From Anniella stebbinsi (lineage: Eukaryota > Chordata > Lepidosauria > Squamata > Anniellidae): a DNA stretch of 64,000 bases. Below, piece by piece: positions 1-64,000 of this stretch. Where the stretch lies: positions 74,659,763 through 74,723,762 of the forward strand of contig JARDYH010000007.1 in the NCBI GenBank assembly GCA_029215795.1, written 5' to 3'. Each line of letters starts with the position of its first letter. The first letter of the stretch is position 1. Position numbers and translations under genes: made by a program. The notes beneath the pieces were generated by a model. It made no database searches, was not told where the DNA came from, and saw nothing but the letters and a program-made list of their open reading frames with translations.

Positions 1-3000
1 TCCTCTCTGTATTACATTTAATAGTCCGGAATATATTTGGATATAATATGGGAGGAAGCATTTGAATATTGTTGTGTCATGAAGGGAGCACCTTCTATGA
101 AAGTGCTCATGAAGCCATACTTGAGATCCAGTCTAACATGTTCATGAGTTAGGAGAAAGCGTGATGGAATAACTATTTTTCTTTTTTAATTCAGAATTTC
201 CAAGGAGGAGGTTTCCCATCACTGAGTATTGCACATCCATTGTTTATTGAATGTTATACTCCAGACTATCTTTCACCAATGTTATTCTTGTCTGGTTTTG
301 CCTATCAGTGTCAAGACATGTTTATAGTGGCTTTGGAGTTCCACAGAGCTACACTAAGGCTCAATTCCAGTCAAGAAGGCTTAATTGCATTGTGAGCTGA
401 CAGCTAAATCTGGTTGACCTCCTGTGAAATCCTTTGGGATTTTCTGAATGTGAAAATGTAGCAGCGAGAGCCTGGAACTGACAGTTCTTTTTCTGATTGG
501 TGTATGGAACAGTCCTCAGAATTCCTCTGTCCACAAACAGAATGGGGAATTTGATGTGGCCATTTGGAGATAGCTCTCTTGGATGGCACTGCAATTTTCA
601 GCAGGTATCAACAAGTATGAAGAAATAATGATGTCATATTATTTTTTAAAAAATTTAGGGTGCTCTTCCACCTATGCCGGTAAGTACTGAGTACCATTTT
701 TTATATTTTCCTGAATATAATCCCAGCATTTGAGATTCAGAAATAAAATGTTTTGAACTGGGAAGTTTCACTTTGAATAATCTTTATAACATGGGAGGGA
801 ACATTTCAATACAGTTCTGTCTTGAAGGATGCAGCTTCAATGAAAGTTCTAATCAAAGGCATACTTGAGATCCAATCTAACATGTACATGAGACAGGAGA
901 CAGCCTGATGGATTAATTATTTGTTTTCTTTTTTAAATTCAGAATTTTCTAGGAGGAGGCTTGCCATCAGTGAGTATTGCACTTCATCTATGTATTGCAT
1001 TAATAATCCAGTTTTTCTTGTCTGGTTTTGCCTACCAGTGTCAAGAAGTGTAATAGTGGCTTTGGAATTTCATAGAGCTACACTGGGGCTTTCTAAAAGT
1101 CAAGGAGGTTTAACTGAATTGTGAGCTGAGACTCAGCTGAACCTGGTTGGCTTCCTGTAGAATCCTTTGGGATTCCCTGCATCTGAAAATACAGCAGGGA
1201 GAGCCTGGAATTTACAGCTCTCTGTCTGATTGGTGTATGGAATGTTCTACAGAATTTCTCTGTCCACAGAGTTGGGAATTTTGAGAGGCCATTTAGAGAT
1301 AGCTCTCTTGGATGGCACTGCAGTTTTCAGCAGGTATCACAAAACATGAAGAAATAATGATGTCATGTTCTTTTTAATTTTAGGGTGCTTTTCCACCCAT
1401 GCCGGTGAGTATTGAATTCCATTTATATATTTCCCTGAATAATCTATCCTAGCTTTTGAGATTCAGAAATACAATGTTCAGAACTTGGAAGTTTCACTTT
1501 GAACAGTCCTTAAATTTGGATAAATATGGAAGGGAGGATTTCAATACAGTTGTGTCTTGAAGGGAGCACCTACCATGAAAGTTCTACAAAAGCCATTCTT
1601 GAGACCCAATTGAATGTGGTCATGAGATAGGAGACAGCCTGATGGATTAATTATTTTTTTCCTTTTTTAATTCAGAATTTTCTAGGAGGAGGCTTGCCAT
1701 CAGTGAGTATTGCACATCTTCTCAGTATTGCACTAATAGTCCGGTTTTTCTTATCTGGTTTTGCCTATCAGTGTCAAGACGTGTTAACAGTGGCTTTGGA
1801 GATCCACAAAGCTAGACTGGGGCTCTAATCAAGTCAAGGAGGCTTAACTCAATTGTGAGCTGAGATTCAGCTAAACCTGGTTGGCTTCCTGTAGAATCCT
1901 TTGGGATTTCCTGCATGTAAAAATATAGCAATGAGAGTGTGGAACTTACAGTTCTCTTTCTGTTTGGTGTATGGAATGGTCCTCAGAATTCCTCTGTCCA
2001 CAAATAGAGTTGGGAATTTTGTGTGCCCAACTGGAGATTGCTCTCTTGGATGGCACTGTAATTTTCAGCAGGCATCAACTATCATGACATTATGTTATTT
2101 TTAATTTAGGGTGCTCTTCCACCCATGCCGGTGAGTACTGAATTCCATTTATATATTTCCCTGAAAAATCTATCCCAGCATTTGAGATTCAGATATAAAA
2201 TGTTTTGAACTGGGAAGTTTCACCTTGAATAATCTTTAACTTTGGGTAGAACATGGGATGGAACATTTCAATACAGTTCTGTCTTGAAGGGAACACCTTC
2301 CATGGAAGTTCTACTCAAGCCATTCTTGAGACCCAATCCTACATGTTCATGAGATAGGAGACAGCATGAAGGATTAATTATTATTTTTCTTTTTTAATTC
2401 AGAATTTTCTAGGAGGAGGCTTGCCATCAGTGAGTATTGCACATCCTCTTTGTATTGCATGGAATAGACCAGAATAACCTTCACCAATGCTTTTCTTGCT
2501 TGGCTTTGCCTATCAGTGTCATGAAGTGTTAACAGTGGCTTTGGAGATCCACAGAGCTAGACTGGGGCTCTAATCAAGTCAAGGAGGCTTAACTCAATTG
2601 TGAGCTGAGATTCAGCTAAACCTGGCTGGCTTCCAGTAGAATCCTTTGGAATTTCCTGAATGTGAAAATACAGCAGCGAGAGCCTGGAATTTACAGTTCT
2701 CTTTCTGATTGGTGTATGGAACGGTCCTCAGAATTTCTCCGTCCACAAACATAATAGGGAATTTTGAGAGGCCATTTGGAGATAGCTCTCTTGGATGGCA
2801 CTGCAATTTTCAGCAGGTATCACAAAACATGAAGAAATAATGATGTCATGTTCTTTTTAATTTTAGGGTGCTTTTCCACCCATGCCGGTGAGTGCTGAAT
2901 TCTGTTTATATATTTTCCTGAATAATCTATCCCAGCATTTGAGATTCAGAAATAAAATACTGTGAACTGGGAAGTTTCACTTTTTTTTTTCTTTTTTAAT

Positions 3001-5748
3001 TTAGAATTTTCTAGGAGGAGGCTTGCCATCAGTGAGTATTGCACATCCTCTCTGTATTGCATGAAATAGTGCAGAATATCCTTCACCAATGCTTTTCTTG
3101 CCTGGCTTTGCCTATCAGTGTCAATATATGTTAATAGCGGCTTTGGAGATCCACATAACTACACCAGGGCTCTATTCAACTCAAGGAGGCTTAATTGCAT
3201 TGTGAGCTGAGAGTTAATCCTGGTTGGCTGTGATGTGTTAGTATTTTAGTACCTCAACTGACCATCCATAAGGCCTTTGCAAATAATAAATAAATAACCA
3301 GAGCAATTAAAACAATGACACATGTAAGATAAGGTGGAATACAAACTTGAGTCGCAGCAGAGAAGGCATTTGGGTTGGTAGCAATGCACAATACCTCCAC
3401 TGGGCCAACGTTGGTCACTGTTCCTGCTATCAGCTGATTTAGCCCGTTGTGAAGGAGATACACATCTTTGGCCTAATCCACATCAAGTGGGATATAGCAC
3501 TTTGAAAGTGGTATGAAAATGGTATAGAAGAGGCAGGAGCCACACCAAGCAGGATATAGCAGTATGAAAGCAGTATGAAAGTGATATATGGTATGTGTCA
3601 ATGGGCCCCAACAGTTGGCAGTGCATTTCAATAGTGCTATAAAGCAGTAGTGTGGCTCCTGCCTTTTATATACCACTTTCATACCACTTTCATACTCATA
3701 TCCTCCTTGGTGTCAGATCAACATTATTCTGTAATTTTGAATCGAGAACACAATGAGAAATTAGAGCTCTTGTTGAGATTAATGTGAATGTGATACATAT
3801 ATGTAGATTTCCTAAGTCCCAAACTGCATGTTGCCACATGCAGCTATACTGAAATAGGTTGTGGGTTTTTTTTAGACATTATATCCATCTAAGAAAGGAC
3901 TATGGAATTCTTTTGGATTTCCTGCATGTCAAAATAGAGTAAAAGTGGAATTTACAGTTATCTCTCTGATGAGTCTAAGGCAGCATGCCCTGATTTTGGA
4001 AACATCTGATGCCTTGCAGTTGTTTTGGACTTCAGCTCCCAGCATTCCTGACCATTGACCATGCTGGCTGGAACTGATTTCCAAAACATTTAGAGGGTTC
4101 CATCTTGATGAAGGTTAGTCTAAAACTTGTCTTTTTTCAACCTTATTTAGAGGATGGGGATGAGAAGACAATTGCCAAGGGAAAACAGAGAAGTAAATCT
4201 TTAGCATGGAACTAATAGTCCACAAACATGTGAGCAGGATGTTGGGAAGCATCTTGTACAGAGCTTCAGACTCAACGTTCCCTGACATGGCAGCCACCAG
4301 TTGGACTGCAACTCCCATAATTCCCAGCCAGCATAGCCATTGGACATCTGGAGGGTGCCATGTTTGGGAATGGCTGTCCTAATCTAAATAGTGCATAGAT
4401 ACGATCTGTTCCAATAGACCATTTCCATGTTATGGCTCCCTATTGAAAGAACTGCACAAGCACTTCTGTGAATGAGACTTTCATATCCACGTCTTTCAGA
4501 ACATCAATGAGGGAACTAAGGATTCTTAAGATGTGAAACAATTTTTAATGAAAAAATAAAAGAAAAAAAGATATCAATTAGGAATGACTGATTTCTTGCT
4601 TTGTATTTTAGTTTCCAGGTGAACCAGGTGTAGCAGTGAGTATTGCAGATTTATTTTTATTTGATCAGTCTTTCAGTTTAAATACAATGGGATGGGTGGT
4701 GGTGTTTGTTTGGATGGTTGACTTGGGCAACCTGCTTAAAACCCCATTTTGCTATAGTTGAGATGAACAGACTGCAAGATCTAAAATGAAAACATGAATG
4801 ATGATGCTGTTGCAATGTAGGCAGAGACGTAGCCACAAGCTGTGGACAAATGAAATCCAATAAATCCTTTCCCCCTCATTCTGAAGCCCATTGCAGAAAT
4901 TTACAGTAGCAATATTGGGCATCTACTCTCAATAGTATTCCGCACTAGATCCCTTTGACTTTCTACAATAGAAGAGAATGGCTGCCTTTCAGTTTTGTGC
5001 TGAAGGGCGAAGCCCTTTGCTTATGGTTGACAATGAAAGCCTAGTTATTCATTCTCCTCACACATGCACACACATCAGTTTTGCTAGTCCATTAACATAG
5101 GCTGACCATATGAAAAGGAGGACAGGGCTCATGTAACTTTAACAGTTGTAGAGAAAAGGGAATTTCAGCCAGTGTCATTTGTATGCAATTAGTCCCTAGT
5201 GAAATTCCCTCTTCATCACAAAAGTTAAAGTTGCAGGCACTATACTAGAGTGACCATATACAAAAGAAGGCAGGGCCCCTGCAACTTTAACTGTTGTGAT
5301 GAAGAGGGAATTTCACCAGGAACTAATTGCATAGAAACAACACTGGCTGAAATTCCCTTTTCTCTCAAACTGTTAAAGTTACAGGAGCCCTGACCTCCTT
5401 TTCGTATGGTCAGCCTAATTAACAAAATGATGAAACCTTGAGTTCAGTAACAATAAAAGCTTCATCATAGCTCTTACTCTTTAGCAGTCCCAGCTAGCAT
5501 GACAAGATCTGTCATTATTGCACTCACAACAAGCAAAAGAGAGAAGGTGCAGATCAGGATCACTTGGTTTAATGCATCAAGGGGGAAACTGGCAGCAAAA
5601 GGAGAGGCTGTCTCAGTTGCATGGCTACTAATAGGTACTGGGATGCATGCAATGGTGTAATGCTAAAATTTGAAGCACAGGCACTCGCTACTACAATCCC
5701 TACAGTCATGCCCCCAAGGAGATTACAAAATGCAGAACAGTGTGTATA

Positions 5749-5785
<37 letters not shown>

Positions 5786-8700
5786 GCTGCCACCCAAAGT
5801 GCAGCAGTATATAACATAATACCCTGTTTATTAGGATGAGCTGGAAGTCATAGAACAATGAGCTGGCAAAGGGCAGGATAGTGGTCCTCAGAATTTCACT
5901 GTCCACAAACAGAGACCCCCTCTTGAAGGATTCGCTTTGGCGCCTGCCTGCCCGATTATGCGCATATTCACAGAAGCGCGTTTACTCCTAATCCCTCTGT
6001 ACGAGAGGCGGCGAAGCGCATTACAGGACGACCGAAACGCGCTTTAAACTTGTTGACAGCGGAGAATCGCATGTTTACACTGCAGTAAGGTGCTTTAACT
6101 GCCGCCGCAAATTAAAACTCGTGGTTTAACGTGCATTCAATAATGCGCATAATTGGAAGTTCAAAGCGCCTCAGCTCCCAATTTGCGTCCCTCTCTTGTA
6201 GAGGCAGCCAGAGAGGCCATTTGGATGTAGCTCTCTTTGGTGGCACTGCTGTTTTCAGCAGGTATCAACAATCATGAAGAAATAATAATGTCATGTTATT
6301 TTTAATTTTAGGATGCTCTTCCACCCATACCTGTGAGTACTGAATTCCATGTATATATCCCCTGAATAATCTATCCCAGCATTTGAGATTCAGAAGAAGA
6401 ATGTTTTGAACTTGGAACTTTCACTTTGAATAATCTTTCACTTTGGATATAATATGGAAGGCAGCATTTTAAGACTGTTGTGTTTTGAAGGGAGCACCTT
6501 CCATGAAAATTCTACTGAAGCTATATTTGAGATTCAGAACCTACGAAACCTGAAATGGAGATGGATCATGTGGGTTTTTGGTGGTCCCCACAAGTTGACT
6601 TGAATTTGTAAATTGACTGTGGTATCCAGAGTTAGTCATACTTAGAGATGATCCATTGAGGTCAAAAGGACTTAAGTTAATAGTCATCAACTGAATAACC
6701 AGTGATATCAATGAAACTCCTCTAACTATGATGATGAAGTCCGAACTGAATCCCAGGTAAGTGTTACAGTGAATCATTCACCTTCATGTTGTAGATCAAG
6801 GTCAGGTAACCAGATGTTTTAGACCTTACCTTCCATCATTCCCTGTCAACTTAGCCAGTGGTCATGAATGATTAACATTTTAGTTGAAAACATCTGGATG
6901 GCACCAGATGCGGGAAGGCTGAAGGAGATATTGAAATACATGGGTTCTATTCAAATATTTTCTTAGCTGTGCTCAGCTTTGGAACAGGCTGGAAGTTCTT
7001 TTGCATCACTGATGAACTACCTAAGTTTTTTAAGCAGATAGTGAAAGAATGACTATGTTGTGGTTTCATTTTTTTAATAGCCCCCCCCAATTGCTTTACA
7101 TTGCATTTTCATATATTATTTGTTTTGTAAGTAAATCAGTAAAATTGTGTTATTGGGTAGATATATACATTTTAAAAGGTAAATAAAAGTAAATAAATAC
7201 TTTTTTAAAAAAAATCAGGTTAATCCTGCCTTGCCCATGAGTACTGGAACTTTTTAATATATTTTCTGAATGATCTGCCCCAGTACTTATCAGCAGTAGC
7301 TAGAACCCCCAGCCCTCCCCAACAACTGGTTTTCAATGATGTCAGGTTGTGCTTCGGTCACATGATGAGAAATCCAATGTCATCCATGCACGTGTGAACC
7401 AATCAGTTGCTGAGCTTCAGGGGAACAAGGAAGTAGTTACATGGTGGCATCTTCATTAGTTTAAGTAACTAAACATTAGCACTCACTTGAGGGAGGAGAT
7501 TTGAGATCCTCAGACTTAAACTTTCTGTAACTTAAGCTTGTATATTGTCCAATGGTCAAATAAGAAAGACCAGAAGGTGCTTTACATGTCTGCTCAGAAA
7601 GAGAGTGAGGGAGAATTTCTTTCTATAGTGAGAGAGATATCCTGAACTGCAACTGAATCTGATTTCTGTAGACTCAAATTCTCTGCTCAGTCCAGTATGT
7701 TACTCTCTAGACATGTCAGACAGACTTTTCAACTGATGTAGTAAGGCTTGTGTTTTTATGAACATTAATCCCTGCTCCCCCCAATTCCTGCAGGCTGACC
7801 ACAATTTAGATGTAAGTATTCAAGCTCTTTCTTCTGTACGTTGACCATCTTTTTGCATTTTCCACCGGTATGTGTTAAATCATAAAACCATTCTACTAAG
7901 CTGGAAAGAGTGGTGCATCACGCAAAATGTTCAAAAGAAAAGAAAAGCAAAACTTTCAAAAGAGAAGAAATCTCCATGGATTATGGGGCAGAATAGAAAA
8001 GAAGATAGCTCCCCATCAATGGAGAAGTTGTTTTTAAAGTGTAAAGGGAGAGGGGATATGATGATCTTAGTGAGGTTAGGTAGAATGTTTAGCTTTGTCG
8101 GGTGAATTCACTATCTGCCTCATTAGCAGTTAAATGAGCTGCAAGAAGGAAGGAATGGAGATGTGTAAGTTTCATCTGTTTCTTTTCCCGTAGCATCCTC
8201 ACTTCCACCATGACAACCATGCTGAGGTAAGGTTGTGTTTTCTTTAGTATAAAAGAAATTTCTTTGATCACATAACAAAGCACAGAATATGAGCTGGTCT
8301 ATCTGTACCTGAGATACTTGAGGAATTTGTACAGTTACCATTTTTGCAAAACTTGACAGCTAGGGGGCAGAAGGCTCCAGACTATACAAGGGGCTTGATC
8401 CAGCAAAGATCAAGCCTTCCCAAGTTCCATTCAGGTATCAGAGGAACACTGCTGGATCATAATAGTCCTATTTTGTCCAGCATCTTGTTTCACACAGTGT
8501 CCAAAGAGGTGCTCATTACCACAAAAAGGTAATGAAGGCAATAGCACTCTCCCTTTGTTGGTCCCCAGTGACTGGGAGGCTACCTTCATGGTGCCAAGAT
8601 GGCGCTGCTCCACTGCCAAACACCACGGTATTACTGCTGCATAGTCGCAGAGAATAATCCCCACTGGGGGAGGCAAAGTGTGCTTTCCAGTGGCCATTAG

Positions 8701-9515
8701 GCATGTTGAGCCTGCCTCTTCCCCCTCCTCAACCAATGGGAGCTTGCCTTCTGCCTGGGAATGCCCCCAGCGCAGCACCCGACTGAGGACAGACAGCGGA
8801 AGAGCCGTCTGAACTTGCTGAGGAAGGAAAAGTCGGCTTTTCAGCTCTGTGCCCCACGGTGGCTCTGAATTGGCAGCTGCATCATATAATCAATGCAGCA
8901 TGGATTTGGAGCCACCCCGGGGAAAAGATGACATATAGAACAGCCCTTGGGATTCAGAGGCATGGTACCTCTCTGATCCTGGAGGTAGTAGATAGTCATC
9001 ATAACTAGTTGTTATTGATAGTCTTAACCTCCATGAATTTGACTAATTTTTTAAGGACATCTAAGGTGATGGCTATCGCTGTATCTTATGGATACCATTT
9101 CAGTGTGAGTGTTAAGCATGTGCGCTGAAATCATTGGGACCTATAGGTGCTAAGCTTTTGCTGAATCCTACCCAGAATCTTCAGGAAGCAAACTGATATC
9201 TACAGATTAAGGTTTTGACATCTACTTCCTTGGGTATAAAGAATTGGGTTAACTGAGTTTATGTACTTTCTTCTTTCTAGTTGCAATAAGAATTGGACAC
9301 AGAGATGACTGCTTTCTGCTCTTACTCATTCTGCTCTGCCACCCCAAATCTATGAAATGACTCATAAATCATACTAGTTCAGTTTGGTTCATTTCTGTAG
9401 ACCTAACTGATTTTGTCACCTTTGAAACAGGCAATAAGAACTAGTCCATCACTACCATGGAGGATGGCAGAAGCTTTGCAGAAATACTAATAAAACATTG
9501 TGATTGCACTAAAAT
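1..9515 (+). CDS. Gene A locus: secreted-type Gly/Pro-rich micro-exon gene, 5' end outside window (spliced)
   Basis: Family not recognised. I place 13 usable exons of 6-33 coding nt here, all multiples of 3 with phase-0 GT-AG introns, plus two decayed exons. Two exon types alternate in a tandem ~730-bp unit: X (27 nt, NFLGGGLPS) and Y (21 nt, GALPPMP or GAFPPMP). Single exons FPGEPGVA, DALPPIP, ADHNLD, an 11-residue His-rich exon and LQ-stop follow, giving about 98 residues in the window. The first bases of the window match the intron just 3' of an X exon, so another X exon should lie about 15-41 bp to the left and the array continues upstream. The promoter and signal peptide are not in the window. 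A signal peptide is inferred from paralogous gene C, whose exon 2 has introns homologous to those around exon X. The function is unknown. Confidence 0.72.
195..221 (+). pseudogene. Gene A decayed X exon (X1), splice donor lost
   Basis: Codes NFQGGGFPS after a good acceptor (ttaattcag). The donor position reads ctgagt where every other copy has gtgagt, so the essential GT is gone. Probably skipped or part of a retained intron. Confidence 0.65.
659..679 (+). CDS. Gene A exon Y1 (GALPPMP)
   Basis: 21 nt between a tttag acceptor and a gtaagt donor, phase 0. First member of the Y series; homologous intron sequence flanks it on both sides. Confidence 0.7.
943..969 (+). CDS. Gene A exon X2 (NFLGGGLPS)
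   Basis: 27 nt between ttttaaattcag and gtgagt, phase 0. The other two frames give no consistent product, and one opens with a stop within three codons. Confidence 0.72.
1384..1404 (+). CDS. Gene A exon Y2 (GAFPPMP)
   Basis: 21 nt, acceptor aattttag, donor gtgagt, phase 0. One Leu-to-Phe change relative to Y1. Confidence 0.7.
1676..1702 (+). CDS. Gene A exon X3 (NFLGGGLPS)
   Basis: 27 nt, acceptor tttaattcag, donor gtgagt, phase 0. Identical in sequence to X2, which points to recent duplication or conversion. Confidence 0.72.
2110..2130 (+). CDS. Gene A exon Y3 (GALPPMP)
   Basis: 21 nt, acceptor taatttag, donor gtgagt, phase 0. Confidence 0.7.
2403..2429 (+). CDS. Gene A exon X4 (NFLGGGLPS)
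   Basis: 27 nt, acceptor tttaattcag, donor gtgagt, phase 0. Confidence 0.72.
2867..2887 (+). CDS. Gene A exon Y4 (GAFPPMP)
   Basis: 21 nt, acceptor aattttag, donor gtgagt. The next X exon follows after only ~117 bp of intron, about 150 bp less than in the other units, so the intron carries a deletion. Confidence 0.7.
3005..3031 (+). CDS. Gene A exon X5 (NFLGGGLPS), last of the series
   Basis: 27 nt, acceptor tttaatttag, donor gtgagt, phase 0. After ~200 bp of unit-type intron the homology breaks off near 3,235. Confidence 0.7.
3236..4611. other. Gene A intron with inserted palindromic MITEs
   Basis: Unit-type intron is interrupted near 3,235 and reappears in diverged form near 3,890. Between them is an AT-rich segment and an inverted-repeat element at about 3,472-3,718. 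A second diverged palindromic repeat (the 'pyrimidine-rich, ccagatgttttgg' type seen again near 28.5 and 58.6 kb) covers about 3,980-4,375. No exon seen before 4,612. Confidence 0.5.
3472..3718. mobile_element. Palindromic MITE (inverted repeat)
   Basis: The left arm (ggatatagcac, ggcaggagccacacc) and right arm (gtgtggctcctgcc, tcatatcctccttgg) are inverted copies enclosing a short spacer. A diverged relative lies at 12,900-13,031. Confidence 0.55.
4612..4635 (+). CDS. Gene A exon FPGEPGVA
   Basis: 24 nt between ttgtattttag and gtgagt, phase 0. It is single-copy in the window and not clearly related to X or Y. Good splice sites and frame compatibility support it. Confidence 0.6.
5098..5417. 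mobile_element. Palindromic DNA transposon (TAGGCTGACCATA termini)
   Basis: 320 bp with perfect terminal inverted repeats TAGGCTGACCATA / TATGGTCAGCCTA and a 7-bp direct flank repeat ATTAACA. The halves are inverted copies of each other. Relatives occur at 27,440-27,638 and 39,911-40,143. Confidence 0.7.
5741..5785. repeat. (TG)n(TA)n microsatellite
   Basis: Simple dinucleotide repeat in a gene A intron. The ORFs crossing it on both strands are artefacts. Confidence 0.9.
5916..6208. mobile_element. CpG-rich insertion of unknown class in gene A intron
   Basis: The unit-type intron is split by 293 bp flanked on both sides by CAGAGA (5910-5915 and 6209-6214), which fits a target duplication. 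The insert has many CpG and GCGC motifs in an otherwise CpG-poor intron, so it may be young. It has no ORF and I do not recognise it. Confidence 0.5.
6312..6332 (+). CDS. Gene A exon Y5 (DALPPIP)
   Basis: 21 nt, acceptor attttag, donor gtgagt, phase 0. Diverged Y exon; the upstream and downstream introns match the Y flanks of the array. Confidence 0.65.
7219..7236 (+). pseudogene. Gene A decayed Y-like exon, donor GT changed to AT
   Basis: Acceptor aaatcag and 18 nt coding VNPALP, followed by atgagtactg where the Y series has gtgagtactg. The downstream intron is homologous to Y introns. Without the GT it is unlikely to be spliced normally. Confidence 0.5.
7794..7811 (+). CDS. Gene A exon ADHNLD
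   Basis: 18 nt after ccaattcctgcag, donor gtaagt, phase 0. Resembles the end of gene C exon 4 (DPNLSD), which may mark a shared C-terminal module. Confidence 0.6.
8194..8226 (+). CDS. Gene A His-rich exon (HPHFHHDNHAE)
   Basis: 33 nt after a strong tract (ttcttttcccgtag), donor gtaagg, phase 0. Five of eleven residues are His. This could bind metal or change charge with pH, but that is inference. Confidence 0.62.
8940..9110 (-). mobile_element. CR1-clade LINE 3' fragment (antisense)
   Basis: Matches the segment near 20.7 kb (catcataactagt, cctccatgaattt, aaggtgatggc), which is the usual CR1-type tail in reptile genomes, in reverse orientation. Lies in the last gene A intron. Confidence 0.55.
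9281..9515 (+). CDS. Gene A terminal exon (LQ-stop plus 3' UTR)
   Basis: Acceptor ttctttctag, then TTG CAA TAA (stop at 9287-9289). A 3' UTR of ~200 nt reaches AATAAA at 9489-9494. The end is placed ~20 nt after that signal. Confidence 0.58.
9489..9494 (+). terminator. Gene A poly(A) signal AATAAA
   Basis: Canonical hexamer 200 nt after the gene A stop codon, in the same orientation. Confidence 0.6.
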
Positions 9516-9893
9516 TGTTTGCTTCCTTCTTAAATTAATGTTCTATTTAAGAAATCATTATTTTGTTGTTGTTTGAAGAAGATCATCTCACATATTTCAG
9601 ATGTAACACCTCAATCCATCACCTTCCTGTAGAAGCCCGTGACTACAGAAAAGGGCACTGCCCTTTAAAAAGACAAATACAGCTCTTGAGGTAGTGGATC
9701 TCCCAGAAGGATACTCCTGGCCTGTTTACAAAACCCTATCTAGGCTTCCGCTGGGGCACATTGCCTTAAGTTAGCTGAAAAATTGCTCTCCATGGTCCTG
9801 AATTTGACCCCACAGTCCCTGGATCACCACCTCCAGTTCTGTCCTGAATTCTGAACCTGCTGTATCCCAGTCCTAATTCAGCCAGCTACCTTA
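9516..9893. other. Intergenic, nothing recognised
   Basis: No exon, repeat or RNA gene that I can support between the gene A poly(A) site and the hAT element. Confidence 0.5.
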
Positions 9894-9901
9894 CTCCATG
9901 C

Positions 9902-10687
9902 TAGGGATGTGTATCGTATCATTAAAATGTATGATGTGTGATATCCTCGCATAAACCCCCCACACTTGGTGCTAAGGCTGGCTCTAAAATGAATGTAATG
10001 CCCGTGCTATTCCTCTACCCCCCAATACTTTTAATTTGTAGACATGCGTGGCCTAATCAATGAGACAAGGTAGCAGCAGTTCACCATCTTCTGATTAACA
10101 CATTTTACTTTTATGACTGCATATGGAAGGCACTGCCTAGGTTTATCCACAGGTTTTGAAAGTTCATTGTATTCATAAAAACATACCTATAAGTCTCAGC
10201 AGCAGCAGCATGAGTGCATTACCGGAAACAGTGCATGTTGTTGAGAGCTTAGTAATGCCTGCAGCTGTGTGTCTGAAATTGGGCACAGATGAGTTCCCTC
10301 AAGCCCATCTGTGAGATGCCCATGAATACTGGATGATGACATCTCTTGAAAAAGGACCACATTTCAGCCACCAGAAACAGTGTATTTGAAAGCTTACTTT
10401 CGAGTAACACCTGCACCGATTGTTCTAAAATTTGGCACACAAGACTAGCAACACTCAGTCTGTACTGTGACCAAGTTTCAAACCTGTAACTTGGAAAATT
10501 AAGAAATTTTAGGCCTTTCTCTGACTCAAAAATAAACTTTTAGGGCAAAATGAAGAAACAATATAATATTGGATTTACGATACGATACGATATGGTTCAC
10601 CTACGATATTATCGGAGACGATAATTTTTTTTGGTCTAAAATTCTGATGATGATACGATACAATATTTTTGGGCATGCACATCCCTA
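9902..10687. mobile_element. Non-autonomous hAT-like element, 786 bp
   Basis: Termini TAGGGATGTG and ACATCCCTA inverted, flanked by the perfect 8-bp direct repeat CTCCATGC (9894-9901, 10688-10695). The interior has no transposase; it carries the 'atacgatacgat' low-complexity end typical of this family here. Confidence 0.85.
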
Positions 10688-10695
10688 CTCCATGC

Positions 10696-12320
10696 TCTCT
10701 TGCTAGGGCTGCTGCTAAATAAGGATGATAGAATCTCTGATGGAACAGGACATCTGGATCCATCCATTAGACAAAGAAGGAGAAGCTGCATGGAGCATGC
10801 TTTGCCTTTCCCTTCCAGAAAGTGCACCTATTAGAAATGAAGCAAACTTAGCCATCCATCAGTCAAGGAAGGAGCTGCTACTCCAATATACTTCATTTCC
10901 TCTTTTCCCCTTATTGCCATCTTTTATTATTATTATTATTGCATTTATTAGATTGTGAACTTTAGGTACTGTCTTTTCTTGCAATATATGGACAAAGCTC
11001 AGAAAAAAACACTAGTGATAAATAAATAAATAGGATAACTTATATATATTTTAAAAAATATTGATACATGGGAGGACTGTGTACACCTCCTTGAGCTCCT
11101 TGGAGAACTCTGAATTAAGACATGGCTCACTGTCTGGAACGCTGACCAGGAGCACATTGCACAGCAACAGATAGTTGATGTATGATTCTGTGGTCAGTTA
11201 GATGAAGACGAACCATGAAAGAATATTGGGTTGGGGTTATAAGAGGAAGTGATAGGAGCTTTCCTGGCTTCATGGAGTTTTAAAGTCAAGCTTCAAGATG
11301 GAGGTTGGTGGATGCTTGTGTCATGTGAGAAGTTCCTGCTTTTACTCTTGTTGTTTGTTTGGTGTTATTGGATTTCTGTGGCCACCCATCAACACATGAT
11401 TCCTGGTGTGTGGGGGCGTTATAAAGCAAAACATAGTACAAGACAATGTTAAAATGCAAGAGAATCGTAATCTTTTAGTTCAGAGAGCTTTGATTTGAAA
11501 TCTCTGAGATACCCAAAGCCTTCCCAGGTTTATTTCCAGCAGGTTGAAGTGAAAGAGGAGAGGCATTTCTACTTATTACTCTCCTCCTTAGCCTTAAAAA
11601 CAAACAAACAAACAAACAAACAAACAAACCCCCTTTGTTAGCTGATTTTCTCCCATTGGACCACTGGCAGGGAATTAATCTAGTTTGGAGGTGATAGTGC
11701 CTGATACTCAAGAGAGCTATGGATCTTTCAGATCTACAGGAGGATCTCCTGGGCCATCTCCAACACACCCACCCAGTATGCCTCTCTGATATTGGAGTAA
11801 GGGCTGCAAATATTTCTGTGAGGACTTGGAGGGGGATCTGCAATTGGATGTCTCCCTCCAAGGGTGGATCTCTTTCTTTCCACCCTTGGAGAGGAGCATC
11901 CAATTTATCCCATGGCCTCTGGGACCCCCCCCCCCCACACACACACACATACTAGGGAACATAAGAAAGCAGCTTAAAATTGAAGCACAGTCAAACGCAG
12001 CAGGAAATTTTCCTCTTTGGGGTTAGAAAAATAAAAGGGAAAGTGTTATCTCTCTGTGCCACAACTGCATGTTCTAGCACATATCTTCTGGCACATGTCT
12101 GGAAAAGGTTAAGTTGAACCACTTTAACACCCACTTTAGGCAGAATACTGCAGTTTATTCTTTAGCACCAAGTTGGTCCTGTCCTTTGGATTTCACAATT
12201 GCTTTCCATGTAATGATGGTTTGATAAAATTAATCTTTCCTCATTGATAAGAATGATTGGTGCCCCTTTGACAATGGAGTTATTGTATTAGTTCACCTTG
12301 ACTGACATTTCTGAATAGAT
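10696..12320. other. Intergenic with microsatellites
   Basis: Contains (TTA)n near 10,925, a (CAAA)n run at 11,597-11,629 and a C-run/(AC)n tract at 11,927-11,948. No gene seen; the ORFs here cross these tracts. Confidence 0.5.
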
Positions 12321-12327
12321 GTATGGC

Positions 12328-12334
12328 ATAAATA
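12328..12334 (+). promoter_or_regulatory. TATA-like box of gene B
   Basis: ATAAATA 76 nt upstream of the gene B ATG. The spacing equals that of the TATA-like boxes of genes C (84 nt) and D (79 nt). Confidence 0.5.
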
Positions 12335-12403
12335 CAGAAGCTAAAGGTAGCCAGCCCTCACAACAGTGTCTTCAGACCTGAATGGTGCCAAGGAGAAGCC
12401 AAG

Positions 12404-12469
12404 ATGTTTCTCCATCTTGTGATTCCTGTCCTTCTCACCTTTGTCTTTTGCCCAAAGGAAAGCATATCG
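12404..12469 (+). CDS. Gene B signal-peptide exon
   Basis: ATG in context gaagccaagATG, 22 codons starting MFLHLVIPVLLTFVF (hydrophobic core) then CPKES, ending at a gtaagg donor in phase 0. This is the same layout as the first exons of genes C and D: TATA box, short 5' UTR and signal peptide in one exon. I found no convincing downstream exon on this strand before the convergent 3' end of gene D at ~20.3 kb. It is therefore either a gene with distant exons or an orphan first exon left by duplication. Confidence 0.55.
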
Positions 12470-12899
12470 GTAAGGGTGTTTTTTGCTGTTAAAAGAACCA
12501 AGTGATACATTTCATAAATGTTTAGGAAGATATTCTGTGAACTGTAGAACTAGGGTTGCAAGATTTCTTCGGACATAAAACTCTTCTTTGGACAAGTTCG
12601 AACAGGTGTTTTGAGACTGCACTGTGCTTTTGTTATATTCTCTGTATGATTCTACTGGGGGTAAGGGTCTTTGAGCCACAGGACCTCCCCATTGGGTCTT
12701 GGCTTCCCCTCCTCATACTACCATGTGCATTTCCCCCAAATGAACACATTAATTTTGTGCATTTCAGAAATGTGCACATTTTGAAATATATGCGTGCTAC
12801 AGCACACTTTTTAAATTATTATTATTTGCGAATCAAATTGCAAGCTCAGGAATGCATGGACTTTGGTCACAGATTGTGTCCGAGTCCATATTCAGTCCG

Positions 12900-13031
12900 G
12901 GGCCGGATCTACACCAAGCAGGATATGACCCTTTGAAAATGGGTTGAAAACTGTATATGGAGTGTGTCCTGGGCTCCAACAGTTATCACTGTTCTTATAA
13001 ACCATTTTAAAGCAGTAGTGTAGATCCTGCT
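12900..13031. mobile_element. Palindromic MITE fragment
   Basis: Starts ggatctacaccaagcagg and ends gtagtgtagatcctgc; diverged relative of the inverted repeat at 3,472-3,718. Confidence 0.45.
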
Positions 13032-13890
13032 GGGCAGGTGCGAACTGAGTGAAATCCCGATCTAAAACAAATCAAAACCAATTTCTCATACATTCCTAAT
13101 TACAATCATACAGGTGTGCCTGTTCAGGGTGAACACTCAGTTCAGCCAAGACTGAGAAAGTTCTCAAACTGGGTTGATTAGTGGCCTACAAAGCTCAGTT
13201 CAGTTGATGCCTGTGATGGTCTAGTTATACAGTTGGTTGGACCATGATGGTGATAACTGTCAATGTAATAACCATGTACTTATTTTGGATGCCTTTCACT
13301 GATTGGTAGATCAAGACCCATCCTGCTAGTTTGGAATAAAATATCCAGAGCAGAGCTTGTTCTATATAACATGGAGCTGTAATGTACAGATATTTTTAAT
13401 TCAAAATAATCATGGAATCAAGTGTCATGCCAAATTCTCCTGTAACACCAACAATTCAGCCCAGGTTAAAATCAACAATGAACTCTCTTTATTATAGCAA
13501 GATGGTAACACAAGAAATCCTTCAGCGTTTGTGGCATGGAAATTCCACGGAGGTTGCAGTCTAAATAAATCAGCTGGTTCAATTAAGAGCACAGACGGGG
13601 TTGTAAATTCCAGCATGAAGTTCCAAGAGATAATCTGAACAGAATCTGGGAGCAGGATTCTGAAGACCAGCGCTGTAGTGTAAGGCAGACTATCAAAGAC
13701 ACAGGTTTCTAGAGTTCAGGATTCAGGAATAATTTCCAAGGCACATGAAGATGGGAGTCAAGGCAAACCAAAAAATCGAGGTTCAGGTTTGGTCCAAAAC
13801 CAGACGGCTTTCTGGTACTAAAGAGGTTATGTCCATGAAGCTCCCAGATGCTTTCAAACAGAGGTAGGGCACCTTGAGCTCTTTACCAGT
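13032..13890. other. Non-coding stretch, nothing recognised
   Basis: Either intron of gene B or intergenic. No supported exon or repeat. Confidence 0.45.
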
Positions 13891-13898
13891 TTATCTAT

Positions 13899-14972
13899 TA
13901 GGGATGTGCATCGGATTGGGTCTGATCCACGATCAGGAGCTGATCCGACCAAAATCGGATAAAATTAGCCAATTCCGATCCCGGCTTCTGGATCGTCTGA
14001 TCTGATCCAAACCAGTCCGAAAGGACCCGATCCAGTTTGGATAAGATCGGAGGATCGGACCTCCTCCCCCCCTCATGCTCCTTACCTGCTGGGGCCGTCC
14101 GCTGCCATCTGTTGCCTCCTTCTACTGAGAAACAGGCTTCGTGGCCTGCCTCTCAGTAGTGCGCTGGGTGATGACGTCACCCAGCACGCTACTGAGAGGC
14201 AGGCCACAAAGCTTATTTCTCAGTAGAAGGGGGCAGCAGATGGCAGAGGAAGGCCCTGGCAGGTAAGGAGTTTGAGGGGGAGGAGAGGGTTTACCTGCCA
14301 GGGCCGTCCACTGCCATCTGCTGCTGCCTGTGGACAGCAGTGGATGGCAGGGAATGGCCCCTGCAGATAAGGAGCATGAGGGGGAGGAGAGGGAGGGCCC
14401 CACTTACCTGCCGGGGTGCCCGCTTCCGTCCGTTGTTCCTATCTACTGAGAAACAGGCTTTGTGGCCTGCCTCTCAGTAGCACGCCGGGTGATGACATCA
14501 TCACCCGGCACGCTACTGAGAGGCAGGCTGCAAAGCTGGTTTCTCAGTAGATTGGAGCAGCGGAGGGAAGCGGATGGCCCCGGCAGGTAAGAAGCGCGAG
14601 GGGGGAGGGGGTCTACCTGTCGGGGCCATCCACCATCATCTGCTGCCGGCAGCGGATGGCAACGGACGGCCCAGGCAGGTAAGGAGCGCGAGGGGGGCGG
14701 AGGGACAGGGGAGTTAGGCCCCCACTCACCCACACACCGCCATGTTTTCCATATAGGCTTGCACTGGGGAAAGCTTTCTTTCCTCCAATGCAAGCCTATG
14801 GAGTAAACAACAAAAATGGCATCTGATCCGAAAATCGGACGTCCGATTTTCGGATCGGGATCTGGTCCGATCCGATCTGAGGGACCTCCGATTTTGTCCA
14901 AACTGATCCAGGACAACAGCAGAGGTCCCAATCTGGGTCCTGATCCAATCAGGGGGTCCGTGCACAACCCTA
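13899..14972. mobile_element. Non-autonomous hAT-like element, 1,074 bp
   Basis: Starts TAGGGATGTGCAT, ends GCACAACCCTA; flanks TTATCTAT and CTATCTAT (7 of 8 match). The interior is GC-rich with nested palindromes around GATGACGTCACCC and GATGACATCATC. The minus-strand ORF of 174 codons across it is a by-product of CpG-rich repeats. Confidence 0.8.
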
Positions 14973-14980
14973 CTATCTAT

Positions 14981-16600
14981 CCTTTAGGCAAACTTTGTTT
15001 GTATGCATGAACTATGCCTAAGTGGGCACCTTTCTTCTAAGCTCTTTAGACACCTCTGTTCCCAAGGAGAGACAAGTCTGAAACCCTCCTTTCCTCAGCC
15101 TAGACTCCAACCTAGTTGTTCCTCACAGAGGGGTTCCCAGACCCCTGTGCTAAAGGCACATTTTGCAAGGTCAAATTGTGCAATTGGCAGGGAATATCAG
15201 TCTCCTCCAACCTGCTCCCCTCTGGGAAAGCAGTCAGAGTAAGGCTGTCATTCTCAGCCTCCTTCAAATCTGAATCTGAATCTTTCCAGAATGCCACAGG
15301 GCCTGGGACAGGGAGAGACATGACAGCAAGACAGGTGGTTCATTCGGTTCTTGTGCTTTTGCAACTCAGAATTCAGAAATGTGTATGAATATTATGCCAG
15401 GGAACAAATAAAATGCCTCTCCCAAATATTCCCCAGTACACAAAGGGAACCACAGGCAGTATCCAATGCACCACTAGCACTGATGTAAATGGCATTGCAC
15501 TAGCATGAACAACCTATAGGGCAGTGCCAGTAGTGCTTGCTGGCAAGGCAGGTTTCTCTGGATAAACCATTGTGCCAGCAGGTGCCATTGGCACGGTGCT
15601 CAAGCTCACTCACACTAATGCAACATAATTTACATTAGCAGGAGTGTTGGATGCTGCCCAGTGGGTGCTACCACAGGATGGAATTGTGGGGAAGGGGAAG
15701 GGATGCCTCTATTTAATACGAGATGCAGGAAATGAGGGCGACCTGAGCAGAAAATTTACATGGCAGTAGTGGTGGGAACTGGGAACTGGGAACTGGGCAA
15801 ATAGGAGATAGCAGAACTGGGAAAGCCAATGGAAGAGGCTGGTTTAAATTTGGATTGTGGCAAAACTTCCAGGCATGGGACCACCTTCCTCTCACTAAAA
15901 TAGCCGCAATAAGCTTTACACATACCCATTCAATATGCTATTCTACACAAGGTTGTCAATTGCTGTATTGACTTTTGGTTTCATCACCGAACTGAGATCT
16001 GAGCACTCCTCTACATAATCTCTAGATGGCACTGTACTATATCAGAATAGCACAAATACATGAGTGGGAAAATCCTTTTTCTTTTGCCATCATAAATAAT
16101 ACCCAAGTCTCCCTGCTCGAAAAAAATAAAAATAAAATCCATCCCCATCCCCACAAAAACATACACAAGTGCTCTTAAAAAATAGAAGTGAAACTGCAGG
16201 ATGACGTAATCATCTAAAGAATCTGTAAAGAACCAATGACTGGCGTGAATCCAGATAAAGCTTGGATCACCTTGGAATAGATAGGGGCTTGAGCATGTAA
16301 TTAGGCAGGGGTGGGGGTGCCCTGCCCATGGTCTTGTCTTTGCCTTTGCTTTAGACCAATTACTTCTGTCTGGGCCCTGTCCTATTTGAAGACTCAAGCC
16401 TACATACGTATATAAACAGGTTCAGGTAGCTTCTTTATTTTTTCATTGAAATATTGTTTCAAAATGTTCTCTTGTTCTTGTGTGTCTTGGATTCCCCTTT
16501 CCCACTAAACACACTACCTCTCTTAGCTGGTTGGCGGTGTGCTTCATTCTAAATTGCCTCAAGACTAGATCCAGAATCTTCCTCTTGGTTAATACTACTG
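14981..16600. other. Non-coding stretch, nothing firm
   Basis: A possible 48-nt phase-0 exon at 15,191-15,238 was considered and not accepted (weak acceptor). Otherwise nothing recognised. Confidence 0.4.
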
Positions 16601-16619
16601 TTTAAGGTTCCAGGCTTAA

Positions 16620-16845
16620 GCCTTAGAAATGAAGGGGCTGGTTTGACCCACTATATCACAAGCCTTAGGGGTGTCCTGTAAGCTCTGAGAGTTGCCCACG
16701 TCAGGCTGGGTTGGATGCTGCCCCCATGTCCTGCTTGTGGGTTTCTGGTTGACAGATATTCGGCCACTGTGTGAACAGAGAGCTGGAATAGGTGGAACCT
16801 TGGTCTGATCCAGCATGGCTCTTCTTATTTTTTTATGGATGTAAT
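16620..16845 (+). mobile_element. CR1-clade LINE 3' end
   Basis: Ends with the characteristic cactgtgtgaacagag ... ggtctgatccagcatggc ... cttctta tail, as in the copy at 62.06-62.34 kb. Confidence 0.6.
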
Positions 16846-16926
16846 GGATGGTAACAGCCTACCTTGCTGGGATGGCGTTCAGCCAGAACAACCTTTTTGA
16901 CCCTGACTACCCTGAAAAGCCCTGGG

Positions 16927-16988
16927 CTAAGCAACTGGAAATCATGAGATCAAATCTGCCTGCCCTCAAGAGAAGCTTTCTGGGCCAA
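16927..16988 (+). repeat. Local repeat copy 1 of 2
   Basis: About 62 bp (gcaactggaaatcatgagat onwards) closely repeated at 17,561-17,623 in the same orientation. Origin unknown. Confidence 0.6.
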
Positions 16989-17560
16989 GCCCTCTCCCTT
17001 CACGGTGGTGCTGAAGGAAAGCAGAAAGCTTCCATTTCTAACAGGATACCCTGGCAGCATACAGAGTAAGACATTCAGAACCCCTAGTTTGAGACCCTTT
17101 CTATCATCCCATGGTAGCTGCATCTACATTTAGGAGCACAATCTAGGCTCCTATCCGTGTCACAGGTTTTCCTCGTAAACACAAATCAACCACCAAGTTT
17201 GTGCAACTAAAATTTGTTTTATTTAGGTGAATTTCCCCCCCAAGCCAATGGGCAACACAGCATTCCATCAAAGAAACCAAGGGAACATCAAACCATCCAT
17301 ATGCCACCAGCAAGCTCTGCTTCGGTTGCATGATCTGTTGACCTTGATAAGAAGCATCTCCTTTGATTTTGCAGAAATGTGCCAGGCTTGAGAGCTTTCC
17401 AGCTAAAAGGATAAAATTGAAGCAGTTATTAATCTGTTCAACCATGTCAGCTTTCAGATCTGTTCATTCCAGTTACAGGCATAGTTGTCATTCCAGAAAT
17501 TCTGGGAAAGAACAGAGTAGGGGAAGAGAAGTCCTACATAAAACTTGTGATAAGACATGG

Positions 17561-17623
17561 AGTGAGCAACAGGAAATCATGAGATCAAATCTGCCTGCCC
17601 ACAAGAGAAGCTTCCTGGGCCTA
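17561..17623 (+). repeat. Local repeat copy 2 of 2
   Basis: Partner of 16,927-16,988 with only a few mismatches, while the flanks differ. Confidence 0.6.
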
Positions 17624-18024
17624 TCAATTATTATTCTAGGGGTACAAGCGTTTGGCACTGGCAACTCCAGCGACAGAAAGGCTGACTTAAAGCAACAAAG
17701 GAATGTTAGATCTGAAAAAGTGCTAAAAAGAATTGCCTATTTTTCAATTTCCCCCCATATTCCCCAATAAATAAATAAATAAATAAATCATCCCCCCCAT
17801 GCCCTCAAAATTTCCAGAAATTTTACATCTCTATGTTCTACCAGTGGTGACTGATAGATCCAATTTTGGAGAGGCTATGGATCAATTCTAGGCTTCAGCT
17901 TGAAACTCTAAAGGAGCTATCTAAGGTGGTGAACCTATTTTGGGCAAGGGGATTTCAATTGTTTTTGATTGACTGTTAAAAATAATAGATATGTTTTGGC
18001 TGGCTGCATGTTGTCTATCTATAT

Positions 18025-19831
18025 TAGGGGTGTGCACGGACCCCCCGGATCGGATCGGGACCCGGATCGGGACCTCCAATTTTGTCCCGGACCGGTTCGG
18101 ACAAAATCGGAGGCCCCCCGGACCGGATCGAGTCCGATCCCGACCCAAAAATCGTACATTTTTGGATCGGCCGCCATTTTTTTCCCCATAGACTTGCATT
18201 GCAATGCAAGTCTATGAGGAAAAAATGGCGGCGGGTGGGTAAGGGGGGGCCTAACTCCCTCCCCCCCCCGGGGCCGTCCGCTGTGGACGGCCCCGGCAGG
18301 TAAACCCCCTCCCCCGCGCTCCCTACCCCCCCTGGGGCCGCCTGCTTCCATCCGCTGGCGCCCGCGGGCGCCAGCGGATAGAAGCGGACGGCTCCGGGGG
18401 GGGGGTAAGCCCCCTTCCCCGCCACTTACCTTCTCGGCCCGTCCGGCGACGGCGGCTACTACCAGCGGGCTCCGCGGCCTACTCTCGAGTAGCGCGCCGG
18501 GTGATGACATCACCCGGCGCGCCACCCTGGAGCAGGCCGCGGAGCCTGCTGGTAGTAGTAGGCGCCGGCGCCGGACGGGAGCCGCCGGGCCGGGCAGGTA
18601 AGGGCCCCCCTCCCCCCTCCCCCCTCCGCGCGCCCCCTCCTCCCCTCCACGCACCCCCTCCTTACCTTTCCGGCCCGGCGGCTCCCGTCCGGCGCCGGCG
18701 CCTACTACTTCCAGCAGGCTCCGCGGCCTACTCTAGAGTAGCGCGCCGGGTGATGACATCACCCGGCGCGCCATCCTAGAGCAGGCCGCGGAGCCTGCTG
18801 GGAGTAGTAGGCGCCGGCGCCGGACGGGAGCCGCCGGGCCGGAAAGGTAAGGGCCCCCCTCCCCCCTCCGCGCGCCCCCTCCTCCCCTCCACGCACCCCC
18901 TCCTTACCTTTCCGGCCCGGCGGCTCCCGTCCGGCGCCGGCGCCTACTACTTCCAGCAGGCTCCGCGGCCTACTCTAGAGTAGCGCGCCGGGTGATGACA
19001 TCACCCGGCGCGCCATCCTAGAGCAGGCCGCGGAGCCTGCTGGGAGTAGTAGGCGCCGGCGCCGGACGGGAGCCGCCGGGCCGGAAAGGTAAGGGCCCCC
19101 CTCCCCCCTCCGCGCGCCCCCTCCTCCCCTCCACGCACCCCCTCCTTACCTTTCCGGCCCGGCGGCTCCCGTCCGGTGCCGGCGCCTACTACTTCCAGCA
19201 GGCTCCGCGGCCTGCTCTAGAGTAGCGCGCCGGGTGATGACATCACCCGGCGCGCCATCCTAGAGCAGGCCGCGGAGCCTGCTGGGAGTAGTAGGCGCCG
19301 GCGCCGGACGGGAGCCGCGGGGCCGGAAAGGTAAGGGCCCCCCTCCCCCCTCCGCGCGCCCCCTCCTCCCCTCCACGCACCCCCTCCTTACCTTCCCGGC
19401 CCGGTGGCTCCCGTCCGGCGCCGGCGCCTACTACTACCAGCAGGCTCCGCGGCCTGCTCTAGAGTAGCGCGCCGGGTGATGACATCACCCGGCGCGCCAC
19501 CCTAGAGCAGGCCGCGGAGCCTGCTAGTAGTAGTAGGCGCCGGCGCCGGACGGGAGCCACCGGGCTGAGAAGGTAAGTGCCCCCCTCCTCCCCCCTCCGC
19601 TGTCCACTTTCATCGGCGGGCGCCCGCTGGCGCCCGCCAATGGAAGCGGCGGTGGGCGCCAGTGGGCGCCCGCCGATCCGCCGATCCGCCGAACCGGTTC
19701 GGAGCTTTTTCGGACCGGTTCGGATTGGATCGGCCGATCCAGCTGCGGGATCGGAAATCGGATAATTTATCCGATTTCCCACTGGACCGGACTCGGATCG
19801 TGGATCGGGTCCGATCCAGTGCACATCCCTA
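18025..19831. mobile_element. hAT-like element, 1,807 bp, with internal GC-rich palindromic satellite
   Basis: Starts TAGGGGTGTGCAC, ends GTGCACATCCCTA; flanked by the perfect 8-bp repeat ATCTATAT (18017-18024, 19832-19839). No transposase. The interior is a ~242-bp tandem repeat in 4-5 copies (starts of 'ggtaagggcccccc' near 18,598, 18,844, 19,086 and 19,328). Each repeat is itself an inverted repeat centred on gatgacatcaccc. The long minus- and plus-strand ORFs in it are composition artefacts. Confidence 0.85.
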
Positions 19832-19839
19832 ATCTATAT

Positions 19840-19970
19840 GTTATTATGTAAATGGTTTTGCACTTGGTATAATGCATTTTAAATGGTTTTTAACTTTTGT
19901 GAACTTCCCAGAGAGCTTTGGCTATGGGGCGGTATAGAAATATCATAAATGAAATGAAAATTTCATATTT
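19840..19970 (+). mobile_element. LINE 3' tail (L2/CR1 type)
   Basis: ttgtgaacttcccagagagc then tttggctatggggcggtat, a tail also seen at 24,470-24,600. Confidence 0.5.
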
Positions 19971-20291
19971 GCATTGACAGAAGGTGTAATCTTAGAAACC
20001 CTTATAGGGGAGTATGTCTTACTGAATAAACATGCAGAAGCTATGAATTTCTCAAGCATCCAGAGGAGAAAACCCATCACTAATTAGCAACGTGGGAGAG
20101 AAGACAGGCCTTGGTTTAAAGCATTACAAGACCACGAGAGTCATGCTACTTATCTCCCTTAAGTATTGAATGTGGCTCAACATTGGGAACGACATATATA
20201 TCAAGAGCTAGGGCTCCCCAAGAAAGTGCCCCCATGTAACTACAGTTCCCAGAATTCTTTACAGGAAGTTCATGATGGTTGAGTGACTTAC

Positions 20292-20323
20292 CTCTTGTCT
20301 GCTTGTTACTCCTCCTCGTCAAC
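20292..20323 (-). CDS. Gene D probable last coding exon (VDEEE-stop)
   Basis: Acceptor tttttttctcatag, then GTT GAC GAG GAG GAG TAA in phase 0. A gtaagt donor follows 14 nt after the stop, so the 3' UTR may be spliced. No clear poly(A) signal found below it. Confidence 0.42.
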
Positions 20324-23300
20324 CTATGAGAAAAAAAGTAGGGGGGAAATTATACACGGTATACAAATGTAATAAATAAATAAATTGTTGACATTTTTTA
20401 TTGCCTTTCATAAAAACTAAGCATATTCTCTCCCTGGCTTGATGGAGGCCCTTGCAAAACATGTAGCAGTTTAAGCCAATGCGGTTCCCGGATCCTGCTG
20501 TGCTCAGCAATGGGTGCAAATCCAACATGCTGTGAATCAGACCAAGGATCCGTCTAGTCCAGGATTCTGTTCACACAGTGGCCAGCCACTTGTTGATGAA
20601 GAACTCACAAAAAGGACATGAATGCACTTCCTGACCATGTTCCCCAGCAACAGGTGTACATAGGCTTACTGCCTCTGCTACTGGAGGCAGCACATAGCCA
20701 TCATGACTAGTAGTCACCAATAGCCCTTCTCCAGGAATTTATCTAAGCCTCTTTTAAAGTCATCCAAATTAATGGCCATCACTAGGTCTTTTGGTAGCCA
20801 AGTCCATAGTTTGACTATGCACTGTGTGAAGAAGTATTCCTCTTATCTGTCCCAAAACTCCCACTATCACCTTGATGGGATGAGGACCACGTGTGACAGA
20901 AATGACCCAGCTGATTTCCTAGGGAGAGGGGAAAGGCAGTGGCCAGCATAGGGACTTCTGGTACTCACCTGGTTTTGTGGTCTTCTGCGCCTGCCTCTCT
21001 GCAATGGAATGTCAGAAATTAATGAGCCATAATGATACGGCTGACCTTAAGAGACAAAGCCACAAGGGGGCACATGGAGTTTTGCCTGCAACTCTTGTCA
21101 CACTCCCCCAGCTCTAGTTTCTAAAATGGACTTTTAGTGGGATGTATCCAACTTAAAATCATTGTGACCCTGTTCACATGACACACTAAGCCACACTGGT
21201 TAAGCATTTTGAGCTAAATATTATGGCTTAGTGTGTTGTGTGAACCATGCCTACCATGGTGGCTACAGAACCATGGTTTAAACATGCTCACTAATCATTT
21301 GCTGCAAAGGGGTTAGTGGCCTAATTATGGCTTAGCATGTTGTCCGAATGGGCCCTCTGAAATGGGAGGGGGAAATACCTGACCTCAACCTATGGTGGCA
21401 TCTAGAAAAGGGGGCTCTGATACATATTTTAAAGTTATATGGTCATAAGACATTCTTCAGAAACCCAAGCCATAAACCTAGTTCAGTTCAGTTGTGTAGT
21501 TTGTGTGGAGTAACAGGAACATCTACTCTGGATACAACCCAACGAGGGCTGCAAACAGATATCAATAGCATGTAATTTATTAATGTGTCAAGTTTTCTTT
21601 TCAGTATGGGATAATTAAACATATATTCTGAGTGGCAGATAAAAATCCAGATTATAAAGATACTTAGTGAGTATCACAGCCAACCAGATTGGCATTCTGC
21701 TTCAGCTTGTAGCCTAACACAGTAAAGCACATTCAGCCTTGAACACCAATGGTGAAAGAGGGGGAAAATGGGAAACACTGGATTGAAGCAACTAGCAAGT
21801 TTCTTGGTTAAAAACCTTGAGCAGGAGCAGTCAATTTTCAAAAGTTATTCCCTTAGAGATGTACAACTATTCTGAGCTGGTTCTGGTACCAGTATCCAGG
21901 GGCAGGGCATAAAACTGCCTTGGATGTAGAAACGATTATTTATGGCCCCAGCTCAGATTTCCTTGAACTAAAGGAATTGCCCCTGCTAAGATTATGGCAT
22001 GGTCATGTAGCAAGGCCAATTGCAATGTAGATAGCACCAAGCTGCTTGGAGATATCATATTTTATTCAATGGGGGGGGGGGGGAGACAAGGGGCAGGATC
22101 AAAACATCACCTGTGATTCATGTGATTCACTTGTTGTTGTGACCAAGAATGTGTCTCATGGATTATGAAGTGCCTTTCATCTCATCATCCGCTGATTGTG
22201 AAATTGATTTCCCCACACCCCAATTTCTTGAATTTGCACGAATTCACAAATTCGCACTTGCAAAAGTGTACATTTTGGGCTGATTTTTTAAAAATGTATT
22301 TTTCTACAAGTAAATTTGCATAAAATTCTGGAAAGTAAAAAAAAACAAAAAATGCTCTTCAAGTGTGCAGAATCTGTGGGAATTAGGAAAAGCCGGTCCT
22401 CTGTGGAACCTGTGGATCGGAATCATAGGAATTCAAAATAATTTGATCCCATTGTGGATTTCTCCAACATCCCTAGTCATGATGCATGGCAGCCCAGCAT
22501 GCATATAATGCATGAAAAGGGCAAATTACATTTGCGGACACAGTTCTGGAAGAAAACAGGGCTATTCCCTGTGGATCATCTTTACCCTTTTCTTTGATCG
22601 ACGACGTCCTCCACCCTGAAAAGAAGAAAACATTTACAAATGAATTCTTGTCTTGTGAAAACAATGCTAACATTGCCCTTGGTCTCAACATTTCCCACAG
22701 CTGTTCTACAGCGTTGTAGTGGGACCAGGGATTGCAGGTTTGAAGCACCAGGTTGTTTTGATTAGCAGGGAAGACAACATCAACTGAGAGAGCCATTGTG
22801 GTTAGAGAGCTGGACTGGAACCTGGGAGATCTGGGTTCTAGTCCCCACTCGGTTATGAAATCCACTGGTTGACTTTGGGCCAGTCACTGTCTCTCAGCCT
22901 AACCTACATCACAGGGCTGTTGTGAGGAAAATATGGAGATGAGGGTTATATGAGCTGCCTTGAGTTCTTTGCATAGAGATGTCATGGACATCTGGTTGGG
23001 TCCAGGAATCCAGCAGGTAGCCCCCCCTTCCGGATCCCTGGACATGGCTCACACAGTCATGGGATGCTCATGAGTGCACTCATCAAGTGCTGTGTGGTCC
23101 ACAAACACCTGCAGCTACCCGCTTCTCCTTGTGAACTGGCTGCAAACCAGCATTTTCTGTACAACCTGGGCTCCCAAAAATGTGCAGCAATTTGTGGATA
23201 TTTTTGGTGGACACATTTTTGCTCTCATATTTGGAGCTTCGAATAGGGCTTGCTTATAAATCCCTAGTGTCACCCGAGGTGATGGGGGCATCATCACATA

Positions 23301-23921
23301 CCATTCTGTGGATGCTCACCTGGAAGTCTGCTTGCCAAATGAAGGGTGCTGGACCACAAGAAAATTAGCAAAGGCAAGCCCATAAAATAAATAAATAAAT
23401 AAATAATGACTAAACGTAATAAATGAAGGAGAGTTTCTTACCATTTGACCACCTTTACCAAGGAGACTTGACAGTTTCTATAAGTGGGGGGGGGAAGACA
23501 CCACCATCATAAATATGAACAGCAATCTCAATTCTTGGATAACCAAATCCTTATGTAAGCAAAAGGAAATTCCCGTGATGAACAAAAAGAAGGTATCAAC
23601 CTTTTTTTCTTTTCATATCAACGGGAAAATTGTGCATTTCTCTGCACATTGTTTAAATGTGCACACTTTCCCCCTTTCAATTAAAGAATGAAATGCATTA
23701 AAAAACAAAAACAAAAGAGCATTTTAAAGTGCATATTTCTTTTTTAAAATGCATTTTCAGTATGTGATTGCAAGTTCAGGAATATCCGGTCTTTTTCACG
23801 AAAATGCATTTGCACTTATGTTCAGGGTTGCAAACAGGGGAAGTCCTGATGATTTGTGAACAGAAACATAATGCTTGCTCATCCCTACCCAACACTGGAT
23901 GCATCAGCTGGATAGGGATGT

Positions 23922-23966
<45 letters not shown>

Positions 23967-26900
23967 CCAAACAAGCAAGATGAGAGGAAGACATTGGGAT
24001 CATCCAAAATAACTAAGTAAGATTATTTGCAAATTATAGTATTGCCCCAAAAGAACTCCAAATGGAGGGCTTCTTACCGACATAGGGTTGCCTCCTCCTC
24101 CTCCCCCTCCAAGCAAAGCCAATGGGTTCTACAAAGAAAGGAAAACATAGTCATCCTTCTTTAATACCCAGGTTCATGCTTTCATCTTGGATATGCCTTC
24201 TGCGATTAATTTGCTGCTGCCTCTAACTGCAGCCATGATGATTTGCTCCAGCAACGGGTTGCCAACCTGTGTTAACTGCTAAAGTCCACAAGAAGACCAG
24301 TAATAACCTGGCAGGTTTCCCTGAAAGAAAGACTTGCTGCCACTATCTGGCCATGCTTCCCAGAATCCTTTGCAGCATGCTGCAGTTCCACAACAAATCA
24401 AGCAAGCTGATGGGAAAAGAGCATGCTAACGCTGGAAAATTTGAATGCCTCTTGTAATGTAGTTAGGTTTCAGGCTTTTATGGTTTTAAATTTTGTATAT
24501 TAGTTTCTAAATGTTCAATGTTTTTAATTTATGTGAACTGCCCAGAGAGCTTTGGCTATGGGGCAGCATATAAATGCAAATAATATTAATAATAATAAAA
24601 GTGCTTGTGACTAGCTAAGAGCTCTTGGAGGGAAGGCATGTCCCTCCTAAATATCTCTCCAGGCTTTTTTAGAGTTGTTTTGGACTGTTTACTAGGGATC
24701 TGCTCGGCCAAGATTATCGTAATGCATTGTTATTGGAAATTCCAGTAGAATTTTTTTTAGGATCCAATAATATTGTAGGTATTCTGTATTGGATCGGATA
24801 TCCAATATTTAATTTGGAGTATTTTGCCCAATAGAGTTGCTTTTTGAGACAGAAATGCCAATAATTTCTGTATTTTAAAAGTTAGAGACTTGAAACTTGG
24901 TCACAGTGCTTATGGAATATGCCTAAGTATGTGTATGAAATTTCAGAACAATCCCTCCAACCCTATATTTTATATGATTTTTTAAAACAATTGTCACACT
25001 TTGAAAGCAATTGGGAGGCCCAGTCAAATATAGAACGATCTTTAAAAGATTCATATAAAATCAAGGGTTTGAGCAATTGCTCTGAAATGTAATACACATG
25101 ACTAGCAATAGACAAGCTGCATTGGGGAAAAAAATCAAGTTTCAAACTTTTAAAATGATGAAGTTACTGGGGGTGGGGCTTTTGCGGGATCTATAACTTT
25201 TTTATTTTTAAAGATAGAGACATGCAACTTGGGGAGCTAGGACTAGCAACATCCCATCTGCAAAGTCCAACAGGTTTCATGTCTCTATCTTTTAAAATAA
25301 AAAAGTTACACCCATTGAAGTTCTTTAAGGAAAGTGTATGTGTCTACCGTCTAATACTTTTTAATATAACTTTTCTATTTTTTAAGTTAGAGACTTCAAA
25401 GTGTCCCCTTCAGAACAATCCCTTTACCCCTGTATTTTATATGAATTTTTGAAAGATCATGCAACTTTTTGACAGTTCTGAATGCACGTGGCTTAGCTGT
25501 CAGACAGACAGAGCTGTCAAAAGTTGCACGATCTTTAAAAAAAATCATATAAAATACAGGGGTGGTGGGATTGTTCTGAAATGTCATACACATCCTTAGG
25601 CATATACCATAAGCATTGTGACCAAGTTCAAGTCTCTAACTTTTAAAACACAGAAGTTACAGGCTTATTTAGATGGCAGTCTGATGATCTGAAAAAATCC
25701 AATATAATCGGACTGAAATTTTTTGGATCTGATAATTATTGGGGGTATTTCTATTGTATCGTTATCGTTAATCGGATATCCGATAACGCCATTATTGGAT
25801 TGTTATCGGACATCGGAATGATACTATACACATCCCTACTTTTTACTATACCTTCATTAGTTTATGAGTTTTGTTTTCTGGTGGGGTGGTGGTGGTAAAT
25901 TGCCTTGGTTAGTTTCAGACAGGTGGTATATGAATAAAAACATTAACAATAAAATGAAAATGTCAGCAGAAATAAAAATAAAAATAAATTCCTAGCTTGC
26001 TGAGGATGTATTGGGGATTTATTGAGGTGAGAAAAAAATGAAGAGGTCAGCCACATTTCAGAATGGCATCTGGCTTCATGACAAGATGAGCACTGAGACT
26101 GAAATGGAAGTTTCCTTACCAAACCTCCTCCTCCTCCTCCTCCTCCAAGGCCCTACAATGGAGAAAAACAGTGTCAACCTTTCCCATGCACATCCTCATG
26201 GACCTGACTGACATGGCTTGATTTGTTATTGGGTGAAGAAATCTGCCTGTTGCTCTGAAAAGAGGTTTTATTTGCCCCAGACTCTGCTACCATCTTGGGA
26301 CCCTCCCCATGGCATTTTTAATTTCAAGATGGTGACATTTCTATTTGAGGCAGCTTTTCATTTTCCTTTATTTCTACAAGAAAAAGGCCTCTGGCATGCT
26401 CAAATTCTTTGTTATTGTTGTTGTTGTTGTTTTAAAACCATTCAGGGAAACCGTCGGGGTTCCTCAGAAGTCTCCGAGGAGATCAATAATGGCAGGCAAG
26501 TTTCTCTGAAAGACACCTTTCACACCATGACTCTAGAATATTTCCCAGAATGCTCTGCAACATCCAGGGCTTCCACAGGAGTCAACAAAAGATTCCCTAG
26601 CTGAACAGGCAAGCTGATGCAGAAAGAGCTCCCTCCAGCCAGAAGGCTTGAATGCAACTGGTATAGTATTCTGCTCTTGACATGCATGTGATTGGCAGCT
26701 CTTTCTGGGTAGGGCTGTCCCTGTCTAATGTTCATGCAGTTCCTAGCTTGCTGAGGGCTCGGATTGTATTTGGTGACTCTCATCGCGATTCTCTCGGGCT
26801 TCCCGAAATGTTTCCAAATGACTCCTGCCTCCACAACAATGAGAACATAAGGACTAGAACTCTAGTCACATTCCAAACATGTCGGGATATCCTATGGAGA

Positions 26901-28091
26901 AGGGGGAGTGAAGCCATGTTTCTAGTCCTATTCCCAACCATGGATGCCCTGCCCCATTGCCATCCGTTCATCCAGTGTGGATTTCTGCAAAGGGGAGCCA
27001 ATGCGCAAGCAGCTACTCATGCTTAGGCAATGCTGTTTGTAGACACCCTCACTGAATGCCCAGATCGCAAGTGGGATCTGGGCATCATCAGGAGTGGGGA
27101 CTGTGATACAGTCCCACTACATCTCCTCCACATTATAATCCTTAATGAGAGATAACACTGGTATAAGACTAGAACAGATGGTAGTTTACTAACACTCTGA
27201 CACAGGATGAGCAACCTCACCCCTGCCTATGCCACTTGCTGCTCGCTGCTCACCACACTCCCACTGGTTGCCTGACCCTGTTGGCCATGTGTGGTGAACC
27301 ACCGAACAGTCATTGGACACCTGGTGAGTGGCGCGCGGCGTCCACTCCTCTGCCAAGCTAAACAATGGCATTTCAGCCGTTTCTGTAAAGAGGCCGACTT
27401 ACGCTAAATTACAGGTGTAAATGTTAAGTTTGCATAAATTAGGGTGACCATGTGAATAGGAGGACAGGGCTCCTGCAGGAGTTACACTAGAGTGACCAGA
27501 TACAAAAGAGGGCAGGGCTCAAAAGAGGGAATTTCACCAGGTGCTGCATGCATACAAACAACACCTGCTGAAATTCCCTTTTCAATACAACCGTTACAGA
27601 TACAGGAGCCCTGTCCTCCTTTCCATAGGGTCACCCTACAAATGGGCTTCTTTGCAACCACCGTTTGAGCAAAATTGCTCTTTACGGAAAACTCTGAGCC
27701 TCCATTTTGCAACTTTGCAGACCAGCAGGGACCACTGTGCTTGTCCGACTTGGCTCCAGTCTGGACACTCAAACTAGCAAGAACTTACCGAGCATCAAGC
27801 TCCAACTGGATGCTCACGACATCCCTACTCTGACACACGGCCACCATTCCCAAGCAAACTCCCAAAGGTCTACAAGAATTTTGGAATGCTAACAGAACAG
27901 AGACTATAATGGGTAACTTCTTACCGAAAGAGCTCCTAGATTTTCAAACATGGCCTGAAAGGGAAAAAAATGTGTTCAAGTTTGTTTTAACTGTGCATGT
28001 TTTAATTTTTAAAGCTGCATTGAGTCCCAGTATTGGGGAAAAGGTGGGATATAAATAAATGAAGAAGAAGAAGAAGAAGAAGAAGAAGAAG

Positions 28092-28122
<31 letters not shown>

Positions 28123-31100
28123 TCCTCTTTTTTTCATGGTAGACAGGAAATGAAATTTCACTCAAATGTCACAACACTACAGAATGTTAATCAACTTTGG
28201 GGATGGTGAACTCCATCCATAATTTGCTTTTGAAATAGAACAGTTCACTAATTTTACATCATAACTTTAATTATCAACATCAACAACATAGTTTCAGGAT
28301 GACTTCTGACTTCATAACAAGAATTAGCCCTGCTAGTTCCTTACCAAAGGATTACCGCCGCCTTCTTCATCACCACCTCCAATTCCACTAAGCATAGACA
28401 GCAAGCCCTAAGAGGAAGAAAAGAGCATCATCATCACCAATGCAACATTATCTATGTCTTCATCTTGGCCATGGGCTACATCAGGTATAGGCAATCTGGT
28501 GACCTCCAGATGTTTTGGACTAGTTATCAAGAGCCATACTGGCCTTGTCTTGTGGGAGTTGTGGTCAAACATCTCTGGAAAGCACCTTAGTGCATATCCC
28601 TGCTCCTGTGATGAGGTTTTTGGTATCCCAGTCATCCGTGAAGGGGTTGTAGGTGTCTCAGGTGATGCTACCATGTTGTGACTCTCTCTGGGGATCATGA
28701 GTGGATGGGTGCTATTGCAGTCATGTCTAGCTTGTGGGCTCGCGGTGTCTAGGTATCGTGCATTCCAGTACTTTGTCCCTCAGCTGTGGAATTCACTCCC
28801 CCTGCCACTGTGTTTGACCAAGAGTTTGGAGGAGTTCCAGAAAGGTTTGAAACCCTTTCTTTTTCAATGGAGGGGGTTGGCTGGTTTTTCCTGAGATAGA
28901 GCATGCAGATGGTCCTTGTGGTGGCCACGACACATTTTATATGGGTTTTATTTTAAGGTTTTAAATCCAGTTAAGGTATTTTATTAGAATTATTGCTTTT
29001 ATTGCATTTTTGTAAATTGCTGACCTATTCTATCTCATGTACAGTGCTTTGTTAGAAAGCGCAATATAAATCATTATTATTATGATTATTATTAATTTCC
29101 ATTGGGGCATCTGGTTGGGCACTTCAGAAAAGAATACTGGACTAGAAAGCTTTTGGTATGATATTGCATGGATGTTCTTAATTTCTCCTAAAGCCGAAAA
29201 ACATTTCACAATGATAGCAATACAGGCACTAGAATGGATAGTTCCTTGCCACAAGACCCTGAAGTTTCCCCTATAATGAAAAAGAAGAGCATTCAAGCTT
29301 CGTTTTCATGGTAGGTATGAAATGAACACTTGCCCAAATGTGATAACATGGAATAATTCATATCAACTTTTAAAATTTTGAACCTCTTTTGGAGTTGGCT
29401 TTTGAGATTCAGCTTCAACTGAACACTTTAAAGCATTACATTTTAACGGTTTGAGGAAATTTAAGGCAATAAGGGTAGATGGTAAATTGCTATATTAAAA
29501 CCCTTTTCCCAATTTTCCATCCCAAATCTGGTTCTTGATAGCGCTAAAATAAACTTCAAATTCAGAAATGTTGGAGTTGAAGTTCTGCCTTAGGCCTTCT
29601 GTTGGATATATACCTTTTAATCTTTGTGTGTGTGTGTAAAACACTCTTTGGTCGTGCAAATTTATTTAAACTCTTTTTGAAATCACCCTTCAATTGTATT
29701 ACCAGCATGATTTCAATAAGAAAACAACAGAAATAACAAAACGATTGTTGAAAAGTGTGTTTGCATGTGCATGCATTTGTGTAGAATGTGTGGACAGCAT
29801 GAAGCTGTCCACCACCACCACTACCAGTGATGGCATTCAGCTGAAGGGCAGTGGGGAGAAACTCTCCATTTAAAAATACACATTTCTGGCTTGCCATCAA
29901 AATTCAGCAATGGTGGTCAGGACTATTTATCCTGAAACAAGCCTCTTTATCCAATGGTGCTTTGCCACCAAATTGCAGTGGCATATCCCGAATTTCTGCT
30001 TTCAAATGGAGTCTTCCCCCTGCCGTACCATTGCCACACCATCACAGTAATATGTTCCATGCCAGATGGAATGAGAACAGAGGGAGTCTATGTTGGGGTT
30101 TGGGGCAGGGGCAATACTGCCCTCAACCCCCAGAAGTTGCCCAGACTGGGTATTGATCTCTGTGTGTGTGTACACCGTAGGGCTGAATTCACGTTCAGAG
30201 GAATTCTTGAGGGGGTATGTTCTAGTGATGGGTGGAGCTGAATGGAAAAAGGGGTTGGGCTAAATATTCCCAAAAAAATCAGCAGATTTGAATTTAAAAC
30301 AGTTCTGCCTGTAACTGACCCTTAGCAGAGGCATTGCAACCTTAAGAATGTGGAAAACGATGACACAGACAAAATGGGACACCACAAAATGATTGGTGGT
30401 TGGGAGAAAAGGGGTGGGAGCAGGAGAAGTGGGTGGGGCAATCCGAGAACCCAATCTGAAATCTCAGGGCAAAGCTTACACCCCAGATGCCTGTTGAGGG
30501 GGGTCCTTTAGGAGGTGGGGCTTAGAGCCCCATGAGGGATGGGATGGATTGAGGTGCCCCATGGGAAAAAATGGGCACACAAAAGTGAGAATGGGAATGT
30601 TATTAGCTTCTTAAGGGATTCCTCAATACCAACAGAAGGGACAGATTACAGAAGGTCCAAACAACCCAGAAAACCTCTGCCAAGCAGCCCTGTGAGAGTG
30701 CAATGGTGTCAGAGAAGAAGGCTTCTTTGCCAACATCGCAAGCCACTTTGTGCAGACTCATGTTAGGTCAAATTTGCTGCAAGTCTAGCCATCTTCCTTC
30801 TCACTTTATTATCCTCAGCACCCCAGAATCCTGTTGGATCATCATCCTCCTGTCCCAGTGAGAAAGGAAAGCCACATCAAGGGTGCTCTACAGGCCTGGA
30901 CGATGATACATTAGAACAGGTCCATGGTTGATACGGTGGCCAGGAAACAGGTCTACCACCAACAAGGCAATCACAGCATGAACATTTAACATCCCTCAAA
31001 GTTAACATCTTTGGTATCCTCAACATTAAATCCTAGACCACCTCTACCAACTCAGGTGGAGACCTGTTGGGGACTGGAGTGGGACGGGTGGTTAAACCAC

Positions 31101-34100
31101 CGGAAACACTAAGCTGTACGGAGCCTCCAACATAGCAAACAAACATTCAAAATTTGTATTGAATTGGACTGGGATTCTGGAAATGGAGAGGGAATTCTGA
31201 TGGATGACAGCAACAACCACTCCTCCTTTCTTCCACAAGGAAACTCAAAGAGGTTAATGGACTATTTATGTGCAAATGTATGAGTAATGTAATAATTTTG
31301 AAAATGATTGAGACAATTTCAATGCTATACAATGAGATGCTAACTATAATGACAGAACTTGTAGACAGAACATGTAACAGTGGAATAAGAATAAACATCC
31401 AGCTTTTCGACACTGAGGGATGGGATCACCATCAGACCAAGTTCTCCCAAATACCTCCTTAAAAATCCATAAGTTTGCTGAGCACCAGAATAAGTGTAGT
31501 AAACATGAATACTCAAGTATGAACCAGTCTCATCTATATTTCCTGGACAAAAGCGGGGACCAGAACTTAGGCCATCAAGAGTTTTCATATTCTGACACAG
31601 TCCGTGGCTCTACAAAGTGTCAGAAACACTTTTTTGAACTGTATCTTTTGCACCAAAATACAATACAGAACTACTACTTTGTTTTCGGTTAACTTCTGAC
31701 TTCATGACAAAATAGCCCTGACATAGACATGGATATTTCCTTACCATAGGACCTTCGCCACCCCCTTCTTCATTACCATCACCATCACCACCGCCTCCTA
31801 AAAGCATAGGCAACATGGCCTACAAAGAAGAAAAGAGCATCATCCTCTGTAATGCACATCATCCAGGGTAGGCACCCTCTTGCCCTCCAGATGTTTTGGA
31901 AGACATCATCATCATCATCATCATCACCTCCATCATAAACTTCTAATGCCGTGGTGTTCATCCTGTAATTGGGGGAACCTGGGGTTCCTTGGAACTCCTT
32001 GAGAAGATCAGTAATGGGGAGCAGGCTCCCCTGATGGACAGCTTTCATACTGCTGTCCTACAATACATTTCCCAGAATCCTTTGAAACATTTAGGGGCCC
32101 CAGGGTGGAAGTACATGGAGTCATCAGCTAAATAGGCAAGTTGCTTTAAATAACTTTCATCAAGATTGAAAGGTTATGAGTTTAGTAGAGATGGGTGAGT
32201 TCCCCTACACCCTGCTCACATGCCGCTTACCAGGCTCCTACCACTTGCCCCAATCTTGCTGGGCATGTGGGCCTGAGCTGCTAGATGGTCCATGGGCACC
32301 CAGCAATTTTCTGCAAAATCATGGGTAAGCTATTTACAGGAATCATTGCACAAATTGGAGGCCATATATCACATGATATTCATAAAATTGCAGGAGTAAA
32401 TAGTCTAAATGGAAAAACAGGAAGGGGCGAGCTTGCCCGACTCGAGTTGGGCGAGCCATGGACCCACGAGGTGGCCTCTGGGGAGGATGGTGGTGGATGT
32501 GGGTGGGAAGTCTGCTAGACTCCTGAACCTGGTCAGGCACTTGTGGCACCGAACAGGGTCACCACATCCAATATCAGAATGAGCATGTGTGAAGGGTTGA
32601 GGCCTACACAGGCTTGGCTTTGGTTTAGGCCTGAAGGCCTGGAAGGCCTCTGATGGGAAGGGGGCAGTCCTAAGTTTCATTTTCCCCTAAAGGAGTTAAG
32701 TTCCATTTCTCCAGTTTTCAGTTACCGATTGTAGGTTTCAGTTTCTGTATTAGGGTATATAAACAGTGGCGATAACTGCATGGTGTGGTGGTTGTGGGAA
32801 AAGAGAGAGCTGGAGAGAGACTGTGGAAGAAGGACAAGGCCTGAAAAGAAGGCTAGAAGAGATGCTTGGCTTAACTGCAGGTGAAAGTTAGGTTAGAGGA
32901 TTCTGCAGTTTTACATATTTTACATATGCCTTTATAAGTTTTACAGATCTGTTTGACTAAATCCCTTACATTTGTGTGAATTTTGCCTTACCTTATATAA
33001 AATAGTAAATTGTTGTGGTTAAAACCTTGTTGTTCAGAGTGTCATTTTCACCATGCCTAAGGCCTAAGGCCTAAACTCCACCTTACAGAGAGGGGAAGGT
33101 GAGAGGTAAAAACTAAATTCCTGAGGTAAAGAGGGGCTCTTAAAGAGACAAACATCTTTAAGAAGCTGATCTAGGGGTCCAGGTACAGGTGGAACCTTGA
33201 CATATGGTGTTAGCGGTGGGATTCTAATAACAGTGAAATTTGGTAAAGCCTTAAATACTTAAAGAGTATTTAAGGCTTTACCAATAGAGCTGAAAAAGGC
33301 AGTATATATTTTATTTTTGGGCCTCCAGAGTAAGGAAAAAGATAGGCTAGCAGTATGAGCCAGTACCTCTCCATGAACAAAATTGCTCTGATTCAGTAAT
33401 GTGAAAAGGGCAATTTGCCATGGGAAGAGAAAACAGCAGAAGAACTTGAAGTTATGCAGATCTCCCATGCGGCAGTAGCTGGAGCTGATTCTTCAAATCC
33501 CAGTACAGCAAGGCCCACCAGTTCTGTGGACTCCCAAGCAAAAGAATGGCAGAACTGCGGATGTTGGCCAAGCAGAAGGAAGAAGAGACCAAGTTAGAGT
33601 GGGAGCGGATCCGGCAGGAAGAGGAACAACGCAGGCTGCAAGAGGCACAATTAAAGCCCAAGAGGAACAACGCAGACATGAGGAAAAGATGATGCAGCTG
33701 AGACAGGAGCAACCTGCCAAGGTCACCCCCAAAGACTTCACAGCATGCACCCCTGGAGAAGAACCACAGGTGTTTCTGACCCCCTTTGAATGGGCGGTGT
33801 TGAAGTGGGGACTGCAGGAGGGTGAATATATGAATTTTGTGCCTAATTTGATCAAAGGGGAGCTGGCAGAAATTTATAACAGTATGCCAGAGGGTGGAGC
33901 TATTACCTATGTTCAGTTTAAAAAAACTGTGTTCAAAAGGTTCAGGTTGGGTCCAGAGCAATTTAGGAAAAAGTTTAGAAGGTTAAGACTTCAACCTGGT
34001 AAATCTATGCTAGAGTTTGGAGCAAAACGAAAAAAACCCTGCTAGTAAAATGGCTGGATGAAGCTAAAGCTGATAGCAGGGAAAAGGTGCTAGAAATAAT

Positions 34101-36736
34101 GGCTCTAGATCAGTTTTATTTTCGGTTGCCCAGGGAAATAAAGCAGAAGATTCAGGATAAAGATAAGGATCCTGAAACCATAAGCCAAGCTACTGAAATG
34201 GCAGACAAACTGATTGAAAACCAGGAAGGGTTAGGCCCCAGGATTGAGTCTGAGAAGAAGCAGGGAGAAAGCCCAGGGAAAAGGGGGTTTAAAAATCCTC
34301 CAACTTATTCCTTTTACCCCAGGGATAGAGCCTGCTATTCATGTGGTCATACAAGCCATATCAAGAGTAACTGTCCTGAGGTACAGACACCATTACCAGC
34401 TAAATCAGTCATTCCTAAACCTGAACAAAATAAGCCCCCAAGGTGTAGCAAGTGTCAAAAAAATCCTATAATTGTGGTTTCCTGATTACAAACCAGGAAG
34501 AGGTTAATAAACAGTTTAAAGAGCCTGTTTACGTTAAAGATAAAACCATCATGGCTATGTTAGATTCCGGGGCAGACATTTTTATTTTTAAAGAATTAAG
34601 CATGAAACTTGGCCACATTATAGATGGGTTTGAGATGCTTATGAGTGAGAAATTACAGAAGCATCAGTGCAGGCATTTTGGGGCTCTGACATTTTGAGAA
34701 ATGAACCAAGAATGCCTATAACTTCTTTATTTTTAAAGATCCACACATGAAGCTTGGCCACATTGCAGATGGTACATTGGTACTCATGTGTGTGAAATTT
34801 CAGAAACATAGGTGCAGGCATGTAGTGGCAAGGCATTTTTGAAGAATCAGTTGCATTGGGGAAAGGAAGGTAATGCCTTTAACTTTTTTATTTTTAAAGA
34901 TAGAAGCATGAAACTTGGCCACATTGGAGATGGCATGTAGGTAGTTATGTGTGAGAAATTTTGGAAACATGGGTTCAAGTGTGTAGTGGCAAGGTATTTT
35001 TGGAAAAATGAGGAAAGAAACACCTTTATCTTTTTTATTTTTAAGGATAGAAGCATGAAACGTGGCCACGTTGCAGATGGGTTTGAGGTACATATGTGTG
35101 AGAAATTTGAGAAACATAGGTGCAGGCATTTTGTGGCCATGAATTTTTTTACTTTAAAAGTTCCATAAGTTCCAAAACAGTGATGGGAGAAGGCGGGGGT
35201 GGGTGGGTGCTGTTTGACAGCTGTCAAACCCACTGTTTTGGAACTTATGATGGAGGCTCCAGATGGACGCAGACACCTGCTGGACTGTGAAGATGTTCAA
35301 AATGTGGAGGGAGTAAAGGTGAATCTGTCAGACCTGCGACATCTCTAAACAACAAAAATTATCCTGCTTTAATTTAACTTCCAACTTCATGTCAAAAAAC
35401 AGACCTGACATAGACATGGATATTTCCTTACCATAAGAGCTTCACCACCTCCGCCACCCCCTTCTTCGCCATCACCACCACCGCCTGCTGAAAGCATTGG
35501 CAGCAGTTTCTGCAAGGAAGAAAAGAGCATCATCCTCTGTAAAGCACATCATCATGATTCTGTCTTGGTCATGCTTTAGTCAGATTAGACAAGCTGTTGC
35601 CCTCCAGATGTTTTGGAAGCCATCACCACCATCATCATCTTCTCCGTCATAGTCATCTAGTGCAGTGGTGTTCATCTTTTCATTGGGGGAATCTGGGATT
35701 CCTTGGAACTCCTTGAGAACATTCAGGACCTCCAGGGTGGAAGTTCAGGGAGCCGTAACTAAACAGGAAATTTGCTTTGAATACCTTTCCTCGAGACTGA
35801 AAGGTTAGCATATTTGAGTTTGAGTGGAGATGGGTGAGCTCCCCTACACCCTGCTCAGATGCTGCGCGCTGCCTCCCACCACTTGCCCCAATCCTGGTGG
35901 GCATCTTATGTTCTCCTGAAGCCTACAAAGATTTCACAGTGATAACAATGTAAGTAGTAGAATAGTTTCTTACCCCAAGGTTTTTTAAATTCCCCATCAT
36001 GCCCTACAAGGAAAAGAAAAAGAAAAAAGTTCACTCTCCATATTTCTCGTAGACATGGGTTTGCAAAGCACTCTTTGGTTGTGCTTATTGAGTTTAAGCA
36101 CTTTTATGCCACCCTTCCATTGTATTCCTGCACGGATTGGCTAAATAATAATAAAAAAATACAAATAATAAAATATTTGTTATAATTTGTGTGTGTTTGT
36201 CTGTGTGCATCTATGTGCAGTTCAGGGATGGATAGAATGCAGCCCGTGAGCCTCAGGCTGACAGCACAACCAGCGCTCTCAAATCCAGCAGCATCAGAGT
36301 AGGGCGAATTCTCCACTGAAAAGCACAAATTCGTGGTTAGCTGAAATTTGGCAGTGGTGTTAAAAGAAAGAAATAGCCGCCCTTTTTTCTAACTGTGCTT
36401 CACTGCCAAATTTCAGTAGCAAGCCCTGAATGTCTTCTATCGAAAGGAGCCTTCCCCCCCTCCCCACATCACTGCTGCAACAGCAAAGTTTAGCAAATTC
36501 AGTGGCGGGTGGACCAGGAGAAGAAGAATGCCCTAGTTGGACTATGAATCCTCAATCCCTGGACTTTGGCCACCCTTGATACATTTATTTATGTATTTAT
36601 TTACTTATTATTTTTATTTATTTATCTTATATCCTGCCATTTTTCCTCCTAGGATCCCAAGGCAGCATATATAATCCCCCTCCTCTCTATTTTATCCTCA
36701 CAACAACAACCCTGTGAGGTAGGTTAGGCTGAGATA

Positions 36737-36781
<45 letters not shown>

Positions 36782-39700
36782 CACGTGTATGTGTGTTTGT
36801 GTAAAGCCAGGGCTATGGATGTTCTTTCTTCCTGAGGGCTAAATTCAAATTTGGAGAAGTCTTGAGGGATTGCATTCAAGGATAGATGGACTTATCCATG
36901 TCTGATTCATTTGGATGCTCACCCTGCCACTGCTAACATCTGCATCCACTCACGGTGCCACAGTAGCTTCTTCTGAGGCTCAGCAAGCCTCCGACAAGAT
37001 CCGAGCCCATCCCCTCTTGTCCGGAGCCTCCATGGTGCACAGCAATGCAGGCTTTGGAAATCATGTATTTCCCCTGTTGCGCACATGGGGCCATTAAAGG
37101 TGCCATTTATGCAATGGGGGAAATACGTAATTTCTAGATCCCCATGATGGAGGCTCCAGATGTGGACAGACACCTGCTGGGTGCTTGTTGGACCATGCAG
37201 GTGTCCAAACTGTGGAGAGGGTGAAGGCGAGTCTGTCAGACTCTGGGACCCAGTCGGACACCTGTGATATCTCTAAACAACACAAATTATCTTGTTTTAA
37301 GTTAACTTCCGACTTCATGACAAAATAGCCCTGACATAGACATGGATATTTCCTTACCATAGGACCTTCGCCACCCCCTTCTTCATTACCATCACCATCA
37401 CCACCGCCTCCTAAAAGCATAGGCAACATGGCCTACAAAGAAGAAAAGAGCATCATCCTCTGTAATGCACATCATCCAGGGTAGGCAATCTCTTGCCCTC
37501 CAGATGTTTTGGAAGACATCATCATCATCATCATCATCACCTCCATCATAAACTTCTAATGCCGTGGTGTTCATCCTGTAATTGGGGGAACCTGGGGTTC
37601 CTTGGAACTCCTTGAGAAGATCAGTAATGGGGAGCAGGCTCCCCTGATGGACAGCTTTCATACTGCTGTCCTACAATACATTTCCCAGAATCCTTTGAAA
37701 CATTTAGGGGCCCCAGGGTGGAAGTACATGGAGTCATCAGCTAAACAGGCAAGTTGCTTTAAATAACTTTCATCAAGATTGAAAGGTTATGAGTTTGAGT
37801 AGAGATGGGTGAGTTCCCCTACACCCTGCTCACGTGCAGCTCACCAGGCTCCTACCACTTGCCCCAATCTTGCTGGGCATGTGGGCCTGAGCTGCTAGAT
37901 GGTCCATGGGCACCCAGCAATTTTCTGCAAAATCATGGATAAGCTATTTACAGGAATCATTGCACAAATTGGAGGCCATATATCACATGATATTCATAAA
38001 ATTGCAGGAGTAAGTGGTCTAAATGGAAAAACAGGAAGGGGCGAGCTTGCCCGACTTGAGTTGGGCAAGTCATGGACCTACGAGGTGGCCTCTGGGGAGG
38101 GTGGTGGTGGATGTGGGTGGGAAGTCTGCTGGACTCCTGAACCTGGTCAGGCACTTGTGGCATCCAACAGGGTCACCACTTCCAATATCAGAATGAGCAT
38201 GTGTGAAGGGTTGAGGCCTACACAGGCTTGGTTTTGGTTTCAGCCTGAAGGCCTGGAAAGCCTCTGATGGGAGGGGGGCATTCCTAAGTTTCATTTTCCC
38301 CTAAAGGAGTTAAGTTCCATTTCTCCAGTTTTCAGTTACCGATTGTAGGTTTCAGTTTCTGTATTAGGGTATATAAAGGGGTGGACTTAACTGCATGGTG
38401 TGGTGGTTGTGGGAAAAGAGAGAGCTGGAGAGAGACTCTGGAAGAAGGACAAGGCCTGAGAAGAAGGCTAGAAGAAATTCTTGGCTTAACTACAGGTGAG
38501 TGTAGTTAGGTTAGAGGATTCTGCAGTTTTACATATTTTACATATGCCTTTATAAGTTTTCCAGCTCTGTTTGACTAAATCCCTTAAGTTCATGTGAATT
38601 TTGCCGTACCTTCTATAAAATAGTAAATTGTTGTGGTAAAAACCTTATTGTTCAGAGTGTCATTTTCACCATGCCTAAGGCCTAAACCTCACGTTACTGA
38701 GAGGGGAAGGTGAGAGGTAAAAACTAGATTGCTGAAGAGGGGCTCTTAAAAAGACAAACATCTTTAAGAAGCTGATCAAGGGGTCCAGGTAAAGGTGGAA
38801 CCTTGACACATGGTGTTAGTGGTGGGATTCTGATAACAGTGAAATTTGGCACTCCAAAGAGTATTTAAGGCTTTACCAATAGAGCTGATAAAGGCAGTAT
38901 ATATTTTATTTTTGGGCCTCGGAGTAAGGAAAAAGATAGGCTAGCAGTATGAGCCAGTACCTCTCCATGAACAAAACTGCTCTGATTCAGTAATGTGAAA
39001 AGGGCAAATTGCCGTAGAAAGAGAAAACAGCAGAAGAACTTGAAGTTATGCAGATCTCCCATGCGGCAGTAGCTGGAGCTGATTCTTCAAATCCCAGTAC
39101 AGCAAGGCCCACCAGTTCTGTGGACTCCCAAGCAAAAGAATGGCAGAACTGCGGATGTTGGCCAAGCAGAAGGAAGAAGAGACCAAGTTAGAGTGGGAGC
39201 GGATCCGGCAGGAAGAGGAACAACGCAGGCTGCAAGAGGCACAACTAAAAGCCCAAGAGGAACAATGCAGACATGAGGAAAAGATGATGCAGCTGAGACA
39301 GGAGCAACCTGCCAAGGTCACCTCCAAAGACTTCACAGCATGCACCCCTGGAGAAGACCCACAGGAGTTTCTGACCCCCTTTGAATTGGCGGTGTTGAAG
39401 TGGGGACTGCAGGAGGGTGAATATATGAATTTTGTGCCTAATTTGATCAAAGGGGAGCTGGCAGAAATTTATAACAGTATGCCAGAGGGTGGGGCTGGTA
39501 CCTATGTTCAGTTTAAAAAAACTGTGTTCAAAAGGTTCAGGTTGGGTCCAGAGCATTTTAGGAAAAAATTCAGAAGTTTAAGACCTGAACCTGGTAGAGT
39601 TTAGAGCAAAACTAAAAAAAAAAAAAATACCTGCTAGTAAAATGGCTGGATGAAGCTAAAGCTGATAGCAGGGAAAAGGTGCTAGAAATAATGGCTCTAG

Positions 39701-42700
39701 ATCAGTTTTGTTTTCGGTTGCCCAGGGAAATAAAGCTGAAGATTCAGGATAAATATAAAGATCCTGAAACCATAAGCCAAGCTACTGAAATGGCAGACAA
39801 ACTGATTGAAAACCGGGAAGGGTTAGGCCCCAGGATTGAGTCTGAAAAGAAGTGAGGAGAAAGCGCAGGGAAAAAGGGGTTTAAAAAACCTCCAACTTAT
39901 TCCTTTTACCTAGGGTGACCAGATAAAATCCAGGTCAGGGCTCATGTAACTTTAACAGTTGTAGAGAAAAGGGAATTTCAGCCAGTGTCATATGTATGCA
40001 ATTAGTTCCTGATGAAATTCCCTCTTCATCACAACAGTTAAAGTTGCAGGGGCCCTGCCTTCTTTTGTATATGGTCACTCTAGTATAGTGCCTGCAACTT
40101 TAACTGTTGTGATGAAGAGGGAATTTCACCAAGGACTAATTGCATGTAGTGGCAAGGCATTTTTGAAGAATCGGTTGCATTGAGGAAAAGAAGGTAATGC
40201 CTTTAACTTTTTTATTTTTAAAGATAGAAGCATGAAACTTGGCCACATTGGAGATGGCGTGTAGGTAGTTATGTGTGAGAAATTTCGGAAACATAGGTTC
40301 AAGTGTGTAGTGGCAAGGTATTTTTGGAAAAATGAGGAAAGAAACACCTTTATCTTTTTTTATTTTTAAAGATAGAAGCATGAATTGTGGCCACATTGCA
40401 GATGAGTTTGAGGTACATATGTGTGAGAAATTTGAGAAACATAGGTGCAGGCATTTTGTGGCTATGATTATTTTTACTTTAAAAGTTCCATAAGTTCCAA
40501 AACAGTGGTGGGAGAAGGCGGAGGTGGGTGGGTGCTGTTTGACAGCTGTCAAACCCACTGTTTTGGAACTTATGATGGAGGCTGCAGATGGAGGCAGACA
40601 CCTGCTGGACTGTGCAGACGTTCAAAATGTGGAGGGGGTGAAGGTGAGTCTGTCAGACTCTGGGACCCAGTTGGACACCTGCGACATCTCTAAACAACAA
40701 ATATTATCCTGCTTTAATTTAACTTCCGACTTCATGTCAAAAAACAGACCTGACATAGACATGGATATTTCCTTACCATAAGAGCTTCGCCTCCTCCGCC
40801 ACCCCCTTCTTCGTCATCACCACCACCGCTCGCTGAAAGCATTGGCAGCAGTTTCTACAAGGAAGAAAAGAGCATCATCCACTGTAAAGCACATCATCAT
40901 GATTCTGTCTTGGTCATGCCTTCGTCAGAGTAGACAAGCTGTTGCCCTCCAGATGTTTTGGGAGCCATCACCACCATCATCATCCTCTCCATCATAGTCA
41001 TCTAGTGCAGTGGTGTTCATCCTGTAATTGGGGGAATCTGGGATTCCTTGGAACTCCTTGAGAACTAGGGATGTGCACGGACCCCCCGGATCGGATTGGG
41101 ACCCGGATCGGGACCTCCGAGATTGTCCTGGATCATTCAGGACAAAATCAGAGGCCAACTGTATCAGATCCGGTCTGATCCTGATCCAAAAATTGGACAT
41201 CCATTTTTTGGATCGGCCGCCATTTTTGTTTTTTCCATAGACTTGCATTGGGGGAAAGCTTTCCCCCAATGCAAGTCTATGAGGAAAAAATGGCAGCAGG
41301 TGGGTGAAGGGGGGCCTAACTCCCTCCTCCCCTCGAGGTTCTTACCTCCCGGGGCCGTCCGCTGTGGATGGCCCCGGCAGGTAAGCCCCCTCCCCCATGC
41401 TCCTTATCCCCCTGGGGCCGCCAGCGGATGGAAGTGGACGGCCCCAGGTTGGTAAACCGCCTCCCCCTCCCCCTGCTTACCTTCCGTGGCCGTCCGCTCC
41501 TGTCCTCCGCTGGCCGCTACTGCAAGCAGGCTTCGTAGCCTGCCCGTAGGTAGCACGCCAGGTCATCACTTGGCGCGCTACCTAGGGGCAGGCTGCGAAG
41601 CCTGCTTGCAGTAGCGGCCAGCAGCGGACGGGAGTTGACGGCTACGGAAGGTAAGCGGGCCATGGCCCCGTCTCCCCTCCCCCTGCTTACCTTCGGGGGA
41701 CGTCCGCTCCCCTCCGCCTCTGGCCGCTACTGCGAGCAGGCTTTGCGGCTTGCTCCTGAGTAGCGCGCCAGGTGATGGCATCACCTGGCGTGCTACCTAG
41801 GGGCAGGCCGCGAAGCCTGTTCGCAGTAGTGGCCAGCGGCGGACAGGAGCAGATATACCCAGAAGGTAAGCCCCCTGCCCCCATTGTCCGCTTCCATTGG
41901 TGGGCGCCCACCGATCCTCCGATCCATCCGATCTGGATCGGGTCCTTACCAGATCAGATCGGATTGGATCGAACGATCCGCAGGGTGATCGGAAATCAGA
42001 TAACTGTATCCGACTTCCCCTGGATCGGATCCAGATCGTGGATCAGACCCGATCCAGTGCACACCCCTATTGAGAACATTCAGGGCCTCCAGGGTGGAAG
42101 TACAGGGAGCCATAACTAAACAGGAAATTTGCTTTGAATACCTTTCCTCGAGACTGAAAGGTTAGCATATTGAGTTTGAGTGGAGATGGGTGAGCTCCCC
42201 TACACCCTGCTCAGATGCTGCTCACTGCCTCCCACCACTTGCCCCAATCCTGGTGGGCATCTTATGTTCTCCTGAAGCCTACAAAGATTTCACAGTGATA
42301 ACAATGTAAGTAGTAGAATAGTTTCTTACCCCAAGGTTTTTGAATTTCCCCATCATGCCCTACAAGGAAAAGAAAAAGAAAAAAATATTTCTTGTAGACA
42401 TGGGTTTGCAAAGCACTCTTTGGTTGTGCTTATTGAATTTAAGCACTTTTATGCCACCCTTCCATTGTATTCCTGCACGGATTGGCTAAATACTAATAAA
42501 AAAATACAAATAATAAAATATTTGTTATAATTTGTGTGTGTTTGTCTATGTGCATCTGTGTGCAGTTCAGGGATGGGTTAGCTGAAATTTGGCAGTGGTG
42601 TTAAAAGAAAGAAATAGCCGCCCTTTTTTCTAACTGTGCTTCACTACCAGATTTCAGTAGCAAGCCCTGAATGTCTTCTATCGAAAGGAGCCTTCCCCCC

Positions 42701-42977
42701 TTCCCCACATCACTGCTGCAACAGCAAAGTTTAGCAAATTCAGTGGTGGGTGGACCAGGAGAAGAAGAATGCCCTAGTTGGATTATGAATCCTCAATCCC
42801 TGGACTTTGGCCAGCCTTGATACATTTATTTATGTATTTATTTACATATTATTTTTATTTATTTATTTATTTATTTATCTATCTTATATAGATTTTTCCT
42901 CCTAGGAAATAATCCCCCCTCCTCTCTATTTTATTCTCACAACAACAACCCTGTGAGGTAGGTTAGGCTGAGATAGA

Positions 42978-43041
<64 letters not shown>

Positions 43042-46000
43042 ACGTGTATGTGTGTTTGTGTAAAGCCAGGGCTATGGATGTTCTTTCTTCCTGAGGGCTA
43101 AATTCAAATTTGGAGAAGTCTTGAGGGATTGCATTCAAGGATAGATGGACTTATCCATGTCTGATTCATTTGGATGCTCACCCTGCCACTGCTAACATCT
43201 GCATCCACTCACGGTGCCACAGTAGCTTCTTCTGAGGCTCAGCAAGCCTCCGACAAGATCCGAGCCCATCCCCTCTTGTCCGGAGCCTCCATGGTGCACA
43301 GCAATGCAGGCTTTGGAAATCATGTATTTCCCCTGTTGCGCACATGGGGCCATTAAAGGTGCCATTTATGCAATGGGGGAAATACGTAATTTCTAGATCC
43401 CCATGATGGAGGCTCCAGATGTGGACAGATACCTGCTGGGTGCTTGTTGGACCATGCAGGTGTCCAAACCGTGGAGAGGGTGAAGGCGAGTCTGTCAGAC
43501 TCTGGGACCCAGTCGGACACCTGCGATATCTCTAAACAACACAAATTATCTTGTTTTAAGTTAACTTCTGACTTCATGACAAAATAGTCCTGACATAGAC
43601 ATGGATATTTCCTCTCCTTAAGACCTTTGCCACCTTCTTCGCCATCACCACCACCAACTGCTGAAAGCATAGGCAGCAGACTCTACAAGGAAGAAAAGAG
43701 CATCATCCTCTGTAATGCACATCATCATGATTTTGTCTTGGTCATGCATTAGATCAGAGTAGACAAGCTGTTGCCCTCCAGATGTTTTGTACAAAATAAT
43801 CACAATCATAATCAATCCCAGTTTAATTTTAAGATGTTTTTGATAATGCATTTGTTTTTATCTGTTTTAATGGTTTATCTATTTTATTGTTTTTATATTT
43901 ATATTTATTGTTCTTCCCTGCCTCGATCTGGATGGAGAGGCGGGTTAGAAATGAAATAAATAAATGATAATAAATAATAATAATAATCATGTTCTAGAGC
44001 AGTGGTGTTCCAACAATGATTGAGGAATGCTAGGATTCCTTGGAAGTCCTTGAGAAGATCAGCAATGGGGAGCAAGTTCCCCTGAAATACAGCTTTCACA
44101 CTACTGTCCTAGAGTATTTCTCCCAGAAACCTTTGGAATATACAGGACTTCCATGGCAGAAGTGAAGGGAATTTTCATCCAAATGGGCAAATCACCCGGC
44201 ACTCTACTGAGAAGCAGGCCACAAAGCCTGCTTCTCAGTAGTAAGGAAACAGCAGACAGCAGTGGACGGTCCCGGCAGGGAAGTGGGGACCTCCCCCTGC
44301 CTTCCTCCCTCCCCCCCACTCACGCTCCTTACCAGCCAGGGCCAGCCACTGCCGGCTGCTGCCGGCCGCTGCTTCAGTACTACTGAGAAACAGGCCTTGC
44401 GACCTGTTCCACAGTAGAGGGCTGGCACGCCGGGTGATGTCACAACTCGGGGTGCCATCGCTCTATTGTGGAACAAGCCACAAGGCCTGCTTCTCAGTAG
44501 TACGGAAGCAGCAGCAGGCAGCGGAAGGCCCTGGCAGGTAAGGAGTGTGAGGGAGGGAGGGAGGGAGGGAGGGAGGGAGGGAGGGAGGGAGGGGAGTTAG
44601 GTCCCCACTCACCTGCCACCATATTTTCCCCATAGACTTGCTTTGGGGGAAAGCTTTCTTTCCTTCAATGCAAGCCTATGGGGAAAATAATTCAAAATTG
44701 TGTTCGATTTTCTGATTTTTTCCAATTCAAAACGGACCAGAAAAAATCGTATGTTTGAAGGACTGCATCAGAATCAGACATCAGATGTCCGATTCCTCCG
44801 ATTATAATCGGATTCGGACATTGGATCTGATACGATGCACATCCCTACAACTAAGCCATTCTTCAGATATCTCAGGCCCAAACCATCAGTAGAGTTTGTG
44901 CAGTTTCTAACACAGCAAGCGTTCAAATTGTATTGGGAGGGAGTCCCTTAGGGTGATTCTATGTGCCTCCCAATAAAGACATCAGTAATGTTTTGGGATG
45001 AATTGCAACTTCACAATAGGAAGATCACAGAAGGAAATGAGAAAAGGTAACACACATCTTACCATAAGTCCACCGGCGCCGCCACCTCCAAGCAGAGACC
45101 CTAGATCCTACAAAAGAAAGCAAAGGTGTCAGTCTTCCTCTGATTAATACCTATGTGCATTCTGCTCCTATCTTGAGTATGTCATTTATGAGTTCCTGCA
45201 TTCTCTGGGCCAGGAAATCTTTGTCTTCTGACATGATATTGAGAGACAGGGATTGATTTAATTGCTGGGAAGTTGAGTTTCACATGCCAATTCTGTGATG
45301 ATCAAGTGTAACAAATATTTTGAGCATAAAGAAAATAGTCAAGATTCAGACAGTCAACATTCCCCAGGTGGAAATCTTATACTCTTAATTAGGGATGTGC
45401 ACTGGATTGGGTCCGATCCACGATCCGAATCTGATCCAGGGGAAATCGGATACAATTATCCAATTTCCGATCTTACCGCTGGATCATTCGATCCAATCCG
45501 ATCTGATCCAGAAAGGTTCCAATCCAGATCGGATGGATCGGAGGATCGGTGGGCGCCCGCTGGCACCTTCCGCCGCTTCCATTGGCGGGCGCCTGCCGAT
45601 GGAAGCAGACAGCGGGGGGGGGGGGGGCTTCCCTGGCGGGGCTGTCTGCTTCCATCGGCGGATGCCAGCGGGCGCCCGCTGATGGAAGCGGACAACAGGG
45701 GCAGGGGGCGGCGGACGGGAGCGGAAGTCCCCTGAAGGTAAGCAGGGGGGAGGGGCCCCCGCAGCGCATTTACCTTCCATGGCCATCCACTCCCGGCTGC
45801 TATCACGAGCAGGCTTCACGGCCTGCCCCTAGGTAGCGCACCAGGTGATCATCACCTGATGATCACCTGGCGCGCTACCTAAGGGCAAGCCGTGATGCCT
45901 GCTCGCAGTAGCAGCCAGCAGTGGACGGGAGCGGACAGCCACAGAAGGTAAGCAGGGGGAGGGGGAGGGGGCTTACCCACCCGGGGCCGTCCGCTTCCAT

Positions 46001-49000
46001 CCACTGGCGCCTGCTGGCACCTACTGGTGCCAGCGGATGGAAGCGGACGGCCCCGGGGAGGGGGGTAAGGAGCGCAGGGGAGGGTGCTTACCTGCCGGGG
46101 CCGTCCACCACGGATAGCCATGGGGGGAGGAGGGAGTTCGGCCCCCCTCCTCCACCCACCGCCATTTTTTCCTCATAGACTTGCATTGGGGGAAAGCTTC
46201 CTTTCCCCCAATGCAAGTCTATGGGGGGGGGGGAGAAATGGTGGCCTATCCAAAAATCGGATGTCCGATTTTTGGATCGGGATCAGACCCGATCTGGTCT
46301 GGGGGGGCCTCTGATTTTGTCCGATCCAATCCGGGACAAAATTGGAGGTCCTGATCCGGGACCCGATCCAATCCGGGGGGGTCCGTGCACACCCCTATTC
46401 TTAATACTGGATGAGAAAACTCAGAAGTTGCAGCTAGTGCAAAATGTAGCAGCTAGACTGCTGACCAGAACATCACTTGAAGACCGTATAATGAGGTAAG
46501 GCTGTGTAGGTCCTGGTCCAGTGCCTAGACTCAGTAATGGGCTGGATGAAGGCCAATAAACTGAAACTGAATCCTGGCAAGACAGAAGCCCTGTGAGTGA
46601 GTGGTTCCTGAGTCCGGGAGATAGGCTCATTGCCTGTTCTAGATGGGTTGCACTCCCTCTGAAAGATCAGGTTCATAGCTTGGGGGTACTCTTAGATCCA
46701 TCTCTGTCACTGGAGGCTCAAGTGGCCACAGCAGCTTGGAGTGCTTTTTACCAGCTTTGGCTAGTTCGCCAGCTACAGCCTCTGCTGGACAGGGATAACT
46801 TGGCCATGGTGGTACAGGCACAGGGCTGTGCAGAGCTGGTAATATGCTCAGGCCAGATGGGAAGTGTGTGTCCCCCCATTTCAAGGCACATATATCCCCG
46901 CTCCGCATGCGGCATGGCCCTCTGGAGCTTGTAGTCCGACCGTGATATTCATGACGGATGGCTTCTGCGCTGTTTCTGCAAGGTGGGCTCCTCGCTTCTT
47001 GATGGGCCACTTATGCTATGGAAGCAGTACTGTATGCTAGGGGGGACCTTCTCATCAGAGTGCCCCCTCAAAATCGTGGGCTCCAGGCCAACTGGCCCCA
47101 CTGCCCCACCTCTGCACGGCCCTGTACAGGCATTGGTAACTAGAGCTGTGACCAGATCCGGAGCCAGATCCTAAATGTAGAGTGGATCTGGCCGATCTGG
47201 CCTGATCTGTGCCCGATCTGAACCAGATCGGATTGGGCCCGTATTGGGCTGGATTGGATCCATGATTTGGATCCGCTCCAGGTCCATGCAGAGCCCACCC
47301 TCTTGCTCTCCCCGCTCTCTCTCTCCCTCCCCCCAATCACCCTGCTTACCTGCAACCTCCTCCATGTAGTCCCCTGTTGTCCTCCGCATCATCCTGCCTC
47401 CTCAATGTTGGCCGGCCGCTTTCCCACTCACACCGGGTGATGACGTTACCCTCTGGCTGGCCAACATCGAGGAGGCAGGACAATGCAGATGATGACGGGG
47501 GACAAAGCGGAGGAGGCTGCAGGTAAGCAAGGTGACTCGGAGGAGGGACCGAGGGAGCAGGGAGAGCAGGAGGGAGGGCTCTGCACAGACCTGGAGCGGA
47601 TCCGGATCCAGATCCAAGGTGGATTGGATTGGGCCCAATCTGACACGGGTTGGATCAGGCCCAATCTGGATCTCCCAGATCAGGATACAGATTGGGTCGA
47701 AGGGTCCATGCACAGCTCTATTGGTAACCTCAAGATTGGATTATTGCAATGCTCTCTATTTGAGGCTGCCTGTTATCTGGAGCTGCTACTTTCCAGCATG
47801 TAGCTCCTTTCCTGAGGGAACTGCACTGGCTGCCTATTTGCTACTGGGCCAAGTTTAAGGTTCTTGTACTAGTGTACAAAGCTCTAAACAACATGGGACC
47901 AGGATACCTGAGAGAGCACATTCTCCCCTATCAACCTGTCCTGTCATTGACATCATCCGAATGCATGCTCATGGTGGTTCCACATAGACCTACCATCCGA
48001 TTGGAATCCACCAGGGGAAGAGCCTTCAGTGTGGTGGCCCCCATACCATGGAATTCCCTTCCTCTGGAGGTCAGGCAGGCACTAACTTTGTATTCCTGCT
48101 GCTGCCTCCTGAAAATTTCATTGTTCCTAGAAGCCTTCCCTTAATGACCAGCAGTAGTTTATTTTGCACTTTGTTTCTTCTAAAAATCTACTTTTAATGT
48201 GTTTTTATTCTGTTTTATTCTATTTTATTTTGTCCACTGCTCCGAAATTCTGAATGGGGAGCAGTACATAAATATTGAAAATAAATAAATAAATAAAACA
48301 CCACTCTTAAAGGAATTGCACTAGCTGCCTATATACTTCCAGTCATAATTCAAGGTGTTGGTAATGTCTTGAGACTTTGACACTTGAGGGAGCGCCTCTC
48401 CCTATACATGCCTGTCCAAGATTTGAGATCTGTTGGAGGAGCCCTCCTCTGTGTCCCACCAGTGCGAGACATACATTATGGTGGGACATGGGAGAGGGCC
48501 TTCTCTGTTTTGGCACCCTAGTTGTGGAATGCCCACCCATTGGAGGCCCAACTGGTGCAGATGCTGGCTTCATTTTGGTGCCAAGTTAAAATGTGGCTTT
48601 TTATCAAAACCTTTGCTGGCTAAATTTGCACATAGCTTTAATTGTTTTTACTGGGTTTTTTTACTGGTATTAGCTTGTTAATGGTTTTATATGTTTTAGC
48701 TGTGCAAATTATTTATTGTTTTTTATTGCTTGAATTGATTTTCTCTGTATGTTGCCCTGAGTTCCTAATGATATAGTGCAGGATGCAAACGCTTTATTTA
48801 AATAAATAAATCTCACTGGATAGCCTGGATTGTATCTGATTTGAGAGTAAAGGGGCGAGGCAGCATCCTGTATGGAGCATTGCTCAGTGGTAGAGCACAT
48901 GCTTTATATGCAGAAGGTGCCGTGTTCAATCCAATTAAAAAAGATCAGGTCTACTGGAGTTAGGGCCCACCGGAATGGAGGGCAAACTTTTTTTATTAAC

Positions 49001-50919
49001 AGGGAGACTGGTGTCAACTGCCACCACCATTCCCAAAGAAATTCCCTGATCCTTCTGAACTCAGCTGCAATCCCCCTACTAGCTGGAGGAAAATGAACTT
49101 TCTGAAACTGTATGCAAATTTGGTCAAACGGCATTAACAAAGACACTAATGTATAAGCCTTTTTTAAAACACACACATAATACTTTAACTTTCTCCAATC
49201 TCTCTTCAGCTTCAGCTGTGTAGCAATCATTTTTTGACTGTGCTCTGTTCATTGATTTCACAGTGAGCTAAGAAAACTATGCAATGTTCTCTACCAGCAA
49301 AAGTTTCATAAATTGTGGGTATTTGTGTGTGTATGTGTGTGTGTATTTTTCCAGAGTGGGAGTGAGGGTGGGATCTGAGTCCATCAATGAGAGGGTGACA
49401 GAGCAGACAACATCTGACAATCTACAAAACATAGATGGACTAGATTAATCACAATCCACACATCCCTACTTATAGGGTTGTGTTTTTTTTTAATGAGGAT
49501 AAAATGGGTATGGGGAAGACCATGCAGGCTTCATTTGGCTCCTTAGAAGGGAAGGAATAGGAGACAGTAATAATCATCTTCTTCCCCGCTCTCACCCTTG
49601 AGTTATGGTTTTGGAGTAAAATAGCTGTTTCAGAAATTTAGCTTTATGTGGCTTACCGGCATCCCACCTTCATCGTCATCCCCGGCATCCTGCAAAAAAA
49701 AAACACCATTTATTCAGGTTCATGACTGTCACTTAGAGATGGATGGTTTCAATTAGTGATGGATGCAGACATGTTTGTTGGACTGCAACTCCCATTAACC
49801 CTTGTCATTGGTTATGCTGGCTGAGGATGATGGGAGTTGCAGTCCCACAACCTCTGCAGGGCCCCACGTCCCCCATCCCTGGTTTAAACAGTTGTAGAGA
49901 TGAGTCTAGAACATTGGTGTTGCCGGGTCTATACTTCTAAGTATTCTGGGAAATAGGTGCTCATTGCCTTTGAAATTGCACACATCACAGTCCTTCTTGC
50001 TGCGGATCTGCTGCTCAGCAGGCAAGAAGAGAAGGGAACTGCCGCTTCCAAGCCTCACCAAATCTTCTTCCATCCCTGCAGACCTTTCCTCTTTTCTCTC
50101 TTTCTATCTCTCTACTCCCAGCCTCTAGCCTTACTATTTCTCTCCATCCAAACCCTTCCCTCTCGAATTCTCTTCCTCCCTATCACTAGTTTTCTTCTTT
50201 CTCTCCCTTCCTAGCCCTCCTCTTTATCTCCTAATTATAATATTGTTTCTCTCCACTCCCAGCCTCTAGCCTCACTATTTATCTTCCCCACCTCTTTGCC
50301 CCACTGTTTCTCCTGACTCCTAGCTTCTAGTCTTGCTCTTTCTCTCCCCTCTCCCCTGTTGTCTTGTCATTTCCTCCCCCCAGCCTCTAGCCTCACTATT
50401 TATCTTCCTTTCACACACACCCTTTAGCTCACTTTTGACTAGCCAGGCCCCCACGACACCCCTTATATGACTAGTTTCGTCTTCCACAGCAGCTATTTTG
50501 GTGGTGGTGCCTATAGCAGTTTCTCATATTCCCAAATGTGACCACAGATCCAAAAATGTTGGGGACCCCCTGAGCTAGAAGCCATGGTGCTGAAGAGGCG
50601 GGTCCACACCACAGTTTGCGGCACAAGCTAAAGCCATCCCATGTGGTCCAATTCCATAACTAGCAGCATATGGTTCCCCTTTATGCATGCATGTGTGTAT
50701 TAATTATGAACCTGTTAAATCCAAATCAAAACAAAGATGTAGCATTAAAAGGTCAAACAATAATTCTATTTCTGATAGCTTGAAAAAACTTCCTCTTTTC
50801 CTTACAAATGAAACTGTGAGCACATCTTTGACCATCAATTCAACTTGGACAAGATGTCAAGAGGAACCAGAGACAATGGCCTTAGGTGGTGGATCCAGCC
50901 CTTGGGCAGCAAGCTGGCC

Positions 50920-50962
<43 letters not shown>

Positions 50963-51706
50963 CCAGGCCACCATTTTAATTTTCCACAATGGCCAAGAGT
51001 GATGCTACATCATTGTCCCAGGTCAGGCGTGCATTGATGTGTCCAACTAAATATGAATTGGGAACTTTAGGCAAGGATGACTCCCAAGATAAACCTGTTA
51101 AAAATATAGGTGGTGCAGGTAACATCATCCCATTGGATCCAGGCCAGGCTGGCAGGACCAGTATCAAGGTTAGGCATAGTCAGGCACCTGCCATGGGCCC
51201 ACACACCAGCAAGGGACCACTGTAAAGAGCCCCTTTGATCTGCTTCTCCTCTTCACCACTGCAACCTGCTTCTTTGTCTGCCTCTCCCTCTGTCCCAGAC
51301 AGTGATGTTTGTGAGAAGGAGAAGCAGCAGATGCTACTGCTTACTTGCTCACGGCCTCTCTGCCTGTTAAGCAAACAAGTGGTAGCAATGATGAGGAAGA
51401 GGATGAAGAGCAAGAGCAGCTGGTGACAACGGGGATGAGCAAGTAGACCCACTGAGGGAGGGCACCCATGGAGATTGTCTTGCCAAAGGACCCTCCAAAA
51501 TCTAGTGCTGGCGCTGCCTTCAGGCACACCAACCAAAGAGATACTCCAACCCATAAGACTCATTCTCTCTTACCCAACTTTGTGCCGGGACCACAAAGAG
51601 TAGAGCAGCCACGAAAATGAACTGCATCTTCTTTGCTGCTCTCGGACTCTTCCGGACTTTGATGTTCTTGCAGTGACATTATCCAGATCCACGGCTAGAT
51701 TTAATA
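20292..51706 (-). CDS. Gene D locus: secreted acidic Gly-rich precursor with basic tail (spliced)
   Basis: Family not recognised. On the minus strand I assemble a TATA-like box, a signal-peptide exon (MQFIFVAALLFVVPAQSW) and about 17 phase-0 exons of 15-78 coding nt, totalling about 269 residues. The N-terminal part is acidic and Gly-rich (DAGDDDEGGMP, DLGSLLGGGGAGGLM). The middle alternates LLPML + Gly/Asp/Glu exons with short GMMGNLKNLG-like exons. The C-terminal part is Gly-rich, then strongly basic (GGGRRRSKKR, RGRRRRPQNQ), then VDEEE-stop. Acceptors have long pyrimidine tracts (cttttcttccttgtag). Duplication of exon-plus-intron blocks built the middle. An acidic pro-region followed by a cationic C-terminus is typical of secreted host-defence peptide precursors, but that is only an analogy. 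Convergent with gene B, divergent from gene C. Confidence 0.72.
20530..20875 (-). mobile_element. CR1-clade LINE 3' end (antisense)
   Basis: From gaatcagaccaaggatccg (reverse of the tail) through gttccccagcaacagg, catcatgactagtag and atggccatcactagg. Standard reptile CR1-type 3' region in reverse. Confidence 0.7.
20969..20998 (-). CDS. Gene D exon RGRRRRPQNQ
   Basis: 30 nt, acceptor ttccattgcag, donor gtgagt, phase 0. Five Arg in ten residues continue the basic tail begun at 22.6 kb. Confidence 0.5.
22562..22615 (-). CDS. Gene D basic exon (GGGRRRSKKR; alternative terminal exon)
   Basis: Acceptor cttcttttcag. Reads GGGRRRSKKR, then either splices at AGG|gtaaag (exon 22,586-22,615) to the exons at 20.97 and 20.29 kb, or reads on as VKMIHRE to a TAG at 22,562-22,564. 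Both outcomes give a highly basic C-terminus. I cannot tell which is used. Confidence 0.58.
   Translation of the reverse strand, partial: GGGRRRSKKRVKMIHRE
22791..22975 (+). mobile_element. Sauria-type tRNA-derived SINE
   Basis: tRNA-like head with A-box-like gtggttagagagctgg and B-box-like gggttctagtcc, then gaccttgggccagtcact-like body and ctaacctacatcacagggc. This is the familiar squamate SINE with a LINE-derived tail. Confidence 0.75.
23442..23477 (-). CDS. Gene D exon KLSSLLGKGGQM
   Basis: 36 nt, acceptor ccccacttatag, donor gtaaga, phase 0. First Lys-containing Gly exon before the basic tail. Confidence 0.6.
23925..23963. repeat. (AC)n microsatellite
   Basis: Perfect dinucleotide run in a gene D intron. 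Confidence 0.9.
24078..24128 (-). CDS. Gene D exon NPLALLGGGGGGGNPMS
   Basis: 51 nt, acceptor cctttctttgtag, donor gtaaga, phase 0. NP motifs at both ends of a seven-Gly run. The downstream intron (gcttcccagaatcctttgcag) is homologous to introns at 26.5, 32.0, 37.7 and 44.1 kb. Confidence 0.66.
24470..24600 (+). mobile_element. LINE 3' tail (L2/CR1 type)
   Basis: atgtgaactgcccagagagc, tttggctatggggcagc, then (AAT)n. Same tail as 19,840-19,970. Confidence 0.55.
24693..25838. mobile_element. Non-autonomous hAT-like element, 1,146 bp
   Basis: Starts TAGGGATCTGC, ends ACACATCCCTA; flanks CTGTTTAC and CTTTTTAC (7 of 8). The interior has repeated 'tttaaagatagagacatgaaacttgg' phrases also found in the array at 34.5-35.15 kb. 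Confidence 0.75.
26120..26152 (-). CDS. Gene D poly-Gly exon (GL, eight Gly, L)
   Basis: 33 nt, acceptor ttctccattgtag, donor gtaagg, phase 0. The Gly run is a (GGA)7 trinucleotide tract, so length polymorphism is likely. Confidence 0.62.
27440..27638. mobile_element. Palindromic DNA transposon (TAGGGTGACCATG type)
   Basis: Starts TAGGGTGACCATG, ends GGGTCACCCTA; the interior matches the elements at 5.1 and 39.9 kb (gaaattcccttttc, ggagccctgtcctcctt). Confidence 0.65.
27925..27954 (-). CDS. Gene D exon AMFENLGALS
   Basis: 30 nt, acceptor tttccctttcag, donor gtaaga, phase 0. Homologous in position and flank to GMMGNLKNLG exons at 35.97 and 42.33 kb. Confidence 0.62.
28061..28121. repeat. (GAA)n microsatellite, about 20 units
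   Basis: At the 3' end of a SINE-like tail (gtgggatataaataaat). The antisense poly-Phe ORF over it is an artefact. Confidence 0.92.
28345..28407 (-). CDS. Gene D exon, GLLSMLSGI type
   Basis: 63 nt, acceptor tttcttcctcttag, donor gtaagg, phase 0. 21 codons: GLLSMLSGI, then GGGDEEGGG, then NPL. A shorter, diverged relative of the LLPML exons. Confidence 0.68.
28690..29095 (+). mobile_element. L2-type LINE 3' end
   Basis: ggaattcactccccctgcca, ggagttccagaaagg, then tgtacagtgctttgttag ... gcgcaatataaatcattatt: end of the RT region and tail shared with 46.4-48.8 kb. Confidence 0.55.
29250..29270 (-). CDS. Gene D exon GKLQGLV with GC donor
   Basis: 21 nt, acceptor ttcattatag, donor gcaagg, phase 0. 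The flanking intron is homologous to that of the GMMGNLKNLG exons. GC-AG introns are a known minor class, so this could still splice. Confidence 0.45.
29300..31688. other. Gene D intron with an old diverged copy of the duplicated block
   Basis: Segments near 29.65-29.75 (actctttggtcgtgc) and 30.15-30.25 kb (ctgaattcacgttcagagg) match 36.07 and 36.83 kb in diverged form. 30.5-31.1 kb holds unidentified, repeat-like sequence. No exon seen. Confidence 0.45.
31745..31819 (-). CDS. Gene D exon, AMLPMLLGGGG type (copy 1)
   Basis: 75 nt, acceptor ttttcttctttgtag, donor gtaagg, phase 0. 25 codons: AMLPMLLGGGG, DGDGNEE, then GGGEGPM. Identical to the exon at 37,358. Confidence 0.7.
32700..33204 (+). 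mobile_element. Probable gypsy LTR (copy 1), left edge uncertain
   Basis: TATA-like gggtatataaacag near 32,754 and an end ...ccttgaca directly before a primer-binding site. The left boundary cannot be set because the whole block is duplicated. Confidence 0.4.
33205..33224 (+). mobile_element. Retrotransposon primer-binding site, tRNA-Leu-like
   Basis: TGGTGTTAGCGGTGGGATTC; compared from memory with the complement of a vertebrate tRNA-Leu 3' end (CCA included) it differs at about two positions. The copy 2 equivalent is 38,811-38,830. Confidence 0.55.
33546..34680 (+). pseudogene. Ty3/gypsy gag-protease remnant (copy 1)
   Basis: Capsid-like region with an N-terminal charged coiled coil (KQKEEETKLEWERI), then a helical capsid part. 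A CCHC zinc knuckle (C-X2-C-X4-H-X4-C) lies at 34,333-34,374, and an aspartic-protease motif LDSGAD is near 34,560. It is broken by frameshifts near 33,650 (one base fewer than copy 2) and 34,030. After the protease motif it runs into the ~150-bp tandem repeats. No pol follows. Inserted antisense to gene D. Confidence 0.75.
34540..35155. repeat. Four tandem ~150-bp repeats
   Basis: Phrases gcatgaaacttggccacatt ... gagaaatt ... aaacataggtgcaggca recur near 34,593, 34,744, 34,905 and 35,051. The same phrases occur inside hAT-like elements (24.8-25.6 kb, 59.3 kb). Open antisense frames over them are shadows. Confidence 0.65.
35164..35249. repeat. Hairpin with 19-bp arms and an inner 18-bp palindrome
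   Basis: Arms 35,164-35,182 and 35,231-35,249 (CATAAGTTCCAAAACAGTG inverted). The inner perfect palindrome GTTTGACAGCTGTCAAAC is at 35,212-35,229. Copy 2 has it at 40,489-40,574. Probably a transposon end. Confidence 0.7.
35432..35509 (-). CDS. Gene D exon, KLLPMLSAG type (copy 1)
   Basis: 78 nt, acceptor ttttcttccttgcag, donor gtaagg, phase 0. 26 codons: KLLPMLSA, a Gly run with DGEE, six Gly, then EALM. Confidence 0.7.
35974..36003 (-). CDS. Gene D exon GMMGNLKNLG (copy 1)
   Basis: 30 nt, acceptor ttttccttgtag, donor gtaaga, phase 0. Copy 2 reads GMMGKFKNLG. Confidence 0.66.
36739..36784. repeat. (AT)n(GT)n microsatellite
   Basis: Counterpart of the longer tract at 42,978-43,040 in copy 2; the two copies differ in repeat number. 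Confidence 0.9.
37358..37432 (-). CDS. Gene D exon, AMLPMLLGGGG type (copy 2)
   Basis: 75 nt, same sequence, acceptor and donor as at 31,745-31,819. Confidence 0.7.
38811..38830 (+). mobile_element. Primer-binding site (copy 2)
   Basis: TGGTGTTAGTGGTGGGATTC, one base different from copy 1. Confidence 0.5.
39140..39910 (+). pseudogene. Ty3/gypsy gag remnant (copy 2)
   Basis: Same capsid-type region as copy 1 and open for 154 codons. It is then broken at an A-run near 39,610 and by an in-frame stop near 39,852, and truncated by the MITE at 39,911. Lacks the zinc knuckle and protease. Confidence 0.75.
39911..40143. mobile_element. Palindromic DNA transposon fragment inside gag copy 2
   Basis: Starts TAGGGTGACCAG; interior as in the element at 5.1 kb. 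On its right the sequence resumes at the position equal to 34,817 in copy 1, so about 500 bp of gag is missing. Confidence 0.65.
40777..40854 (-). CDS. Gene D exon, KLLPMLSAS type (copy 2)
   Basis: 78 nt, acceptor ttttcttccttgtag, donor gtaagg, phase 0. 26 codons: KLLPMLSAS, GGGDDEE, six Gly, EALM. Confidence 0.72.
41066..42069. mobile_element. Non-autonomous hAT-like element, 1,004 bp (copy 2 only)
   Basis: Starts TAGGGATGTGCAC, ends GTGCACACCCCTA; perfect 8-bp flank repeat TTGAGAAC (41,058-41,065 and 42,070-42,077). The empty site with a single TTGAGAAC is in copy 1 at 35,713-35,720. Confidence 0.93.
42330..42359 (-). CDS. Gene D exon GMMGKFKNLG (copy 2)
   Basis: 30 nt, acceptor ttttccttgtag, donor gtaaga, phase 0. 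Confidence 0.66.
42978..43040. repeat. (AT)n(GT)n microsatellite
   Basis: Longer allele-like version of 36,739-36,784. Confidence 0.9.
43617..43682 (-). pseudogene. Gene D decayed LLPML exon, donor lost
   Basis: Acceptor ttcttccttgtag and 22 codons beginning SLLPMLSAVGGG and ending GGKGLK. The donor position reads gagagg where the paralogues have gtaagg. Start of a third, partial tandem block. Confidence 0.6.
44185..44847. mobile_element. hAT-like element, left end missing
   Basis: GC-rich inverted repeats of the same type as at 14.1 kb and a right end GCACATCCCTA at 44,847; no left terminus or target duplication. Includes a (GGGA)n run at 44,549-44,594. Confidence 0.65.
45063..45107 (-). 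CDS. Gene D exon DLGSLLGGGGAGGLM
   Basis: 45 nt, acceptor tgctttcttttgtag, donor gtaaga, phase 0. Confidence 0.66.
45390..46397. mobile_element. Non-autonomous hAT-like element, 1,008 bp
   Basis: Starts TAGGGATGTGCAC, ends GTGCACACCCCTA; flanks CTCTTAAT and TTCTTAAT (7 of 8). Confidence 0.82.
46406..48300 (+). mobile_element. L2-type LINE 3' part, split by a hAT insertion
   Basis: Remnant RT C-terminal coding (gttgcagctagtgcaaaatg; KALNNMGPGYLREH near 47,877; WNSLPLEVR near 48,050) and a tail ending in aataaataaataaata. Interrupted at 47,141-47,720. Confidence 0.65.
47141..47720. mobile_element. Short hAT-like element, 580 bp
   Basis: Starts TAGAGCTGTG, ends CACAGCTCTA; perfect flank repeat TTGGTAAC (47,133-47,140 and 47,721-47,728). 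Different terminal sequence from the TAGGGATGTGC family. Confidence 0.88.
48301..48815 (+). mobile_element. Second L2-type LINE 3' fragment
   Basis: aaaggaattgcactagctgcc through gagagggccttctctgtttt to an aataaataaa tail; parallel to the preceding copy. Confidence 0.55.
48874..48940 (+). mobile_element. tRNA-derived SINE fragment
   Basis: A-box-like tgctcagtggtagagcac and B-box-like gtgttcaatcc with tRNA-like spacing. No CCA-ready stem, so this is a SINE head and not a tRNA gene. Confidence 0.6.
49657..49689 (-). CDS. Gene D exon 2 (DAGDDDEGGMP)
   Basis: 33 nt, acceptor gttttttttttgcag, donor gtaagc, phase 0. First exon after the signal peptide, strongly acidic (five Asp/Glu). Confidence 0.68.
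50085..50420. repeat. Pyrimidine-rich imperfect minisatellite
   Basis: cccagcctctagcctcacta recurs near 50,117, 50,260 and 50,380 in a CT-rich tract, with a diverged copy near 50,324. Lies in gene D intron 1. Confidence 0.6.
50920..50962. repeat. (TTA)n microsatellite
   Basis: Perfect trinucleotide run in gene D intron 1. Confidence 0.9.
51574..51627 (-). CDS. Gene D exon 1, signal peptide
   Basis: ATG in context gcaaagaagATG, MQFIFVAALLFVVPAQSW, then gtaaga in phase 0. Hydrophobic core FIFVAALLFVVP followed by AQS, a plausible signal-peptidase site. 5' UTR and signal peptide share one exon, as in genes B and C. Confidence 0.72.
51699..51706 (-). promoter_or_regulatory. TATA-like box of gene D (TATTAAAT)
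   Basis: 79 nt upstream of the ATG on the minus strand; spacing matches genes B and C. Confidence 0.5.
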
Positions 51707-51719
51707 CCTCATTTGGCAG

Positions 51720-52630
51720 GCCTGATTGCCCAAATCAAATGCTTCTATTGTCAAAGGCCATCCGTTCATCTACAAGGAAATGCTGAGGGTTGAATTGTGT
51801 CATATAAAGTGATTTCGTTGATCAAAGCTAAAGAGGAGTAACAAGGCATAAATTGTATCATTGACCATTATGAATGGGGTCTTTGAAGATTAAAAACAAA
51901 ACAAAACTCAAACAACAACAATTTGTAATATCACATAATATTTGTCAAAAACAGGGCTATTTTTGTAGCATTCAGAAAACGTTTCCTTCGGGTGTATCAA
52001 CTGATATTTATTATTAGTATTATTTACCAAGTAGAAAAAGCCAGTGTTTCTTTTTGGATGAACTAGGGTGACCATCTGTCAACATAACCTACCTCGCAGG
52101 GTTGTTGTAAAACAAAGGGGAGGGCTGCCCAGGTTTCATGGGACAAAGGGTGGGATAAAAATGTCATATACATATACTTCTTATAAATAAAAGCTTGTAT
52201 TATCTGTCTTCCCTTTTGGATGTTATTGGATAATCCCAAATCTTATTGAGCATTGCATTCGCTGCTTGTATTTTATCTTCATTCCTTACATGTTACCGCT
52301 GCTACGCTAGTACAGAGATATCATTTCTCTGTGCAGAGAGACAATATTCGTTGGGAGTCTCCAATCATTTTGGGCTCATGGATGCACTTGGCAATTTGGC
52401 TGGGCTGGGAATGTAGCTAGTCACAAAGAACAGATACTGAATGCATAGCAGAGGTGGGGTCTGAGCTCCAACAAACCAAAGAACACCTTTGAACTTTGAG
52501 ATTTTTGTACCAAGAAAAACCTATTGCATAGAAGGAAAGTTCTTTTTCTCTCTTTCGCCATCATTCTGCCAGCTAACTCATTCCTCCATAAATTTCTCTC
52601 ACACACCACAGATCACCACTAATACGCACA

Positions 52631-52669
<39 letters not shown>

Positions 52670-55600
52670 ACACACACTCACATGGACAACCAACCAACCC
52701 ATGTATCTGTCATGCACCCACTTTGATGCCAGTTTCTCTCTCTGTCTCTGTCTCTGTCCCTCTCTTTCTCACTCACACACACACACACACACACACCCTC
52801 TGTTCTCCCCTCTGCAGGTACATGGAAAACCACACTCACACTCTTTCAGAATCCTTCCCAACATGTTCCTTGTCCTTTGTGATTAGTCAGAGCATTTTGG
52901 TGGTCCGCAGGATATTTTCTCAAATTGTCAACCTTTGCTTTAGACTGGGGGTGGGCAGGCATCAATGGTGCTTTGTTTGCCTTCTCTAATATCCCTACCA
53001 AATCGAACTGGCAATTTACGAAGGTGTATTCCCTTGGGGGAAGTGATCAGAGGCTTTGTGCCACAGCCAGCAGCTGGTGGACCCTCAGCCTAAAGAGGGC
53101 AGGGACATCCGTTGCTCTTTTTCTCCACTCTTGGGACTACCGACGTCCGGTCACTCTAAGCCTCCCTGCCTGACCTGCTTCTGTTTGCCGCTCTTGCCTT
53201 CCTCCAATTCCTGGATCGTTCTCCAATTCCCAGCTCTTGCTGGGAATCCACTTCTATACATTCTTGCTGCTGAGCTGGCAGGAGAACCAGAAGAGCTAGT
53301 AGTCAGAATGAACCAAACATAGAGCATGATGTCTAGAGCATCGTTTCAACACTGGGTGTATATGTGCTCTGTAGATGGTCACAGGCAGCCAGGTAGATGT
53401 GCACCCCTAGTTACAGCACACCCAGAGCAGCATAGGAAAAATGCTCCTGATGGAATGCTCTGTGGTTGAGTCATGCTATTCTGTCAGCATGCTTTCCTAC
53501 TGGCTCTCCTGTTTCTCATTGTGGTGGTGCAGCATGGAGGAACTGAGGGGTGGGCACACGAAAGGAAGTCATGGACCACATGTGCCCTACAGGGAATTGG
53601 CTGCCAACCTGAAGTCCATGAGATCCATGATTCACTGCGACATGCTCCCTGATTGGCTAGGCTCATAGCATAGAGAATGCCATTTCTGAATGTTCCCATA
53701 TATCCCTACCAGTTGAACATGAGTACATTGGAGAAAAAGGTGCCCCTTGCCTAATTTTTCATGCTATTACAGAAAGGCAAAACAATTGGAGCCAGATAAA
53801 GTTAGTCACGTTTCAGTCTCATTGAAATCAATGTGAAGCGTTAGACATGACTTATGTAGTTCCCATTTATTTTAATGGGAACTAAGTAAGATTATCTTAC
53901 TTTGGATCCAACCCAAAATGTTTGGATAATTTTAGGTTAGAAGAAATGAGGGGGTGGGGCAGCAAACATGACTGACGGGTAGAAAAACATGTGTTGTATG
54001 GTGAAAGTAGTTGTTTTTCTTCTCCCGTAATATCAGAACTTGGGGTTCCTCAATGAAGCTGATTGCCCATAGATTTAGAAAAATACAATACACAATTAAT
54101 TTGTGGAACTCCCTGCCACAAGATGTGGCAATGGGCACTAGCTTTGATGGATTTAAATGGGGATTAGTCAAATGGAGAGGAGAGATCTAACAGTTGTTAT
54201 CAGCCATGGGGGATAAATGGAACCACCATCTTCAAAGGCGGTAAACTTACTTGTAGCTCAAGGATAGGAATGTGGGAGTCTATAGCCTCAAAGGCCTACC
54301 TGTGTACTTCCTGGAGGCACCGGGATGCCACGCTGGGATGCTTGATTAGATAGAATCTGGGCCTTATCCAGCAGGGGTCTTACGCATTTTTCAAGAATTT
54401 TTCTTTAATGGAAAGTAGCATTCAGTAATGTAAACTCCCCCCCCCCCCAGTGGTACAGACCATTTTAACACCTTAGGACAGCACCATCTCATTCCCACCA
54501 GTTATGTATGAGAATTTTGTTTCTGCTCGCAAAACATGCGAGCATGCTCTGTTTGAAGCCCTGAAAGTGATTGTGCGTGCACAAATTGCGGGACATGTGC
54601 TCGCGGTCCATTTGCACAAATTCCCCAGTTTGCTTTTGCGCAAATTTCTGAATTTGCACAAATTCCCCCTGTAGACTGAATCAGCCCTGCTCTAGTCAAC
54701 GGAGGAAAGTCGCACAAATTGGGGGATTTGCAACATGCCCATGCCCATGCCCCTGACAGTGGGTTGGCTGTTCGCTAAGCCAGGAACTCGTGCTGAACAG
54801 CAACAGCTTCTCGGAAGGGGCGCACACCGGCCATGTTCTTTGGGACTATAGCGAGAGAGCTGAAAAAAACATGACAAAAGCAATCACCGATATTCCAGGA
54901 AAACTGAGGGGTGGAGCCAAGATCACTATAGGAGTAGGCAAACATCATGTGGCCTGGTAGGGATGACTTCAATATTATTCTGGAATAAACAGCTGGTGTA
55001 AACACAGCCTCGAACGTTGCTCATTCACCCATGCCTATTTCCCACCTCATTCTACTGCATGCGTGGACAAGGCGTAATCTGAGCTTCCTTTGGGGAGAAC
55101 TTTGTTTTGAGGACTCCACGAGATGTTTCTCCTGCTTATGCTTTTCTCCATCCCTGCCAAAAGCTTAATGGTTTTGGCTCACCTGTTGGGTCCTCAGCAG
55201 GTCTGCCAAGTGGCTTTATCTAAGACGATGTGTGATGCTCTTTCAGTCAAATGCCCTTTGCTGATAAGGTTCATTTCTTCAGCTTCCCTTATCAGTTTTC
55301 ATTTCCCTTTTACAAACAACGAACAAAGCCATCTGAGGCTGGTCCAAGAGTAGCAAAGTCATGTTTGTGTCAGAACAACATTGTGGCTTTAACTGACTGG
55401 ATAATATAGCTTTGAGTCAATGCAAAGGGGTAGGTAGTCCTGACTGATACTGCTACCTGGCCAAATCTGATTGGCTGCATGAGCCCATGGCCTTATCATT
55501 TGTACTATGTCAGGGATGGAGAACTGATTTGGAATGGGGGAGGGACACATGATCCCCCACCCAGCCCTCATGGGTTGGATGATGTCAAGGCGTGGTGGTC

Positions 55601-57495
55601 ACATCCATTCCATTCTTGGATAAGGCTACCCACCCTGATGTCTTTTGGTACCCAGCAAAAATGCTGGATGGAATCCCTCCAGCCAGTGTCTTGGCCAGGA
55701 ACTTGGCTTATCTGCACATGGCTTTTTCCTGGTTGAGGAAAGCCTACATGCAGCAAAACTGCCCCTTTGAGAAGGGTGGGTGAAGCTAATGGGGAGATGA
55801 ATCCCCACTGTTGTCTCTGCTCACTGCTTAGTGAGAAGAGCAGGGATTCCCCTTACTGCTAGTCTTCAGGAAAGAGGCTTTGGGGAGGGACATTGACCAA
55901 GAACCTATAGTCTGCTTAATTGGCCTACTGGGCCAATTTGGTCCATGAGATGGAAGTTCCCCATCTCTATACTATGTGATCGCTGATAGGCTGGGATCAC
56001 ATCATGAAGAACGTGAAAAATGGTTTTGTTTTGTTTTAAGTTGGTAGAAGTTTTTTAAAAAAAATGGCACTGAAACAGCAGATCAGGATAAAATAGCTAC
56101 AAACAGGTGTGTGTGTGTGTGGGGGGGGTAAATTGAAGAGTGAGTTTGCAAATCTTTGTACATCCATTCAAATGGCAACTTTTGTAATAAAGGCTGAACA
56201 AAATATCAGCAAAGCACAATTTCAGATTGACTTGCCCTCTCAAGGGTAGCATCCAGAAGTCATAACACTCTGTGACATCATAAGAGCTGAGCCAGTCATA
56301 GCCAAAAGCATTTACATATCATCCTACACCATCACCAGATTCCATAGTGCAGTTCAATATAGATAAGAGCAAGGGTTGAATTATAGAGGGCTACAAGGGG
56401 GCATTAACTTTTTTTGGGGGGGGGCTCAGTTAGCTACTATTTTAGAAGACTGCAGGGATTAAGAGATATCTAAAATTGGAGAAAATCCAGGGGTGAGGCT
56501 TGTAGATTTCATTAAGACCACCCTTACTTTTTAATTTCATAATTTGCAAGGAATGGAGGAGAGTTTTGTCCGGGCCACATTTTTAAGTGAATGGACCAAT
56601 TTTGCATTCCCCAAACTAATGTGTAGACTGGAACACAAGACATCCTTCAGACTGCACATTTCTCTGAAATTTCTATGCCATTCTCAGTTCACAAATTGCA
56701 GTAAAATGCATATATAAAGGAACCTTGCATACAAAAAAAGAAAAGAAAGGATACCGGTATATTGGAAATGTGGAGAAAATGAACTAACTGGGGAAATTGT
56801 ATAGAAAAATAAATATGAAAATGCATAAGTTTTGTTTAGTTTTTATGTATTTTTTTTTTAAAAAAAAATGCAGAGTTTTGGCTATGGGGTGGTATGATGG
56901 TGGTGATGATGATGTAGTAATTGGTAAAAAAAAAATAGAGTTCTGATAGAATACATACAAACCTGGCATGGACTGGAAATAGATTCATTCATCCATTCCT
57001 GTTGCCAATCCTAGCTAATATTGATGCCACAAATGTGTGTTTGGTCATTTGCGCATCTTAGGAAAGGATGGCTGGAATTGTGCTTCTGTTAAAAACTTCA
57101 GGTGGATGATTTGCTGTCTTGGCTATCAAGGAAGATGCTCTTAGAAAGTGGGGTGATTGATGCTGAGGATTCTGTGTTTGGCTTCTCAAAGATACAGCAG
57201 GAGATCAGAATAGGTATGGGTATACCCAATGTTCTCAATGTTCTTCCAAGCATGAAAGAAGTGGTAGATCCAGTGCAGATTTCTGGCCTATGGCAGATTT
57301 CCAAATACCACCTGCCACATCATGCCACGCTTCCGGTTGCCCTTTGAGCTCATCTTTTTGTTGGATGCAGTGGTATTATTTCTTATGATGGCTAATGACG
57401 CAGTGAATCCTGTGACCTTCCCTTACTGATGGAGTGATCGTCCCCTGTCACTTGACAATAAGGGCTTTGGTGTGAGCCCAGCGAAGCTTGCAAAG
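51720..57495. other. Intergenic region between the divergent genes D and C
   Basis: Holds a Sauria-SINE tail near 52,086-52,165, (CT)n at 52,636-52,667, (CA)n at 52,770-52,796, a CR1-type fragment at 54,095-54,385 and simple A/T runs. No further exon could be supported. The ORF from 52,489 is low-complexity translation. Confidence 0.5.
54095..54385 (+). mobile_element. CR1-clade LINE 3' fragment
   Basis: tttgtggaactccctgccac, gatggatttaaatgggg, ending gggccttatccagcagggg, diverged from the copy at 62.06 kb. Confidence 0.55.
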
Positions 57496-57500
57496 TGAAG

Positions 57501-57508
57501 TATAAATG
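57501..57508 (+). promoter_or_regulatory. TATA box of gene C (TATAAATG)
   Basis: 84 nt upstream of the ATG; the best TATA match of the three promoters. Confidence 0.62.
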
Positions 57509-60500
57509 CCACAGGCTGGGACAGCTAGTCCCACAGACGTTTGTCCAGTATCTGTGAAAGAGCAACAAGCAGACAAGAATCAAGATGACGATGCTCCCGT
57601 TGGTGGCTACTCTTTTCCTGGTGGTGTCCGTCCACAGCTTGGTAAGAGAGACTTCATTTAGCATTCTGCGTTTCCTTATTTATTGGCAAGGTTAAAAGCA
57701 AATTAGAGCCTTCCAGCTGAATATTTGGCATATCAATACATGATCCTTAGCTATCCATGCTTGTGGCCATGTCTTCTCCCATCCTCAGGCTCCAGTCTCT
57801 GGCCTTCTACTTATTCCCTCATTTTCCTGGATCAGTCCTTTATATCATTTTTACATGAATTTCATTGTCATGGCGTTCCAACATATGTGCCTATCATGTG
57901 AAGGATGATGATACTTGCCCAGTTCCAGATCTGTTTTAGGTTTGGCAAGGAGGTGGGGGTCAAGATAGTCCAATATAATGTCTCATTTGGCACCTAAGAA
58001 ATATTTTCCAAGGTTGAAGGCAGGCAGGCCATTTAAGCATGCCAGAAGTGCTCTCAATCCATGTTTGCCGCCGTGAAAACAAATGCCTGAGAATGCAGCG
58101 AATGTGAGCTCCTCAAATCATTTCTGCCACACTTAAATTGTTATGCCTGTTTCCACCCTAAGCGTGCAGGGGAGCAGATCCTACACAGCTCCTGTACAAG
58201 CTGATTAGGAGAGGGAAAAGATTTACAAAATCTGAATTGATTGTAATTTAGTCAAAGCAGGACTAAATCTGGATCCATCCCAACATGTTCATAATATGTG
58301 AGGAAGCTTGATGGAATAACTTTCTTTTCTTGTTTTTTTTAGAAACTTGCAGTGGTGAGTATTACAAATCCTCTCTTTGTGGCATGTAATAACCTGCATT
58401 ATCCTTCACCAAAGAACCCTAGCTTTTCTTGCTTGATTTTGCCTGTCAGTCCCAAGAACTATCCCTCAGTAGCATTTGTTGAAATCCACAGAGCAATATT
58501 AGGGCTCTATTATGACCAAGGAGGTTCACTGAACAGTGAGCCGAGTGTAGGATATCCCAGTTGCAGGGCAACACATGGGTACCAAGGCTAGTACAATGGT
58601 TTGGGGATACACTTTGAAGTGTGGTCATTCCCCAACTTGGCTCCCTCCAGATATTTTGGGTTACATCTCCGATAATCCTGACCATTGGCCATACTTTAGT
58701 GATTGGCATTGTAGTCCTGAATATCTGGAGGCCACCAGGTTGAGGAAGGTTGTACTAGATATTGAAATAAATTGGTTAAATGCAAGCTTTTGTCTGAGCT
58801 CAGAGAAAGACCAGGAAGCAACTAGTTGTCTCCTTCTCTGTGTGAATGCTTATATCTATATCCATATATCTAGATCTGTATCCATAAAGATATGGTGTAA
58901 AATAATTGAAAAGCTGGATCCAAAATTAGTCATACTTGAAGTAGACCCATGGAAATCCATGGAATTTAAGCAAGTCATGACTTCTTTGTTCCATTGATTG
59001 CAATGGGCCTACTCGAAGCATCACTAAGTCTGGATCCGATCCAACATGTTCATTATACATGAGAAAGCATGAAGGATATAACTACTAGGGCTGTGCGGAG
59101 TGGCTCTGCTCCTCTTCAAAATTCGAAGCAAAGCTCTGTTGAGGGGCTGCTCTGCTTCACATTTCAAAGCAGCTCCATTGCTCCATTTTGTCAAATCTTC
59201 CATCAAAGATTCACTCCCTTTTTGAATAACTGCTCCATTATAGCCAATGGGTATGAACAAGATCCTCATGGATCTGTCATTTTTAAAAATAAAGATATGA
59301 AACTTGGCACCATGATAGCTCTTAAGTAGGGATTTAGCTATGCCAACTTTGAAGCAGATCCGTTTATCTGTTAATTTTTAGGGGGGGAAAGTAAGTTCAA
59401 GGTTTTAAAATTAATTAAAATTAAAACCAGACACAGGCACACATGCACAGTAACAGCAGGCATATGGGTGTGGGGTGGAATGTAAGGGGAAGGCAAGGGT
59501 AAAGGATTTAAAGAAGGATACAATTATCTGATTTCTGATCACCCCTCTGGATCGTCCGATCTTTCCCGAACCGATCCGGAAGGACTTGATCCTGTTTGGA
59601 AAAAATCGGAGGATCGGTGGGCACCCGCCGATGGTAGCAGACAGCCCCACCAGGTAAGGATCGCGGGGGGGGGGGGCTTACCTGGTGGGGCGTCCTCCTC
59701 CTTCCGTTGCCAGCTCTAACCTACTGCGAACTAGGCCTCGTGGTCATCACTTAGCACTCTACTGTAAACTAGGCCGCGAAGCCTAGTTCACAGTAGTTTA
59801 GAGCCGGCAACGGAAGGAGGAGGATGCCCTGCCAGGTAAGGAGCAGGAGGGGGTTACATGGCGGGGCTGTCCACTTCCATAGGCGGGCGCCAGCGGGCGC
59901 CCACCCATGGAAGAGGAAAGCCCCACCAGCCACAGATGTCAATCTCAAAGCTACCCCTCACCCCCTCAACATCTTCCTTATATGGAGAAGTCTTCAGTTA
60001 AGTGCAGCAATATTGTTTAAAGTCAAAACAAGCCTCAGAAAGCCTTAAAAAAGTTGAATACCCTCAAAGCGGTTCAAAGCTCTGACGGAGCTCTGCTCTG
60101 CTTTGAAGGTATTTGACAGTTTTTAAACCATCCCCACTTTGCTCTGCAAATTCAAAGCTTTACACACAACTCTATTATTTACCCTTGTCTTTCCCAATCA
60201 GGCCCCTATCCCTAAATTGTTGATTTGTACCTTTGCCTCTACCTCCCCTCTCTATCATCTTCCATACAGTTGAATTTTAGTTTGTAAGTTCCTTGGAGAC
60301 AGAAACTCTCCTCTTCCTCCTCCTATAATTCATGTGGATTGATGGCAACTCTCTCTTTCAGGATGAGGTTGGTGTGGGGATTCCTATGGACATAAGTATT
60401 GTGGGTTTCCTGTGTGCATTCCACATATGGACTGCAACATGCCAAATTTAATTTACAAAACTTTATGTTGGTTCCTCTTCTTGTCATTATGCATTCCCAA

Positions 60501-63500
60501 TATGGTTTCCAAAACCATCAACAGGAGGAATGAGGAGATGAGCATCTATCCAAATAATAATAGTAATAATAATAATAATAATAATAATCAGTATAATCAC
60601 AGTTCGTAATATTGTAGCACCAGGAGGAAGCTTCTAATTAAATGCACAGTAGACCCGCAATAACTCAATAGTGGTTCCCAGTTCACACTAAACAGGCTGC
60701 CATAGCAACTGCCTTTTAAGTCAATGCTCCCCACCCCCCACCCTGGTCACAAATCAAGTCTGAAAAAAGATGGGAGAACAACAAAGATGGGAAGGTTCAG
60801 TTAGGGTACAGAGTTAATTAACAGTTAATTAACAGAGACCATTGGATGCAAGCAGGGGTCACATGTGGGTTGACTGTAAAAAAGCTGCATTTGGGTAGAG
60901 CATTGAGCGGACCTGTCCCCTGGTCCTGGATTCACCAATGCCAAGAGTCAGGTTTTGACCTCCTGCAACTCTCTATATCAGCCTTTCCAAACACAGTGCC
61001 TTCCAGCTGTGCTGGACTACAATTCCCATAATCCCCAGGCAGCAAGGGCAATGTTCAGTGATTATGGGAATTGTAATGCAATACATCTGCAGGGCACCAG
61101 GTTGCAGAAGGCCGCTCTGTATCTTCCCGTGTTGTTTGAATGGCTGCCATTCCCGGCAACGTGGAAATGTAAAGCAGGTGCAGTTGTTTTTGATTCTGTT
61201 ACTGAAGTTTTAGATTCCGGTGCAATTTTGCTTTGACCAAACAGAAGGTTCTTGGTCTGTTGAATGCTGATCACACATGTACACATTGGCTCAATTTGGA
61301 CGACACGATAGTCAATGGTGGGGTAATAATCAACTTTACAGTTGTTCAACTGGGGGGTACTCCCCACACAACATGGTAATAAATAATCAACTGTGGTGTG
61401 GATGAGGATCAGCGCTGAGTTGACTATAGCAGCATTCGGACGACACAATAGTCAAAACAACTGACGATTGTTTTCCCCACACCAGTTGTTTATTGTGTCG
61501 TCCAAATTGAGCCAATCTCTTCGCATTCCAAGATGGAAAACATTTCCCTATGGAACTAGCACAGGCCAAGATCAATAGGAGCCAAACAAATTCATCTCTT
61601 GAACCGGGCCATAATGAGAACCTTGGGTGCCATCTCTAACCACTGTGTCCCTCTGTGTACAGAGCATGCGTTCCTCCTCTGGGGATCTCCCCTATATACG
61701 AGCCTCTTCCATAAATCTTAATCCCAATGATAGGTATTATATTAGTAATAATAATACCTAATACCTCCATCTGTGGGGGAGGGAAGACAGAAATAAAATG
61801 GAAGGCAGGCAGGCAGGCAGGCAGGCAGGCAGTCATCTGGGATTTTAAGATGTGAATTTTCCAATCAGAATGTCCTGGATATATCTATGTTTCTTACACA
61901 CAGGTAAATGAGGAACTCCCTGTGATCAATCCAATCGATCCTAACCTTAGTGATGTAAGTGTTCCACTGGAATTTTGTCCTTTACATAGACTTGCTTTCT
62001 TCTGCATAATTTAAGTAGTGCATAGTTAAATTACAGATTTCCCTACCTACATTATGTAGTGATGGCCACCAATATGGATGGCTCTAAAAGGAGGTTGGAT
62101 AAATTCCTTGAGGGGAAGACAATCAATGGCTTCTAGCCCTGATGGTTATGTGCTACCTCCAGTATCCGAGGCAGTAAGTTTGTGTGCACCAGTTGCTGGG
62201 GAACATGGATGGCAGGGTGTTGTTGCACCATGTCCTGCTTTGTTGGTCCCTGGTCGAAAGCTGGTTGGCCACTCTGTGAACAGAGTGCTGGACTAGATGG
62301 ATCCTCAGTCTCATCCAGCAGAGCTCTTCTGATGTTCTAATGTCCCCCCAACCATTTATTGGCCAGAGAAATTGAGGCCATGGATACCTGGTATGAAAAT
62401 GGCCTCCCAAGATTCTTCTCCCTATTCGAGAGCAGAACCATTGGGGTGGCCATTTTGACAAACGTTCTCTGGTGGAAAGAGATAGAATTCTCCCAGAGTC
62501 CGGAAAGAATATTCTTAGAACATTTTGGCTTAGTGAATACAATTTACTGGTTCACCTGAATTTGATTCAAACTCCATTCTATGTTTATTTGTGTGAAGTA
62601 TTGGTTTTTGTCTTTCAGAAACTAGAAGAAGTACCTGAACTGGTAAGAACTGGGGGTCTCTGGGGCTATAGCATCCTATGAGTTCCATCCTTTTTGTTGT
62701 AAGCATGGCAGACCCTCTCCCAGCTTCAGAGTTCTTGGAAAAATGTTCACCTGCATGCTGTGTTCAGAGGCATTCATGGCCATTAAACACCTGGATGCAG
62801 GCTAAACTGAACAAATGTTGAGTTTCTGTTTCTGCCTCCTTCCTTGCATACCAGCTATAAGTAGAGTCCTGTTCTCCCTCCCAGAATCCCCTTTCTAGTA
62901 TAAATCTGTGACAATTGACCCCTAGGCATTCTGAAAGACTGGCCTGAATTATTAGTACCACCACTAGTGTATCACTGACAAAATAAGAATAAGAATAAAA
63001 TAACCCAATTTGTGATAATAAAGGGCCCCCAAACCCCCCAACAAAATAACAACAGCAACAAAGAAAAACTTAACCAAAACAAAACAAAAATCAATATAAG
63101 AAAAACAAAAAAAAGTTTTGCCTTTTGTTTGGACCAACATGTAACTGAAGTCCTCCACAAGATCCCTCCCATATGCATGATATGAATACAAAACAAGAGT
63201 ACAAACAAACAGACTTTACGAGCAAGAAAGAAGGGGGGAACCCACACTTTTTAAAAAAAGAATTAAGAATCAATGGGTATTTAAAGTAGCCATTTAAAAT
63301 ATGAGCTACTAGAAATAATTATTGCTATGGTACATATAGCCAGTGTTTAATAACAAAAGTACATAAATGTAATATGAAAATTATATATAGTTATTGTGCA
63401 AGTTGGTAAATTGAACGAGAAAAAGAAGGAAATAATAAGGGGAGAAAAGAAAGAAAAGAAAGAAAAGAAAAAAGAGAATAGAAGCAGAAACACAAAATAA

Positions 63501-64000
63501 AGAGGTCTGGAATGACACCCAGACTTCTTATCAAAAATGGCTGAGAATAAATGAAAACAAACTCGGAGGCTCTGGCTAGCAACCAAGTAAATAAAAACAG
63601 ACTGGAGAACTTTGGCTAGCAAACACATACTAGCTGATCAAGTTCAGGTTGAAGATTGATCGTTGGTTTTAATTTTAATACCAGTGAGAAATGACTCTGC
63701 TGCATCAGGACTCTGAAATCTCTTCATCTGACCTTCAAAGGAAATACAAACAATGGCAGGATATCTTATATACTATTGAATTCCAGGAATCTGCCTTGCT
63801 AGGCTCCTCATCTTGGTAAACTGCCTTCTTCTGTCACTGGCTTCCTTGGTGTAATCAGGAAATATCAATATCTTCTCATTGGTGGGACCCCACCGTAAGT
63901 CTCTTCTTTGTCTAGCTGTGTGAAGCAGATCATCTTTGGTAGAAGTCCGTAGAAACTGAACTATGACTGGTCCTGCTCTAGCACCCCACATAGAGCCAGG
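57501..64000 (+). CDS. Gene C locus: secreted micro-exon gene, 3' end outside window (spliced)
   Basis: Family not recognised. TATA box, signal-peptide exon, then KLAV, DEVGVGIPMD (donor abnormal), an acidic 17-residue exon and KLEEVPEL, all multiples of 3 in phase 0. Introns on both sides of KLAV align with introns on both sides of exon X of gene A (ccttcacca, ggctctatt, caaggaggt downstream; acatgttcat, gatggaataact upstream). The two genes are therefore paralogues and this locus supplies the likely gene A start structure. The visible mature part is acidic and lacks Cys. No stop is seen, so it should continue to the right. The gene starts ~5.8 kb from the divergent gene D promoter. Confidence 0.68.
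57585..57641 (+). CDS. Gene C exon 1, signal peptide
   Basis: ATG in context gaatcaagATG, MTMLPLVATLFLVVSVHSL, then gtaaga in phase 0. Hydrophobic core LVATLFLVV with a VHS cleavage region. Confidence 0.75.
58343..58354 (+). CDS. Gene C exon 2 (KLAV)
   Basis: 12 nt after cttgttttttttag, donor gtgagt, phase 0. Very short, but flanking introns are homologous to those of gene A exon X. Confidence 0.6.
58590..58750. mobile_element. Palindromic repeat (ccagatattttgg type)
   Basis: ctccctccagatattttggg and its inverted counterpart tgaatatctggaggccacca flank a central catac; common dispersed reptile repeat, also near 4.0-4.37 and 28.5 kb. Confidence 0.55.
59086..60174. mobile_element. hAT-like element, TAGGGCTGTGCGG type, ~1,089 bp
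   Basis: Starts TAGGGCTGTGCGGAG, ends CACAACTCTA; flanks agree at only 5 of 8 positions, so it is old. It contains a further GC-rich palindromic segment (59,515-59,950). It sits where a gene A-type X acceptor would follow. Confidence 0.6.
60362..60391 (+). CDS. Gene C exon 3 (DEVGVGIPMD), donor AT instead of GT
   Basis: 30 nt after ctctctttcag. The downstream sequence is ataagt, which is the consensus gtaagt with G changed to A. Use of the next GT (60,396) would make the exon 34 nt and break phase. May be skipped. Confidence 0.45.
60553..60588. repeat. (TAA)n microsatellite
   Basis: Trinucleotide run in a gene C intron. Confidence 0.88.
61803..61832. repeat. (GGCA)n microsatellite
   Basis: Seven tetranucleotide units upstream of gene C exon 4. 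Confidence 0.9.
61904..61954 (+). CDS. Gene C exon 4 (VNEELPVINPIDPNLSD)
   Basis: 51 nt after tttcttacacacag, donor gtaagt, phase 0. Four acidic residues, and opens with the same VN as the decayed gene A exon at 7,219. Confidence 0.68.
62058..62341 (+). mobile_element. CR1-clade LINE 3' end
   Basis: gaggttggataaattccttg through ggaacatggatggcagggtg to gctggactagatggatcc, cagcagagctcttctgatgt. Well preserved. Confidence 0.75.
62619..62642 (+). CDS. Gene C exon 5 (KLEEVPEL)
   Basis: 24 nt after tttttgtctttcag, donor gtaaga, phase 0. Last exon seen before the window ends. Confidence 0.66.
62700..63640. other. Gene C intron, A-rich, nothing recognised
   Basis: Purine-rich low-complexity stretches (aaagaaaagaaagaaaag near 63,440). 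The minus-strand Phe-rich ORFs are artefacts. Confidence 0.5.
63644..64000 (-). pseudogene. L1-type LINE ORF1 C-terminal part (antisense)
   Basis: Minus-strand reading has the RRM/CTD pattern of L1 ORF1 proteins: GPVIVQFLR, then LLHTARQ, ILIFPDYTKE, RRRQF. A frameshift near 63,775 leads into a frame with YPAIVCISFEG and SPDAAESFL, ending at a stop at 63,644. Truncated by the window edge; no ORF2 follows. Confidence 0.7.

What the first reader, a model, noticed from the sequence alone, without database searches (positions are those of the whole stretch)
20292..51706. Undescribed-looking secreted precursor made of ~18 phase-0 micro-exons with acidic Gly-rich body and Arg-rich tail
The minus strand holds a signal-peptide exon and a chain of frame-compatible exons with good splice sites. 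Charge runs from acidic (DDDE, DDEE, NEE modules) to strongly basic (RRRSKKR, RGRRRRP) and back to VDEEE. I know no named vertebrate family with this layout. A peptide precursor with a neutralising pro-region is one reading; an extracellular matrix or mucus protein is another.
Basis: partly seen in the sequence, partly recalled or inferred. Interest (0 to 1): 0.88.

Follow-up and report, generated by a model that had tools for sequence, protein, structure and literature searches.

The report
Lizard micro-exon secreted-protein gene cluster
The stretch holds a real-looking lizard gene for a small secreted glycine-rich protein stitched from about 17 tiny exons; it belongs to a cluster of such genes beside a fatty-acid receptor gene, where the mouse keeps three skin-secretion genes.

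Summary
On the minus strand, 51627-20306, a signal-peptide exon, 15 internal phase-0 micro-exons (30-78 nt) and a stop exon make a 262-aa chain. Strong acceptor-donor pairs 24-90 nt apart are multiples of three in 14 of 14 cases at score >=19. Fifteen open micro-exons reach score 18, against a mean of 0.61 in 100 shuffles and 1 on the other strand. Exon 20918-20871 runs into a repeat; one copy (43682) has lost its donor.

The gene is not alone: 314 kb hold nine alike first exons, eight with a micro-exon chain. Beside them lies a free fatty acid receptor 2/3 gene; TMEM147, a GAPDH-family gene and HAUS5 follow. In the mouse, Ffar2 and Gapdhs-Tmem147 flank Sbsn-Dmkn-Krtdap, the SSC; suprabasin is reported from 0 of 19 sauropsids.

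Best reading: a fast-evolving squamate counterpart, by position, of the SSC; this gene secretes an epithelial matrix protein. No protein relative was found, KRTDAP's model finds no match over its cut-off, and the block is rearranged. Expression is untested.

The parts
51574..51627 (-). signal-peptide exon, coding part: MQFIFVAALLFVVPAQSW; TATA-like TATTAAAT begins 79 nt before the ATG
   Evidence: donor score 7.3
49657..49689 (-). micro-exon DAGDDDEGGMP
   Evidence: acceptor 13.1, donor 9.6
45063..45107 (-). micro-exon DLGSLLGGGGAGGLM
   Evidence: 12.3 / 8.3
43605..43682 (-). stretch matching the KLLPM-type exon with the donor lost; not part of the predicted product (its lower end is nominal)
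42330..42359 (-). micro-exon GMMGKFKNLG (unit 1, type c)
   Evidence: 14.1 / 8.3
40777..40854 (-). micro-exon KLLPMLSASGGGDDEEGGGGGGEALM (unit 1, type a)
   Evidence: 12.0 / 9.1
37358..37432 (-). micro-exon AMLPMLLGGGGDGDGNEEGGGEGPM (unit 1, type b)
   Evidence: 13.5 / 9.1
35974..36003 (-). micro-exon GMMGNLKNLG (unit 2, type c)
   Evidence: 14.1 / 8.3
35432..35509 (-). micro-exon KLLPMLSAGGGGDGEEGGGGGGEALM (unit 2, type a)
   Evidence: 13.7 / 9.1
31745..31819 (-). micro-exon AMLPMLLGGGGDGDGNEEGGGEGPM (unit 2, type b; identical to 37432)
   Evidence: 13.5 / 9.1; 0 of 75 differences
28345..28407 (-). micro-exon GLLSMLSGIGGGDEEGGGNPL, older relative of the a/b exons
   Evidence: 13.1 / 7.6; 68-76% DNA identity in matches over exon and intron edge
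27925..27954 (-). micro-exon AMFENLGALS
   Evidence: 14.1 / 7.2
26120..26152 (-). micro-exon GLGGGGGGGGL
   Evidence: 10.3 / 7.6
24078..24128 (-). micro-exon NPLALLGGGGGGGNPMS
   Evidence: 11.4 / 7.2
23442..23477 (-). micro-exon KLSSLLGKGGQM
   Evidence: 9.2 / 8.3
22586..22615 (-). basic micro-exon GGGRRRSKKR
   Evidence: 12.9 / 5.6
20969..20998 (-). basic micro-exon RGRRRRPQNQ
   Evidence: 7.5 / 12.8
20292..20323 (-). stop exon VDEEE* with a donor at 20291 (3' UTR probably spliced)
   Evidence: acceptor 12.8, donor 11.5
31679..44190 (-). internal tandem duplication, copies mostly 5.3-6.4 kb apart, that multiplied the c-a-b exon unit
57585..64000 (+). divergent neighbour gene G2 (first exon MTMLPLVATLFLVVSVHSL; exons KLAV, VNEELPVINPIDPNLSD, KLEEVPEL; continues beyond the window to a (GK)n exon ending at 70129)
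   Evidence: first exon related to ours, z 8.5-9.0
12404..12469 (+). first exon G4 (MFLHLVIPVLLTFVFCPKESIS); no convincing micro-exon chain follows it
1384..8226 (+). micro-exons of neighbour gene G5 (GAFPPMP repeats, ADHNLD, HPHFHHDNHAE)

Best explanation
The feature is a protein-coding gene in a squamate cluster of genes of one plan (TATA-like box about 80 nt before the ATG, signal peptide in the first coding exon, then phase-0 micro-exons of low-complexity sequence) beside FFAR2/3. The cluster is the positional counterpart of the mammalian stratified-epithelium secreted-protein complex (SSC: SBSN-DMKN-KRTDAP). The product is a probably disordered, Cys-free secreted protein of about 245 residues in which Leu/Met-rich stickers alternate with acidic Gly-rich spacers, with a polybasic stretch near its end. 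Most likely it is secreted by differentiating cells of a stratified epithelium (skin, mouth or oesophagus) and self-associates into an extracellular granule, mucus or cornified-layer matrix; the basic stretch would bind acidic bodies of neighbouring molecules or surface glycans and lipids. Shown: exon architecture, internal exon duplication, nine alike first exons (eight with a chain), relatedness of most of them, FFAR neighbour. Inferred: transcription, secretion, disorder, SSC correspondence, tissue, self-association, role of the basic stretch.
For: Exon excess over shuffles and over the other strand; lengths divisible by three without an open-frame filter; duplicated exons that stay in frame; nine first exons in 314 kb, 9 of 9 with a TATA-like word starting at -76 to -84 and 8 of 9 with AAG before the ATG; ours related to G2 (z 8.5-9.0) and in 6 of 8 pairs above the maximum (4.2) of 99 control pairs with chance signal-peptide-like exons; FFAR2/3 ORF about 20 kb from the first exon of G1; TMEM147 family only at C7:75.23 Mb, GAPDH family at C7:75.245 (also C7:103.47), HAUS5 at C7:75.38; mouse order Tmem147-Gapdhs-Sbsn-Dmkn-Krtdap-Ffar2 (passage of PMC12847941). 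G2 and G4-G9 have the orientation to FFAR that Sbsn, Dmkn and Krtdap have in that table.
Against: No match to KRTDAP over the cut-off (PF15200: 4 matches, best E 2.6, all on C2 and C3), and none of the six chains scanned in Pfam hit it. No relative in 5.8 billion proteins, in which squamate FFAR was found. GAPDH-family gene and TMEM147 lie on the far side of FFAR, not beyond the cluster as in mouse, and FXYD lies beyond HAUS5, so the block is rearranged. Our gene and G1 point the other way from the mouse SSC genes. Ours is not clearly related to G4 and G5 by first exon, and the split halves score lower. Between the recent exon copies 4 codons differ by a change of residue and 3 silently, and the exons are no more alike than their flanks for types a and c: no sign of purifying selection, though the numbers are tiny. 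No expression evidence.
Confidence: 0.57

Rival explanations
1. A lizard-specific secretory cluster for an exocrine gland (femoral or precloacal, oral, oviduct), which came into the SSC position later and not by descent.
For: No sequence similarity to KRTDAP and no protein relative; the block is rearranged.
Against: Adjacency to FFAR2/3, TMEM147, GAPDH family and HAUS5 on the same chromosome within about 0.6 Mb of FFAR, largely matching orientation.
Confidence: 0.2
2. A peptide precursor: the acidic body neutralises a cationic peptide released at RXRR-type sites of the tail.
For: Net -22 body followed by +11 over two exons; RXRR-type motifs at residues 248 and 250; G2 likewise has acidic exons before a (GK)n exon, and G8 holds basic exons.
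Against: The basic stretch is 20 aa without Cys; the acidic exons are duplicated while the two basic ones are not; the stretch is followed by VDEEE.
Confidence: 0.13
3. An SCPP-type mineral or milk-type gene (phase-0 exons, acidic).
For: Phase-0 micro-exons and a stop exon followed by a donor.
Against: The signal peptide is probably in exon 1, with a TATA-like box 79 nt before the ATG; no S-x-E motif in 262 aa; FFAR/TMEM147 surroundings, which is not the SCPP locus as I recall it.
Confidence: 0.04
4. A decaying gene: a once functional chain that is no longer expressed.
For: One exon copy has lost its donor, large recent duplications, no annotated relative, 4 replacement against 3 silent codon changes between copies, neighbour G4 shows a first exon without a chain.
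Against: Fifteen internal exons with good sites and open frame, 13 of them at score >=18, no in-frame stop in the joined chain; note that the model was built from such exons.
Confidence: 0.06

Closest known systems
SSC: suprabasin, dermokine, KRTDAP (mouse chr 7, human 19q13)
   Same: Cluster of genes for probably secreted, low-complexity proteins beside FFAR2; same chromosome block with TMEM147, GAPDH family and HAUS5.
   Different: No KRTDAP match over the cut-off; SBSN and DMKN were not compared by a model; nine first exons instead of three genes; many micro-exons where human SBSN has five exons (passage of PMC7831088); GAPDH-family gene and TMEM147 on the other side.
SCPP genes (amelotin, caseins and kin; features recalled)
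   Same: Phase-0 small exons, secreted, acidic, fast evolving.
   Different: Signal peptide probably in exon 1, no S-x-E sites, other locus (recalled).
Elastin, silk and other Gly-rich matrix proteins (recalled)
   Same: Alternation of hydrophobic and Gly-rich modules carried by small exons.
   Different: Acidic, Leu/Met-rich, no similarity hit.

Membership tests
SSC (SBSN-DMKN-KRTDAP) | adjacent to FFAR2/3 | tested here: met
   intronless ORF at window coordinate 132856-133833, minus; PDB FFAR3 1.6e-81, FFAR2 7.6e-81, FFAR1 1e-36; best protein Elgaria FFAR3-like, 90%
SSC (SBSN-DMKN-KRTDAP) | other flank GAPDHS-TMEM147 | tested here: inconclusive
   same chromosome, about 0.43-0.45 Mb beyond FFAR and so on the FFAR side of the cluster; the flank on the other side was not identified
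SSC (SBSN-DMKN-KRTDAP) | sequence similarity to KRTDAP | tested here: not met
   PF15200 best E 2.6, none on C7; no Pfam family up to E 1 for the 262-aa chain; five sibling chains gave two sub-cut-off chance-level hits to other families, best E 0.068
SSC (SBSN-DMKN-KRTDAP) | sequence similarity to SBSN or DMKN | not tested
   no model used; the general protein search with our chain gave no hit
SSC (SBSN-DMKN-KRTDAP) | secreted | tested here: inconclusive
   hydrophobic N-terminus, best 9-residue mean 3.3; no signal-peptide predictor available
SSC (SBSN-DMKN-KRTDAP) | expressed in stratified epithelium | not testable with these tools
   needs RNA-seq
SCPP | signal peptide in exon 2 after a non-coding exon 1 | tested here: inconclusive
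   TATTAAAT at -79 suggests that the signal-peptide exon is exon 1; the transcript start is not mapped
SCPP | S-x-E phosphorylation sites | tested here: not met
   0 matches in 262 aa
Cationic peptide precursor | cleavage site before a mature cationic peptide | tested here: inconclusive
   RXRR-type motifs at residues 248 and 250, processing untested

The most novel reading that the evidence does not exclude
The SSC is not a mammalian invention: an ancestral amniote cluster of secreted epithelial genes beside FFAR2 survives in squamates, where it has radiated into at least eight micro-exon genes that duplicate exons as sequence modules and so write new low-complexity matrix proteins (acidic Gly/Leu, (GK)n, NGGN/NVYAAAPG alternation, Pro/Gly/Phe). 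The window gene and its divergent neighbour G2 could form a charge-matched pair of matrix proteins.
Probability: 0.45. Interest if true: 0.82.

Novelty: new variant of a known kind. Interest (0 to 1): 0.72.

Why it matters
A 2021 review counts 0 of 19 sauropsids with suprabasin and calls it a likely mammalian-specific orphan gene (passage of PMC7831088). A squamate cluster in the same place would push the origin of this epithelial complex back to early amniotes, would explain why sequence searches miss it, and would give a set of natural low-complexity secreted proteins that evolve by exon duplication.

Tried and rejected
Chance chain of exon-like stretches: rejected. Exon 20918-20871: rejected, its end and donor lie in an interspersed repeat. 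Exons 44675 and 44530: left out; the first resembles stretches seen again at 46218 and 14795 (by eye), the second is long and repeat-like by eye. SMGC/MUC19 idea: one literature search (listing), dropped once the FFAR/TMEM147 surroundings were found.

Literature on a sauropsid SSC: 'suprabasin' + 'reptile' and 'dermokine' + 'lizard' occur together in 0 papers of the held library. Other searches were seen as listings only: 12 of 9,467 shown, none of the 12 with dermokine or suprabasin; 8 of 8; 15 of 50; 5 of 4,787, none with dermokine; 8 of 5,501; 5 of 179, none with either name; 6 of 21. No title shown describes a sauropsid SSC. The library holds open-licence papers only, so this is weak. Passages, not whole papers, were seen of PMC7831088, PMC2893200, PMC12847941 and PMC2394760.

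NCBIfam scan of the FFAR ORF: nothing, a prokaryote library. The genome-wide search for relatives of our first exon and of the whole chain did not complete, so the counts are for the 314 kb read. One search served only to place the window.

Full report
What was checked. The window is C7:74659763-74723762 of a 1.89 Gb genome in 91 contigs. A neighbouring receptor gene is 90% identical to one of Elgaria multicarinata webbii, an anguid lizard, so the source is probably an anguimorph lizard; this is inference.

The chain. I scored splice sites with simple human-like weight matrices recalled from general knowledge. On the minus strand a signal-peptide exon (51627-51574) is followed by DAGDDDEGGMP, DLGSLLGGGGAGGLM, two copies of a three-exon unit (GMMG..KNLG, KLLPMLSA..EALM, AMLPMLLGGGGDGDGNEEGGGEGPM), then GLLSMLSGIGGGDEEGGGNPL, AMFENLGALS, GLGGGGGGGGL, NPLALLGGGGGGGNPMS, KLSSLLGKGGQM, GGGRRRSKKR, RGRRRRPQNQ and VDEEE*. 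All 15 internal exons of this model are multiples of three and phase 0, which the scan required.

Is it more than chance? Non-overlapping open phase-0 exons of at most 90 nt with a combined score of 18 or more: 15, against 0.61 on average (maximum 3) in 100 dinucleotide shuffles and 1 on the other strand. Thirteen of the 15 are in the model (list); the two others touch repeats. A test without the open-frame filter agrees: of pairs 24-90 nt apart, 17 of 19 at >=18 and 14 of 14 at >=19 have lengths divisible by three, against 1 of 4 and 1 of 2 on the plus strand. Copies are not independent, so the binomial values printed there overstate the case.

How the exons arose. Segments mostly 5.3-6.4 kb apart repeat between 31.7 and 44.2 kb. 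Between copies the c exon differs at 2 of 30, the a exon at 5 of 78 and the b exon at 0 of 75 positions; 4 codon changes replace a residue and 3 are silent. For types a and c the exons are no more alike than their flanks. So there is no sign of purifying selection since the duplication, but the numbers are too small to decide. The 28407 exon is an older relative, 68-76% identical over exon and intron edge. A further copy at 43682 has lost its donor.

The neighbours. I read 150 kb below and 100 kb above the window, 314 kb in all. Nine first exons with a hydrophobic start and a phase-0 donor stand out: G9 -139144, G8 -108348, G7 -71714, G6 -43490, G5 -13124, G4 12404 (all plus), ours 51627 (minus), G2 57585 (plus), G1 112778 (minus), in window coordinates. 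Eight are followed by a chain of phase-0 micro-exons (by eye; those of G5-G7 are weaker); G4 is not and is kept for its first exon. The scan also listed other candidates, which I left out by eye; eleven of them served as controls. All nine have a TATA-like word starting 76-84 nt before the ATG, and 8 of 9 an AAG just before it. Aligned from -130 to +85, ours scores z 9.0 with G2, 4.9-6.5 with G1, G6, G7, G8 and G9, 4.1 with G5 and 2.5 with G4. Control maxima: 3.13 over 200 random stretches and 4.2 over 99 pairs with chance signal-peptide-like exons. So relationship is supported for six of eight pairs and open for G4 and G5, which are themselves close to G6 and G7. Split into promoter and exon halves, ours scores lower (with G2 about 4 and 7-8; with the others 0.7-3.9 and 1.2-5.1); no matched control was run for the halves.

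The place. About 20 kb beyond the first exon of G1 lies an intronless receptor ORF, L037:8856-9833 minus, whose best solved relatives are FFAR3 and FFAR2, with FFAR1 far behind. TMEM147 (PF09767) matches only at C7:75.227-75.233 Mb; the GAPDH family at C7:75.245 and C7:103.47; HAUS5 at C7:75.380-75.389; FXYD at four places from C7:75.925 to 76.043 and two on C2. That the gene at 75.245 is GAPDHS is inferred from its place. A mouse table in PMC12847941 (passage) gives Haus5, Pmis2, 2200002J24Rik, Atp4a, Tmem147, Gapdhs, Sbsn, Dmkn, Krtdap, Ffar2, Ffar3, Ffar1. The lizard cluster touches FFAR as the SSC does, but GAPDH-family gene and TMEM147 lie on the FFAR side, so at least one rearrangement separates the two. 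G2 and G4-G9 have the same orientation to FFAR as the mouse SSC genes; ours and G1 do not. The lower flank of the cluster was not identified.

Membership. The KRTDAP model finds nothing above its cut-off in the genome, and no chain scanned hits it. I therefore do not call any of these genes SBSN, DMKN or KRTDAP. The claim is positional correspondence, with common descent as the most likely but unproven cause.

Relatives. Two searches of 5.8 billion proteins gave none: 7990 candidates scored with the whole chain at E <= 1, 1144 with residues 1-66 at E <= 10. The same collection holds FFAR from many squamates, so squamate proteins are present; but gene finders often miss chains of 30-nt exons (general knowledge) and poly-Gly words crowd such searches, so absence is weak evidence. 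The siblings were not searched there.

Function. The mature chain is 36% Gly, 14% Leu, 8% Met, no Cys, pI 4.4, with a basic stretch near the end. Alternating Leu/Met clusters and acidic Gly spacers look like sticker-and-spacer sequence. The neighbours too are low-complexity ((GK)n in G2; alternating NGGNVDQTDTFGNNGVGGNGNG and NVYAAAPG exons in G1; Pro/Gly-rich G8 and G9). This suggests secreted matrix-forming proteins of an epithelium; the step is inference. Basic exons also occur in G2 and G8, which keeps the precursor reading open; I raised it from 0.10 to 0.13 and lowered the main reading from 0.60 to 0.57 when checking the draft. A structure prediction was not run, because a low-complexity chain without relatives would not give a usable model.

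Verdict. Very probably a real and unusual gene, best seen as part of an undescribed-looking squamate cluster in the SSC position.

Noticed in passing
window coordinates 112778 to 75267, minus (L024-L028): Gene G1: about ten 66-nt exons (NGGNVDQTDTFGNNGVGGNGNG type) and nearly as many 24-nt exons (NVYAAAPG), largely alternating, all phase 0; the 22-aa repeat looks amyloid-repeat-like by eye.
   Followed up: partly
window coordinates -139144 to -119968 and -108348 to -84541, plus (L010-L015): Genes G9 and G8: long runs of Gly/Phe/Gln/Pro-rich phase-0 micro-exons such as GGFGGQQPPRPPQ and GSFGGPPPPPP.
   Followed up: partly
20307-20293 minus and 57564-57578 plus: The 15-mer AACAAGCAGACAAGA occurs both at the stop codon of our gene and in the probable 5' UTR of the divergent neighbour G2; may be chance or a shared element.
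   Followed up: no
18438-19593: Satellite, 242-bp unit, 4.8 copies, 96% matches.
   Followed up: no
33479-34442 plus: Retroelement-like ORF and zinc-knuckle-like stretch in an intron of our gene (by eye); observed only.
   Followed up: no
window coordinates 121787 and 126948, minus (L036-L037): Reverse-transcriptase-like ORFs between G1 and the FFAR gene (by eye).
   Followed up: no
12404-12469 plus: G4: first exon related to those of G6 and G7 (z 15-17) but no micro-exon chain found behind it; perhaps a gene remnant.
   Followed up: partly
-71714 and -43490 plus (window coordinates, in the lower flank): First exons of G7 and G6 are near-identical, z 48-51, so whole genes as well as exons seem to be multiplying.
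   Followed up: partly
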